A stretch of DNA of 44,125 nucleotides from Paracoccaceae bacterium (GTDB taxonomy: Bacteria; Pseudomonadota; Alphaproteobacteria; Rhodobacterales; Rhodobacteraceae), in assembly GCA_007694945.1 (NCBI GenBank), contig REER01000096.1, positions 1 through 44,125 on the forward strand, read 5' to 3'. Both the position numbers and the translations under genes were made by a program. A model generated the notes under the pieces. The model saw only the letters and a list, made by a program, of their open reading frames with translations, was not told where the DNA came from and did not search any database. This document shows, one piece after another, positions 1 to 44,125 of this stretch; within the stretch, counting starts at the first letter, position 1; the number at the start of each line of letters is the position of its first letter.

Positions 1-41
1 GGGGGGGGGGGGGGGGGGGGCGGGCCCCCCCCCCCCCCCCC
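1..41. other. Homopolymer G/C block at the window edge, probable assembly artefact
   Basis: The window opens with 20 G, then C, GGG and 17 C in succession. Such paired homopolymers do not look like coding DNA or like a terminator, since there is no U-tract and no normal loop. Poly-G is a known no-signal artefact of two-colour sequencing, so this most likely marks a contig end, although a real G/C slippage tract cannot be excluded. Confidence 0.6.
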
Positions 42-54
42 GGCTCGGTCCTGA

Positions 55-1062
55 TCAGGCCTGGGCGCAGAGACTGTCCTCAGCAAGCTGCGCCAGAATA
101 TCGACCCCCTGCATCTTGAGGAAATGCAGCATGTCGATAAAAATCCAATTCTCGGCCAGTTTGTCGCCCTCGCGGCGGTAGATATCGACCACGCGCATAT
201 CGCCCGTGGTCCCCGGCGGCAGGCCCATGAAGCCGCCGAGTGACGTCAGGGTCAGATTGGGCCAGCCGAAGAAACCGCCATAATGCCCCTCGGCCAGCCG
301 CGCGATATGGCCATTGAAGCGCCGGTCGGTCAGTTTGGTGCGGAAGGGGCGCTGGTGCTGTTCGATATAGCGCGAGATGGTACAGGTGGCGCCGATCCCC
401 TCCGGGCCCCACCAGAGCATGTCATCCGACCATGTCGCGGCGAGCTCCTCCTCGGGGCCACGAAACAGGTGGTGGTGATTGATTCCGCCGATCATGCGTC
501 CGATCAGGTCAAGCGTTCGGTTGCCCTCATCTGCAGGCTGCGGGGTGAGCAGGCGCCCATCATGCGTGGCCGGTCCCGGCTGGACCAGATGCGCGCCGGT
601 CTGATCGGGCAGCGGGGTGTAGCCAGCCTGCCGCATCAGGTGCAGCAGGTCGCAGAAAAAGGCGGTCTCGGCGATCTGGCCCGCCGTGACGCGATGGAAC
701 TCGGCATAGCGCAGCATGGTGATGCGCCGCGTCGGGCGCAGGCCGAGGAAGGGCGCATCAAACAGGCCCATCAGATGGCCCATCGACACCACCCAGGCGG
801 AGGCGAAACCATCGATCTGGTTGCGCCCGGCAAAGAAGATGTCCTCGCGCCGCTGCACGCGGGTGAAGGCCTGCAAGAAAGGCTGCCAGAAGGCTTGCGC
901 GACGGCGGGGGCGCCGCGCTGTTCGTGCCAGGGATGCATGCCGCGCCAGTGCCAGTCGGCATGGGTGTGTGCGGCCAGCGCCGTGGCGACAGTTTCGGGT
1001 GTGGCCGCGGCAAGTGCGGCGTGATGGGCGCGGAGGAGGGTTTTTTCGATCTGGAAGGTCAT
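55..1062 (-). CDS. SnoaL-like (NTF2-fold) double-domain protein
   Basis: A 335-residue protein made of two SnoaL/NTF2-like halves (roughly residues 5-150 and 175-325), each rich in Trp/Phe with the pattern of a cone-shaped alpha+beta fold. SnoaL-like proteins act as small-molecule cyclases, isomerases, hydratases or binding proteins, and no specific reaction can be assigned here. The second half carries a WWGPEGIG segment and an ENWIFIDMLHFL segment that match YGPAGIG and [12 protein letters not shown] in the protein at 7393-8430, so the two are paralogues. It lies downstream of the leftward transporter genes, separated from them by an 85-bp gap holding an intergenic repeat. It is probably co-transcribed with the transporter. 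The start is the first ATG; no strong ribosome binding site is visible. Confidence 0.75.
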   Translation of the reverse strand: MTFQIEKTLLRAHHAALAAATPETVATALAAHTHADWHWRGMHPWHEQRGAPAVAQAFWQPFLQAFTRVQRREDIFFAGRNQIDGFASAWVVSMGHLMGLFDAPFLGLRPTRRITMLRYAEFHRVTAGQIAETAFFCDLLHLMRQAGYTPLPDQTGAHLVQPGPATHDGRLLTPQPADEGNRTLDLIGRMIGGINHHHLFRGPEEELAATWSDDMLWWGPEGIGATCTISRYIEQHQRPFRTKLTDRRFNGHIARLAEGHYGGFFGWPNLTLTSLGGFMGLPPGTTGDMRVVDIYRREGDKLAENWIFIDMLHFLKMQGVDILAQLAEDSLCAQA

Positions 1063-1099
1063 CTGGGCTTGGCTTTTGAATGAGAGCCGGGGTGCTCCG

Positions 1100-1137
1100 C
1101 CCCCCGAACTCCTCCAGGATATTTGAACAAGGATGAA
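1100..1137 (+). repeat. Intergenic repeat, copy 1 (CTCC..ATATTT..CAAGGATGAA type)
   Basis: A 38-bp segment beginning with a C-run, then CTCCAGGATATTT, GAACAAGGATGAA. It matches, in opposite orientation, the element at 12124-12160 (GGAGTATTTCTGGCAAGATGAA after a C-run) and more loosely the one at 32532-32553. Elements of this look recur between genes in Rhodobacteraceae genomes. It fills most of the gap between the permease gene and the SnoaL-like gene. Confidence 0.5.
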
Positions 1138-1147
1138 TGGGGAAGGC

Positions 1148-2026
1148 TTATCCCTTGACGGCCCCTGCCGTGAGGCCCGAGACGATCTGGCGCTGGAAGA
1201 ACAGGATCAGCACGAAGAGTGGCGCTGTGGCCGAGACCACGGCGGCGACGGCGAACATGACATTGCCCTCAACCTGCGTAGAGCCGAGGAAAGAGGCGAT
1301 TTTCGGGATCATGGTCTGGTTCTGCTGGCTGAGCAGCATGGCGGTCACTGCGAAGTCGTTATAGGCCAGCAGGAAGCTGAACAGACCCGTGGTGATAACA
1401 CCCGGCCACATCACTGGCACGATGACATGGCGGAAGGCCTGAAACCGGGTGCAGCCATCGACCATGGCAGATTCGTCGAGATCCTTGGGGATGTTCAGGA
1501 AGAAACTGTGCAGCATCCAGAGCGTGAAAGGCTGGTTGATCGCCACGAGCACAATGATTGCCGTGGGCAGGTGGCCCCAGACATTCCACTGGAAGAAAGG
1601 CAGCAGATAGCCCGATACCAGCGTGATATGAGGCATCGCGCGGAACACCAGTGCGATCATCAGCAGCCAGAAGGTGTAGCGAAAGCCCGAGCGCGCCAGC
1701 GCATAGCCGCCCAACGTACCAAAGGTTAGCGAGATCACCACCACGCTGAACACCACGATGAAGGTGTTCAGCGTCGTGCGCCAGAACTCTTCCTGCACCC
1801 AGGCGCCATGGTAGCCCTGCCCGGTGAAATTGCTGCCGGTCTGGGCAATGGTGAAGGTGCCACGCAGCGCATTGCGCCAGTCGGCGAGCGAAAAGAAATC
1901 CGCCTGCACCTTGAAGCTGCCCCAGAGCGTCCAGAGGAAGGGGAAGGAGGCGACGACGATCCAAAGGAGCACAAGGCCAGTGGAGACCGTGACCAGCAGT
2001 GGTGAGCGGCGTTGCGTGGCGGCCAT
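1148..2026 (-). CDS. ABC transporter permease, CUT1/MalG-UgpE type
   Basis: A 292-residue inner-membrane permease with about six transmembrane helices. The cytoplasmic EAA loop (ESAMVDGCTRFQAFRHVIVP, about residues 190-210) is the coupling helix region that docks on the ATPase. The family imports sugars, polyols and glycerol phosphates. Its start lies 1 bp after the stop of the upstream permease gene (2028-3056), so the two are co-translated and presumably form a heterodimer. The matching ATPase is encoded divergently at 4561. No substrate can be read from the permease itself. Confidence 0.9.
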   Translation of the reverse strand: MAATQRRSPLLVTVSTGLVLLWIVVASFPFLWTLWGSFKVQADFFSLADWRNALRGTFTIAQTGSNFTGQGYHGAWVQEEFWRTTLNTFIVVFSVVVISLTFGTLGGYALARSGFRYTFWLLMIALVFRAMPHITLVSGYLLPFFQWNVWGHLPTAIIVLVAINQPFTLWMLHSFFLNIPKDLDESAMVDGCTRFQAFRHVIVPVMWPGVITTGLFSFLLAYNDFAVTAMLLSQQNQTMIPKIASFLGSTQVEGNVMFAVAAVVSATAPLFVLILFFQRQIVSGLTAGAVKG

Positions 2027-2027
2027 G

Positions 2028-3056
2028 TCAGTGCCTCTTGCGGTTGAAGTCGCGCCAGGTTCGGATCAACACCGGCGTGAGCAGGACGACGACGCCGAAG
2101 ATCGTCAGCATGGAGGTGGTCGCGGCGGCGCCGAACTGGGCGGCATCACCGCGGAGGTAGTTGAAGATATTGTAGCTCAGCGAAGTCGCGCTGGCCTGCG
2201 CCTGGAAGCCCACGATCGGCTCGAAGACGCGGAAATTGTCCATAAGCTGCATCAGCGTGATGAAGATCGCCAGCGGCATCAGATGCGGGATCACGACATA
2301 GCGGACGCGTTGCCAGCGGTTGGCGCCGTCGATCATCGCGGCCTCCAGCGGTTCCTCGGGCACAGTCTGCAACCCGGCGTAGAAAACGATGAAGGCGAAG
2401 GGCGCGGAGGACCAGACGCCATAGACGATCAGCATGATCCAGGTCAGCGTCGGCGAGGCCCGAAGTGAGAGCTCGGGGTCATTGGCTATGGTCTGCAGGA
2501 AGGACCCGAGCACCCCGCGACTGTCCACCATCCAGTAGAGCACCAGCGAGCCGATCAGCGGTGTGACGATCATCGGCAGCAGCGACACGAAGATCGTCGG
2601 CCCCCGGAAGATGCGCGGCAGCGAATTGACGCCAAGCGCGATGGCGAGCCCGAGGATGAGCACCAGTGGCGTGACGACGAAGGTGAAGGTCAGCGTGAAG
2701 GCCATCGCCCGCCAGAAGGGCAGGGTCATCGCGCGGCGGGTGAAGTCGGCGAAGCTGTCGGATCGCTCCCACATGCTGCGGATTTCTTCGGTGGCAAGGT
2801 GATTCCGGTCGGTGTAATTGCTGAAGCCCGCAAAGCGCCCCAGGGGTTGCGCCTCGCGCAATTCGCGCGTGGCCTCGCGGTCCACGATCGTTTCTTCCTC
2901 GCAGCCGAAGGGGCCGCAATTCTCGACCGTGCGCAACACCTGCTCATGTTCGACATGCAGCGACTGGATGAACACCGACACCACCGGCAGCGCGATGAAC
3001 AGGATCATCGCCAGTGCCGAGGGGAAGATGAACCAGAAGAACGTGCGGTGTTTCAT
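2028..3056 (-). CDS. ABC transporter permease, CUT1/MalF-UgpA type
   Basis: A 342-residue inner-membrane permease. An N-terminal helix (about residues 8-30) is followed by a long non-membrane stretch of about 75 residues with a Cys pair (NCGPFGC), probably periplasmic as in MalF-like proteins, then about five more helices. The EAA loop (PLEAAMIDGANRWQRVRYVV, about residues 235-255) is intact. It is the partner of the permease at 1148-2026 and lies 52 bp downstream of the solute-binding protein gene. The large periplasmic loop suggests contact with the binding protein. Confidence 0.9.
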   Translation of the reverse strand: MKHRTFFWFIFPSALAMILFIALPVVSVFIQSLHVEHEQVLRTVENCGPFGCEEETIVDREATRELREAQPLGRFAGFSNYTDRNHLATEEIRSMWERSDSFADFTRRAMTLPFWRAMAFTLTFTFVVTPLVLILGLAIALGVNSLPRIFRGPTIFVSLLPMIVTPLIGSLVLYWMVDSRGVLGSFLQTIANDPELSLRASPTLTWIMLIVYGVWSSAPFAFIVFYAGLQTVPEEPLEAAMIDGANRWQRVRYVVIPHLMPLAIFITLMQLMDNFRVFEPIVGFQAQASATSLSYNIFNYLRGDAAQFGAAATTSMLTIFGVVVLLTPVLIRTWRDFNRKRH

Positions 3057-3108
3057 GGTGCCTGCCCTGCAAGAAACCTGGCGGCCCGTTGGGCCGCCAG
3101 GTCGGGTC

Positions 3109-4350
3109 TCAGTTCAAGAAGCCCTGTGAACGGGCAGCCGTGGTGTAAGCGGCCTCGATGGTTTCCAGCGTCTCTTCGGCGCTGGCCGAACCCTGCAGGA
3201 AGGGCGCAAGGTTGTCGCCCAGCGCCGTGTGCATCAGACCCATGTAGGGGGTCATCGGATAGGGCGCGGCGCCGCCCTCGGCACTGGCGATCACCCCGGC
3301 CGAAGCGGGCGTCGGCGCGTAGCCCTCGCCCAGCCAGACGGCCAGCGCCGAATTTTCGGCCATGCGCTCGGGCGTGATGCCGTTCAGCATGGCCTGGAAG
3401 CTGGCGGCGGCATCTTCATCCGAGGTATTCGCGGCGATGGTGAACCCGTCCCACCACAGCGTCGTTGCCGGACGCCCGTCCGCGCTGGCGCTGGGCGCCG
3501 CGGCCAGAACCGTCGACTCGACGATCTCGTCGGTGGTGTTGTCCCCCGATAGGATTCCCGCCCCGCGCGAGCCCCAATGCAGCATCAGCGCCACCTCGCC
3601 CGCTTCCCACAGCGACTGGACCGAGTTCGAGTCGAAGGTCAGGAAATCCGGGTCGGAGAAGCTGGTCAGCGCCTGCAGCGCCTCGAGCGCGGCCATCCCC
3701 TCGGGGCTGTTGACCGCCGGTTCCGCCGAGCCCGGCTCGAAGAAGCGCCCGCCATGGCCGAGATGCAGGTTGACGAACTCCTGCGCGAGGTTCCACCCCG
3801 CGCCCGAGACCATGGCCACGGGGTGGCGCATCAACTCCTGCGCGCGGATCGCCTCGGCAGCGGCCAGCACATCCTCGATGGTCTCGGGCGCATTAACCCC
3901 GGCGGCCTCGAGAATATCGGCCCGGTAGAACAGATGCTGTGCATTGGCCATGAAGGCCACGGCCATGATATTGCCCTCGATCCGAACAAGCTGCGTCGGC
4001 TGCAGCCAGTCGCCATATTGCTCGACCAGATCATCCAGCGGGCGGATCAGCCCGGCATTCAACAGCGGCACGATCGAGCCATTGGCGACCACCGCCACCG
4101 AGTGTTGCGACGGGTTCGCGGTCAGCGCTGCCACCTGCAGGTCACGGTGATCCGAGGTCAGGTTGGCACTGACGCTTACGTTGTCGGTGGCGCAGGCGCG
4201 CGCGCCGTCGATCACGGCCTGCAGGGCCGGAAAGTCATTGCCGAGGATCGAGACATTGCCCGTCTCGATCCCGCAATCGGCCTGCGCTGCGCTGGTAAGC
4301 CCTAAGGCCAGCACTGAAGCGCTGGCAGCAAGGCGGAAATATTGTGTCAT
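3109..4350 (-). CDS. Extracellular solute-binding protein, family 1 (CUT1 transporter)
   Basis: A 413-residue periplasmic binding protein. The start at 4350 is chosen because MTQYFRLAASASVLALG gives a clean Sec signal peptide with an AQA cleavage site before DCGIETG, and a GGGAG ribosome binding site lies 8 bases upstream; an ATG 57 bases further upstream would spoil the signal. The body has the usual family-1 features, including a SLWEAGEVALMLHWGSRG segment and Trp/Tyr-rich ligand-site stretches typical of carbohydrate or polyol binding. It is the first gene of the leftward transport unit. The operator at 4403-4416 lies directly over its probable promoter, so expression is likely repressed without substrate. 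Confidence 0.9.
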   Translation of the reverse strand: MTQYFRLAASASVLALGLTSAAQADCGIETGNVSILGNDFPALQAVIDGARACATDNVSVSANLTSDHRDLQVAALTANPSQHSVAVVANGSIVPLLNAGLIRPLDDLVEQYGDWLQPTQLVRIEGNIMAVAFMANAQHLFYRADILEAAGVNAPETIEDVLAAAEAIRAQELMRHPVAMVSGAGWNLAQEFVNLHLGHGGRFFEPGSAEPAVNSPEGMAALEALQALTSFSDPDFLTFDSNSVQSLWEAGEVALMLHWGSRGAGILSGDNTTDEIVESTVLAAAPSASADGRPATTLWWDGFTIAANTSDEDAAASFQAMLNGITPERMAENSALAVWLGEGYAPTPASAGVIASAEGGAAPYPMTPYMGLMHTALGDNLAPFLQGSASAEETLETIEAAYTTAARSQGFLN

Positions 4351-4402
4351 GCTGGCGTCTCCCTGATTGTGGCAATGCGCCGCCGCGAATCGCCTTACGG
4401 TT

Positions 4403-4416
4403 TGCATACGATTGCA
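4403..4416. promoter_or_regulatory. Putative LacI-family operator O1
   Basis: TGCATACGATTGCA, an imperfect dyad centred on CG with TGCA ends, typical of LacI/GalR sites. It differs at one base from the site at 4525-4538. A TTTAAT -10-like hexamer for the leftward transcript lies at 4421-4416, so the operator covers the expected leftward start point. Confidence 0.65.
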
Positions 4417-4478
4417 TTAAAGCACAGTTTTTCTCGCTCAGAAGAAATAACTCCAACCAGATGCATTTTTTGTATCCT

Positions 4479-4508
4479 TTGCAAATATGTTATTGCCAGA
4501 ATGATAAT
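4479..4508 (+). promoter_or_regulatory. Putative sigma70 promoter of the rightward catabolic operon
   Basis: TTGCAA at 4479-4484, an 18-bp spacer and GATAAT at 4503-4508 give a plausible -35/-10 pair in an unusually AT-rich stretch. The predicted start near 4515 lies just ahead of the operator at 4525-4538 and 45 bp ahead of the ATPase start codon. Confidence 0.5.
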
Positions 4509-4524
4509 TTCCTGACAGCTTTTG

Positions 4525-4538
4525 TGCATACGTTTGCA
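4525..4538. promoter_or_regulatory. Putative LacI-family operator O2
   Basis: TGCATACGTTTGCA, a nearly perfect inverted repeat centred on CG (half-sites TGCATACG and TGCAAACG). It sits about 10-25 bases downstream of the predicted rightward start site, a classical position for a LacI-type roadblock. It matches the site at 4403-4416 in 13 of 14 bases. Confidence 0.7.
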
Positions 4539-4560
4539 AATCAGCTCTCGGGGGACGCGA

Positions 4561-5610
4561 ATGGGCCAGATAGAATTGCGCAACCTGTCCAAACGCTGGG
4601 GCACATTCGTCGGGGTTCATGCCTTTGACCTGACCATCGCCGACAAGGAGTTCATCGTGCTGCTGGGGCCATCGGGCTGCGGCAAGACCACCACGATGCG
4701 CATGATCGCCGGGCTCGAGGACATCACCGAGGGCGATGTGCTGATCGATGGCAAGCGGGTGAACACGCTCGAGCCCAAGGACCGCGACATCGCCATGGTG
4801 TTCCAGTCCTACGCGCTCTATCCGAACATGAACGTCTATGACAACATCCGTTTCCCGCTGAAGGTGCGCGGGGTGCCGCAATCCGAACATGACGCCAAGG
4901 TGCGGCGCGCAGCTGATATGGTCGAGTTGGGTCCGTTCCTGCATCGCCGCCCGGGTGAATTGTCTGGCGGCCAGCGCCAGCGCGTAGCCCTCGCCCGCGC
5001 CGTGGTGCGCGAGCCGAACCTCTTCCTGATGGATGAGCCGCTGTCCAATCTCGACGCGAAGCTCCGCGTCTCGACCCGCGCGCAGATCAAGAATCTCAGC
5101 CACCAGCTTGGTGTGACCACGATCTATGTCACCCATGACCAGATCGAGGCGATGACGCTCGCCGACCGCGTGGTGGTCATGAAAGCGGGCATCGTACAGC
5201 AAGTCGGCACCCCGACCGAGATCTATGACCGCCCCGCCAACACATTTGTTGCCGGTTTCATCGGCACCCCGGCCATGAACCTGATGGAGGGTGAGGTTTC
5301 GGGCGGTGTCTTCGCGGGAGAGAATGTCCATGTCGAAGGCGTCTCTGCGCCTGATGGCCCGGTGATCCTTGGATTTCGGGCCGAAGACGCGCTTATGGTG
5401 CCAGGCGACGGTCAAATCTCGGCGCCGGTCTACTCGCTGGAGCTTCTGGGCGACGCCACCATGGCGACCGTGCGCGCAGGCAATGCCATTGTCTCGATCA
5501 AATGCCCCAAGGAGTTTCGCACCGAGATAGGCGCGCCGTTTCAGGCCCAGATCCCGGCGGAGGCCGTGCATCTGTTCGATCTTGACTCGGGCGCAAGGAT
5601 CGACGGGTAG
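4561..5610 (+). CDS. ABC transporter ATPase, MalK/UgpC type
   Basis: A 349-residue cytoplasmic ATPase that powers the transporter encoded at 1148-4350. Walker A is GPSGCGKTT (residues 36-44), followed by a Q-loop, the signature SGGQRQR, Walker B LFLMDEP, a D-loop and the H-loop VTHDQ. A C-terminal regulatory region of about 110 residues with an OB/TOBE-like pattern (GFRAEDA) follows, as in MalK. The start is the ATG at 4561 with GGGGGA upstream; an earlier in-frame start would put the operator inside the gene. It is the first gene of the rightward operon, 4 bp ahead of the next gene, so transporter parts are split across two divergent units under the same operators. Confidence 0.92.
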   Translation: MGQIELRNLSKRWGTFVGVHAFDLTIADKEFIVLLGPSGCGKTTTMRMIAGLEDITEGDVLIDGKRVNTLEPKDRDIAMVFQSYALYPNMNVYDNIRFPLKVRGVPQSEHDAKVRRAADMVELGPFLHRRPGELSGGQRQRVALARAVVREPNLFLMDEPLSNLDAKLRVSTRAQIKNLSHQLGVTTIYVTHDQIEAMTLADRVVVMKAGIVQQVGTPTEIYDRPANTFVAGFIGTPAMNLMEGEVSGGVFAGENVHVEGVSAPDGPVILGFRAEDALMVPGDGQISAPVYSLELLGDATMATVRAGNAIVSIKCPKEFRTEIGAPFQAQIPAEAVHLFDLDSGARIDG

Positions 5611-5614
5611 ACCC

Positions 5615-6082
5615 ATGGACCAGACTGCCCGGACCCTGGCCGTGATCACGGCGATGCAATCTGCGCTGGCAGAGGGGTCGGACGATATGGGGGTGCATTT
5701 CCACGAGGATTTCCTCTGGCGCGGCAATCGCGGCTGCGGCACCAAACGCGGGCTGGATGCCTTCCGCAATGTCTGGCAACTGCCCCTGCGCGCGGCCTTT
5801 ACCGAGCGTAGCTACCATACCGAACAGATGATCGCGCAGGGCGACTGGGCCGCGGGTTTCGGGCATATCGAGGCTACGCATTCCGGCCCCTTTATGGGGA
5901 TCGCACGCACCGGGGCGCGCGTGCGAATTCCTTACATGGATTTCTGGCGCGTCGCCGAGGGGCGGATTGCCGATAATCCCGTCTTTGTCAATTTCGCCGC
6001 TGTGCTGCATCAACTTGGACGCAATGTGTTCGCTGGTGAGGGCTGGGAGGCCCTTGATACGCCCGATCAGGAGGAAGCTTGA
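5615..6082 (+). CDS. SnoaL-like (NTF2-fold) single-domain protein
   Basis: A 155-residue single SnoaL-like domain. It shares the pattern of its larger neighbours: an early FLWRGNRGCG segment, a central GDWAAGFGHIEATHSGPFMGI segment, and a PYMDFWRVAEGRIADN segment like those of polyketide-cyclase-like proteins. The start is the ATG at 5615, 4 bp after the ATPase stop; a TTG 33 bases upstream would overlap the ATPase gene. The stop is 3 bp before the next start. The reaction is unknown. Its position between the ATPase and the dehydrogenase says it belongs to the same pathway. Confidence 0.75.
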   Translation: MDQTARTLAVITAMQSALAEGSDDMGVHFHEDFLWRGNRGCGTKRGLDAFRNVWQLPLRAAFTERSYHTEQMIAQGDWAAGFGHIEATHSGPFMGIARTGARVRIPYMDFWRVAEGRIADNPVFVNFAAVLHQLGRNVFAGEGWEALDTPDQEEA

Positions 6083-6085
6083 GCC

Positions 6086-7396
6086 ATGACCATCAGCCAT
6101 CTGAAGACCGCCAAGCCCGAGGCCGAACGTGCTGAAGACGACGCGAGGGTGCGCGCCACGGTCGAGGCGACGCTGGCCGATATCGAGGGGCGTGGCGATG
6201 CGGCCGTGGCCGAGCTCAGCGCCAAATTCGATGGCGTTTCGCGGCCCAGCTTCCGATTGACGCAATCGGAGATCGAAGCCGCCATGGCCAAGGTCTCGGC
6301 GCGCAACATGGAGGATATCCGCTTCGCCCAGACCCAGATCCGCCGCTTCGCCGAGGCGCAGCGCGCGTCGATGACCGATATCGAAATCGAAACCCTGCCC
6401 GGCGTGATCCTCGGCCACAAGAATATCCCCGTGCAATCGGTGGGTTGCTATGTGCCGGGCGGCAAGTTCCCCATGGTCGCCTCGGCGCATATGTCGGTGC
6501 TGACCGCGACGGTCGCAGGCGTCCCGCGCATCGTGGCCTCGGCCCCGCCGCACAAGGGCGAGCCGCACCCCGCCATTGTGGCCGCCATGCATCTGGGCGG
6601 CGCGCATGAAATCTACGTCCTTGGCGGCATTCAGGCCGTGGGCGCCATGGCCATCGGCACCGAGACCATCGAGCCCGTGCACATGCTCGTCGGCCCCGGC
6701 AACGCCTTCGTCGCCGAGGCCAAGCGCCAGCTTTACGGCCGCGTTGGTATCGACCTCTTCGCGGGACCGACCGAGACCATGGTCATCGCCGATGACACAG
6801 TCGATGCCGAACTCTGCGCGACCGACCTTCTTGGACAGGCCGAACACGGCTACAACTCGCCCGCCGCGCTGATCACCAATTCGCGCAGGCTGGCCGAGGA
6901 CACGATCGCCGAGGTGGACCGCCTTCTGGCGATCCTTCCCACCGCCGAGACAGCGGCGACAAGCTGGCACGACTATGGCGAGGTGATCCTCTGCGACACG
7001 CATGAGGAAATGCTGCAGGTGGCGAATGACATGTCATATGAGCATGTGCAGGTCATGACCGACCGCGATGACTGGTATCTGCAAGAGATGCACAGCTACG
7101 GCGCGCTCTTCCTCGGCCCGCGCACCAATGTCGCCAACGGCGACAAGGTGATCGGCACCAACCACACCCTGCCCACCAAGAAGGCCGGGCGTTATACGGG
7201 CGGTCTGTGGGTCGGCAAGTTCCTGAAAACCCACTCATACCAGCGCATCACGTCGGATGAAGCCGCCACACAGATCGGGGAATACGGCTCGCGCCTGTGT
7301 ATACTCGAGGGCTTCGTTGGCCATGCCGAGCAATGCAACATCCGCGTGCGCCGTTATGGCGGCAGGAATGTGCCTTACGGGGTCGCCGCGGAATGA
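6086..7396 (+). CDS. Histidinol dehydrogenase-family zinc alcohol dehydrogenase (HpsN-like)
   Basis: A 436-residue HisD-family enzyme, expected to use Zn and NAD to oxidise a primary alcohol to a carboxylate in two steps. By alignment to E. coli HisD the metal ligands are present as Q251, H254, D353 and H413 (motifs GQAEHG, GDKVIG, GHAEQ), and the catalytic Glu-His pair is E319-H320. It lacks his-operon neighbours and has [13 protein letters not shown] and HGYNSPAAL segments that resemble sulfopropanediol 3-dehydrogenase HpsN more than biosynthetic HisD. Its C-terminal tail ([11 protein letters not shown]) differs from my memory of both. I infer a catabolic dehydrogenase acting on a diol-type substrate. 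DHPS is possible, but no sulfite-releasing lyase lies nearby. Confidence 0.85.
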
Positions 7397-8430
7397 CCTC
7401 CTCGGAGATGAAGACAGCGCTGGCACCTTTCCAAAAGGCCGCTGCGACCGCGACACCGGACGCTCTGCGCAGGGTACTGGCGCAGGTCATGGCGGCAGAT
7501 GCGGACCTGAAGATCTGCGCGCCCTTTGGCACGCTTAAGGGACCACAGGCGCTATACCATAGATGCTTCGCCCCGCTTCTGGCCGCGATGCCAGATCTGG
7601 AGCGGCGCGACATGATCGTGCTCGCGGGCACCACGCCAGAGGGTCAGCATTGGGTCGGCTGCATGGGCAATTACGTGGGCACGTTCTGCGCGCCTTTCCT
7701 TGATATTCCGCCAACCGGATTGCTGACACATATGCGCTATCACGAGTTCTTTCGCCTGGACTCTGGCTGCGTGGTCGAGATGCAGGCGATCTGGGACATC
7801 CCGGAACTGATGATGCAGGCTGGTGCATGGCCCATGGCGCCGCAGCTTGGGGTCTTCATGGCGACCCCAGCGCCGATGACGCAGGATGGGCTGCGCGCCA
7901 CGGGTGACGGTCACGCCGCGACGGATCATGTGCTGGCCATGCTGACGGATCTGTGCCGCCACCCGGCCGAGCCTGATCCTGCCGTGATGAAGCTGCCCGC
8001 GTATTGGCACCCAAGGTTCAACTGGTATGGCCCGGCGGGTATCGGCACAGCGCGCGGCATTTCGGGGTTTCGCCACTGGCACCAGATCCCGTTCCTGCGC
8101 GCCATGCCCGATCGCGGGCTCGATAGCGGCGGGCTGCACAGCCATTGGGTGGCCGAGGGCAACTATACTTGCGAAACCGGCTGGCCCAACATGCGCCTGA
8201 CCATCACGAATGACGGCTGGCTGGGCATCGCGCCCGCAGGCCAGCAGATCACACTGCGCAGTCTCGATTTCTGGCGGCTGGAAGAGGGGTTGATCCGCGA
8301 AAACTGGGTGCTGGTCGATCTGCTGGACATGTGGGCGCAAATCGGTGTCGATGTTCCGGGGCGGATGCGCGAGTTCAACAAGCGGCGCAGTCTGGCCCCG
8401 ATCCAAATGGACCAAGGATTGACCGCATGA
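7393..8430 (+). CDS. SnoaL-like (NTF2-fold) double-domain protein
   Basis: A 345-residue protein with two SnoaL-like halves (about residues 10-150 and 185-325). It is paralogous to the protein at 55-1062 and has a similar length. Shared landmarks include [12 protein letters not shown] in the first half, and [13 protein letters not shown] and [13 protein letters not shown] in the second. The ATG at 7393 overlaps the dehydrogenase stop as ATGA, giving translational coupling; a longer in-frame reading from 7297 would lie inside the dehydrogenase gene. Function is unknown. A partner role in isomerising, cyclising or hydrating the dehydrogenase product is an inference only. Confidence 0.75.
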
Positions 8431-9191
8431 CCCTTCCTCGTACCCCGTCTTTCGAACTGCATGGCAAACATGCGCTGGTCACGGGCGCCTCATCCGGCAT
8501 TGGCCTGGCATGCGCAGCCGCACTGGCAGAGGCGGGCGCGCATGTCACGATGGTCGCGCGCGGGGTTGCGCGTCTGGATGACGCCTGTGCGCAGATCACC
8601 CATGCGGGTGGCAGTGCTATGGCGCAGGCCCTCGATATTGCCGATATCGCGGCTCTGCGCGATTTCATCGCCGCCAAAGGCCCGTTCGATGTGCTGGTCA
8701 ATGCCGCAGGCACGGCCCGCCACAGCCCCGCGCTGGACACCACCGAGGAAGATTTTGACGCGGTGGCGGCCGTGAATATCAAAGCCGCCTATTTCGCGGC
8801 CCAAGCGGTCGCGCAAGGACTGATCATGGCAGACAGACCCGGCAGCATCATCCAGATATCCAGCCAGATGGGCCATGTCGGTGGCGTGGAGCGTACTGTC
8901 TATTGCGCGAGTAAACACGCGGTTGAAGGCATGACCAAGGCCATGGCAATGGAGTGGGGACCGCAGGGCATTCGCGTCAACACGATCTGCCCGACTTTCA
9001 TCCTGACGCCGCTGACACAAGCCACCTTCGACAATCCCGAGCGCCGCGCCTGGATCGAAAGCAAGATCAAGCTCGGCCGCGTGGGCGAGGTCGAGGATAT
9101 CATGGGGGCGGTGCTCTACCTCGCGTCAGACGCCAGCGCGCTGGTCACGGGCACATCCCTCAAGGTCGATGGCGGGTGGACAGCCGGATGA
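8427..9191 (+). CDS. Short-chain dehydrogenase/reductase
   Basis: A 254-residue classical SDR. It has the cofactor motif TGASSGIG near the N terminus, NAAG at the end of the fourth strand, a Ser of the active site in QISSQMG, and the YCASK motif holding catalytic Tyr and Lys. Arg near the end of the second strand (VARG) suggests NADP(H) use, but this is weak. The ATG overlaps the upstream stop as ATGA with AAGGA ahead. In known sulfonate diol pathways an SDR works beside an HpsN-type enzyme to interconvert enantiomers or make a ketone; the same division of labour is plausible here. Confidence 0.88.
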   Translation: MTLPRTPSFELHGKHALVTGASSGIGLACAAALAEAGAHVTMVARGVARLDDACAQITHAGGSAMAQALDIADIAALRDFIAAKGPFDVLVNAAGTARHSPALDTTEEDFDAVAAVNIKAAYFAAQAVAQGLIMADRPGSIIQISSQMGHVGGVERTVYCASKHAVEGMTKAMAMEWGPQGIRVNTICPTFILTPLTQATFDNPERRAWIESKIKLGRVGEVEDIMGAVLYLASDASALVTGTSLKVDGGWTAG

Positions 9192-10207
9192 GCATCGCGG
9201 GCCGCATCACGGCACAGGATGTTGCGAAACTCGCGGGTGTCAGCCAGTCGGCGGTCAGTCGTGTCTTTACGCCCGGCGCCAGCGTCGCACCCAAGACCGC
9301 CGCAAAGGTGCGCGCCGCCGCCAAGACCCTTGGCTATCGTCCCAATTCGCTGGCGCGGGCCATGATCACGGGCAAAAGCCGGATCATCGGGCTGGTTGTG
9401 GCCTATCTGGACAATCAGTTCTATCCGGTCGCCATCGAAAAACTCAGCCATGCCTTGCAGGCCAAGGGCTATCATGTGCTGCTTTTCATGGCCTCGAACG
9501 ATCCGGGCGAAATGGACCGGCTGATGGATGATCTGCTGGCCTATCAGGTGGACGGGATCATCACCGCCTCGGTCGCGATCAGCAATGACGTGACGCGCCG
9601 CTGCGCCGATGCGGGCATCCCGCTGGTGATGTTCAATCGCGGCCAGCCGGGTTCGGGGCTCTCTTCGGTCACCTCGGCCAATGCGCTCGGCGGGCGCAAG
9701 GTCGCCGAATTCCTGCTTGCAGGCGGGCACCAGCGCATCGCTCATATCAGCGGCTGGCAAGGGGCCAGCACTGGCCGCGACCGCGCGCGCGGTCTGATCG
9801 AAGGACTGGCCGAGGCAGGTCTCGCACCGCACGCGATGATTGACGGGATGTTCAACCGTGACAAGGCAGCGGCGGCGGCGCGCGAGTTGATGGACAGCCC
9901 CGATCCGACTGACGCGATCTTTGTCGGCAATGACCACATGGCCTTTGCCGTCATCGACAGCCTGCGCGCCATGGGGCTGCGCGTGCCACAGGATGTCTCG
10001 GTCGTGGGCTATGACGATGTGCCAATGGCGGCCTGGGGTGCGTATGATCTGACCACGGTGCGCCAGCCGCTGGTGCGCATGGTCGATGCCACAGTCGAGA
10101 CGCTGCTGGCGCAGATCGACGACCCCGCGCGCGGCGCACAGGCGGTCGAGATAGATGCGCCGCTCATCCTGCGCGGCTCGGCGCGCCTGCCAGAGGAGGG
10201 AACATGA
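9188..10207 (+). CDS. LacI-family transcriptional regulator
   Basis: A 339-residue LacI/GalR regulator. The N-terminal helix-turn-helix is evident (QDVAKLAGVSQSAVSRVF, about residues 9-26), followed by the hinge (GYRPNSLARAM) and a periplasmic-binding-protein-like effector domain ending in VVGYDDVPMA and a TTVRQP segment. It starts at ATGA overlapping the SDR stop, so it is made from the same message as the pathway enzymes. It is the natural candidate to bind the two TGCATACGnTTGCA sites at 4403 and 4525, making the operon autoregulated. The effector is probably the imported compound or an early intermediate. Confidence 0.9.
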   Translation: MSIAGRITAQDVAKLAGVSQSAVSRVFTPGASVAPKTAAKVRAAAKTLGYRPNSLARAMITGKSRIIGLVVAYLDNQFYPVAIEKLSHALQAKGYHVLLFMASNDPGEMDRLMDDLLAYQVDGIITASVAISNDVTRRCADAGIPLVMFNRGQPGSGLSSVTSANALGGRKVAEFLLAGGHQRIAHISGWQGASTGRDRARGLIEGLAEAGLAPHAMIDGMFNRDKAAAAARELMDSPDPTDAIFVGNDHMAFAVIDSLRAMGLRVPQDVSVVGYDDVPMAAWGAYDLTTVRQPLVRMVDATVETLLAQIDDPARGAQAVEIDAPLILRGSARLPEEGT

Positions 10208-11160
10208 GCGATCGCTTCTGGGGGGAATGGCGTGATTTCCCCGATTATATCATCGACATCACCCGTCGCATCTGGGAAGGCCGCGATATCGAGAGCCTGA
10301 ACCGCCTCTATGCGCCCGAGATCCCGGTGCGCACGCCAATGGGGGTGGCGAAAGGCAATCAGGGTGTGATCGCCTCCACCATGGCGACGCTGCATGAATT
10401 CCCCGACCGCCAGTTGCTGGCCGAGGATGTCATCTGGTCAGAGACCGAGGGGCATCACCTCTCCTCGCATCGCATCCTGTCTACCGGCACGCATCTGGGC
10501 GAGGGCTATTTCGGCGCGGCCACTGGCAAGCGCTTCGCCATCCGCGTGATCGCCGATTGCGCTGCGCGTGATGGCGTGATCGATGATGAATGGCTGGTGC
10601 GCGACAATGGCGGGCTGATCCGCCAGCTTGGCGGGGCCCCGAGCGCCTTCGCGGCTGCGCTCATTTCCAGCGAAAGCCCGCCCAAACCTTACACGCCCAA
10701 GGCCGATATTCCCGGCCCTTACCCCGGCTGCGGCAATGCCAGTGATTTTGGCGCGTGCTATGCCGACACGCTCTGCGCGCTCATGTCGGGCCAGCTTGAG
10801 CCAAAGGCCTATGACCGCGCGGCACAGGCCGAACATGCTGGTGCGCGCCTTCTCATCGGCGCTGAAGCCATCGCGCAAAACTGGCTCGCCCTGCGGGCGT
10901 CATTCCCTTCCGCCATTTTCACCATCCACCACCAGATCGGGCGCGAAGACCCGCTGATGCCCCCGCGCGCGGCAATTCGCTGGTCGCTGCACGGCACCCA
11001 TGACGGCTGGGGCGCCTTTGGCCGCCCCACCGGTGCGCCGGTGCATGTGATGGGCATGGCCCATGCCGAATACGGCCCATGGGGCCTGCGCCGCGAATGC
11101 GCGCTTTGGGATGAAGTCGCGATCTGGACCCAAATCCTCCTCCATACAGGTGAGACATGA
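10204..11160 (+). CDS. SnoaL-like (NTF2-fold) double-domain protein
   Basis: A 318-residue protein with two NTF2-like halves. The first (about residues 10-145) has the recognisable ester-cyclase pattern, with a NRLYAPEIPVRTPMG segment and a GVIDDEWLVRDNGGLIRQLG segment; the second (about 175-310) ends with GMAHAEYGPWG and DEVAIWTQILLHTG. It is more diverged from the 55-1062 and 7393-8430 proteins than they are from each other. Start and stop are both ATGA overlaps, with lacI upstream and the bicupin downstream. Its role is unknown; tight coupling implies stoichiometric production with pathway enzymes. Confidence 0.75.
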   Translation: MSDRFWGEWRDFPDYIIDITRRIWEGRDIESLNRLYAPEIPVRTPMGVAKGNQGVIASTMATLHEFPDRQLLAEDVIWSETEGHHLSSHRILSTGTHLGEGYFGAATGKRFAIRVIADCAARDGVIDDEWLVRDNGGLIRQLGGAPSAFAAALISSESPPKPYTPKADIPGPYPGCGNASDFGACYADTLCALMSGQLEPKAYDRAAQAEHAGARLLIGAEAIAQNWLALRASFPSAIFTIHHQIGREDPLMPPRAAIRWSLHGTHDGWGAFGRPTGAPVHVMGMAHAEYGPWGLRRECALWDEVAIWTQILLHTGET

Positions 11161-12122
11161 CCCCGCAAGAGATGGAAGCCCGCATCGTCCGCTATGGCGA
11201 GCTGCGCCCCTGCAAGACCGCCTTCATCGACGCCCATACCCCGGGCAGCGACCAGAAGGAGAATTTCACCATCATCGGTGGCGGGGTGTCCGAGAGCGCC
11301 GACCAGCATGTGCATATCGTCGACACGCCTGGCTTCAATATTGGTGCCGCGGGCCAGCCGCCCCATTGCCGGAACTCGCTGCACTCGCACCGTACGGCAG
11401 AGGTGTTCTTCGTGCTTAAGGGTCGCTGGCGCTTCTTCTGGGGGCGCTGGGGGACCGCCGGAGAGGTGGTGCTGGAAGAGGGCGATATCTTCAACATCCC
11501 CACAGGCATCTTTCGCGGCTTCGAGAATATCGGCACCGATTACGGGATGATCATGGCCATTCTGGGTGGCGATGACGCCGGGGGCGGCGTGATCTGGGCG
11601 CCGCAAGTGATCGAGGATGCGCGCGATCACGGGCTGGTGCTGGGCGAGAATGGCAAGCTCTTTGACAGCAAGCAGGGCCAGCACCTGCCCGAGGGCGTGG
11701 CCCCGATGCCACTGCTGACCGAGAAGCAACTGACAGCCTATCCCGAGCCCACAACTGCCGATGTGATCCCCCATTACGTCGCGCGCTACTGGGATCTGAT
11801 GGCGCTCGCCGATCGCCGGCCCGCCTGTGTCATCGGCGAGACTGGCCTCTTGCGCGACCGCCCTGGCTTCGAGGTGAATTTCCTCACGCGCAGCAGCGCG
11901 CCCGAGACCCCTCAGCCCCATGATCGCGCATCGGTTCTGATGCCCCTGCGCGGCCATTGGCGGCTGACATGGGAGGGTGGCGAAGCCACATTGAACCCCG
12001 GCGATACCTGCCTTGTACCCGAGAACCTGCCCCATGCAGTCGTGCCCGCCATGACGGGAGAGGCGAGCCTCTATCAGGTCATCGGGACGGATGATCCAGC
12101 CGGTCCCACCCGCACCTCCTGA
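11157..12122 (+). CDS. Bicupin protein with partly degenerate metal site
   Basis: A 321-residue two-cupin protein. The N-terminal cupin has a good motif 1 (HSHRTAE: H76, H78, E82, then G89), but motif 2 reads PTGIFRGFEN, with Arg where the metal-binding His normally stands. The C-terminal cupin keeps the fold (LRGHWRLTWEGGEATLNPGD, then VPENLPHAV) but has no HxH. The layout resembles gentisate-dioxygenase-like bicupins, yet loss of the fourth ligand argues for an isomerase, lyase, sensor or non-standard metal site. It is ATGA-coupled to the SnoaL-like gene. A strong hairpin follows the stop. Confidence 0.75.
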   Translation: MTPQEMEARIVRYGELRPCKTAFIDAHTPGSDQKENFTIIGGGVSESADQHVHIVDTPGFNIGAAGQPPHCRNSLHSHRTAEVFFVLKGRWRFFWGRWGTAGEVVLEEGDIFNIPTGIFRGFENIGTDYGMIMAILGGDDAGGGVIWAPQVIEDARDHGLVLGENGKLFDSKQGQHLPEGVAPMPLLTEKQLTAYPEPTTADVIPHYVARYWDLMALADRRPACVIGETGLLRDRPGFEVNFLTRSSAPETPQPHDRASVLMPLRGHWRLTWEGGEATLNPGDTCLVPENLPHAVVPAMTGEASLYQVIGTDDPAGPTRTS

Positions 12123-12123
12123 T

Positions 12124-12160
12124 TTCATCTTGCCAGAAATACTCCGGGGGGTCCGGGGGG
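12124..12160 (-). repeat. Intergenic repeat, copy 2
   Basis: On the minus strand this reads as a C-run, then GGAGTATTTCTGGCAAGATGAA. It is an inverted relative of the element at 1100-1137, and shares GAGTATTT.TGGCAAGA with the copy at 32532-32553. It lies directly after the bicupin stop and merges into the hairpin at 12153. Confidence 0.5.
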
Positions 12161-12173
12161 CGGCGCCCCCCGG
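12153..12173 (+). other. Strong GC stem-loop inside the operon
   Basis: Two perfectly complementary 10-base arms (CCGGGGGGCG and CGCCCCCCGG) around one central base; in RNA a few inner pairs would open to form the loop. There is no U-tract, so it is not a standard intrinsic terminator. It sits between the bicupin and the MetE-like gene, the only gap of more than 5 bp in the rightward catabolic unit, and may mark RNA processing, partial termination or differential stability. Confidence 0.6.
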
Positions 12174-12199
12174 CCTTCCTCAAGAAAAGGACGAACCCC

Positions 12200-13321
12200 A
12201 TGCCCCTGCGCACCACCCATGTCGGCTCACTCCCCCGCTCGCAGGCGGTGGTCGATTTCCTGTTTGCCCGTGAAGGCGGAGAGGGTTACGACGCGTCCGC
12301 CTTTGACGCCTGCATGGCCGAGGCGGTGATGGAAAACGTCCGCCGTCAGAAGGTAGCTGGGATTGATATCGTCTCGGATGGCGAATGCTCCAAGATCAGC
12401 TATGCAACTTACGTCAAAGACCGCTACACGGGCTTTTCCGGCGACAGCCCGCGCAACGCGCCCGCTGATCTCAAGCTCTTCCCCAGCTTCCTCGAGCGCC
12501 TCGCCAAATCCGGCGGCACACCGACCTATGTGCGGCCTCAATGCACCGGGCCGGTCGAGAGCAAGGGGCAGGAGGAGTTGCTCAAGGACATCGCCAATCT
12601 CGAGGCTGCGATGGCCGCGCACGGGGTCGAGCACGGTTTCATGAACGCGGCCTCGCCGGGGGTGATTTCGCTCTTCCTGCAAAACGCCCATTACCCCGAC
12701 AGGCAGGCCTATCTTGACGCGCTGGCAGATGCTATGCGCGACGAATACAAGACAATCCTCGATGCGGGCCTCGCGCTGCAACTTGACTGCCCGGACCTCG
12801 CACTCTCGCGGCACATGCTGTTCACTGACCTCAGCGATGCCGAGTTCGTCAAGGTCGCCGAAACCCATGTCGCCGCGCTCGAACGCGCGCTCGACGGGCT
12901 GCCGAAGGAGAACGTCCGACTGCACATCTGCTGGGGGAATTACGAGGGCCCCCATTGCTGCGATATCGACATGGCGACCATGCTCCCGCTGCTGATGCGG
13001 GTGCCCGCGCGTTATGTGCTCTTCGAGACGTCGAACCCCCGCCACGGCCACGAATGGACCGTGTTCCGCGACCGGGCGGGTGACATCCCGTCCGACAAGG
13101 TGCTGATCCCGGGCGCCGTGGACACGACCACCAATTTCATCGAGCACCCCGAGTTGGTGGCGCAACGGCTGGAACGTTTCACCGACATCGTGGGCCCCGA
13201 GCGTGTCATCGCCGGAAGCGACTGCGGCTTCGGCACCTTCGCAGGCTTCGGCGCGGTGGACCCGGAAATCGCCTGGGCCAAGCTTGCGACTCTCGCCGAA
13301 GGAGCGAAGCGCGTCGCATGA
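12200..13321 (+). CDS. MetE-like zinc enzyme (UROD/MetE superfamily; alkyl transferase-like)
   Basis: A 373-residue single-barrel relative of the catalytic half of cobalamin-independent methionine synthase. The N terminus has THVGSLPR, typical of the family. All four zinc ligands of MetE-type enzymes can be placed: H242 and C244 (HIC), E276 (FETSN) and C342 (SDCGF). The zinc normally activates a thiol for attack on an alkyl group, as in MetE and epoxyalkane:coenzyme M transferase. At half MetE length and inside a catabolic operon it is unlikely to be a methionine synthase; transfer of a methyl or other alkyl group from the substrate to a thiol is the best guess. AAGG lies upstream of the start. 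Confidence 0.82.
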   Translation: MPLRTTHVGSLPRSQAVVDFLFAREGGEGYDASAFDACMAEAVMENVRRQKVAGIDIVSDGECSKISYATYVKDRYTGFSGDSPRNAPADLKLFPSFLERLAKSGGTPTYVRPQCTGPVESKGQEELLKDIANLEAAMAAHGVEHGFMNAASPGVISLFLQNAHYPDRQAYLDALADAMRDEYKTILDAGLALQLDCPDLALSRHMLFTDLSDAEFVKVAETHVAALERALDGLPKENVRLHICWGNYEGPHCCDIDMATMLPLLMRVPARYVLFETSNPRHGHEWTVFRDRAGDIPSDKVLIPGAVDTTTNFIEHPELVAQRLERFTDIVGPERVIAGSDCGFGTFAGFGAVDPEIAWAKLATLAEGAKRVA

Positions 13322-14004
13322 CCCCGCTCGTGCTCATCCCCGGCATGATGTGCGATGCGCGCATGTGGGGCGGCATCCCTGCCGCTCTCGCCCCGCGCGC
13401 CATACACCACGCCATGCCGGTTGCGGGTGAGACTATCGCCGATATGGCTGCCGCGATCCTGCGCGATGCGCCGGAGCGTTTCGCACTGGCGGGGCTGAGC
13501 ATGGGTGGAATCGTGGCGATGGAGATGCTGGAACAGGCGCCCGAGCGTATCGAGCGCCTCGCGCTGATGGACACCAACCCCTTGGCCGAACCCCCCGAGG
13601 TCGCCGCGCGCCGCGGCCCGCAGATCGCCCGCGCGCTGGGGGGCGATCTGGACGGTGTCATGCGCGACGAGATGAAGCCCAACTACCTTGCCGACCCAGA
13701 GGATACGGACACGCTCGATCTGTGCATGGCGATGGCGCGCGATCTGGGACCCGAGATCTTCCGGCGCCAGTCACTGGCGCTGAAAACCCGCGCCGACCGC
13801 ACCGAAACGCTCAAGCGCTTCACTGGCCCGGCGCTCGTGCTCATGGGCGAACATGACCGCCCCTGTCCGCGCGACCGGCACGAATTGATGCATGCGCTGA
13901 TGCCGCAATCGCGCCTTGTCATCATCCCCGAGGCCGGACACCTGCCGCCGCTGGAACAGCCCGAACCCACGATTGCGGCCCTCAAGGAATGGCTGGAAAC
14001 ATGA
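13318..14004 (+). CDS. Alpha/beta hydrolase
   Basis: A 228-residue compact alpha/beta hydrolase. The nucleophile elbow is GLSMGG with S61, the acid is D180 (GEHDRP) and the base is H208 (AGHLPP), so the triad is complete. A PGMMCD segment early in the sequence may form part of the oxyanion hole. It probably cleaves an ester, lactone or thioester in the pathway. The start is an ATGA overlap with the MetE-like gene; the stop overlaps the start of the RraA-like gene. Confidence 0.87.
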   Translation: MTPLVLIPGMMCDARMWGGIPAALAPRAIHHAMPVAGETIADMAAAILRDAPERFALAGLSMGGIVAMEMLEQAPERIERLALMDTNPLAEPPEVAARRGPQIARALGGDLDGVMRDEMKPNYLADPEDTDTLDLCMAMARDLGPEIFRRQSLALKTRADRTETLKRFTGPALVLMGEHDRPCPRDRHELMHALMPQSRLVIIPEAGHLPPLEQPEPTIAALKEWLET

Positions 14005-14693
14005 CCCCAGATCTGCTGACCCTCCTGCAACGCGTCGATACCCCCACGGTCTGCAATGCCATCGAAGTGGTGCAGGGCAGGCGCGGGTTTGATGCCTTCA
14101 CACGCGGCACGATGCTGTGTTCCGAGCTGGGGCGCAGCGTGGTGGGCTATGCCGTGACGGCGCAGATTGCCGCTTTGGCACCCCCGAGTGAGCCCCCCGC
14201 CGTGATCCGCACCCGCCGCATGGCCTATTACAAGGCCATGCATGACGCGCCCAAGCCATCGGTCGCGGTGATCGAGGATCTGGATTTCCCCGATTGCATC
14301 GGCGCTTATTGGGGCGAGGTGAACACCACGATCCACAAGGGGTTCGGCATGTCGGGCGCGCTGACCAATGGGGTCATGCGAGATCTGGGCGATCTGCCCG
14401 AGGGCTTTCCGGTCATTGCGGGCAGTACGGGGCCAAGCCACGGTTTCGTGCATGTGCGCAGCCTTGGCGAGCCTGTGACGATATTCGGGTTGCGCGTGGC
14501 GCAGGGCGATCTGATCCATGCCGACCGTCACGGCGCGCTGGTCATCCCGCCCGAGGTGGTCCCGGGGCTCACCGGAGGCATTGAAAAACTGCTCGCGACC
14601 GAAAAGCTCATCCTCGACCCCGCCCGCGCGCCGGGCTTCGATTTCGCCACCTTCGAGCAGGCCTGGGCCGCTTTCGAGGAAGCGCGGAACTGA
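14001..14693 (+). CDS. RraA-family aldolase/decarboxylase-like protein
   Basis: A 230-residue RraA-fold protein. In this family, members outside the RNase E regulator group are class II pyruvate aldolases such as HMG aldolase and oxaloacetate decarboxylase. The expected active-site pattern is present: WGEVNTTIHKG, then GALTNGVMRD with R127-D128. Length is close to that of catabolic members. The start at 14001 (ATGA overlap) is preferred over an in-frame ATG at 13989 because it matches every other junction in the unit. It is the last gene of the operon, 5 bp from the convergent LrgB-type gene. I infer the terminal aldol cleavage giving pyruvate or oxaloacetate. Confidence 0.85.
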   Translation: MTPDLLTLLQRVDTPTVCNAIEVVQGRRGFDAFTRGTMLCSELGRSVVGYAVTAQIAALAPPSEPPAVIRTRRMAYYKAMHDAPKPSVAVIEDLDFPDCIGAYWGEVNTTIHKGFGMSGALTNGVMRDLGDLPEGFPVIAGSTGPSHGFVHVRSLGEPVTIFGLRVAQGDLIHADRHGALVIPPEVVPGLTGGIEKLLATEKLILDPARAPGFDFATFEQAWAAFEEARN

Positions 14694-14698
14694 GCGGC

Positions 14699-15415
14699 CT
14701 AGAAATAGAGAGCCAGCGCCCAGGGCGCGAGAAAGGCTGTCAGCACGGCATTCAGCGCCATGCCGATCCCGGCGAAAGCGCCCGCCTGCGGGTGGACCTG
14801 CAATGCGCGCGCTGTGCCGATGCCATGCGCGGCCACACCCACGGCAAAGCCCCGCGCGCGCCAGTCGCGGATGCGCAGTGCGTTCATCAGGGGCGTGACC
14901 ACAATCGCGCCGATCATGCCGGTCAGGATCACCAGCACAGCCGCGAGTGTGGGCGAGCCACCCAGCGATTCGGCAATGCCCAGCGCGACCGGGGCGGTGG
15001 TGCTCTTGGGGGCCAGCGTCGCCAGCAAGTTGAAGGGCAGACCAAAGGCGTGTCCGATCCAGAGCGCGGAGAGGAGCGCCACGCAAGAGCCCACGACAAG
15101 GGCGGCGAGGATCGGCAAGGCGGCGCGGCGCACGCTGTCGCGGTTGAGCCAGAGCGGGACTGCCAGCGCAACCGTGGCCGGGCCGAGCAGGAAATGGACG
15201 AATTGCGCGCCCTCGAAATAGGTCGCGTAGCTGGTGCCCGTCAGCCATAGCAGCCCGGCCAACAGTAGCACCGCGACCAGCACCGGATTGACCAGCGGTG
15301 CGCGCCCCGCACGCGTGGCGCACCAGTCGCCAAAGATATAGGCGAGCAGCGTGGCAGTCAGCCAGATCAACGGTGATTCGGTTAGATAGGACCAGATTTC
15401 GACCATCTCAAGCAT
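14699..15415 (-). CDS. lrgB: LrgB/CidB-family membrane protein
   Basis: A 238-residue inner-membrane protein with many hydrophobic helices and the family landmarks FLLGPATVALAVPLW and LAPKSTTAPVALGIAESLGG. LrgB works with LrgA in a holin/antiholin-like pair; some homologues act in pyruvate or glycolate-type transport. It overlaps the upstream lrgA-type gene by 8 bp. The start at 15415 has AAGGA about 8 bases upstream. The gene converges on the catabolic operon with a 5-bp gap, so no separate terminator is visible. Confidence 0.88.
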   Translation of the reverse strand: MLEMVEIWSYLTESPLIWLTATLLAYIFGDWCATRAGRAPLVNPVLVAVLLLAGLLWLTGTSYATYFEGAQFVHFLLGPATVALAVPLWLNRDSVRRAALPILAALVVGSCVALLSALWIGHAFGLPFNLLATLAPKSTTAPVALGIAESLGGSPTLAAVLVILTGMIGAIVVTPLMNALRIRDWRARGFAVGVAAHGIGTARALQVHPQAGAFAGIGMALNAVLTAFLAPWALALYF

Positions 15416-15767
15416 CGGGGTTGTCCTTCTGCGTCAGGTGCGCGACCAGAACGAATGCTCCGGCCCCCGCCGCAAGGGCGAGCACGGTGGAGACCATCAG
15501 CGCGACTGCAAGCCCTGTGCCGTAATTCGACAGCATCGCCAGATGCCCGACCACCCCCACGCCTGCCGGCACGAAGAGCAGCGACAGATGGCGCAGGATC
15601 GCCTCGCCCACCGGCTGGACCAGCGCCGCGACACGCGGCGCCGCGAGCATCAGCGCAAACAGCAGCGCCATGCCGATCACCGGCCCGGGCGCGGGAAGGC
15701 TGAAGAGGCGGGCCAGGGTTTCACCGGCAAGCTGGCAGGCAAGGATCAGGGCAAGCGCGTGGATCAT
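15408..15767 (-). CDS. lrgA: LrgA/CidA-family membrane protein
   Basis: A 119-residue protein with about four transmembrane helices. It has the family core LPAPGPVIGMALLF and a RHLSLLFVPAGVGV segment. The start at 15767 is set by AGGAGG six bases upstream; a much longer in-frame reading reaches across the eamA gene on the other strand and is not credible. It overlaps lrgB by 8 bp, as expected for a two-component holin-like unit. An 8-codon leader reading frame (MTEGGLL) ends on its start codon. Confidence 0.88.
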   Translation of the reverse strand: MIHALALILACQLAGETLARLFSLPAPGPVIGMALLFALMLAAPRVAALVQPVGEAILRHLSLLFVPAGVGVVGHLAMLSNYGTGLAVALMVSTVLALAAGAGAFVLVAHLTQKDNPDA

Positions 15768-15776
15768 AGGAGGCCT

Positions 15777-15843
15777 CCTTCTGTCATTTGGCCCATTGGC
15801 GCGCATCGGGACGCAAAAGGGAAGGGGGGCAGATGACAGAGGG
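15777..15843. other. Inverted 14-bp pair with two tiny MTEG leader reading frames
   Basis: CCTTCTGTCATTTG at 15777-15790 and its inverted relative CAGATGACAGAGGG at 15830-15843 match at 12 of 14 positions. Each contains ATGACAGA. Leftward this opens MTEGGLL, whose TGA overlaps the lrgA start; rightward it opens MTEGRRAAVA (15833-15865) ahead of eamA. It may be a regulator site, coupled leader peptides or chance. Confidence 0.3.
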
Positions 15844-15896
15844 CCGCCGCGCTGCAGTGGCTTGACTTGGCGGCGGGCGCAGCCCAAGCAGTAGCC

Positions 15897-16766
15897 ATGC
15901 AGGATCATCTCAAGGGGTTGATCATCACCGCGCTTGGCGTGCTGTGCCTCGTCCCCGATTCCCTCTTCGTGCGGCTGATCGATGCCGACGCCTTTGCCAT
16001 CGCCTTTTGGCGCGGGCTGGTGGCGGGGCTTCTGATCGGGCTTTTCGTCGTGGTCCGCATGGGGGCGGGCGCGTTCGGCCAGGTTCTGCGCGCAGGCTGG
16101 CACAGCTATGCCTATATCCTGCTCTTCGGCATTTCCGCACCGGGTTTCGTGCTGGCCATTTCGCTTACCTCGGTCGCCAATGTGGTCTTTATCCTTGCCT
16201 CGATGCCCGTCTTTGCCGCGATCTTCAGCCGCATCGCGCTGGGCGAGCTGATCACGGCGCGCATGGTCTGGACCATGCTGGGCGTGTTCGTCGGGCTGAC
16301 AATTTTGCTGCTGGGCTCGAAGGAGAATGAGATGACGAGCCTCGCGGGTGATTTCGTGGCGCTCTGCGTCTCGATCTTTTTCGCCGCCGCCCTGACCACG
16401 GTGCGCGCGGCCCGGGCGCGCTCGATGCTGCCCGCCGTGCCCATCGCGCTGATCGGTGCCGCGCTGGTGATCGCGCTGTTTGTCGACATCATGGCCCCTT
16501 TCGCCGAGTTCTGGCCGCTGCTCCTCGGCCATGGTGCCTTTATCGCCTTCGCGTCCGGGTTGATGGTGCTGGGGCCGCGCTATCTGGGCTCAGCCGAGGT
16601 CTCGCTCCTGATCCTGCTCGAGACGGTGCTGGCACCGCTTCTGGTCTGGGCCGTGCTGGGCGAGGATCCGGGGGTCTGGGCGCTTGTCGGCGGCGGGGTT
16701 GTGATTGCCGTGCTGATGCTGTCGAATCTGGTCGTGCTGCTTCGCCTGCAGCGCGTGGCCGTGTAA
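15897..16766 (+). CDS. EamA/DMT-family transporter
   Basis: A 289-residue inner-membrane protein with about ten hydrophobic helices in two five-helix repeats, typical of EamA exporters. Family traits include the early helix with LVPDSLFVRL, the FWRGLVAG segment at the end of the first repeat unit, and the C-terminal LLILLETVLAPLLVW segment of the second repeat. The ATG at 15897 is preferred; a TTG at 15867 would add ten residues without a better ribosome binding site. It is divergent from lrgA. The substrate is unknown, probably a metabolite or amino-acid derivative. Confidence 0.85.
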   Translation: MQDHLKGLIITALGVLCLVPDSLFVRLIDADAFAIAFWRGLVAGLLIGLFVVVRMGAGAFGQVLRAGWHSYAYILLFGISAPGFVLAISLTSVANVVFILASMPVFAAIFSRIALGELITARMVWTMLGVFVGLTILLLGSKENEMTSLAGDFVALCVSIFFAAALTTVRAARARSMLPAVPIALIGAALVIALFVDIMAPFAEFWPLLLGHGAFIAFASGLMVLGPRYLGSAEVSLLILLETVLAPLLVWAVLGEDPGVWALVGGGVVIAVLMLSNLVVLLRLQRVAV

Positions 16767-16857
16767 ATTGTGTCGCTGCAGCCCGAGCCATGGTGTAACT
16801 TTCTGGAACTTTTTTGCGTAGCTTTAGCTAACTGACAAACGACAAGAGGATTTGCCC

Positions 16858-18069
16858 GTGCGCCACATATACTTGCCCGCCGCACTTTGCCTTTCTTTTC
16901 AGGGCGTTGCGGTCACAGCCCAGACGCTCGACCCGTCCGACTGGGAGGCCGTCCTGCAAGAGGCCGAAGGGCAGACAGTGTTCTGGCACGCCTGGGGTGG
17001 CGATCCGCGCATCAATGCCTTCATTGCCTCGGTGGGTGAGGAGTTGCAGGCGCGCTACGGGATCAGCCTCGAACATGTCCGGCTGGCCGATACCGCGGAT
17101 GCCGTCACACGGGTGATCTCGGAGCGCCAGGCGGGGCGCGACAGTGGTGGTGCGGTCGATGCGATCTGGATCAATGGCGCGAATTTCGCCTCGATGAAAG
17201 AACAGGGTCTGCTCTTCGGCCCCTTTGCCGAGAGCCTGCCTAACTGGCCGTTGGTCGATACCGAGGCCAACCCTGCCGTGCTGATCGATTTCACCCTGCC
17301 GGTGGACGGGTTCGGCAGCCCTTGGGCGATGTTCCAGATGGTGTTCGAATATGACAGCGCCGTGCTGCCCGAGCCGCCAAGCTCGCTTGATGCGCTACGG
17401 GAGTGGATTGCCCTGAATCCCGGCCGCTTCACTTATCCGCAACCGCCCGATTTCCTCGGCACGAGCTTTCTGAAACAGGCGCTGTATGGGGTGCTGGAGG
17501 ACCCTTCGTTGCTGTTGGAGCCGGTGGGCGAGGATTATGAGGCCGTGACCGCCACGCTCTGGGCCTTCCTGGACGAGATCACACCCAATCTATGGAGGCA
17601 GGGGCGGGCCTATCCAGCGAATGAACCCGCACTGGCCCAGCTTCTGGCTGATGGTGAGATCGATATCGGTTTTGCCTTCAACCCGGGCCGTGCCTCGGCC
17701 GCGATTGCCGATGGTGAATTGCAGGATACTGTCCGCACCTTTGTCTTGGACGAAGGCACGCTGGCCAATTCCTCGTACCTCTCGATCCCCTATAACGCGG
17801 CCAATACCGCCGGGGCGCTGGTGCTGGCCAACCTGATCCTCGACCCCGAGATTCAGGCCCGCGCGCAGGACCCCGATGTGCTGGGCTTCCAGACCGTGCT
17901 GGGCATGCACATGCTGGACGCCGAGGACCGCGCGCGCTTCGAGGAGTTGGAACTGGGCATCGCGACTCTGGCCCCGGATGAGCTGGGCACCGGGCTGCTG
18001 GAGCCTCACCCAAGCTGGATGACGCGCATCGCCGAGGACTGGACGGCGCGTTACGGCACCGGGCAATAG
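16858..18069 (+). CDS. YnjB-type ABC transporter solute-binding protein
   Basis: A 403-residue periplasmic protein with a signal peptide ending near VTAQT. It resembles E. coli YnjB: a QTVFWHAWGGDPRINAFI opening and a VDAIWINGANF segment. The GTG at 16858 is preferred over TTG at 16852 because AGAGGA lies seven bases before the GTG but only one before the TTG. It is followed with a 1-bp gap by the fused permease and then the ATPase, so the three form one import system. The ligand is not established for this family; annotation as thiamine transport would be a guess. Confidence 0.88.
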   Translation: MRHIYLPAALCLSFQGVAVTAQTLDPSDWEAVLQEAEGQTVFWHAWGGDPRINAFIASVGEELQARYGISLEHVRLADTADAVTRVISERQAGRDSGGAVDAIWINGANFASMKEQGLLFGPFAESLPNWPLVDTEANPAVLIDFTLPVDGFGSPWAMFQMVFEYDSAVLPEPPSSLDALREWIALNPGRFTYPQPPDFLGTSFLKQALYGVLEDPSLLLEPVGEDYEAVTATLWAFLDEITPNLWRQGRAYPANEPALAQLLADGEIDIGFAFNPGRASAAIADGELQDTVRTFVLDEGTLANSSYLSIPYNAANTAGALVLANLILDPEIQARAQDPDVLGFQTVLGMHMLDAEDRARFEELELGIATLAPDELGTGLLEPHPSWMTRIAEDWTARYGTGQ

Positions 18070-18070
18070 C

Positions 18071-19735
18071 TTGGCGCGGGCAGGGCTCTGGGCAGCGCTC
18101 GCGCTGCTATCGGCTCTGCCGCTTGCGGGGCTTGCCGGGGTCATCGCGCCGAGTTTCGGCTATCTGCCTGCGCTGGGTGGCGAGAGGCTGAGTCTCGCGC
18201 CCTGGCAGGCACTATGGGACTGGCCCGGTCTGGGCGAGGCAGTGCGGCTGTCATTCGTGACCGGGCTTCTTGCAACTGCAATATCCCTCTCGCTGACCTT
18301 GTTGATCGTGGCGGCGTGGCAGGGCACGCGCTCGTTCCTCTGGGTCACGCGCGCCTTGGCCCCGCTCTTGGCCTTGCCCCATGCGGCGGCGGCCTTTGGC
18401 CTTGCCTTCCTTATCGCGCCCTCGGGCTGGATCGCGCGCGCAATCTCGCCATGGGCCACCGGCTGGGAACGCCCGCCCGACCTGCTGATCCTCAATGATC
18501 CATGGGGGCTGTCGCTGGTCGCGGGGCTGGTGCTGAAGGAAGTGCCGTTTCTCTTGCTGATGACGCTGGCCGCGCTGCCCCAGAGCGACAGCCGGCGCGG
18601 GCAGATGGTGGCGCGCGCCTTGGGCTATGGGCGCGTCATGGGCTGGATGAAAGCCGTGGCCCCGCGCGTCTATGCCCAGATCCGCCTGCCGGTCTATGCG
18701 GTGCTGGCCTATTCCATGTCGGTGGTGGATGTTGCGCTGATCCTCGGCCCGACACGCCCGCCGACGCTGGCAGTGCAGATCCTCGACTGGATGAGCCATC
18801 CGGACCTGCAGATGCGCTTTCAGGCCGCCGCCGGGGCCTGCCTGCAACTGCTGCTGGTGCTGGGCGCGCTGGCGTTCTGGCGGCTGGGTGAGGGGCTGGT
18901 TGCACGCTGGGGGGCTGGCTGGGCCGCTGGAGGCGCACGCGGGGTCGGTGCCGACCGTCTGCTGCGCCCGCTCGGTGCAAGTGGGGCGCTGGCGATAGGC
19001 CTCGCCGTCGGGCTGGGGCTGGCGGGGCTGCTGCTGTGGTCCTTCGCCGGGCTCTGGCGGTTTCCGGCGCTCCTGCCCGATGTCTGGAGCCTGCGCAACT
19101 GGACCGGGCAGGCGGGCGATCTGGGTCGGATCGGGGCCACAACCGCATGGATTGCGCTTGGTGCGACCCTCATCGCGCTGGGCTTGAGCATCGCCATGCT
19201 GCAGGCCGGAGGCGGGCGCTGGGGCATGCGGTTGATCTACCTGCCGCTGATCGTTCCACAGATCGCCTTTCTGCCCGGGCTGGCGAGCCTCGCGCTGATC
19301 CTCGGGATTGATGGGACGGCCTGGGCGGTGATGGCGGTGCATCTGGTCTTCGTGCTACCCTATGTCCTGCTGTCGCTTGCCGATCCGTGGCGGGCATGGG
19401 ATGCCCGCGCAGGGCTCTCGGCAGCAAGCCTTGGCGCGCGGCCGTGGCGGGTGCTCTGGGCAGTGCGGCTGCCGATGCTGACGCGCGCGCTGTGTGTGGC
19501 CTTTGCTGTGGGATTTGCGACATCGGTCGCGCAATATCTGCCGACACTGCTGATCGGCGCGGGCCGCGTGAGCACGGTCACTACCGAGGCAGTCGCCCTG
19601 GCCGCCTCGAGCAACCGGCGGCTGATCGGGGTCTGGGCCGTGGTGCAGATGGCGCTGCCGATGGTTGTGTTCGCCGCCGCGCTGGCCTTGCCGGCGCTCT
19701 TGTTTCGGCACCGGCAGGGGAAGCAAATCGGATGA
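18071..19735 (+). CDS. YnjC-type fused double permease
   Basis: A 554-residue inner-membrane protein with two tandem permease halves (about residues 1-275 and 295-550), each with about six helices, as in YnjC and ThiP-like fused permeases. EAA-type loops occur in both halves (ARALGYGRVMGWMKAVAPRV and AASLGARPWRVLWAVRLPML). The start is a TTG directly after the upstream stop (TAG c TTG), inferred from spacing because no ATG lies near. Its end overlaps the ATPase start as ATGA. Because both halves are in one chain, no second permease is needed. Confidence 0.86.
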   Translation: MARAGLWAALALLSALPLAGLAGVIAPSFGYLPALGGERLSLAPWQALWDWPGLGEAVRLSFVTGLLATAISLSLTLLIVAAWQGTRSFLWVTRALAPLLALPHAAAAFGLAFLIAPSGWIARAISPWATGWERPPDLLILNDPWGLSLVAGLVLKEVPFLLLMTLAALPQSDSRRGQMVARALGYGRVMGWMKAVAPRVYAQIRLPVYAVLAYSMSVVDVALILGPTRPPTLAVQILDWMSHPDLQMRFQAAAGACLQLLLVLGALAFWRLGEGLVARWGAGWAAGGARGVGADRLLRPLGASGALAIGLAVGLGLAGLLLWSFAGLWRFPALLPDVWSLRNWTGQAGDLGRIGATTAWIALGATLIALGLSIAMLQAGGGRWGMRLIYLPLIVPQIAFLPGLASLALILGIDGTAWAVMAVHLVFVLPYVLLSLADPWRAWDARAGLSAASLGARPWRVLWAVRLPMLTRALCVAFAVGFATSVAQYLPTLLIGAGRVSTVTTEAVALAASSNRRLIGVWAVVQMALPMVVFAAALALPALLFRHRQGKQIG

Positions 19736-20364
19736 GTTTGCGGCTGGAAGCCTATGAAATCGCAAAAGATAGTGCCGTCATGGTCGCTCTGGATTGTGAG
19801 GTCGCGCCGGGTGAGGTGCTCAGTATCATGGGGCCTTCGGGCTGCGGCAAATCCACGCTGCTGGCCGCGCTGATCGGCGCCCTGCCGCCTGCCTTTCGCG
19901 CCACGGGCCGGGTCTTCCTCGACGGGCACGAGATCACCCATCTGCCAACGCATGCCCGGCGGCTGGGGATCTTGTTTCAGGACGATATCCTGTTCCCGCA
20001 CCTCTCGGTCGGGGCCAATCTGGGTTTCGGCCTGCCGAGTAAGGTGCCCGACCGCAAGGAGCGCATCGCTGAGGCCCTGCATGAGGCAGGGTTGGAGGGG
20101 ATGGAGGCGCGCGACCCGTCGACGCTCTCGGGCGGGCAGCGCGCGCGGGTCGCGCTGATGCGCACCCTACTGGCCGAGCCCCGCGCGCTGCTGCTCGATG
20201 AACCCTTCTCGCGGCTGGATGCCGACCGGCGCGCGCAGATGCGGCATTTCGTATTCGAGCGCGCGCGGTCGCGGGGGCTGCCGGTGGTGCTGGTTACCCA
20301 TGACCGTGAGGATGCAGAAGCGGCGGGTGGCAGGATCCTGTCAGTTCGGGGTGCGCCTCTCTGA
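19732..20364 (+). CDS. YnjD-type ABC transporter ATPase
   Basis: A 210-residue short ATPase. Walker A is GPSGCGKST (residues 34-42), then a Q-loop (LFQDDILFPHLSV), signature LSGGQRAR, Walker B LLLDEPFSRLD and an H-loop VTHDREDA. It lacks the C-terminal regulatory domain of MalK-type proteins, like YnjD and ThiQ. The ATG overlaps the permease stop as ATGA. It energises the importer encoded by the two genes upstream. Confidence 0.88.
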   Translation: MSLRLEAYEIAKDSAVMVALDCEVAPGEVLSIMGPSGCGKSTLLAALIGALPPAFRATGRVFLDGHEITHLPTHARRLGILFQDDILFPHLSVGANLGFGLPSKVPDRKERIAEALHEAGLEGMEARDPSTLSGGQRARVALMRTLLAEPRALLLDEPFSRLDADRRAQMRHFVFERARSRGLPVVLVTHDREDAEAAGGRILSVRGAPL

Positions 20365-20828
20365 GGCGCGAGAGAGTGATTTTCCGTGGTTTCCGGCGGC
20401 GCCGGCGCGTGTTTGAAGCGGGGAAGGGTTGGAAGCTACGGAAAAGCCTGCCGGTTCGAGTGTATGAGTGTCGCTCACTCTCCGCGCAGCCCGTTGGCAA
20501 CACAAGTCTGTCGCTGGTGTGATTGCCTGCACGGACATGGGGACCCATCGCTGGGCGCGAGAGAAACCGGCGATTCTTCGGGCATTACGCTCGGTATGCG
20601 GTGTCGTTGGGAAGCCGTCGCGGCACAGATGATCCAGACTGCGGATATCTGCAAGCCGGGGCCGGGCGCTCCGCGCCGGGCCAGGCTTGGCAAAGGCGCA
20701 AACGCCGCTCTCGAGTCGAGTTTCCGCGCGCGTTTCTTTCACACGGGGTTTTGTCATAATACCAGTTTGAACGGGTGCCGCAGACCCGGTAAAGTATCTA
20801 GCAGCCCATGCAGCCGGAGATCAGCACG
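20365..20828 (+). other. 464-bp gap without a credible gene
   Basis: No reading frame here has normal codon use or a recognisable product. It holds an imperfect GC stem-loop at 20660-20682 (10-base arms, one mismatch, TCC loop, no U-tract) and a small GAGTG/CACTC hairpin near 20465. A possible weak promoter (TTTCTT, 16-bp spacer, CATAAT at 20755-20760) precedes the exporter operon. A GGTTCGAGT stretch near 20450 mimics a tRNA T-loop but cannot be folded into one. Degraded sequence or an unrecognised RNA are both possible. Confidence 0.5.
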
Positions 20829-21548
20829 ATGCGCGATACGGCTTCCCCTCCAGTCTTCCGCGCGCGCGGTGTCACGCGCGTCTATCGGACCGGCAAGGTC
20901 GCGGTCTGGGCCTTGCGCGGTGTCGATCTCGCGCTGAACGAGGGCGAGATGGTGGTGCTGCTCGGCGCTTCGGGCTCGGGCAAGTCGACGCTGGTCAATA
21001 TCCTTGGCGGGCTCGATCTGCCGACCGAGGGGCAGGTCTTTTTCCGCGACCGCGAATTGACCCGCTGCAACGATCGCGAGTTGACCCTGTTCCGGCGCGA
21101 CCATGTCGGCTTTGTCTTCCAGTTCTACAATCTGGTCCCCAGCCTGACCGCGCGCGAAAATGTCGCCCTCGTGACCGAAATCGCCCGCAATCCGATGCGC
21201 CCAGAGGAGGCGCTGGAGCGTGTCGGCCTTGGCGCGCGGATGGACCATTTCCCGGCCGAACTCTCGGGCGGCGAACAGCAGCGCGTGGCCATCGCCCGCG
21301 CCATTGCCAAGCGCCCGGACGTGCTGCTATGCGACGAGCCCACAGGCGCGCTCGATTCCGCGACCGGGGTGCAGGTTCTGGCCGCGCTCAATGATGTCAA
21401 TCGCGACCTCGGCACGGCGACGGTGCTCATCACCCATAATGCCACGATCCAGCAGATCGCGCATCGCGTGGTCGTGCTGGCCGATGGCAAGGTGACACGC
21501 GACGAGGCCAATGCTACCCGCCTCGCGCCCGAGGAGGTCTCATGGTAG
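20829..21548 (+). CDS. ABC exporter ATPase, LolD/MacB type
   Basis: A 239-residue ATPase with Walker [10 protein letters not shown] (residues 46-54), LSGGEQQR signature, CDEPTGALD Walker B with the typical LolD/MacB D-loop, and ITHNATIQQ as H-loop region. This subfamily pairs with FtsX-type permeases in mechanotransmission or export. The ATG at 20829 is favoured, with GGAG nine bases upstream; an in-frame ATG at 20808 is the alternative. Its stop overlaps the permease start by 7 bp. Confidence 0.9.
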
Positions 21549-23902
21549 GCGCGCTCGACCGCAAGCTGTTGCGCGATCTGGGGCGTATCTGGGCGCAGAC
21601 GCTGGCGATTGCGCTGGTTCTGGGCTGCGGGATCATGATGCTGGTGGGCGCGCAGGCAACGCAGCAGACCCTGCTCGACACGCAAGCCGCATGGTATGAG
21701 CGCCACCGCTTCGCCGATGTCTTTACAGGCGCCCGCAGGGCGCCTGCCTCGATCGTGGATGATGCTGTCGCCATCGATGGTGTGGCGCAGGCCGAGGGGC
21801 GGATCACCTTCACGGCCATGCTCGATATCGATAGCATGGAAGAGCCCGCCACGGCACAGGTGCTGTCACTTCCCGAGCGCGCGGGTCTGAACGTGCCGCT
21901 GGTGCGACGCGGTCGATTGCCCGTGCCGGAGCATGACAGCGAGGTGGCGCTGAGCGAGCCTTTCGCCGAGGCGCATGGGCTCTATCCCGGTGAGCGGTTC
22001 CGCGCGGTGCTCAACGGTCAGTTGCGCGAATTGCAGGTCACCGGCTGGGTGCTCAGCCCCGAATTCGTCTACACCATGGCGCCTGGGGCACTGTTGCCCG
22101 ATGACCGCCGCTTCGGGCTGGTCTGGATGCCCAAGGCCACTGCGGCAGCCGTCATGGACATGAGCGGCGCGGTCAACGATATCAGCCTGCGGCTCGCGCG
22201 CGGGGCGGATGAGCGCGCGGTGATCGCGTCGCTCGATGCGCTGCTTGACCCTTGGGGCGGAACGGGTGCCTATGGTCGCGACCGGCAGATGTCGCATGCC
22301 TTCCTTGATAGTGAATTGCAGCAGCTTGGCGTCATGGCGGCCTTTCTGCCGCCGATTTTCCTGCTGGTCGCGGCCTTTCTGGTCAATATGGTGCTGGGTC
22401 GTCTGATCCAGCTTGAACGCGTGCAGATCGGGCTTCTGAAGGCCATCGGCTACAGCGCGCGCGAGATCGGCTGGCATTACCTCAAGCTCGCACTGACCAT
22501 CGGGGCTCTGGGCTGGGCCGTGGGTGCCGGGTTCGGTTGGTGGATTTCGGATGCCATGATCGGGCTTTATGCCGATTTCTTCCGCTTCCCCTTCCTGATC
22601 CGCAGCCATGGCACCGAAGCGCTCTGGCTCGGCGCCGCCCTGGCTGCAGCCACAGTGCTGATCGGGGCCGGGCGCGCGGTCCTCGCGGCGCTGCGCCTGC
22701 CGCCCGCCGAGGCCATGCAGCCGCCCGCGCCACCGGGCTTCTCGCGCGGGCCGACCGACCGCGTGCTGGCCTGGATGCAGTTTCGCCAGACCACGATGAT
22801 GATCTTCCGCTCGATCCTGCGCTGGCCTGCGCGGGCGGCGATCACGCTGGTGGGCGTCTCGGCCTCGGTCGCGGTGCTGGTGATGTCCTATTTCATCTTC
22901 GACAGCGTCGATGCGCTGGCCGATACGATCTTTGGGCAGGCCAATCGCCAGCACATGACCCTGACCCTCGCTCAGCCCCAGACCGAGCAGGCCGTGCGCG
23001 ATGCGCACGCCCTGCCCGGCGTGATGCGCGCCGAGGGTGCCTATGCCATGCCGGTGCGGCTGGTCAATGGCCATGTCACGCGGCTATCGGCGCTGCAGGG
23101 CCATTTCCCGGGTGCCACGCTGACACAGCTAGTCGACGATGATGGCCATGTGGTCACGCCGCCCGAGGATGGGCTCGTATTGCCCGAGACGCTGGCGGCG
23201 GCGCTGGGTCTTGACCCCGGCGATAGCCTGCGCGTCGAGATGCTGGCCGCGCCGCGAAGGGTGCTGGATCTGCCAGTGCGCGCAGTTATCGCGCAGGGCC
23301 TTGGGCAAGAGGTGCATATCGCCGCGCCTGCGCTCTTTGCCGCGATGGAGAGCGTGCCGCAGGTCAATACCATTCACCTGTCGGTGCGCGCGGACGACAT
23401 CCCAGCTCTGCATGCAGCGATCAAGGCCACGCCGGCCATTTCCGGGCTGTCCGACTGGGCCGATCTGCGCCGTCAGTTTGATGCCACATTGGCAGAGAAC
23501 CTGCTGATCATGGTCAGCATCTACACCTTGATCGGTGCGCTGATCGCTGTCGGCGTGGTTTATAATGCCGCGCGGATTCAGGTGGCAGAGCGCAGCTATG
23601 AGCTGGCCACCTTGCGGGTGATGGGGTTTTCGCGGGTGCAGGTCGGATATGTGCTGGTGGGCGAGATGATGCTATTGACGCTGGTCGCGCTGCCGTTCGG
23701 CTGGGTGATGGGATACGGGTTGGCGCAGGGACTGGTGGTGGGCATGTCCACCGATGTGATCCAGTTGCCGTTCCAGATTTCGCGCCGGACCTTTGCGCTG
23801 GCCACGCTGGTGGTAATGATCGCAGCACTTGGCGCCGCACTGATCGTGCGGCGCAGGCTCGACCAGGTGGATCTCGCCACGGCGCTTAAGGCGCGGGAAT
23901 AG
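21542..23902 (+). CDS. FtsX-type ABC exporter permease
   Basis: A 786-residue inner-membrane protein. An N-terminal helix (about residues 17-38) is followed by a large periplasmic region, then a first FtsX-like helix bundle (about 265-395). A second periplasmic region and a C-terminal FtsX bundle (about 655-780) follow, the latter holding the [17 protein letters not shown] coupling segment. The two-bundle architecture differs from four-helix MacB and resembles larger antimicrobial-peptide or lipid/lipoprotein permeases. With the ATPase upstream and a membrane fusion protein downstream it forms a periplasm-spanning export system. Substrate unknown. Confidence 0.88.
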
Positions 23903-23919
23903 AGAAGAGGGGATGAGGC

Positions 23920-25137
23920 ATGACTTGGGGACGCATGAGTCTTGCCGGGATTGCCGGTATCGCGATCATCGCGGGGTTTGTCTGGGCGCTCTGGCCGCAA
24001 CCGACGCCGGTTGATCTGGGACGGGTCTCCAGCGGTCCGCTGCAAGGCGAAATCCGGGCTGAAGGCGTGACGCGCGTGCGCGAGCCATATGCCATCACAG
24101 CGCCGATCACAGGCCATGCACAGCGCGCGCCCGTGGCCGAGGGCGACGCGGTGGTGGCGGGCGAGACCGTGGTCGCGACCATCAGTCCACCCGATCCGGC
24201 GCTGATGGACAGCCGCACCCGTGCGCAGGCCGAGGCGGCTGTGACCGAGGCGCAGGCAGCGGTCGAATTCGCCGAGACGACGCTGCGCCAGAGCGAGAGC
24301 AGCTACGCGCATGCGGCGCAGCAGCTGTCACGCGGGCAGGCGTTGGCCGATGGGGGCACGATCCCGGTGCGGATGCTGGAGGACCTGCAGGCGGCTTATG
24401 ACAGTGCCGACCAGTCGGTTCAGGCTGCGCGCGCGCAGCTTGACCTGAGCCGCGCCTCGCTCTTGCGCGCGCAGGCCCAGCTTCTCGGCCCCGAGGCGAT
24501 GTTCGACCCCGAACGCCCCGAGAGCGCCTGTTGTCTGCGCATCGTTGCGCCGCGCTCTGGCGTGGTGCTCACGCTCGCGGATCGCAATGCGCGGCTGGTG
24601 CAGGCGGGCGCGCCGCTTCTGACCATCGGTGATCTGGACGACATGGAGATCGTGATCGACCTGTTGTCGAGTGACGCCGTACGCGTGCCCGAAGGGGCAC
24701 GCGCCCTGATCGAGGGCTGGGGCGGGGATACGCTTCTCGAAGCGCGGTTGCGCCGGGTGGAGCCCGCTGCCTTCACCCGCGTCTCGGCACTGGGCATCGA
24801 GGAGCAGCGCGTGCGGTTGCGCTTCGACCTGCTGTCCCCGCGCGAAGAGCGCCCGGGTCTGGGCGAGGGGTTTCGCGTGCGGGCGCGGGTGCTTCTCTGG
24901 GAAGCGGATGACGTGGTGCAGGTGCCGCGCGCCGCGATGTTCCGCGACGGGACAGGTTGGGCTGTGTTTGTCCATGAAGGGGGCCGCGCCTTGCGGCGCG
25001 GGATCGAGATCGGGCGCGAGTCGGCGGATATGGCCGAAGTGCTGGCCGGGTTGGAAGAGGGAGCGGAGGTTGTGCTCTTTCCAGCCAGTTCATTGACTGA
25101 AGGTGCGGCGATCTCGGATCGGGCGGGGTTGCGCTGA
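23920..25137 (+). CDS. HlyD/MacA-type membrane fusion protein
   Basis: A 405-residue periplasmic adaptor anchored by one N-terminal helix (about residues 8-25). A barrel-sandwich hybrid half (ITAPITGHAQRAPVAEGDAV) is followed by an alpha-helical hairpin rich in Ala, Gln and Glu (about 95-190). The second hybrid half (CLRIVAPRSGVVL, with an unusual Cys-Cys pair just before it) and beta-barrel/membrane-proximal domains complete it. GAGGGGATGAGGC precedes the ATG. It links the FtsX-type permease to an outer-membrane channel encoded elsewhere. No TolC-like gene is in the window. Confidence 0.88.
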   Translation: MTWGRMSLAGIAGIAIIAGFVWALWPQPTPVDLGRVSSGPLQGEIRAEGVTRVREPYAITAPITGHAQRAPVAEGDAVVAGETVVATISPPDPALMDSRTRAQAEAAVTEAQAAVEFAETTLRQSESSYAHAAQQLSRGQALADGGTIPVRMLEDLQAAYDSADQSVQAARAQLDLSRASLLRAQAQLLGPEAMFDPERPESACCLRIVAPRSGVVLTLADRNARLVQAGAPLLTIGDLDDMEIVIDLLSSDAVRVPEGARALIEGWGGDTLLEARLRRVEPAAFTRVSALGIEEQRVRLRFDLLSPREERPGLGEGFRVRARVLLWEADDVVQVPRAAMFRDGTGWAVFVHEGGRALRRGIEIGRESADMAEVLAGLEEGAEVVLFPASSLTEGAAISDRAGLR

Positions 25138-25200
25138 CGGATTGTCCCACTTGAGCCAGCGCATAGACCGCGCGCGCTAGAACTGACAGGTTGTTTTCGA

Positions 25201-25229
25201 GCGGGGACCCGGCGAAGCCGGGCCCCCGC
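25201..25229 (+). other. GC stem-loop in the leader of the SDR gene
   Basis: Thirteen-base arms (GCGGGGACCCGGC and GCCGGGCCCCCGC, one mismatch) around a GAA loop, ending 27 bases before the SDR start codon and just upstream of AAAAGGAG. No U-tract follows. It could end the exporter transcript weakly or stabilise or control the SDR message. Confidence 0.55.
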
Positions 25230-25256
25230 CGGACAGAGACGCAAAAGGAGACGATC

Positions 25257-26009
25257 ATGTTCGATTTCACTGGCAAGACCGCGATTGTCACAGGTGCCGC
25301 TTCCGGCATCGGCGAGGCCATCGCGCTGGAACTGGGGGCGAGCGGGGCGCATGTCATCGTGTCGGATCTGGAGGCCCAGGCCTGTGGGCGGGTCGCGGCC
25401 TCGATACTCGATCGCGACGGCAAGGCCACGGCCTTTGCCGCGGATGTCTCTGACCCCGAGGCTAGTGCCGCGCTTGTCGCCTGTGCCGAGAAGGAGACTG
25501 GCGCGCTTCATCTGGCCGTCAATAATGCCGGTATCGGGGGCGCGCAGGCGCCTGTAGGCGAATACCCGCTTGACGCCTGGCGGCAGGTGATGGGGGTCAA
25601 TCTTGACGGGGTCTTTTATGGCATGCGCGCCCAGATTCCAGCGATGGAGCGCGCGGGCGGTGGGGCCATCGTCAACATGGCCTCGATCCTGGGCTCGGTC
25701 GGTTTCGCCAATTCATCAGCCTATGTGGCCAGCAAGCATGCCGTGCTCGGGCTGACCAAGACGGCAGCGATGGAATATGCGCAAAAGGGCATCCGGATCA
25801 ATTCGGTCGGGCCAGCCTTTATCCAGACCCCGCTTTTGACCAACAACCTCGATCAGGAGATGCTCGACGGGCTGGCGGCGCTGCACCCGGTGGGACGAAT
25901 CGGTGCGCCCGAGGAAGTCTCGGCGCTGACCTGTTTCCTGCTCTCGGATCGCGCGAGTTTCATCACCGGGAGCTATCATCTGGTCGATGGTGGCTATACA
26001 GCCCCATAA
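25257..26009 (+). CDS. Short-chain dehydrogenase/reductase
   Basis: A 250-residue classical SDR. The cofactor motif is TGAASGIG, followed by Asp at the end of the second strand (VSDLEA), which favours NAD(H). NNAGIGG, a Ser in NMASILGS and the YVASK catalytic motif are present, and the C terminus has a LVDGGYTAP tail typical of the family. AAAAGGAG precedes the ATG at 25257. It stands alone between the exporter and the P-type ATPase. It is not closely similar to the SDR at 8427. Substrate unknown. Confidence 0.88.
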   Translation: MFDFTGKTAIVTGAASGIGEAIALELGASGAHVIVSDLEAQACGRVAASILDRDGKATAFAADVSDPEASAALVACAEKETGALHLAVNNAGIGGAQAPVGEYPLDAWRQVMGVNLDGVFYGMRAQIPAMERAGGGAIVNMASILGSVGFANSSAYVASKHAVLGLTKTAAMEYAQKGIRINSVGPAFIQTPLLTNNLDQEMLDGLAALHPVGRIGAPEEVSALTCFLLSDRASFITGSYHLVDGGYTAP

Positions 26010-26053
26010 AGTCAGGAGGCAGATGACAGGGCCCGGATAACAGAGGCAGAGCC

Positions 26054-28711
26054 GTGCGCGACAACGAGACCAAGACCGCCGAAAAAAAGCCGAAGGCATG
26101 GGCCACACCCGCCGAGGAGGTTCTTGAGGAATTGAACTCCGGCCCCGAGGGGCTGGACCCCGCCGAGGCCGAGACGCGCCTTCAGGAGCATGGGCCCAAC
26201 CGCTTGCCCGAAGCCGAAAGGCGTAGCACGCTGATGCGCTTTCTGGTGCAGTTCCACAATGTGCTGATCTATGTGCTGCTCGTTGCCGCCCTGATCAAGG
26301 CGTTGATGGGGCATTGGATCGATACCAGTGTGATTCTCGCGGTGGTGGTGCTCAATGCGATCATCGGCTTCGTGCAGGAGGGCCGCGCCGAGGCCGCGAT
26401 GGAAGCCATCCGCGACATGCTAGCCCCGCGCGCCAATGTGCTGCGCGGAGGGCGGCGCGAGAGCATTGATGGTGTCGATCTAGTGCCCGGGGACATGGTG
26501 CTGCTGGAAGCGGGCGACAAGGTGCCCGCCGATCTGCGCCTGATCAGGGCGCGGGGCATAGCCGCGCAGGAGGCGATCCTGACCGGGGAATCGGTGCCAG
26601 TCGACAAGAGTGTCGAGCCGGTGGAGACGGGCGCCGACCTCGGCGACCGGGCGTCGATGCTGTGGTCGGGTACGCTGGTCACGCAGGGCGCCGGGCGCGC
26701 TGTGGTGGTGTCTACGGGTGCGGAAACCGAGATCGGGCGGATCGGTGGCATGCTCTCGAGCGTGCAGCAACTGACCACGCCGTTGGTGGCGCAGATGGAC
26801 CGTTTCGCGCGCTGGCTGAGCCTGTTCATTCTGACCGCGGCGGGGCTGCTCTTCGCCTTCGGCTTCTTCATCCGCGGCTATCCAGTGGATGAGATCTTCA
26901 TGGCCGTGGTCGCGGTCGCGGTCTCGTCCATCCCCGAGGGCCTGCCTGCCGTGCTCACGATCACGCTGGCGCTCGGGGTGCAGGCCATGGCACGGCGCAA
27001 CGCCATCGTGCGGCGCCTGCCCGCCATCGAGACTGTGGGCGCGGTTTCGGTCATCTGCACCGACAAGACAGGCACGCTGACGCGCAACGAGATGAGTGTG
27101 GCGCTGGCCGAGACGAAGGAGGGGCGGCTGGAGCTCTCTGGCGAAGGCTATGCGCCCGAGGGCACGGTCGAGGGCGATGCGGATGGCGCCGCGCTCGCCC
27201 TGGCAGCGGCCTTGTGCAACGATGCCGATCTTGTCGAGCGCGAGGGCCAATGGCATGTCGAGGGCGACCCGATGGAGGGCGCGCTGCTGGCATTTGCCGG
27301 CAAGGTGCTGGAGGCCGACATCCGCAAGGACTGGTCGCGCGAGGATACAATCCCCTTCGACAGCCGCCACCGCTACATGGCAACGCTGAGCACAAGCGAG
27401 GGCAAGAGCGCCGTGCATGTGAAAGGCGCGCCCGAGCGTGTTCTGGGCATGTGCAAGGTGCTGCCGGATGGCGATGATTTCGACCCGGAGGAATGGCACG
27501 ACCACGCCGACCGCATGGCCGCCGAGGGTACCCGCGTGCTGGCACTGGCCGAGATGGAGGCCGATACGCTCGACGAGAAGGCGCTCGATGGCGGGCTGAC
27601 CTTCCTCGGCCTTGTCGGCCTGATCGATCCGCCGCGCCCAGAGGCCATCGAGGCCGTTGCCGAATGCCGCGCTGCCGGTATCGGGGTCAAGATGATCACC
27701 GGCGATCACGCGGGCACGGCGCGGGCGATTGCCGCGCAGGTGGGGCTCGAGCATACCGACAAGGTGCTGACCGGGGCTGATCTGGAAGAGATGGACGACG
27801 CGCGGCTCGCGCAGGTGGTCGAGGAGGTCGATGTCTTTGCCCGCACAACGCCCGAACACAAGCTACGGCTGGTCAAGGCGCTGCAAAGCCACGGGTTGAC
27901 CGTGGCGATGACCGGCGACGGGGTGAATGACGCGCCCGCGCTGAAGCGCGCGGATGTGGGCATCGCCATGGGGCAGAAGGGCTCGGAGGCGGCCAAGGAA
28001 GCCTCGGATCTGGTGCTGGCGGATGACAATTTCGCCTCGATTGCCGCTGCCGTGCGCGAGGGGCGCACGGTGTTCGACAATATCCGCAAGGTGATAAGCT
28101 GGACGCTGCCGACCAATGCGGGCGAATCCTCGGCTATCATCATCGCGATCATGATCGGGGTGGCCCTGCCGATCACGGCGCTGCAGGTCTTGTGGGTGAA
28201 CATGATTACCTCGGTCACGCTTGGTATCGCGCTGGCGTTTGAACCGACCGAGAAAGCCACGATGGAACGCCCGCCCCGTGCGCGCAAGGCACCGCTCTTG
28301 TCGGGGGCGCTGCTGTGGCATGTGGTGTTGGTGGGTGCGCTTTATGCTTCGGCGATGTTCGGCATCTTCACCTGGGGCATCGGCCGGGACTACAGTATCG
28401 AACACGCGCAGACACTGGCCATGAACACGCTGGTGGTGCTGAAGATCTTCTATCTGTTCTACATCCGCAACCTGCACGGCACCGGGCTGAAATGGGACAC
28501 GCTGCGCGCTACCCGCGCAGTCTGGATCACGCTGGCCGTGGCGCTGAGCGCGCAACTGGTGATGACCTATCTGCCGGTGATGCAACTGGCCTTCGGTACA
28601 CGCCCGCTTTCGGTGCTCGACACCAGCGTGATCCTCGGCCTTGGGGTGGTCTTCTTCGTGCTGATCGAGACCGAACGCCAGATCAGGATGGTCGTGCGGC
28701 AGAACGGATAG
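26054..28711 (+). CDS. Type II cation-transporting P-type ATPase
   Basis: An 885-residue P-type ATPase. The order is an N-terminal cation ATPase domain, M1-M2, an actuator domain with TGES, M3-M4 with SSIPEGLPA, the phosphorylation site DKTGTLT (D337), a nucleotide domain, the hinge TGDGVNDAPALK, then M5-M10. It looks like SERCA/PMR1 relatives, but the M6 segment WVNMITSVTLG has Ser720 where Ca pumps have Asp (NLVTDG in SERCA); the M4 Glu and M5 Asn/Glu (TNAGE) are kept. The ion is therefore uncertain (Ca, Mn, Na or other). The start is GTG with a GAGG-type site upstream. Confidence 0.9.
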   Translation: MRDNETKTAEKKPKAWATPAEEVLEELNSGPEGLDPAEAETRLQEHGPNRLPEAERRSTLMRFLVQFHNVLIYVLLVAALIKALMGHWIDTSVILAVVVLNAIIGFVQEGRAEAAMEAIRDMLAPRANVLRGGRRESIDGVDLVPGDMVLLEAGDKVPADLRLIRARGIAAQEAILTGESVPVDKSVEPVETGADLGDRASMLWSGTLVTQGAGRAVVVSTGAETEIGRIGGMLSSVQQLTTPLVAQMDRFARWLSLFILTAAGLLFAFGFFIRGYPVDEIFMAVVAVAVSSIPEGLPAVLTITLALGVQAMARRNAIVRRLPAIETVGAVSVICTDKTGTLTRNEMSVALAETKEGRLELSGEGYAPEGTVEGDADGAALALAAALCNDADLVEREGQWHVEGDPMEGALLAFAGKVLEADIRKDWSREDTIPFDSRHRYMATLSTSEGKSAVHVKGAPERVLGMCKVLPDGDDFDPEEWHDHADRMAAEGTRVLALAEMEADTLDEKALDGGLTFLGLVGLIDPPRPEAIEAVAECRAAGIGVKMITGDHAGTARAIAAQVGLEHTDKVLTGADLEEMDDARLAQVVEEVDVFARTTPEHKLRLVKALQSHGLTVAMTGDGVNDAPALKRADVGIAMGQKGSEAAKEASDLVLADDNFASIAAAVREGRTVFDNIRKVISWTLPTNAGESSAIIIAIMIGVALPITALQVLWVNMITSVTLGIALAFEPTEKATMERPPRARKAPLLSGALLWHVVLVGALYASAMFGIFTWGIGRDYSIEHAQTLAMNTLVVLKIFYLFYIRNLHGTGLKWDTLRATRAVWITLAVALSAQLVMTYLPVMQLAFGTRPLSVLDTSVILGLGVVFFVLIETERQIRMVVRQNG

Positions 28712-28735
28712 GCGCTTGCGCGCGAGGTGAGGGAG

Positions 28736-28758
28736 GCGCGCGCCCTTCGGGCGCGCGT
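28736..28758 (+). terminator. Possible terminator hairpin after the P-type ATPase
   Basis: Ten-base arms (GCGCGCGCCC and GGGCGCGCGT) around a TTC loop, 25 bases after the ATPase stop. There is no immediate U-tract, only pyrimidine-rich sequence further on (near 28785-28800), so intrinsic termination would be weak. Confidence 0.4.
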
Positions 28759-28912
28759 CCGGCCCTCTGTCCAGTGGTATCTCTGTGCCTTTGCGTCTTT
28801 TGCGTCACTATCTCCATGGGGCTGAGTGCGATGCGCGCACCAAGCGCAGGGCTTTCCAATCGCCATGGTTTTGCCTAAAGATGCGCCGTTATCGAGAGGA
28901 CTGACGCGCACG

Positions 28913-30079
28913 ATGAAACTGATCACCACGACCGAGGACCTGGCCGCCTTCTGCGCCGAGGCCCATGCGGCCCCCTATGTCACTGTCGATACCGAATTCC
29001 TGCGCGAGCGGACATATTATTCCAAGCTCTGTCTGCTGCAAATGGCGTTGCCGGGGGCGGATGGCCCCGAGACCGGCCCGGCGGTGCTGGTGGATCCGCT
29101 GGCAAATGGGCTGTCACTCGCGCCCTTCTTCGAGTTGCTGCGCGACGAAAGCACGGTCAAGGTACTGCACGCAGCACGGCAGGACCTTGAGATTTTCTAT
29201 TTTGACGGTCGAACCCTGCCGACCCCGCTGTTTGATACGCAGATCGCGGCAATGGTCTGCGGCTTTGGCGACCAGATCGGCTATGAGACGCTGGTGCGCA
29301 AACTCGCCAAGGGCAACATCGACAAATCCTCGCGCTTCACTGACTGGTCGCGCCGTCCGCTGTCGGAGGCGCAGTTGCGCTATGCGCTGGCCGATGTCAC
29401 GCATCTGCGGGTGATCTATGAGCAACTCGCCGCCAAGCTCGAGGCTTCGGGCCGCGCGGGCTGGGTTGCCGAGGAACTGGCCGTGCTCAACGATCCCGAG
29501 ACCTATATCTCCCGCCCCGAGGATGCCTGGCAGCGGATCAAGACGCGCAACGATTCGGGGCGGTTTCTGGCTATCCTGCGCGAACTGGCCGCGTTTCGCG
29601 AAGGCTTCGCGCAGTCGCGCAATGTGCCGCGCGCGCGGGTGTTCAAGGATGACGCGCTTCTGGAACTCGCCTCGGTCAAGCCGCGCACGATCGAAGACCT
29701 TGGCCGGACACGTCTGCTGCTGCGCGAGGCGCGCAAGGGTGAGATCGCGCAAGGCATTCTGGACGCAGTCGCGCGTGGGCTGGCCTGCCCGCCCGAGGAT
29801 TTCCCGAAGCTCTCGAACCAGCGCGAGAACATGAATGTGAACCCGGCCCTGGCCGACCTGCTGCGCGTGCTGCTGAAGGCGAAGTCCGACAGCACCGGGG
29901 TTGCAGCGAAGCTGATCGCCTCCTCCTCGGATCTCGATGCGATGGCGTCGGGATACCGCGATGTGCCCGCGCTTTCAGGATGGCGGGCCGAAGTCTTCGG
30001 CGCTGATGCGCTGCGGCTCTGCCGGGGTGAGGTCGGGCTGGCGCTGAGTGGCAGCTATGTGAAAGTCTTTGCCCTCTGA
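28913..30079 (+). CDS. rnd: Ribonuclease D
   Basis: A 388-residue 3'-5' exoribonuclease of the DEDD family that trims tRNA and other stable RNAs. Exo I is DTEF (D26, E28), Exo II lies in HAARQDLE and Exo III in YALADVTHL, so the catalytic set is complete. An HRDC domain follows (about residues 210-290, RNVPRARVFKDDALLELA). The length fits the family. ATG at 28913 is preferred because MKLITTTEDLAAFC begins the domain cleanly; 29 extra residues from 28826 would be unstructured. Confidence 0.93.
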   Translation: MKLITTTEDLAAFCAEAHAAPYVTVDTEFLRERTYYSKLCLLQMALPGADGPETGPAVLVDPLANGLSLAPFFELLRDESTVKVLHAARQDLEIFYFDGRTLPTPLFDTQIAAMVCGFGDQIGYETLVRKLAKGNIDKSSRFTDWSRRPLSEAQLRYALADVTHLRVIYEQLAAKLEASGRAGWVAEELAVLNDPETYISRPEDAWQRIKTRNDSGRFLAILRELAAFREGFAQSRNVPRARVFKDDALLELASVKPRTIEDLGRTRLLLREARKGEIAQGILDAVARGLACPPEDFPKLSNQRENMNVNPALADLLRVLLKAKSDSTGVAAKLIASSSDLDAMASGYRDVPALSGWRAEVFGADALRLCRGEVGLALSGSYVKVFAL

Positions 30080-30127
30080 AGGCACGCATGGCACCATTTC
30101 CCCTTGCTGAGGGGGGGGCAAAGCGCC

Positions 30128-30634
30128 ATGCCAGCGACCAGCAAGGCAGAACTGATCGTTCGGACAGAGGCAGATTATCCGAAACTGCGCAGCGTGATCG
30201 ACACGATCCCCGCCGCGCAGGCGCTACGCCCGCGTGAGGACGAAACGTTGATCAATGATGTGGTCGCGCATCGGGCGCATTGGATCACTCTGTTCCTTGG
30301 CTGGTATGCCGATGGGCAGGCCGGTCGCGAGGTGCATTTCCCGGCGCCGGGCCACAACTGGGGGCGGCTCAAGGCCTATAACGCAGCCCTGCGCGCAGAG
30401 CAGGAGCGGCTTGATTGGGACGCTGCGCGCGCGATGCTCGACGCGCAGCAGCGCGCGCTCATGGGTTTTCTGGAGGCGCGTAACGAGCAGGACCTCCATG
30501 GCGGGCCGATGAAGGGCGCGCGCGATGACTGGAGGGCCGGGCGCTGGGCGGAGGCGGCAGGACCGTCGCATTACCGCTCGGCGCTGAAATGGATCCGGGC
30601 TTGTCTGCGAGAGGATAGCGCGCTCAGCGGTTGA
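30128..30634 (+). CDS. ClbS/DfsB-family four-helix bundle protein
   Basis: A 168-residue protein of the ClbS/DfsB (DinB-like) family, recognised from the MPATSKAELI start, the early HRAHWITLFLGWYADG helix, the FPAPGHNWGRLKAYN segment and the SHYRSALKWIRACLRE C-terminal helix. ClbS protects colibactin producers by altering the warhead, but most family members are of unknown function, and no biosynthetic cluster is near. The start is 30128, after a G-rich ribosome binding region. The gene overlaps the convergent lipoprotein gene by 11 bp. Confidence 0.75.
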   Translation: MPATSKAELIVRTEADYPKLRSVIDTIPAAQALRPREDETLINDVVAHRAHWITLFLGWYADGQAGREVHFPAPGHNWGRLKAYNAALRAEQERLDWDAARAMLDAQQRALMGFLEARNEQDLHGGPMKGARDDWRAGRWAEAAGPSHYRSALKWIRACLREDSALSG

Positions 30635-31091
30635 CGCTGCGCGCGTTCTGCCCGCCGCGCACCACGATGCGACGCACACCGGCCAGACGCTCGGTCGGGA
30701 CCTTGACCCCGGCGGTGACGGTCCGCGAGGCTTCGGTCGAGACGGCAGTCGCCCTGCGCGGCTCGGCAACGACAAACTCATAGATCAGCGCGCCTTCGAC
30801 CGGGCGCCCGCGATTGACCGGGCGCAGTTCGACATCCCACCAGCCCTGGGTCTCAGTGACACCGCTGGCGCGGACCAAGGCGCCGCCCGTGGTGGGGATC
30901 GCTTCCATCTCGGTCACGACGGGCACCAGCGCGCGGCGGTCAGTCTCGGTCAGCCAGCCGCCCCGCGGGGCGAGGGTCTCGGTGCTTTCTCGCCCAAACC
31001 AGTTGAGCGGGTTAAGTCGCGAGTCGCGCACTGTGGCGCAGCCGCCCAGCGCAAGCACCAGTGCAAGGGCTGCAAGAACAGGCTTGTGCAT
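30624..31091 (-). CDS. Putative lipoprotein of unknown function
   Basis: A 155-residue protein with a lipoprotein signal peptide: a hydrophobic stretch, then a lipobox ending LGGC at about residue 18. After processing it would be anchored to a membrane on the periplasmic side. The mature part includes NPLNWFGRE and a beta-rich segment (WWDVELRPVNRG, ALIYEFVVAEP). I do not recognise a characterised family. Its 3' end overlaps the ClbS-like gene on the other strand. Confidence 0.72.
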   Translation of the reverse strand: MHKPVLAALALVLALGGCATVRDSRLNPLNWFGRESTETLAPRGGWLTETDRRALVPVVTEMEAIPTTGGALVRASGVTETQGWWDVELRPVNRGRPVEGALIYEFVVAEPRRATAVSTEASRTVTAGVKVPTERLAGVRRIVVRGGQNARSVNR

Positions 31092-31260
31092 CGGGGCTCC
31101 TTTCGCTTGGGCGCGCGTCGCGCATCCTGCGCGTCTTTACCGGTTAGCGCAAGAGTGCCCGGTTGAAAAGGGCAGCACCTGTGGTCGGGCACGCGAAAGG
31201 CTGGACGCGGCCGCGCAGTCGCCTTAGGTGTTTTCCAAGCTGAACAGGAAGAGAAGATCG

Positions 31261-31686
31261 ATGGCAAGCGCTGCATTCGAGGATATCGTCGAGACGTTCG
31301 AGTTTCTGGATGACTGGGAAGACCGTTACCGCCATGTCATTGAGCTTGGCCGCGCCATGCCGCCGATGGAGGACGCGCTCAAGACCCAGGCGACCAAGGT
31401 CGAGGGCTGCGCAAGCCAGGTCTGGATTCATCCGCGCATCGAGGGCAGCGGCGGGCAGGCCCGGTTCGATTTCGCGGGCGACAGTGATGCGATGATCGTG
31501 CGCGGGTTGATCGCAGTTCTGCATGCGCTTTACGGCGGGCTGAGCCTTGACGACGTGCTGGAGGTTGATGCGCCTGCCGAGTTGCGCAGGCTCGGACTGG
31601 ACGAGCATCTGTCATCGCAGCGCTCCAACGGGTTGCGCGCGATGGTCGCACGGATCGGGGCGGTGGCCGCCGAAGCGCAAGCCTGA
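31261..31686 (+). CDS. sufE: SufE sulfur-acceptor protein
   Basis: A 141-residue cytoplasmic sulfur carrier that accepts persulfide from SufS. The active cysteine is C50 in VEGCASQVW, and the helical ILDD-like start (FEDIVETFEFLDDWEDRY) is typical. The start at 31261 follows a GGAAGAGAAG region; an in-frame ATG at 31228 is less likely. It is encoded about 5 kb upstream of the suf operon rather than within it. It overlaps the TauE/SafE gene by 1 bp. Confidence 0.93.
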   Translation: MASAAFEDIVETFEFLDDWEDRYRHVIELGRAMPPMEDALKTQATKVEGCASQVWIHPRIEGSGGQARFDFAGDSDAMIVRGLIAVLHALYGGLSLDDVLEVDAPAELRRLGLDEHLSSQRSNGLRAMVARIGAVAAEAQA

Positions 31687-32504
31687 TGGAAGACCCCATT
31701 CTGCTGGCGCAGATGGCAGCGCTGCTGGTGGTCATTGGCGGTTTTGCCGGGGTGCTGGCCGGACTTCTCGGCGTCGGCGGCGGCATCGTTCTGGTGCCGG
31801 CGTTTTTCTATGCCTTCACGGCGCTGGGCTTTGCAGGGCCGCAGCTGATGCAGATTTGCCTCGCGACCTCGCTCGCCACGATCATCGTGACCTCGATCCG
31901 TTCGGTGCAGAGCCACCAGCGCAAGGGTGCCGTGGACTGGCCGATCCTGCACGGCTGGGCGCTCGGCATCGCCATTGGCGCTGTTCTGGGCATGCTGGCG
32001 GCAACGCAATTGCGCTCGGTCGTGCTGCAGGGCATTTTCGGCGTGCTGGGCGTGTTTGTAGGGCTCTATCTAGCCTTTGGGCGGCCGGAGTGGCGGCTTG
32101 GTGACGCCATGCCGATAGGTCCGCTGCGTGCGGTGCAGTCAAGCGTGATCGGGTTTCTCTCGGTGCTGATGGGCATTGGCGGCGGCTCATTCGCGGTGCC
32201 GCTGATGTCGCTCTACGGGGTCGCGATACATCGCGCCGTGGCGACGGCCTCGGGGTTCGGATTGCTGATTGCGGTGCCTTCCGTGGCCGGGTTTCTGCTG
32301 CTCGAGGTGGAAGCACCCCCGCCCTTGACCATTGGCGCGGTAAACCTGCCCGCCTTCGGTATCGTGATCGCGACCACGTTGCTGACCGCGCCGCTCGGGG
32401 CCCGACTGGCCCATGCGATGGACCCCAAGCCGCTCAAGCGTGTCTTCGCGGTGTTCATCATCGCCATGGCGCTGAATATGCTGCGCAAGGCGGTCGGCTT
32501 CTGA
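31686..32504 (+). CDS. TauE/SafE-family sulfite/anion permease
   Basis: A 272-residue inner-membrane protein with about eight hydrophobic helices. It has two copies of the family GVGGG-type motif (LLGVGGGIVLVPAF in the first half, LMGIGGGSFAVPLM in the second). Members move sulfite, sulfoacetate or other organic anions. Its start overlaps the sufE stop by one base, a link to sulfur metabolism by position only. The ligand cannot be read from sequence. Confidence 0.88.
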   Translation: MEDPILLAQMAALLVVIGGFAGVLAGLLGVGGGIVLVPAFFYAFTALGFAGPQLMQICLATSLATIIVTSIRSVQSHQRKGAVDWPILHGWALGIAIGAVLGMLAATQLRSVVLQGIFGVLGVFVGLYLAFGRPEWRLGDAMPIGPLRAVQSSVIGFLSVLMGIGGGSFAVPLMSLYGVAIHRAVATASGFGLLIAVPSVAGFLLLEVEAPPPLTIGAVNLPAFGIVIATTLLTAPLGARLAHAMDPKPLKRVFAVFIIAMALNMLRKAVGF

Positions 32505-32531
32505 GGTTTTGCTCTGTGGCCGCAGAAGAAT

Positions 32532-32553
32532 GAGTATTTTTGGCAAGAAAATG
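32532..32553 (+). repeat. Intergenic repeat, copy 3 (partial)
   Basis: GAGTATTTTTGGCAAGAAAA matches the core of the element at 12124-12160. It lies between the TauE/SafE gene and fabD. The C-rich flank seen in the other two copies is absent. Confidence 0.4.
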
Positions 32554-32620
32554 AGCCATTGCTTGCAGAACCGGCTCGTTTGGGCCAAGGGACAGGCGCA
32601 GGATTGACAGGGAGTGAGAC

Positions 32621-33550
32621 ATGAGCCGCGCATTCGTTTTTCCGGGGCAGGGGGCGCAGACGATCGGCATGGGGCGCGCATTGGTCGAGGCTTATCCGGC
32701 AGCACGGGCCGTGTTCGAGGAAGTGGATGACGCGCTGGGTGAGCCACTGTCGGCGCTGATCTGGGAGGGTGAGATTGCGGATCTGACACTGACCGCCAAT
32801 GCCCAGCCTGCACTGATGGCCACTTCGATGGCGGCCATGGCCGCGATGGCGGCCGAAGGGGTGCAGATCTCGGATGCGGCTTATGTCGCGGGGCATTCTC
32901 TGGGCGAATACTCGGCGCTGGCGGCGGCGGGCAGCCTGAGCGTGGCCGATGCCGCGCGGCTCTTGCGCGTGCGCGGTGCGGCGATGCAGGCCGCCGTGCC
33001 GGTGGGCGAGGGGGCAATGGCGGCGCTTCTGGGGCTCGATTTCGCGACGGCGACCGAAGTGGCGCAGGAGGCAGCCGAAGGACAGGTCTGTCAGGCCGCC
33101 AATGATAATGACCCGGCGCAGGTGGTGGTTTCGGGGCATAAGGCGGCGGTCGAGCGGGCGGTCGAGATCGCCAAGGCGCGCGGCGCGCGCCGGGCGATGC
33201 TGCTCCCGGTCTCGGCCCCGTTTCATTGCGCGCTGATGCAGCCTGCCGCCGAGGCTATGGAAGAAGCACTGGCCGAGGTCGCGTTGCGCGCGCCGGTCGT
33301 ACCACTGGTCGCGAATGTCCGCGCCGAGGCGGTGCAGGACGCGGAAGCGATCCGCGCGCTGCTGGTGGAGCAGGTCACGGGCTCGGTGCGCTGGCGCGAG
33401 TCGGTGCTGTGGATGGCCGGGCAGGGCGTCAGTGCGTTCTGGGAGATCGGCGCGGGCAAGGCGCTGTCGGGCATGATCCGGCGCATCGTCAAAGAGGCCG
33501 AGACGCGCAATTTCGGTGCGCCCGAGGACGTGGCCGCGCTGGGCGGCTGA
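32621..33550 (+). CDS. fabD: Malonyl-CoA:ACP transacylase
   Basis: A 309-residue FabD that loads malonyl groups onto acyl carrier protein for fatty acid synthesis. The nucleophile lies in GHSLGE (S93) and the catalytic His in APFHCALM (H202); FPGQGAQ near the start and EIGAGKALSGM near the end are classical. AGGGAG precedes the ATG. Genes that often accompany it (fabG, acpP, fabF) are not in the window. Confidence 0.95.
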   Translation: MSRAFVFPGQGAQTIGMGRALVEAYPAARAVFEEVDDALGEPLSALIWEGEIADLTLTANAQPALMATSMAAMAAMAAEGVQISDAAYVAGHSLGEYSALAAAGSLSVADAARLLRVRGAAMQAAVPVGEGAMAALLGLDFATATEVAQEAAEGQVCQAANDNDPAQVVVSGHKAAVERAVEIAKARGARRAMLLPVSAPFHCALMQPAAEAMEEALAEVALRAPVVPLVANVRAEAVQDAEAIRALLVEQVTGSVRWRESVLWMAGQGVSAFWEIGAGKALSGMIRRIVKEAETRNFGAPEDVAALGG

Positions 33551-33580
33551 TCCGACAGCACCGGAGCGCCTTGGGAAAGC

Positions 33581-34138
33581 TCAGGGCACGATCCGCGAAT
33601 ATTTCACCCCGGCGAGCGAAGCGCCTGCCATGATGCCCGACTGCCCATAGACCACGGCTATCACCGGGGCGAATTGTGTCGTGGTCTCGGAGCCCATCGA
33701 CCCGCCCGTGCTCGGCACCGCATACCGCAGATCGGCACTTGCGGCCCATCCGGGCGAAAAGCGGAAATCCGAAAGCGCGGACTCGGTCATGAAGAACAGC
33801 GCATGCGCGTATTGCTGTGCGCCGGCTTGCAAGCCGAAACTCGCGCGGGTGGCCGAGTAATAATCCACTGTCGCGTCATTGATCCGCAGCGCTCCGCGCC
33901 CATAAGAGCCGCCCAGAAACAGCCCGGCTTCGGTCACCACAGGGATGTAGAGGATGCCGCGCGAATTATCGAACAGCTCGCGCAGTGAGGGGAAATTGTT
34001 GCGCAGGTAGTCGCGCGCCGCATCGACCCGCGCATCGAGCTTGTCCGCGCCTTCGCTGCCAACCGGATTGGAACAGGCGGCGAGCGACAGCCCGGCCAGC
34101 CCGCACAGCGTGAATCCACGCCTGCTTAGATATGTCAT
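33581..34138 (-). CDS. YSC84/SYLF-domain lipoprotein with Tat-like signal
   Basis: A 185-residue protein with an N terminus SRRGFTLCGLAGLSLAAC that combines a twin-arginine motif and a lipobox cysteine. The rest is a SYLF/YSC84 domain (NSRGILYIPVVTEAGLFLGG, LQAGAQQYAHALFFMT, AGVKYSRI), a lipid-binding fold. The start at 34138 is supported by GAGG upstream and by the signal; an ATG 63 bases upstream would bury the signal. It converges with fabD across 30 bp. Role unknown; likely envelope-associated. Confidence 0.82.
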   Translation of the reverse strand: MTYLSRRGFTLCGLAGLSLAACSNPVGSEGADKLDARVDAARDYLRNNFPSLRELFDNSRGILYIPVVTEAGLFLGGSYGRGALRINDATVDYYSATRASFGLQAGAQQYAHALFFMTESALSDFRFSPGWAASADLRYAVPSTGGSMGSETTTQFAPVIAVVYGQSGIMAGASLAGVKYSRIVP

Positions 34139-34280
34139 GCTCTGCCTCGTCAAGAAAACCGGGCGCTGTTTTCCGCGCCTTACAGCTATTCTTACAGGCA
34201 AAGCTGCCGCTTGTCATCCTTGGCGCGGCGCGGCGCGGCTTTTTGGCGGCAACTTGCCTTTCACAGATGCGCGGGCGGCC

Positions 34281-35273
34281 TCAGCCCTGCAGCGCTTCGG
34301 CCACGCGCGGGGCGAAATAGGTCAGCACCCCGTCGCAACCGGCACGCTTGAAGGCAAGCAGGCTCTCCAGCATCACCTTGTCGCCATCGAGCCAGCCATT
34401 CTGCGCCGCCGCCATCACCATCGCATACTCGCCTGAGACCTGATAGGCGAAGGTCGGGCGCGCGAAACGGTCCTTCACCGCGCGGCAGATGTCGAGATAG
34501 GGCATGCCCGGCTTGACCATCACCATATCTGCGCCCTCGGCCAGATCGCGCGCGACGCAGGCCAGCGCCTCTTGCGCATTGGCGGGGTTGATCTGATAGG
34601 TCGCCTTGTCGCCCACCAACCGCCCCGAGGCCCCGACTGCATCGCGGAACGGGCCATAAAATCCAGAGGCGAATTTTGCGGCGTAGGAGAGGATCGCCAC
34701 ATCACGATACCCCTCGGCTTCGAGCGCTAGGCGCAGTGCGCCGATGCGCCCATCCATCATATCAGAGGGGCCGAGGATATCCGCCCCGGCTTCGGCCTGG
34801 GCGAGGCCCATCTTCACCAGCGCCTCGACCGTCTCGTCGTTGACGATCTCGCCCTCCACCACAAAGCCGTCATGGCCATTGGCATTATAGGGGTCGAGCG
34901 CGATATCGGTCATGACCATGAGTTCGGGCACGCGTTCCTTGAGCATGCGAATGGCCCGGTTGGTCAGGTTCTCGGGGTTCCAGGCTTCTTCGCATTCCTC
35001 GGTGCGCAACTCGGGGTCGGTATAGGGGAACAGACAGATCGCCGGGATACCCAGCGCGAGCGCGCGCTCGGCGGCCGGCATCAGCCGGTCAAGCGACAGC
35101 CGCGCCACGCCGGGCAGTGAGGGGATCGGCTCTTCCACGCCCTCGCCCTCGCGAATGAAAACGGGCCAGATCAGATCGCCGGTGCTGAGCCCATGTTCCT
35201 GCACCATCTCGCGCAGGGCGCGGGTGCGGCGCAGGCGACGCATGCGGGCAGCGGGGAAGGGAGCAGGGGTCAT
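34281..35273 (-). CDS. hemB: Delta-aminolevulinic acid dehydratase (porphobilinogen synthase)
   Basis: A 330-residue HemB that condenses two 5-aminolevulinate molecules to porphobilinogen. Schiff-base lysines lie in KFASGFYGPFRD and VKPGMPYLD. The metal region reads DIALDPYNANGHDG, with Asp/Asn in place of the zinc-binding cysteines, so this is the Mg- or metal-independent type usual in alphaproteobacteria. PSDMMDGR and the C-terminal FKRAGCDGVLTYFAPR are intact. The 3' region (34202-34280) shows a GGCGC tandem run but no clear terminator. Confidence 0.96.
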   Translation of the reverse strand: MTPAPFPAARMRRLRRTRALREMVQEHGLSTGDLIWPVFIREGEGVEEPIPSLPGVARLSLDRLMPAAERALALGIPAICLFPYTDPELRTEECEEAWNPENLTNRAIRMLKERVPELMVMTDIALDPYNANGHDGFVVEGEIVNDETVEALVKMGLAQAEAGADILGPSDMMDGRIGALRLALEAEGYRDVAILSYAAKFASGFYGPFRDAVGASGRLVGDKATYQINPANAQEALACVARDLAEGADMVMVKPGMPYLDICRAVKDRFARPTFAYQVSGEYAMVMAAAQNGWLDGDKVMLESLLAFKRAGCDGVLTYFAPRVAEALQG

Positions 35274-35351
35274 GACAGGGTGCCTTCTCTCAGATGGGCA
35301 AGTGGTGCCACGGGTCCGCCCGAATGAAAAGCCCCAAGCGGCTCTGGTTCT

Positions 35352-35368
35352 TTGCCGGAAGGCGGCAA
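35352..35368. other. Short stem-loop downstream of the hydrolase gene
   Basis: TTGCCG, GAAGG loop, CGGCAA: a perfect 6-bp stem 22 bases beyond the end of the leftward hydrolase gene and upstream of hemB. No U-tract lies on either side. It could be a weak leftward transcription end or have no role. Confidence 0.3.
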
Positions 35369-35389
35369 GTCAAAACCGAGAGCTGGCAG

Positions 35390-36049
35390 TCAGCGCGTGC
35401 TTTCGGTCAGGCGGCGAGTGACATAGTCGCGCACCGTTTCGAGCATGGGCTGCATATGACGCTCTTCATCCTTGAAGAAATGGTCCGCCCCCTCGATTTC
35501 TTCATGCGTGATGGTGATCCCGCGCTGCTCCTGCAGCTTGGCGACAAGCGATTTCGTATCGCGCGGCGGCGCGACTCGGTCGGCAGAGCCATTGATGATC
35601 AGCCCCGAGGCCGGGCAGGGTGCGAGGAAGCTGAAATCATAAAGGTTGGCGGGTGGTGCGACCGAGACAAAGCCGGTGATGTCGGGGCGTCGCATCAGAA
35701 GCTGCATCCCGATCCAGGCGCCGAAGCTGAAGCCCACGACCCAGCAATGGCGCGCATTCTGCGTCGAGGATTGCACATAATCGAGCGCGGCGGCGGCGTC
35801 GGACAACTCTCCGATACCCTGATCATATTCGCCCTGCGACCGGCCAACCCCGCGAAAATTGAACCGCAGCACGGAAAAGCCCATCTCATGAAACGCGTAA
35901 TGCAGGTTGTAGACGACCTTGTTGTTCATCGTGCCGCCGAATTGCGGATGCGGATGCAGGACGATGGCGATAGGTGCGTCGGCTTTGGGTTGCGGATGGT
36001 AGCGGCCTTCGAGGCGGCCTTCTGGGCCGGGAAAGATGATCTCGGGCAT
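35390..36049 (-). CDS. Alpha/beta hydrolase (YtfL/CocE-like small hydrolase)
   Basis: A 219-residue small alpha/beta hydrolase. HPHPQFGGTMNN gives the oxyanion-hole region and NFRGVGRSQG is conserved in the family. The nucleophile elbow is GFSFGA, the acid is in NGSADRVAPP and the base in EGADHFF. Proteins of this type are common beside hemB and suf-type genes in alphaproteobacteria and mostly lack an assigned substrate. It is divergent from iscR, and the 265-bp gap between them holds the iron-responsive promoter. Confidence 0.85.
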   Translation of the reverse strand: MPEIIFPGPEGRLEGRYHPQPKADAPIAIVLHPHPQFGGTMNNKVVYNLHYAFHEMGFSVLRFNFRGVGRSQGEYDQGIGELSDAAAALDYVQSSTQNARHCWVVGFSFGAWIGMQLLMRRPDITGFVSVAPPANLYDFSFLAPCPASGLIINGSADRVAPPRDTKSLVAKLQEQRGITITHEEIEGADHFFKDEERHMQPMLETVRDYVTRRLTESTR

Positions 36050-36144
36050 GCGCGGCGTTATCCTTCGGTCACGGAGCGGGCAGGACAGCGCGAGGCCCCT
36101 GCAATCAAGGCGAACAGCACCGAACCGGACTCGGCGCGGAAATC

Positions 36145-36173
36145 TTGACTCTTTGGTTCAGGCATTTTAGAAG
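36145..36173 (+). promoter_or_regulatory. Putative promoter of the iscR-suf operon
   Basis: TTGACT at 36145-36150, a 17-bp spacer and TAGAAG at 36168-36173. The -10 hexamer lies within the left half of the Irr box, so Irr binding would block it. A TGA-N9-TCA dyad (36146-36160) overlaps the -35, a pattern like RirA-type iron operators, though IscR could be the binder here. Confidence 0.5.
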
Positions 36174-36183
36174 GATTCTAAAA
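36165..36183. promoter_or_regulatory. Irr (ICE) box upstream of iscR-suf
   Basis: TTTTAGAAGGATTCTAAAA is a perfect inverted repeat of 8-base arms around GGA and contains the alphaproteobacterial iron control element TTTAGAAnnnTTCTAAA exactly. It lies 132 bases before the iscR start codon, over the predicted -10. The haem/iron-responsive regulator Irr is expected to repress the operon under low iron or act by the mode known in relatives. Confidence 0.85.
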
Positions 36184-36314
36184 AGGGTCCTGCCGGAGGT
36201 GCGTCGCGAGGCCGTCAGGATGTATGCGCAACCCGCGCGCGCGTCAACCAGTTAACGAATGCGCAGTATTATTCGGACGCAGCCTGAACCGCGTGTCATG
36301 CCGGGAGGACGAGG

Positions 36315-36779
36315 ATGAAGCTTTCGACCAAGGGGCGCTACGCCATGATCGCGCTGGTCGATCTGGCGCTGGCCGAGCCGGGCGCGCTTGTCTCGCTGAC
36401 CGAGATCTCGACGCGTCAGAACGTGTCGCTGGCCTATCTTGAGCAGCTCTTCGTCAAGCTGCGCCGCGCCGGGCTGGTCGAGTCGGTGCGCGGCCCGGGT
36501 GGCGGCTACCGGCTGGCGCGCACATCTGATGCGATCCGGATTTCGGACGTGCTGGAAGCTGTCGAGGAAACCGTCAGCGCCATGCATGCGGGAGCGGGCG
36601 CGTCGGGGGCCGTGTCCGGGTCCAAGGCGCAATCGCTCAGCAACCGGCTGTGGGAGGGGCTTTCGGCGCATGTTTATGTGTTCCTGCACCAGACGCGTCT
36701 GTCTGACGTGGCCGGCAATGCGCTGACGCCCTGTCCTGCCGTGCCCTCGCTATTTCAGGTGGTTGATGAGCAGGGCTGA
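36315..36779 (+). CDS. iscR: Rrf2-family regulator IscR (single-cysteine type)
   Basis: A 154-residue Rrf2 regulator. MKLSTKGRYAMIALVDLAL and the winged-helix segment (VSLAYLEQLFVKLRRAGLVESVRGPGGGYRLAR, quoted in parts here as LEQLF and GPGGGYRLAR) match IscR. The three clustered cysteines that bind [2Fe-2S] in E. coli IscR are absent; the only Cys is C140 near the C terminus. This matches what is known for Rhodobacter-type IscR, which senses iron-sulfur status in another way. It heads the suf operon and probably represses it. Confidence 0.92.
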   Translation: MKLSTKGRYAMIALVDLALAEPGALVSLTEISTRQNVSLAYLEQLFVKLRRAGLVESVRGPGGGYRLARTSDAIRISDVLEAVEETVSAMHAGAGASGAVSGSKAQSLSNRLWEGLSAHVYVFLHQTRLSDVAGNALTPCPAVPSLFQVVDEQG

Positions 36780-36785
36780 GGTACG

Positions 36786-37829
36786 ATGAACCGCGTCTAT
36801 CTGGATCATAACGCCACCATGCCGCTGCGCCCCGAGGCGCGGGCCGCCATCCATGCGGCCTGCGACGTGTTCGGCAATCCGTCCTCGGTGCATGCCGAAG
36901 GCCGCAAGGCGCGCGCATTGGTCGAGCGCGCCCGCGCTCAGGTTGCAGCCGCGCTCGGGGCCGAGGGGGCAGATATCATCTTCACCTCAGGCGCGACCGA
37001 GGCCGCAGCACTCGCCATGGCCGGGCGGGGGCTGTCCTGCGCAGCGATCGAGCATGACGCCGTGCGCGCCTGGGGCGACGATTCGCTTGCCGTTGATGGC
37101 TCTGGTCGCGTTGCGGTGCCCGATCCGGCCCATGCCGCGCTGCAACTGGCCAATTCCGAGACCGGCGTGGTGCAGGACCTGCCCGAGGGGCTCGCCGTCA
37201 GCGACCTGACACAAGCCTGCGGCAAGATCCCCTTCGCCTTCAACTGGCTTGGAGTCGAGATGGGTTTTGTCTCGGCCCACAAGCTGGGTGGTCCGAAAGG
37301 GGTGGGCGCGCTGGTTGTGCGACAAGGCACCGATCTCGCCGCGCAAATCCGCGGTGGCGGGCAGGAGATGGGGCGACGAGCGGGTACCGAGAACATCATC
37401 GGGATCGCCGGTTTTGGTGCTGCTGCCGAGGCGGCGCAGCACGATCTGGACTCGGGCCGCTGGGAAGTTGTATCTGAAATTAGAAATATTCTAGAAAAGG
37501 CTCTGGACGCTGTCGCAAGCAAGACTATTTTTGTCGGGAAAGGTTTGCAACGCCTGCCCAACACGCTCTGCCTTGCGACACCCGGTTGGAAGGGTGAGAC
37601 ACAGGTGATGCAAATGGACCTGGCCGGTTTCGCCGTTTCGGCAGGCTCGGCCTGTTCCTCGGGCAAGATGCGCCCTTCTGGGGTGCTGACGGCAATGGGG
37701 TATGACATGGCCACAGCAGCGGGCGCGATCCGCATTTCGCTGGGGCTGGAGACGACGCAAGAAGATGTGCTTCGCTTCGCTGAAGTGTGGCTCAGGGCCT
37801 ATCACCGTTTCGCAGAGCGGGCGGCATGA
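36786..37829 (+). CDS. Cysteine desulfurase, IscS/NifS type
   Basis: A 347-residue PLP enzyme that takes sulfur from cysteine. The PLP lysine is K166 in SAHKLGG and the persulfide cysteine is C290 in GSACSSGK, a group I (IscS/NifS) loop. It is shorter than E. coli IscS and lacks a long C-terminal tail. A second, group II desulfurase ends the same operon. Codons 228-239 (GTA TCT GAA ATT AGA AAT ATT CTA and neighbours) are A/T-rich and rare for this genome and hold an Irr-like motif. Its stop overlaps an ATGA that could start sufB. Confidence 0.9.
37479..37495. promoter_or_regulatory. Irr-like box inside the desulfurase gene
   Basis: ATTAGAAATATTCTAGA matches TTTAGAAnnnTTCTAAA at 12 of 14 defined positions. 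A weak promoter-like pair, TTGTAT (37469-37474), 17-bp spacer and TAGAAA (37492-37497), overlaps it with the same spacing as the iscR promoter. It lies about 350 bases before sufB and may drive or control sufB onward. Confidence 0.4.
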
Positions 37830-37843
37830 GAGAGGGGAAAGAC

Positions 37844-39355
37844 ATGGCAGCACTCGACACGACCCAATTGCGCGAAGGTGTGGACCGCGAGACGGTCGAA
37901 ACCGTGCACTCCATGGCGGACAGCTACAAGCATGGCTGGGAAACCGAGATCGAGATGGAGTTCGCACCCAAGGGGCTGAACGAGGACATCGTCCGTCTGA
38001 TCTCGGAGAAGAACGAAGAGCCGGAGTGGCTGCTCGAATGGCGTCTGGCCGCTTATCGGCGCTGGCTGACCATGGAGAGCCCGGACTGGGCGATGCTGAA
38101 CATTCCGATGATCGACTATCAGGAGCAGTATTACTACGCCAAGCCCAAGTCGATGGTCGAGAAGCCCAAGAGCCTCGATGAGGTCGATCCCAAGCTTCTG
38201 GAGACCTACGCGAAACTGGGTATTCCTCTGAAAGAGCAGGCCATTCTGGCTGGTGTCGAAGGCGCAGGCGAAGAGCGTAAGGTCGCCGTCGATGCCGTGT
38301 TCGACTCGGTTTCGGTCGGCACCACCTTCAAGGACGAGTTGAAGAAAGCAGGCGTGATCTTCTGCTCCATTTCCGAGGCGGTGCAGGAGCACCCGGAGCT
38401 GGTGAAGAAATATCTCGGCTCGGTCGTGCCGCAGAATGACAACTACTTTGCCGCGCTGAATTCGGCGGTGTTCTCGGACGGGTCTTTTGTCTACATCCCC
38501 GCTGGCGTCAAATGCCCGATGGAGCTGTCGACCTATTTCCGTATCAATGCCGAAAACACGGGTCAGTTCGAGCGCACGCTGATTGTGGCCGAGAAGGGCT
38601 CTTATGTGAGCTACCTCGAAGGCTGCACAGCGCCGAAGCGCGATGAAAACCAGTTGCACGCGGCGGTGGTCGAGATTGTGGTGCTGGAAGATGCCGAGGT
38701 GAAATACTCCACGGTGCAGAACTGGTTCCCCGGTGATGAAAGCGGCAAGGGCGGGATTTACAATTTCGTCACCAAGCGCGCCGATTGCCGTGAGGACCGC
38801 GCGAAATGCATGTGGACGCAGGTTGAGACGGGCTCGGCGATCACCTGGAAATACCCGTCCTGTATCCTGCGCGGGGATGACTCACAGGGCGAGTTCTACT
38901 CCATCGCCATCGCCAATAACTGGCAGCAGGCCGATACCGGCACCAAGATGGTGCATCTGGGCAAGAACACGCGCTCGCGGATTGTTTCCAAGGGCATCAG
39001 CGCGGGGCATGCGCAGAACACCTATCGTGGGCTGGTGTCGATGCACCCGAAGGCGAAGGAGAGCCGCAACTATACGCAATGCGACTCGTTGCTGATCGGC
39101 GACAAATGCGGTGCGCATACAGTGCCTTACATCGAAGTGCGTAACGCGTCCTCGCGTGTGGAGCATGAGGCGACGACTTCGAAGGTGGATGACGACCAAC
39201 TCTTCTACTGCCGCCAGCGTGGTATGGATGAGGAAGAGGCGGTTGCACTCGTGGTCAACGGGTTCTGCAAGGAAGTGTTGCAGGAATTGCCGATGGAATT
39301 TGCCATGGAAGCGCAGGCGCTGGTCGCGATCTCGCTTGAGGGGTCGGTAGGCTGA
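37844..39355 (+). CDS. sufB: Fe-S cluster assembly scaffold SufB
   Basis: A 503-residue SufB, part of the SufBCD scaffold on which Fe-S clusters form. Family segments are present throughout: the amino half ([14 protein letters not shown]), the beta-helix core ([20 protein letters not shown]), [13 protein letters not shown] with the conserved Cys, and the C-terminal [12 protein letters not shown] and SSRVEHEA segments. ATG 37844 has GAGGGG upstream and is preferred; ATG 37826 would overlap the desulfurase stop as ATGA. Confidence 0.95.
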
Positions 39356-39369
39356 GGCGTGTTGACGGA

Positions 39370-39609
39370 ATGTGTCCCGGTGATCTGCGGATCACCGGCA
39401 ACGCCCATATCCTCCGCACGGCCATGATTGCCGGAGATTTGCATGTCAGCGGAGGTGGGCGCGTTATTGTCGATGGTATGATCGGCGGGACGCTTATTGC
39501 TGATAACACTGTTGTCGAACTGAACGGAATGGCGCAACGCATCGAGACCCGTGGTCGGGGTGAGATTATCGGTCGAGGCATGCGTGGGAATATGAGAGGG
39601 AAGACATAA
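39370..39609 (+). CDS. Small bactofilin-like beta-helix protein in the suf operon
   Basis: A 79-residue protein made mostly of short beta-helix-like turns (GDLRITGNAHI, GDLHVSGGGRVIVDGMIGG, NTVVELNG), a pattern like the core of bactofilins and other polymerising right-handed helices. The usual extended termini of bactofilins are missing. It starts 14 bp after sufB and ends 1 bp before sufC. A GGA lies just before the ATG, so the start is uncertain; an internal ATG at 39424 is possible. Function unknown; I know of no suf role for such a protein. Confidence 0.6.
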   Translation: MCPGDLRITGNAHILRTAMIAGDLHVSGGGRVIVDGMIGGTLIADNTVVELNGMAQRIETRGRGEIIGRGMRGNMRGKT

Positions 39610-39610
39610 A

Positions 39611-40372
39611 ATGCTGGAAATCAAAAACCTGCACGCCGAACTTGAAGAGGATTCCGAGGTGAAAATCCTCAAGGGTCTGAGCCTGACCATCAATCCCGGC
39701 GAAGTGCATGCCATCATGGGGCCGAACGGGTCAGGCAAATCGACGCTATCCTATGTGCTCTCGGGCCGCGATGGGTATGAGGTGACCGAAGGCAGCGCTA
39801 CGCTCGACGGTGCGGACCTGCTGGAGATGGAGCCGGAAGACCGTGCGAGCGCTGGCCTGTTTCTGGCGTTTCAATACCCGGTTGAAATTCCGGGCGTCGG
39901 CAACATGACTTTCCTGCGCACTGCAGTGAACGCTCAGCGCAAGGCGCGCGGCGAGGAGGAACTGTCAGCGGGCGAGTTCCTCAAGCTCATTCGTGCGAAA
40001 GCCAAGGAATTGCAGATCGACGCCGACATGCTCAAGCGGCCGGTCAATGTGGGTTTCTCGGGCGGCGAGAAGAAACGCAACGAGATTCTGCAAATGGCGA
40101 TGCTGGAGCCGCGTATGTGCATTCTCGACGAGACCGACTCAGGGCTGGATGTCGATGCGATGAAGCTCGTCTCGGACGGCGTGAACGCATTGCGCTCACC
40201 TGACCGGGCGTTTCTGGTAATCACGCATTATCAGCGCCTTCTGAACCATATCAAACCTGATGTCGTCCATATCATGTCCGAGGGGCGCATCATCAAATCC
40301 GGTGGGCCGGAACTGGCACTGGAGGTTGAAGAGAACGGTTACGGTGATCTGCTGGCGGAGGCAAAGGCATGA
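39611..40372 (+). CDS. sufC: Fe-S cluster assembly ATPase SufC
   Basis: A 253-residue ABC-type ATPase that drives SufBCD rearrangement. Walker A is GPNGSGKST (residues 37-45), followed by the SufC Q-loop region FLAFQYPVEIPGV, signature FSGGEKKRNE, Walker B CILDETDSGLD and H-loop ITHYQR. The stop overlaps the sufD start as ATGA. Confidence 0.96.
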   Translation: MLEIKNLHAELEEDSEVKILKGLSLTINPGEVHAIMGPNGSGKSTLSYVLSGRDGYEVTEGSATLDGADLLEMEPEDRASAGLFLAFQYPVEIPGVGNMTFLRTAVNAQRKARGEEELSAGEFLKLIRAKAKELQIDADMLKRPVNVGFSGGEKKRNEILQMAMLEPRMCILDETDSGLDVDAMKLVSDGVNALRSPDRAFLVITHYQRLLNHIKPDVVHIMSEGRIIKSGGPELALEVEENGYGDLLAEAKA

Positions 40373-41667
40373 TACCACGCGCGAAACTCAAGGCGCAGAA
40401 GGTCGATGTCGCGGAGGCTTTCATCGCCGACCGTGCTCTGCCCGAGGGCGGCGCGTGGATTACACGGGCGCGTGAGGCCGCACTGGCGCGCCTCACCGAC
40501 ATGGGCCTACCGGTCAAGCGTGATGAATACTGGCGCTATACGGACCCGCGCCGTCTGACCGAGACGGCCGCGCAAGAAGCCGCTTTGCTGGACCCGCAGG
40601 GCGAGGCGCCGGTTTTTGGCGCATTCGACCGCGTCAAGCTCGTCTTTGTCGATGGCGTATTCGATGCCGAGGCGTCGGATTCGCTGGCGCTGGACGGGGT
40701 CGAACTCTGCACGCTGGCCGAGGCCGCACGGGCCGATCTGCATTGGGCGCGCGACCTTTACGGCACGCTCGAGGCACGCGCGCAGGCTCCGGTCGAGCGC
40801 AGTCTCGCGAGCCTGAACACGGCCTATGCGACCGAAGGCTTGTTGATCCGCGTGACGGGCAAACCTGCAAAACCACTGTCAATCATCTATCGCCGTTCGG
40901 CCACAGGAGGCGAGGCGATGGTGCGTCATGTCATCCGTGTCGAACCCGGCGCCGAGGCCACCATCCTTGAAAACGGGCCCATCGCGGCGCGGTTCAATCA
41001 GGTGATGGAGGTGGATATAGCCGAAGGCGCGACCCTTCACCATGTCCGAGCGCAAGGGCGCGACCATGAGCGCGCGGGTGCGGCGCATCTCTTCGCGCAG
41101 CTTGGTGCCGGTTCGCAGCTCAAATCCTTCACGCTCACGGCCAATGGCGCGCTGATCCGCAACGAGGCAGTGATCTGGCTCGATGGCGAAGAAGGCTCAG
41201 CCCATATCGCCGGGGCGACTGTGGGGGATGGTTCATTCCACCACGACGACACGGTCTTCATCAACCACGCCGCGCCGCGCTGCGAAAGCCGTCAGGTTTT
41301 CAAGAAAGTGCTGCGGCAAGGCGCGATCGGGGTGTTTCAGGGCAAGATTCTGGTCGATCAGGTTGCGCAACTGACCGATGGCTATCAGATCAGCCAGTCG
41401 CTGCTGCTTGATGAGGATGCGCAATTCCTCGCCAAGCCGGAACTTGAGATCTACGCCGATGACGTGAAATGCAGCCATGGCTCGACCTCGGGCGAGATCG
41501 ACCCGCACCAGCTTTTCTATCTGCGCGCGCGGGGCTTGCGCGAGGATCAGGCGAAACTCCTGCTGGTGCTTGCGTTTCTTGCCGAAGCGCTGGACGAGAT
41601 TGCCGATCCTGAGCTGGCCGAGGATCTGCGCGAGCGGATGGAAGCCTGGCTGAAACGGCGCGTCTAG
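40369..41667 (+). CDS. sufD: Fe-S cluster assembly protein SufD
   Basis: A 432-residue SufD, partner of SufB in the scaffold. The beta-helix core and the C-terminal segment with KCSHGSTSGEID, containing the conserved His used in cluster assembly, are clear, as is RGLREDQAKLLL. Its ATG overlaps sufC's stop. The N-terminal part (KRDEYWRYTDPRRLTET) is typical. Confidence 0.95.
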   Translation: MIPRAKLKAQKVDVAEAFIADRALPEGGAWITRAREAALARLTDMGLPVKRDEYWRYTDPRRLTETAAQEAALLDPQGEAPVFGAFDRVKLVFVDGVFDAEASDSLALDGVELCTLAEAARADLHWARDLYGTLEARAQAPVERSLASLNTAYATEGLLIRVTGKPAKPLSIIYRRSATGGEAMVRHVIRVEPGAEATILENGPIAARFNQVMEVDIAEGATLHHVRAQGRDHERAGAAHLFAQLGAGSQLKSFTLTANGALIRNEAVIWLDGEEGSAHIAGATVGDGSFHHDDTVFINHAAPRCESRQVFKKVLRQGAIGVFQGKILVDQVAQLTDGYQISQSLLLDEDAQFLAKPELEIYADDVKCSHGSTSGEIDPHQLFYLRARGLREDQAKLLLVLAFLAEALDEIADPELAEDLRERMEAWLKRRV

Positions 41668-41697
41668 GCCGAAACGCAAGACGGGGGCAAGGCGCCA

Positions 41698-42204
41698 ATG
41701 TCATTGGTGAGCAATCTCGTGCGCACCTATCGCGAGCCCGGGCAGGTGGTCGATGACCTGGACCGGCAGGGCCTGCGCGAGCCGCAGGTTCTGTTCTTCG
41801 GGTTGCTGGCCTGCGGGCTGATCTTTGTCGCGCAATGGCCTGGGCTGGCGCGGGCGGCCGCGCTTGATCCTTCGGTGACGTTGGAGCAACGCATGGGCGG
41901 GACGCTTTTCGCGGTGATGTTCATGCTGCCTCTGCTGCTTTACGGTGTTGCCGGGCTGATCCAGCTCGTGTTGCGCCTTGCCGGGACCCCGGTCACGGGA
42001 TTGCGTGTGCGACTGACCCTGTTCTGGGCGCTGCTGAGCGTGACGCCGCTGATGCTGCTGCAGGGTGGGCTCAGCGGATTTCTGGGCGCGAACCCGGTTG
42101 TTACGTTGTTCGGGTTTGTGGTCCTTGGGAGTTTTCTCTACATACTAGGCGCAGGGCTCGGCAGGATCGTGCGTCTGACACGTGGCGAAGTGGCCGGGCA
42201 ATGA
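41698..42204 (+). CDS. YIP1-family membrane protein
   Basis: A 168-residue protein with about four hydrophobic helices, of the YIP1 type. It follows sufD by 30 bp. Such membrane proteins are often found in alphaproteobacterial suf operons, but their part in Fe-S assembly is not known to me. It may anchor the machinery or be a passenger. A second member follows directly. Confidence 0.75.
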   Translation: MSLVSNLVRTYREPGQVVDDLDRQGLREPQVLFFGLLACGLIFVAQWPGLARAAALDPSVTLEQRMGGTLFAVMFMLPLLLYGVAGLIQLVLRLAGTPVTGLRVRLTLFWALLSVTPLMLLQGGLSGFLGANPVVTLFGFVVLGSFLYILGAGLGRIVRLTRGEVAGQ

Positions 42205-42227
42205 TTGGTCAAGAGAGGCGCCACGGG

Positions 42228-42797
42228 ATGGATCTGAACCTTGCAACTGTCAGTGCGATGGTGCGCGAAACACTCACGCGCCCGCATGAGGCCGCTGCCC
42301 GCTTGCTGGCGATGAATGTGCCCGATGACGCCCGCTGGCTGGGCTTTGTCATCGTGGTGGTGCTGAGTGTGCTGCTGGGCCAGGTCTCGGTGCTTGGCAT
42401 GGGTGAGAATGGCTTTGGCGGTGGCATGCTGTTCATGGCCATGTTCCAGACCTCGGTGCTCTTGGGCATGGTGGTCGCAGTGCAGGGGATCGGGCGCGCG
42501 CTAGGCGGGGCCGGAACATTCCCCGACACGCTGCTGCTCATCGCTTGGCTGCAATTCGTGATGCTGGTATTTCAACTCGCGCAGATCGTGGCGCTGTTTC
42601 TGATACCGCCACTTTTCGGCATGATCGCGGTTGCGGCCCTGGTCGTGTTTCTCTGGATGCTGACGCAGTTCGTTCTCGTGCTACATGGATTCACGTCGCC
42701 GGTTAAAGTCTTTGTCGGCATCATCTTTTCGTTTTTTGGTGTGGCGATGCTGATGGCGATCGTGCTCGCAATCTTTGGTGTAGGGGCAAATGTTTGA
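42228..42797 (+). CDS. YIP1-family membrane protein
   Basis: A 189-residue protein with about five hydrophobic helices, similar in architecture to the one upstream. ATG 42228 is chosen because AGAGG lies 11 bases upstream and MDLNLATV begins like homologues; ATG 42201, overlapping the upstream stop as ATGA, is the alternative and would add nine residues. Its end overlaps sufS by 8 bp, giving translational coupling. Function unknown. Confidence 0.75.
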   Translation: MDLNLATVSAMVRETLTRPHEAAARLLAMNVPDDARWLGFVIVVVLSVLLGQVSVLGMGENGFGGGMLFMAMFQTSVLLGMVVAVQGIGRALGGAGTFPDTLLLIAWLQFVMLVFQLAQIVALFLIPPLFGMIAVAALVVFLWMLTQFVLVLHGFTSPVKVFVGIIFSFFGVAMLMAIVLAIFGVGANV

Positions 42798-44019
42798 CAT
42801 GCTCGATGTGACGACCATCCGCGCTGACTTTCCCATCCTGTCGCGTCAGGTGAACGGGCGTCCGCTGGTCTATCTGGACAACGGCGCCTCGGCGCAGAAA
42901 CCGCAAGTGGTGATCGATGCGGTGACGCGCGCCTATGCGGAGGAATACTCCAATGTTCACCGTGGCTTGCACTACCTTTCTAATCTGGCGACTGACAAGT
43001 ATGAGGCCGTGCGCGGCACCCTGAAGCGGTTCCTGAATGCCGCGCATGAGGACGAGATTATCTACACCACCGGCACCACGATGGGCATCAATCTGGTCGC
43101 CTATGGCTGGGCCATGCCGCGGTTTGAACCGGGAGACGAGATCGTGCTCAGCGTGATGGAGCATCACGCAAATATCGTTCCGTGGCATTTTCTGCGCGAG
43201 CGGCAGGGCGTCGTGCTGCGCTGGGTGGAGACAGCGGCGGATGGCAGTCTTGACCCGCAAGCCGTGATCGACGCCATCGGCCCGCGTACGAAGTTGGTCG
43301 CGGTCACGCATATGTCGAATGTGCTGGGCACAGTGGTCGATGTCGCGGCGATCAGCGCGGGCGCGCGCGAGAAGGGCGTGCCGGTGCTGGTGGATGGATC
43401 GCAGGCGGCCGTGCATATGGCGGTGGATGTGCAGGCCATCGGCTGCGATTTCTACGCCATCACGGGGCACAAGCTCTATGGCCCCTCGGCCTCGGGCGCG
43501 ATCTATATCCGCCGCGAGCGTCAGGCCGAGATGCGCCCCTTCATGGGTGGTGGCGACATGATCCGCGAGGTCACGCGGGACGCTGTCATCTACAATGACC
43601 CGCCCCACAAGTTCGAGGCCGGGACCCCTGGCATCGTGCAGCAGATCGGGCTGGGGGTGGCGCTTGATTACATGATGGGCGTGGGCATGGAGGCCATCGC
43701 CGCGCATGAAGCCGATCTGCGCGATTACGCGCAGGCGCGTCTGGCGGGTCTGAACTGGCTCAATGTGCAGGGCAATGCCCCCGGCAAAGGCGCGATCTTC
43801 AGCTTCACGCTGGAAGGGGCGGCGCATGCGCATGATATCTCGACCGTGCTCGACAAGCGCGGCATCGCCGTTCGGGCGGGCCAGCATTGCGTCGGGCCGT
43901 TGATGGAGCATCTGGGTGTTTCGGCGACCTGCCGCGCCTCTTTCGCGATGTATAATACGCGCGACGAGGTCGATGCGCTGATCGACGGGTTGGAGCTCTG
44001 CCACGATCTCTTCGCGTGA
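42790..44019 (+). CDS. sufS: Cysteine desulfurase SufS (group II)
   Basis: A 409-residue PLP enzyme of the SufS/CsdA group. The PLP lysine is K228 in TGHKLYGP, and the persulfide cysteine is C367 in RAGQHCVGPLM, the short group II loop that needs a SufE or SufU partner. A SufE is encoded at 31261. The C terminus has ASFAMYNTRDEVD. Upstream GGGG lies five bases before the ATG. This is the last suf gene in the window; no sufA or sufT follows before the tRNA. Confidence 0.95.
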   Translation: MFDMLDVTTIRADFPILSRQVNGRPLVYLDNGASAQKPQVVIDAVTRAYAEEYSNVHRGLHYLSNLATDKYEAVRGTLKRFLNAAHEDEIIYTTGTTMGINLVAYGWAMPRFEPGDEIVLSVMEHHANIVPWHFLRERQGVVLRWVETAADGSLDPQAVIDAIGPRTKLVAVTHMSNVLGTVVDVAAISAGAREKGVPVLVDGSQAAVHMAVDVQAIGCDFYAITGHKLYGPSASGAIYIRRERQAEMRPFMGGGDMIREVTRDAVIYNDPPHKFEAGTPGIVQQIGLGVALDYMMGVGMEAIAAHEADLRDYAQARLAGLNWLNVQGNAPGKGAIFSFTLEGAAHAHDISTVLDKRGIAVRAGQHCVGPLMEHLGVSATCRASFAMYNTRDEVDALIDGLELCHDLFA

Positions 44020-44040
44020 GCGCTGCTGCGCTTTAGCCGA

Positions 44041-44069
44041 TTGCATGCGCTGACGCTGACCGGTATAGA
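44041..44069 (+). promoter_or_regulatory. Promoter of the tRNA-Arg gene
   Basis: TTGCAT at 44041-44046, a 17-bp spacer and TATAGA at 44064-44069, 11 bases before the tRNA. This is the best-formed sigma70-like promoter in the window. Confidence 0.65.
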
Positions 44070-44080
44070 GATCGCACAAG

Positions 44081-44125
<45 letters not shown>

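Follow-up and report, generated by a model that had tools for sequence, protein, structure and literature searches.

Genes of the locus

The window, that is, the whole stretch of 44,125 nucleotides that was analysed, carries a set of putative catabolic genes beginning at snoA (Table 1), and its first position, to the left of snoA, is also the start of the contig. The initial annotation had named a CUT1 ABC importer, a HisD-like dehydrogenase, an SDR, four SnoaL-like proteins, a bicupin, a MetE-like enzyme, a hydrolase, an RraA-like protein, and a LacI regulator, and all of these were found in place. Profile matches give a complete importer, with a UgpC-type ATPase, two BPD_transp_1 permeases, and an SBP_bac_1 protein. 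Its genes straddle a divergent promoter, with the permeases and binding protein on the minus strand and the ATPase on the plus strand. From HisD1 onward most plus-strand neighbours are joined by 4-base overlaps, with none between the bicupin and MetE-like genes, and this suggests translational coupling. The tight packing and divergent importer promoter described at first are thus borne out by the coordinates and overlaps. Three of the SnoaL-like proteins (335, 345, and 318 amino acids) are about twice as long as the fourth (155 amino acids).

Table 1. Features of the putative catabolic locus, with window positions and profile scores.
Feature	Position	Strand	Basis
snoA, SnoaL-like double-length protein	55..1062	-	PF07366 43.6 bits (cut-off 28.4), one stretch
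CUT1 permease, MalG-like	1148..2026	-	PF00528 68.6 bits (cut-off 26.4)
CUT1 permease, UgpA/MalF-like	2028..3056	-	PF00528 53.4 bits (cut-off 26.4)
Extracellular solute-binding protein	3109..4350	-	PF01547 75.1 bits (cut-off 26)
Putative LacI-type operator copy 1, TTGCATACGATTGCAT	4402..4417		3 mismatches to perfect palindrome; assigned by comparison with relatives
Putative LacI-type operator copy 2, GTGCATACGTTTGCAA	4524..4539		2 mismatches to perfect palindrome
ABC ATPase, UgpC subfamily	4561..5610	+	NF008653 446 bits (cut-off 432)
snoB, SnoaL-like single-domain protein	5615..6082	+	PF07366 70.8 bits
HisD1, HisD-superfamily Zn/NAD dehydrogenase, GKFPM/GDK subfamily	6086..7396	+	PF00815 442 bits
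snoC, SnoaL-like double-length protein	7393..8430	+	PF07366 59.7 bits, two stretches
Short-chain dehydrogenase/reductase (SDR)	8427..9191	+	PF13561 197 bits
LacI-family regulator	9188..10207	+	PF00356 and PF13377 above cut-off
snoD, SnoaL-like double-length protein	10204..11160	+	PF07366 65.4 bits, two stretches
Bicupin, invariant HxHx3E + Arg in N-terminal cupin	11157..12122	+	Cupin_2 54 bits
MetE-like protein, catalytic domain only	12200..13321	+	PF01717 44.9 bits (cut-off 21)
Alpha/beta hydrolase, PcaD/BioH-like	13318..14004	+	PF12697 62.6 bits
RraA-like class II aldolase candidate	14001..14693 (ORF also open from 13989)	+	PF03737 62.5 bits (cut-off 24.5)

Distribution and regulation

The same genes recur in other genomes and co-occur genome-wide, showing that their grouping is not due to chance. 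A search of other Rhodobacterales had been suggested by the initial annotation, and 196 genomes of the order were sampled. A strong bicupin match is found in 93 of them, and snoD, HisD1, the MetE-like gene, and the RraA-like gene track it (Fisher p 4e-30 to 4e-48). The numbers of genomes with both genes, the bicupin only, and the partner only are 91, 2, and 4 for snoD; 90, 3, and 10 for HisD1; 83, 10, and 2 for the MetE-like gene; and 70, 23, and 2 for the RraA-like gene. Matches to snoD at E<=1e-70 occur in 95 genomes. The earlier label of an island is misleading, since about half of the sampled genomes carry the set. These counts come from tblastn or whole-genome searches; gene orders based on open reading frames are incomplete and include shadow ORFs. 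In the locus table the hisD2 flag also responds to HisD1, and the SnoaL flags to one another; neither was used for exact counts.

Gene order is partly conserved. Ruegeria, Marinovum, and Paracoccus have clusters of nearly identical gene content and core order in which all importer genes share the same strand; splitting them divergently is therefore one of two arrangements. A divergent snoA is also found at four other loci (L004, L005, L006, and L015). HisD1, an SDR, or OtnK lies within 12 kb of the bicupin match in 73 of 92 loci, and the stretch examined around nine bicupins contains no cluster gene. SnoaL content varies: Klebsiella michiganensis (L098) has none, while Vibrio pelagius (L014) combines a CUT1 importer with four SnoaL genes at a single site. 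The bicupin and MetE-like genes are unlinked in 15 genomes, on different contigs in 12 and far apart on one contig in three, with HisD1 beside the MetE-like gene in nine and beside the bicupin in six. This split placement does not require HisD to act strictly after the aldolase, as was supposed at first. HisD1 may have a wider purpose than the cluster, given that it occurs without a bicupin in 10 of the 196 genomes and in other contexts at L011 and L012.

Of 102 sequences, 53 contain a palindrome of LacI type, TTGCATACGTATGCAA, at a total of 88 unique sites, compared to one for the reversed motif. It is also found in Deinococcus, Pantoea, and Novosphingobium, and it precedes five bicupins that stand alone. 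The exact motif is present in 79 of the 196 genomes, 74 with a bicupin and five without. Both copies in the window are imperfect. Copy 2 is the only site with two or fewer mismatches in its own genome, where no exact site was found and where sites with three mismatches occur elsewhere as well. Operators with at most one mismatch were not found in 36 of 80 GTDB loci, some of which are short, or at L011, L012, L014, L098, L099, L100, and L103. The neighbours of 17 off-cluster sites, chosen by hand among the matches listed, are mixed and do not settle the substrate: they include ABC importers with SnoaL, amidase, GMC oxidoreductase, GDPD, and GH4 genes, and some sites have nothing relevant nearby. 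Overall, a LacI gene together with a conserved palindrome in promoters points to a LacI regulon. The conserved gene content, the genome-wide co-occurrence, and the operator in relatives support the proposal of a unit for import and degradation that encodes its own LacI switch.

Enzymes of the cluster

HisD1 resembles enzymes of 2,3-dihydroxypropane-1-sulfonate (DHPS) degradation without their sulfonate signature. DHPS dehydrogenases are its closest PDB structures. In HpsN the catalytic residues are Glu318/His319, Asp352, and Lys353, the zinc ligands are Gln248, His251, and His411, and the signature GRY(A/S)H ends in the sulfonate-binding His126 (PMC11382572). When aligned to 8v35, HisD1 keeps the catalytic residues and zinc ligands (E319, H320, D353, K354, Q251, H254, and H413), which are invariant in an alignment of seven sequences. 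HpsN and HpsO of Cupriavidus pinatubonensis (PMC11382572) likewise pair an SDR with a four-electron Zn/NAD alcohol dehydrogenase of the HisD fold, and an SDR lies within the operon of HisD1. Degradation of DHPS (sulfopropanediol), with the HisD-like protein as HpsN and the SDR as HpsO, is nevertheless very improbable. HisD1 reads GKFPM at the signature, with Met in place of His126, and this window-type motif is found in 49 of 60 HisD sequences surveyed. No SuyAB, Xsc, CuyA, or other sulfolyase was found among the family matches of the 15 cluster proteins, and SnoaL, bicupin, MetE-like, and aldolase genes are added. Contig C117 of the same genome carries a separate GRYAH-type HpsN with an SDR, a Zn-alcohol dehydrogenase, and an importer. 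The DHPS pathway was rejected on the failed signature and this second set. HisD1 also differs from histidinol dehydrogenase, having GKFPM and GDK where that enzyme has the loops GSAPL and GDY; GDY, a HisD trait as read from alignments, is present in L003 of the same genome.

The RraA-like protein is predicted to be a pyruvate aldolase. It combines the RraA fold, supported by its PF03737 match, with the catalytic Arg-Asp pair, and across the window protein and 26 homologues R131 and D132 show conservation of 90% or more. Its score against the LigK CHA aldolase model TIGR02798 is 21.5 bits, far below the cut-off of 304.5. The available text of PMC5065237 describes HMG/CHA aldolase, of gallate and protocatechuate 4,5-cleavage, and HpaI as class II pyruvate aldolases of distinct structure. 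The former shares the RraA family and Arg-Asp pair, and HpaI-type enzymes stand in for the RraA-like protein in some clusters, which supports the predicted activity; the window cluster differs in having no 4,5-dioxygenase genes. Downstream sequence of 3.5 kb or more is available at 67 clustered loci, of which 41 have only an RraA-like gene, nine have only HpcH/HpaI, one has both, and 16 have neither.

A 3-oxo-tetronate kinase and decarboxylase replace HisD and the SDR in some clusters. OtnK at L099 scores 456 (cut-off 350) and OtnC at L103 scores 286.5 (cut-off 250) against NCBIfam models, in stretches without HisD1, and a bicupin, hydrolase, and HpcH accompany OtnK/OtnC at L099, L100, and L103. 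Given these loci, a C4 node is probably shared with the OtnI/OtnK/OtnC pathway, whose genes are missing from the window cluster. The exchange of both the aldolase and the dehydrogenases constrains the chemistry.

The bicupin has HxHx3E and Arg in ten of ten aligned sequences, including Deinococcus. It is a candidate dioxygenase on the basis of this metal motif and of a match to 3-hydroxyanthranilate dioxygenase that stays below threshold (E 0.0016). Its PDB relatives have E values of 0.088 or worse. The MetE-like protein conserves HxC, E, and C, the Zn-binding pattern of the cobalamin-independent methionine synthase II family, but consists of the catalytic domain only and tracks a catabolic set. 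It falls short of the cut-offs of five NCBIfam models that it matches (best 82.1 against 406). A MetH-type domain is present in the genome, so the protein need not serve methionine synthesis, and a housekeeping role was rejected. The best PDB relative of snoB is the polyketide cyclase 1sjw (E 2.2e-8); polyketide biosynthesis was dismissed, as no polyketide synthase or carrier protein is among the cluster families. The solute-binding protein has only distant or weak PDB relatives (best E 1.2e-10).

Degradation of methoxylated, lignin-type aromatics by O-demethylation and ring cleavage appears improbable. RraA-like and PcaD-like families are known from aromatic pathways, and in two sphingomonads one stretch contains the MetE-like gene along with metF, purU, and a gene of glycine-cleavage-T type, joined in Croceicoccus by LigAB and ligK. 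However, no LigAB or intradiol dioxygenase, aldehyde dehydrogenase, or T-protein-type demethylase is among the cluster families, the importer is of CUT1 type, and the four SnoaL proteins would be left unexplained. The hydrolase scores 77.7 bits against the PcaD model (cut-off 255.85).

Substrate and significance

Sugars and polyols are the usual cargo of CUT1 proteins. It is quite possible, if somewhat short of an even chance, that the same regulon and aldolase logic serve another sugar-like substrate (a glycoside, aminosugar, amide-linked polyol, or branched sugar acid), with the bicupin as an isomerase and the MetE-like protein as an auxiliary one-carbon enzyme. The CUT1 importer and LacI regulator are typical of carbohydrates, the Otn module is a sugar-acid pathway, some clusters lack the MetE-like gene, and GMC oxidoreductase or amidase genes lie near other operator sites among the matches listed. 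In two genomes of genus g8 (L127 and L128) the HisD1 arm adjoins an ABC/MGH1-like glycoside-hydrolase cluster, which hints at glycosides. Against this, the window cluster has no sugar kinase or glycoside hydrolase, the MetE-like gene tracks the bicupin even when unlinked, and no KduI- or IolB-type family is among those listed for the bicupin, even at E values as high as 5.

A LacI-controlled regulon for import and degradation is tentatively proposed from these comparisons, with a ring of the mycosporine/4-deoxygadusol family as its likeliest substrate. The best guess at the compound, a C7 methoxy-cyclohexenone of the mycosporine/gadusol family, is a doubtful one. A non-phosphorylated cyclic substrate would enter through the CUT1 importer. 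SnoaL-like enzymes would remove or rearrange its substituents, assisted in some relatives by an amidase and a second HisD, and the MetE-like Zn protein would take off an activated methyl group. The 2-His/1-Glu bicupin, acting on a cyclic enol, would open the ring oxidatively together with the hydrolase. Class II retro-aldol cleavage by the RraA-like protein or HpcH would give pyruvate and a C4 hydroxy-keto acid. The SDR and HisD would convert the CH2OH-bearing C4 unit, or the CH2OH group before cleavage, to malate or oxaloacetate. The demethylated ring would be a reductone and open to 4-hydroxy-4-(hydroxymethyl)-2-oxoadipate, which closely resembles the HMG/CHA aldolase substrate, and the reduced C4 product, 3,4-dihydroxybutyrate, would be the carboxylate counterpart of DHPS.

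The loci with neither aldolase nearby (16 of 67) count against the proposed pathway, as do the nine bicupins that lack cluster genes around them, the occurrence of HisD1 without a bicupin, the variable SnoaL content, and the loci in which no operator was seen. Mycosporines are methoxylated, and the absence of the MetE-like gene from 10 of 93 bicupin genomes and 21 of 67 clustered loci counts against such a substrate.

It is on balance unlikely that the whole forms an apparently undescribed pathway by which bacteria fully mineralise mycosporine-like amino acids and gadusols, under a LacI operator common to several phyla. In such a pathway SnoaL proteins would free amino acids, the MetE-like protein would take the methoxy methyl, the bicupin would open the reductone ring, and the RraA/HpcH aldolase and HpsN-like dehydrogenase would produce pyruvate and malate or oxaloacetate. 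The available part of a review (PMC3083659) reports a suggestion that Vibrio harveyi converts mycosporine-like amino acids. SnoaL proteins and a CUT1 importer could perform a first step of this kind, the bacterial hydrolysis of shinorine and porphyra-334, but the activity appears there without linked genes. PMC9007349 makes no mention of histidinol, cupin, SnoaL, or RraA. No description of the gene set, or of a mycosporine catabolic cluster, was found among the titles listed from open-licence PMC literature, several of those listings being capped at 10 to 20 titles, which makes this a weak absence.

Algae, corals, cyanobacteria, and fungi use mycosporine-like amino acids and gadusols as UV sunscreens. 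If the substrate is a mycosporine, the regulon would account for the recycling of a large pool of carbon and nitrogen from algal and fungal sunscreens. Modules of a related kind extend to Deinococcus, Pantoea, and Novosphingobium under the same operator, which offers a handle for finding more regulon members. The substrate is probably abundant in nature, as so many bacteria keep a dedicated regulon for it. Whatever it is, a distinct HisD subfamily, a highly conserved bicupin, and a MetE-like enzyme can now be tested jointly.

Gene content and recurrence of the cluster

The gene and family calls on the window bear out the content of fifteen genes given in the initial annotation, which described a divergent catabolic island with a self-encoded LacI switch and no named substrate. 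The minus-strand arm encodes the SBP, two permeases, and one SnoaL-like protein. The plus-strand arm encodes, in order, the ATPase, a SnoaL-like protein, the HisD-like dehydrogenase (HisD1), a second SnoaL-like protein, an SDR, LacI, a third SnoaL-like protein, the bicupin, a MetE-like protein, a hydrolase, and an RraA-like protein. From HisD1 onward, most plus-strand neighbours are joined by 4-base overlaps. Position 1 of the window is the contig start, which limits the view to the left of 55.

Features of the window and of related sequences
Sequence	Position	Feature
Window	55-14693	Cluster
Window	4351-4560	Region from which the two arms diverge
Window	4402-4417	Near-palindrome, 3 mismatches to the perfect palindrome
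Window	4524-4539	Near-palindrome, only site in the genome with two or fewer mismatches
Window	14699-16532	LrgB-family gene after the cluster; small LrgA/CidA-like membrane protein presumably just upstream, same strand, unrelated-looking to the cluster
Window	36786-44019	Presumed suf iron-sulfur cluster genes: two cysteine-desulfurase-like, SufB, SufC, SufD (from translations)
Own genome, C111	4560-5621	Another pair of bicupin-like stretches, matching more weakly (43% and 30% identity)
Own genome, C117 (L104)	33964-35262	HpsN
G029, C1	752947-753196	Bicupin remnants (both gene ends) beside MetE-like gene; full-length copy elsewhere adjoins RraA-like gene
L013, Sinorhizobium medicae ml29	3945-5527	HisD split over two frames; several other rhizobial records match in one piece
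L014, Vibrio pelagius plasmid	5496-15134	Four SnoaL genes together with a CUT1 importer, close to genes for sarcosine oxidase; the plasmid also carries otn, bicupin, and HpcH genes at another place (L100)
L096, Pantoea	776-3462	Second HisD subfamily adjoining amidase
L110	5887-8667	Second HisD subfamily adjoining amidase, with predicted regulon operator alongside
L112	7008-8513	GMC oxidoreductase within importer operon near predicted regulon operator
L123	10527-11996	GMC oxidoreductase within importer operon near predicted regulon operator

A search for the gene set elsewhere in Rhodobacterales, suggested with the initial annotation, shows that it recurs and co-occurs genome-wide. Searching 72,556 plasmid records with tblastn gives matches to the MetE-like protein in 156, snoD (a SnoaL-like protein) in 53, HisD in 381, and the bicupin in 53. 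Ruegeria sp. THAF33, R. conchae, Marinovum algicola, and Paracoccus alcaliphilus have annotated clusters that nearly equal the window cluster in content and core order; their importer genes are co-stranded with the enzymes, and snoA (another SnoaL gene) alone is divergent. THAF33 has an additional SAM methyltransferase, R. conchae has one more SnoaL gene, the P. alcaliphilus cluster lacks the MetE-like protein, and no SDR was found in the Marinovum stretch by annotation or tblastn. At least 562 bicupin relatives are present in 84,980 species genomes, and the best 80, some on short fragments, were taken as loci. HisD1, SDR, or 3-oxo-tetronate kinase (OtnK) lies within 12 kb of the bicupin in 73 of the 92 loci with a bicupin match. 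No other cluster gene was found in the stretch examined for nine of the 80 (L021, L036, L049, L076, L079, L080, L085, L092, and L093), and in L071 an RraA-like match is the only other one seen.

Of 196 genomes, sampled evenly across the order, 93 have a strong match to the bicupin, 85 to MetE-like, 100 to HisD1, 95 to snoD, and 72 to RraA-like (E<1e-100 for bicupin and MetE-like, set after the tables were seen; 1e-150 for HisD1, 1e-70 for snoD, 1e-60 for RraA-like), and 59 have all five. The bicupin occurs together with snoD in 91 genomes (bicupin only in 2, partner only in 4), with MetE-like in 83 (10 and 2), with HisD1 in 90 (3 and 10), and with RraA-like in 70 (23 and 2). Fisher p values for these pairs are 4e-30 to 4e-48, although kinship of the genomes means that they overstate independence. 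Bicupin and MetE-like genes are apart in 15 of the 83 genomes, on different contigs in 12, where a contig break is possible, and far apart on one contig in three (G009, G069, and G133). The bicupin adjoins the RraA-like gene in six of these 15 (G007, G009, G029, G069, G079, and G119). No description of the gene set was found in the open-licence PMC literature, and it may have been described elsewhere.

The LacI regulator and its predicted operator

The divergent promoter contains two imperfect copies of a LacI-type palindrome, TTGCATACGTATGCAA, the putative operator. A pattern made from them has 3 strand matches in the window versus 0.73 expected, and 2 of 100 shuffles reach 3; taken alone, the two sites are modest evidence for an operator. 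The rest of the genome has three further places with 3 mismatches (10 strand matches in all, versus 6 for a backward control), and no exact site was found in it.

What strength the case for the operator has lies in the relatives. With at most one mismatch, TTGCANACGNNTGCAA is present in 53 of the 102 sequences searched (the window and loci L004-L104), at 88 unique sites in all, versus 1 for the backward motif. The motif, mostly counted on both strands because it is a palindrome, has 161 strand hits, versus 0-4 for 29 of 30 letter shuffles and 18 for the other. Among the sequences with a gene list, L004-L095, none of the listed sites falls within a gene that matches a protein of the window, and five sites are over 2 kb away from the nearest cluster gene (L006, L043, L045, L071, and L093). 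Pantoea (L096) carries the motif between its LacI and MFS genes, Deinococcus (L097) ahead of the cupin, and Novosphingobium (L101) at three positions. The motif also precedes, by 34-120 bases, five lone bicupins (L021, L036, L049, L085, and L092) and a further bicupin on a fragment of 5.6 kb (L086). Thirty-six of the 80 GTDB loci, a number of them short, gave no match to it, nor did L011, L012, L014, L098, L099, L100, and L103. The exact motif is present in 79 of the 196 genomes, and the control has 6 strand hits, spread over 4 genomes. Of the 79, 74 have the bicupin, and 19 bicupin genomes are without the motif. This distribution supports an old LacI regulon with a predicted operator.

Enzyme families and their replacements

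The nearest relatives of HisD1 are DHPS dehydrogenases (HpsN). HisD1 retains Lys353 and every catalytic and zinc residue named in an HpsN study, but it has Met at the position of His126, which according to that study recognizes the sulfonate (PMC11382572). Of 60 collected HisD sequences, 49 have KFPMV with K, one has KYPMV with K, one is cut, and the other nine form a second type with RFPLL or RYPLL. The HpsN of the same genome has a GRYAH motif, and with the adjacent SDR, Zn-alcohol dehydrogenase, and NMT1-type ABC importer (named from translations) it is likely to form a DHPS set. The carboxylate counterpart of DHPS is 3,4-dihydroxybutyrate, whose oxidation would give malate.

Sixty-seven clustered loci extend for at least 3.5 kb downstream of the bicupin; 41 of these have only an RraA-like gene, 9 only HpcH/HpaI, 1 both, and 16 neither. 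The HpcH replacement also occurs in close relatives (L034, L047, and L062; bicupin identity 78-80%). For the three HpcH proteins tested, all of them from bicupin clusters, matches to HpaI- or GarL-type models have best E values of 2e-45 to 3e-55, under the equivalog cut-offs. The HMG/CHA aldolase, which has the RraA fold, belongs to the class II pyruvate aldolases and differs in structure from HpaI (PMC5065237). Since an HpaI-type protein replaces the RraA-like protein and this RraA-fold enzyme is a pyruvate aldolase, the simplest reading is that the RraA-like protein would also be one. A counter-example is the RraA-like protein of alginate catabolism, a dehydratase/decarboxylase according to another report (PMC8563752).

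Three stretches (L099, L100, and L103) have OtnK and an OtnC-type aldolase alongside bicupin, hydrolase, and HpcH; L100 and L103 also have an OtnI-type isomerase, and HisD1 and SDR were not found in any of them. The two proteins tested, OtnK of L099 and OtnC of L103, exceed NCBIfam cut-offs, and OtnI of L103 scores 279 versus a cut-off of 325. Because HpcH/HpaI and Otn genes replace RraA-like and HisD1/SDR, we infer that the products would be pyruvate and a C4 acid with CH2OH beside a keto or hydroxy carbon, which would be oxidized by HisD1/SDR or else phosphorylated by OtnK.

All ten sequences of the bicupin alignment have HxHx3E and an Arg at the usual place of the last His. The best relative, a weak one, is 3-hydroxyanthranilate dioxygenase (NCBIfam E 0.0016; PDB E 0.088), and the Deinococcus relative has the N-terminal cupin alone. 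The MetE-like protein retains the Zn-type His-Cys-Glu-Cys pattern, whose residues we take to be the zinc ligands. In two sphingomonads its gene shares a stretch with one-carbon genes and a gene of the glycine-cleavage-T type, which fits transfer of a methyl group from a methoxy substituent; its neighbours differ in Halobaculum (L008) and Rhodococcus (L009).

Candidate substrates

A tentative candidate for the substrate is a C7 methoxy-cyclohexenone, a class that includes mycosporine, 4-deoxygadusol, and gadusol, proposed because such a compound would employ each pathway step. Amine release from a mycosporine-type substrate would come first, demethylation would give a reductone, and ring opening would yield 4-hydroxy-4-(hydroxymethyl)-2-oxoadipate. 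Retro-aldol cleavage of this acid would produce pyruvate and 4-hydroxy-3-oxobutyrate, which would be reduced and then oxidized to malate. With gadusol as substrate, the product would be 3-oxo-tetronate, the substrate of OtnK. In an alternative order HisD1 would act first, giving CHA and then oxaloacetate.

Counting against a mycosporine-type substrate are the genomes without the MetE-like protein, the sugar type of the importer, and the presence of glycoside hydrolases nearby in two genomes of the genus g8 (L127 and L128). In these two, an ABC importer and an MGH1-like glycoside hydrolase lie next to the HisD1 arm (Pfam was run on L127 only). A review reports the suggestion that Vibrio harveyi hydrolyses shinorine and porphyra-334, and places mycosporine-glutaminol in terrestrial fungi and cyanobacteria (PMC3083659). 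Mycosporine-glutaminol would suit the amidase and second HisD of some clusters, such as that of Pantoea (L096). The identity of the substrate is a guess that can be tested. Overall, comparison lends good support to the proposal of a catabolic unit that regulates itself, through the recurrence of the gene set, its co-occurrence, and the recurring predicted operator.
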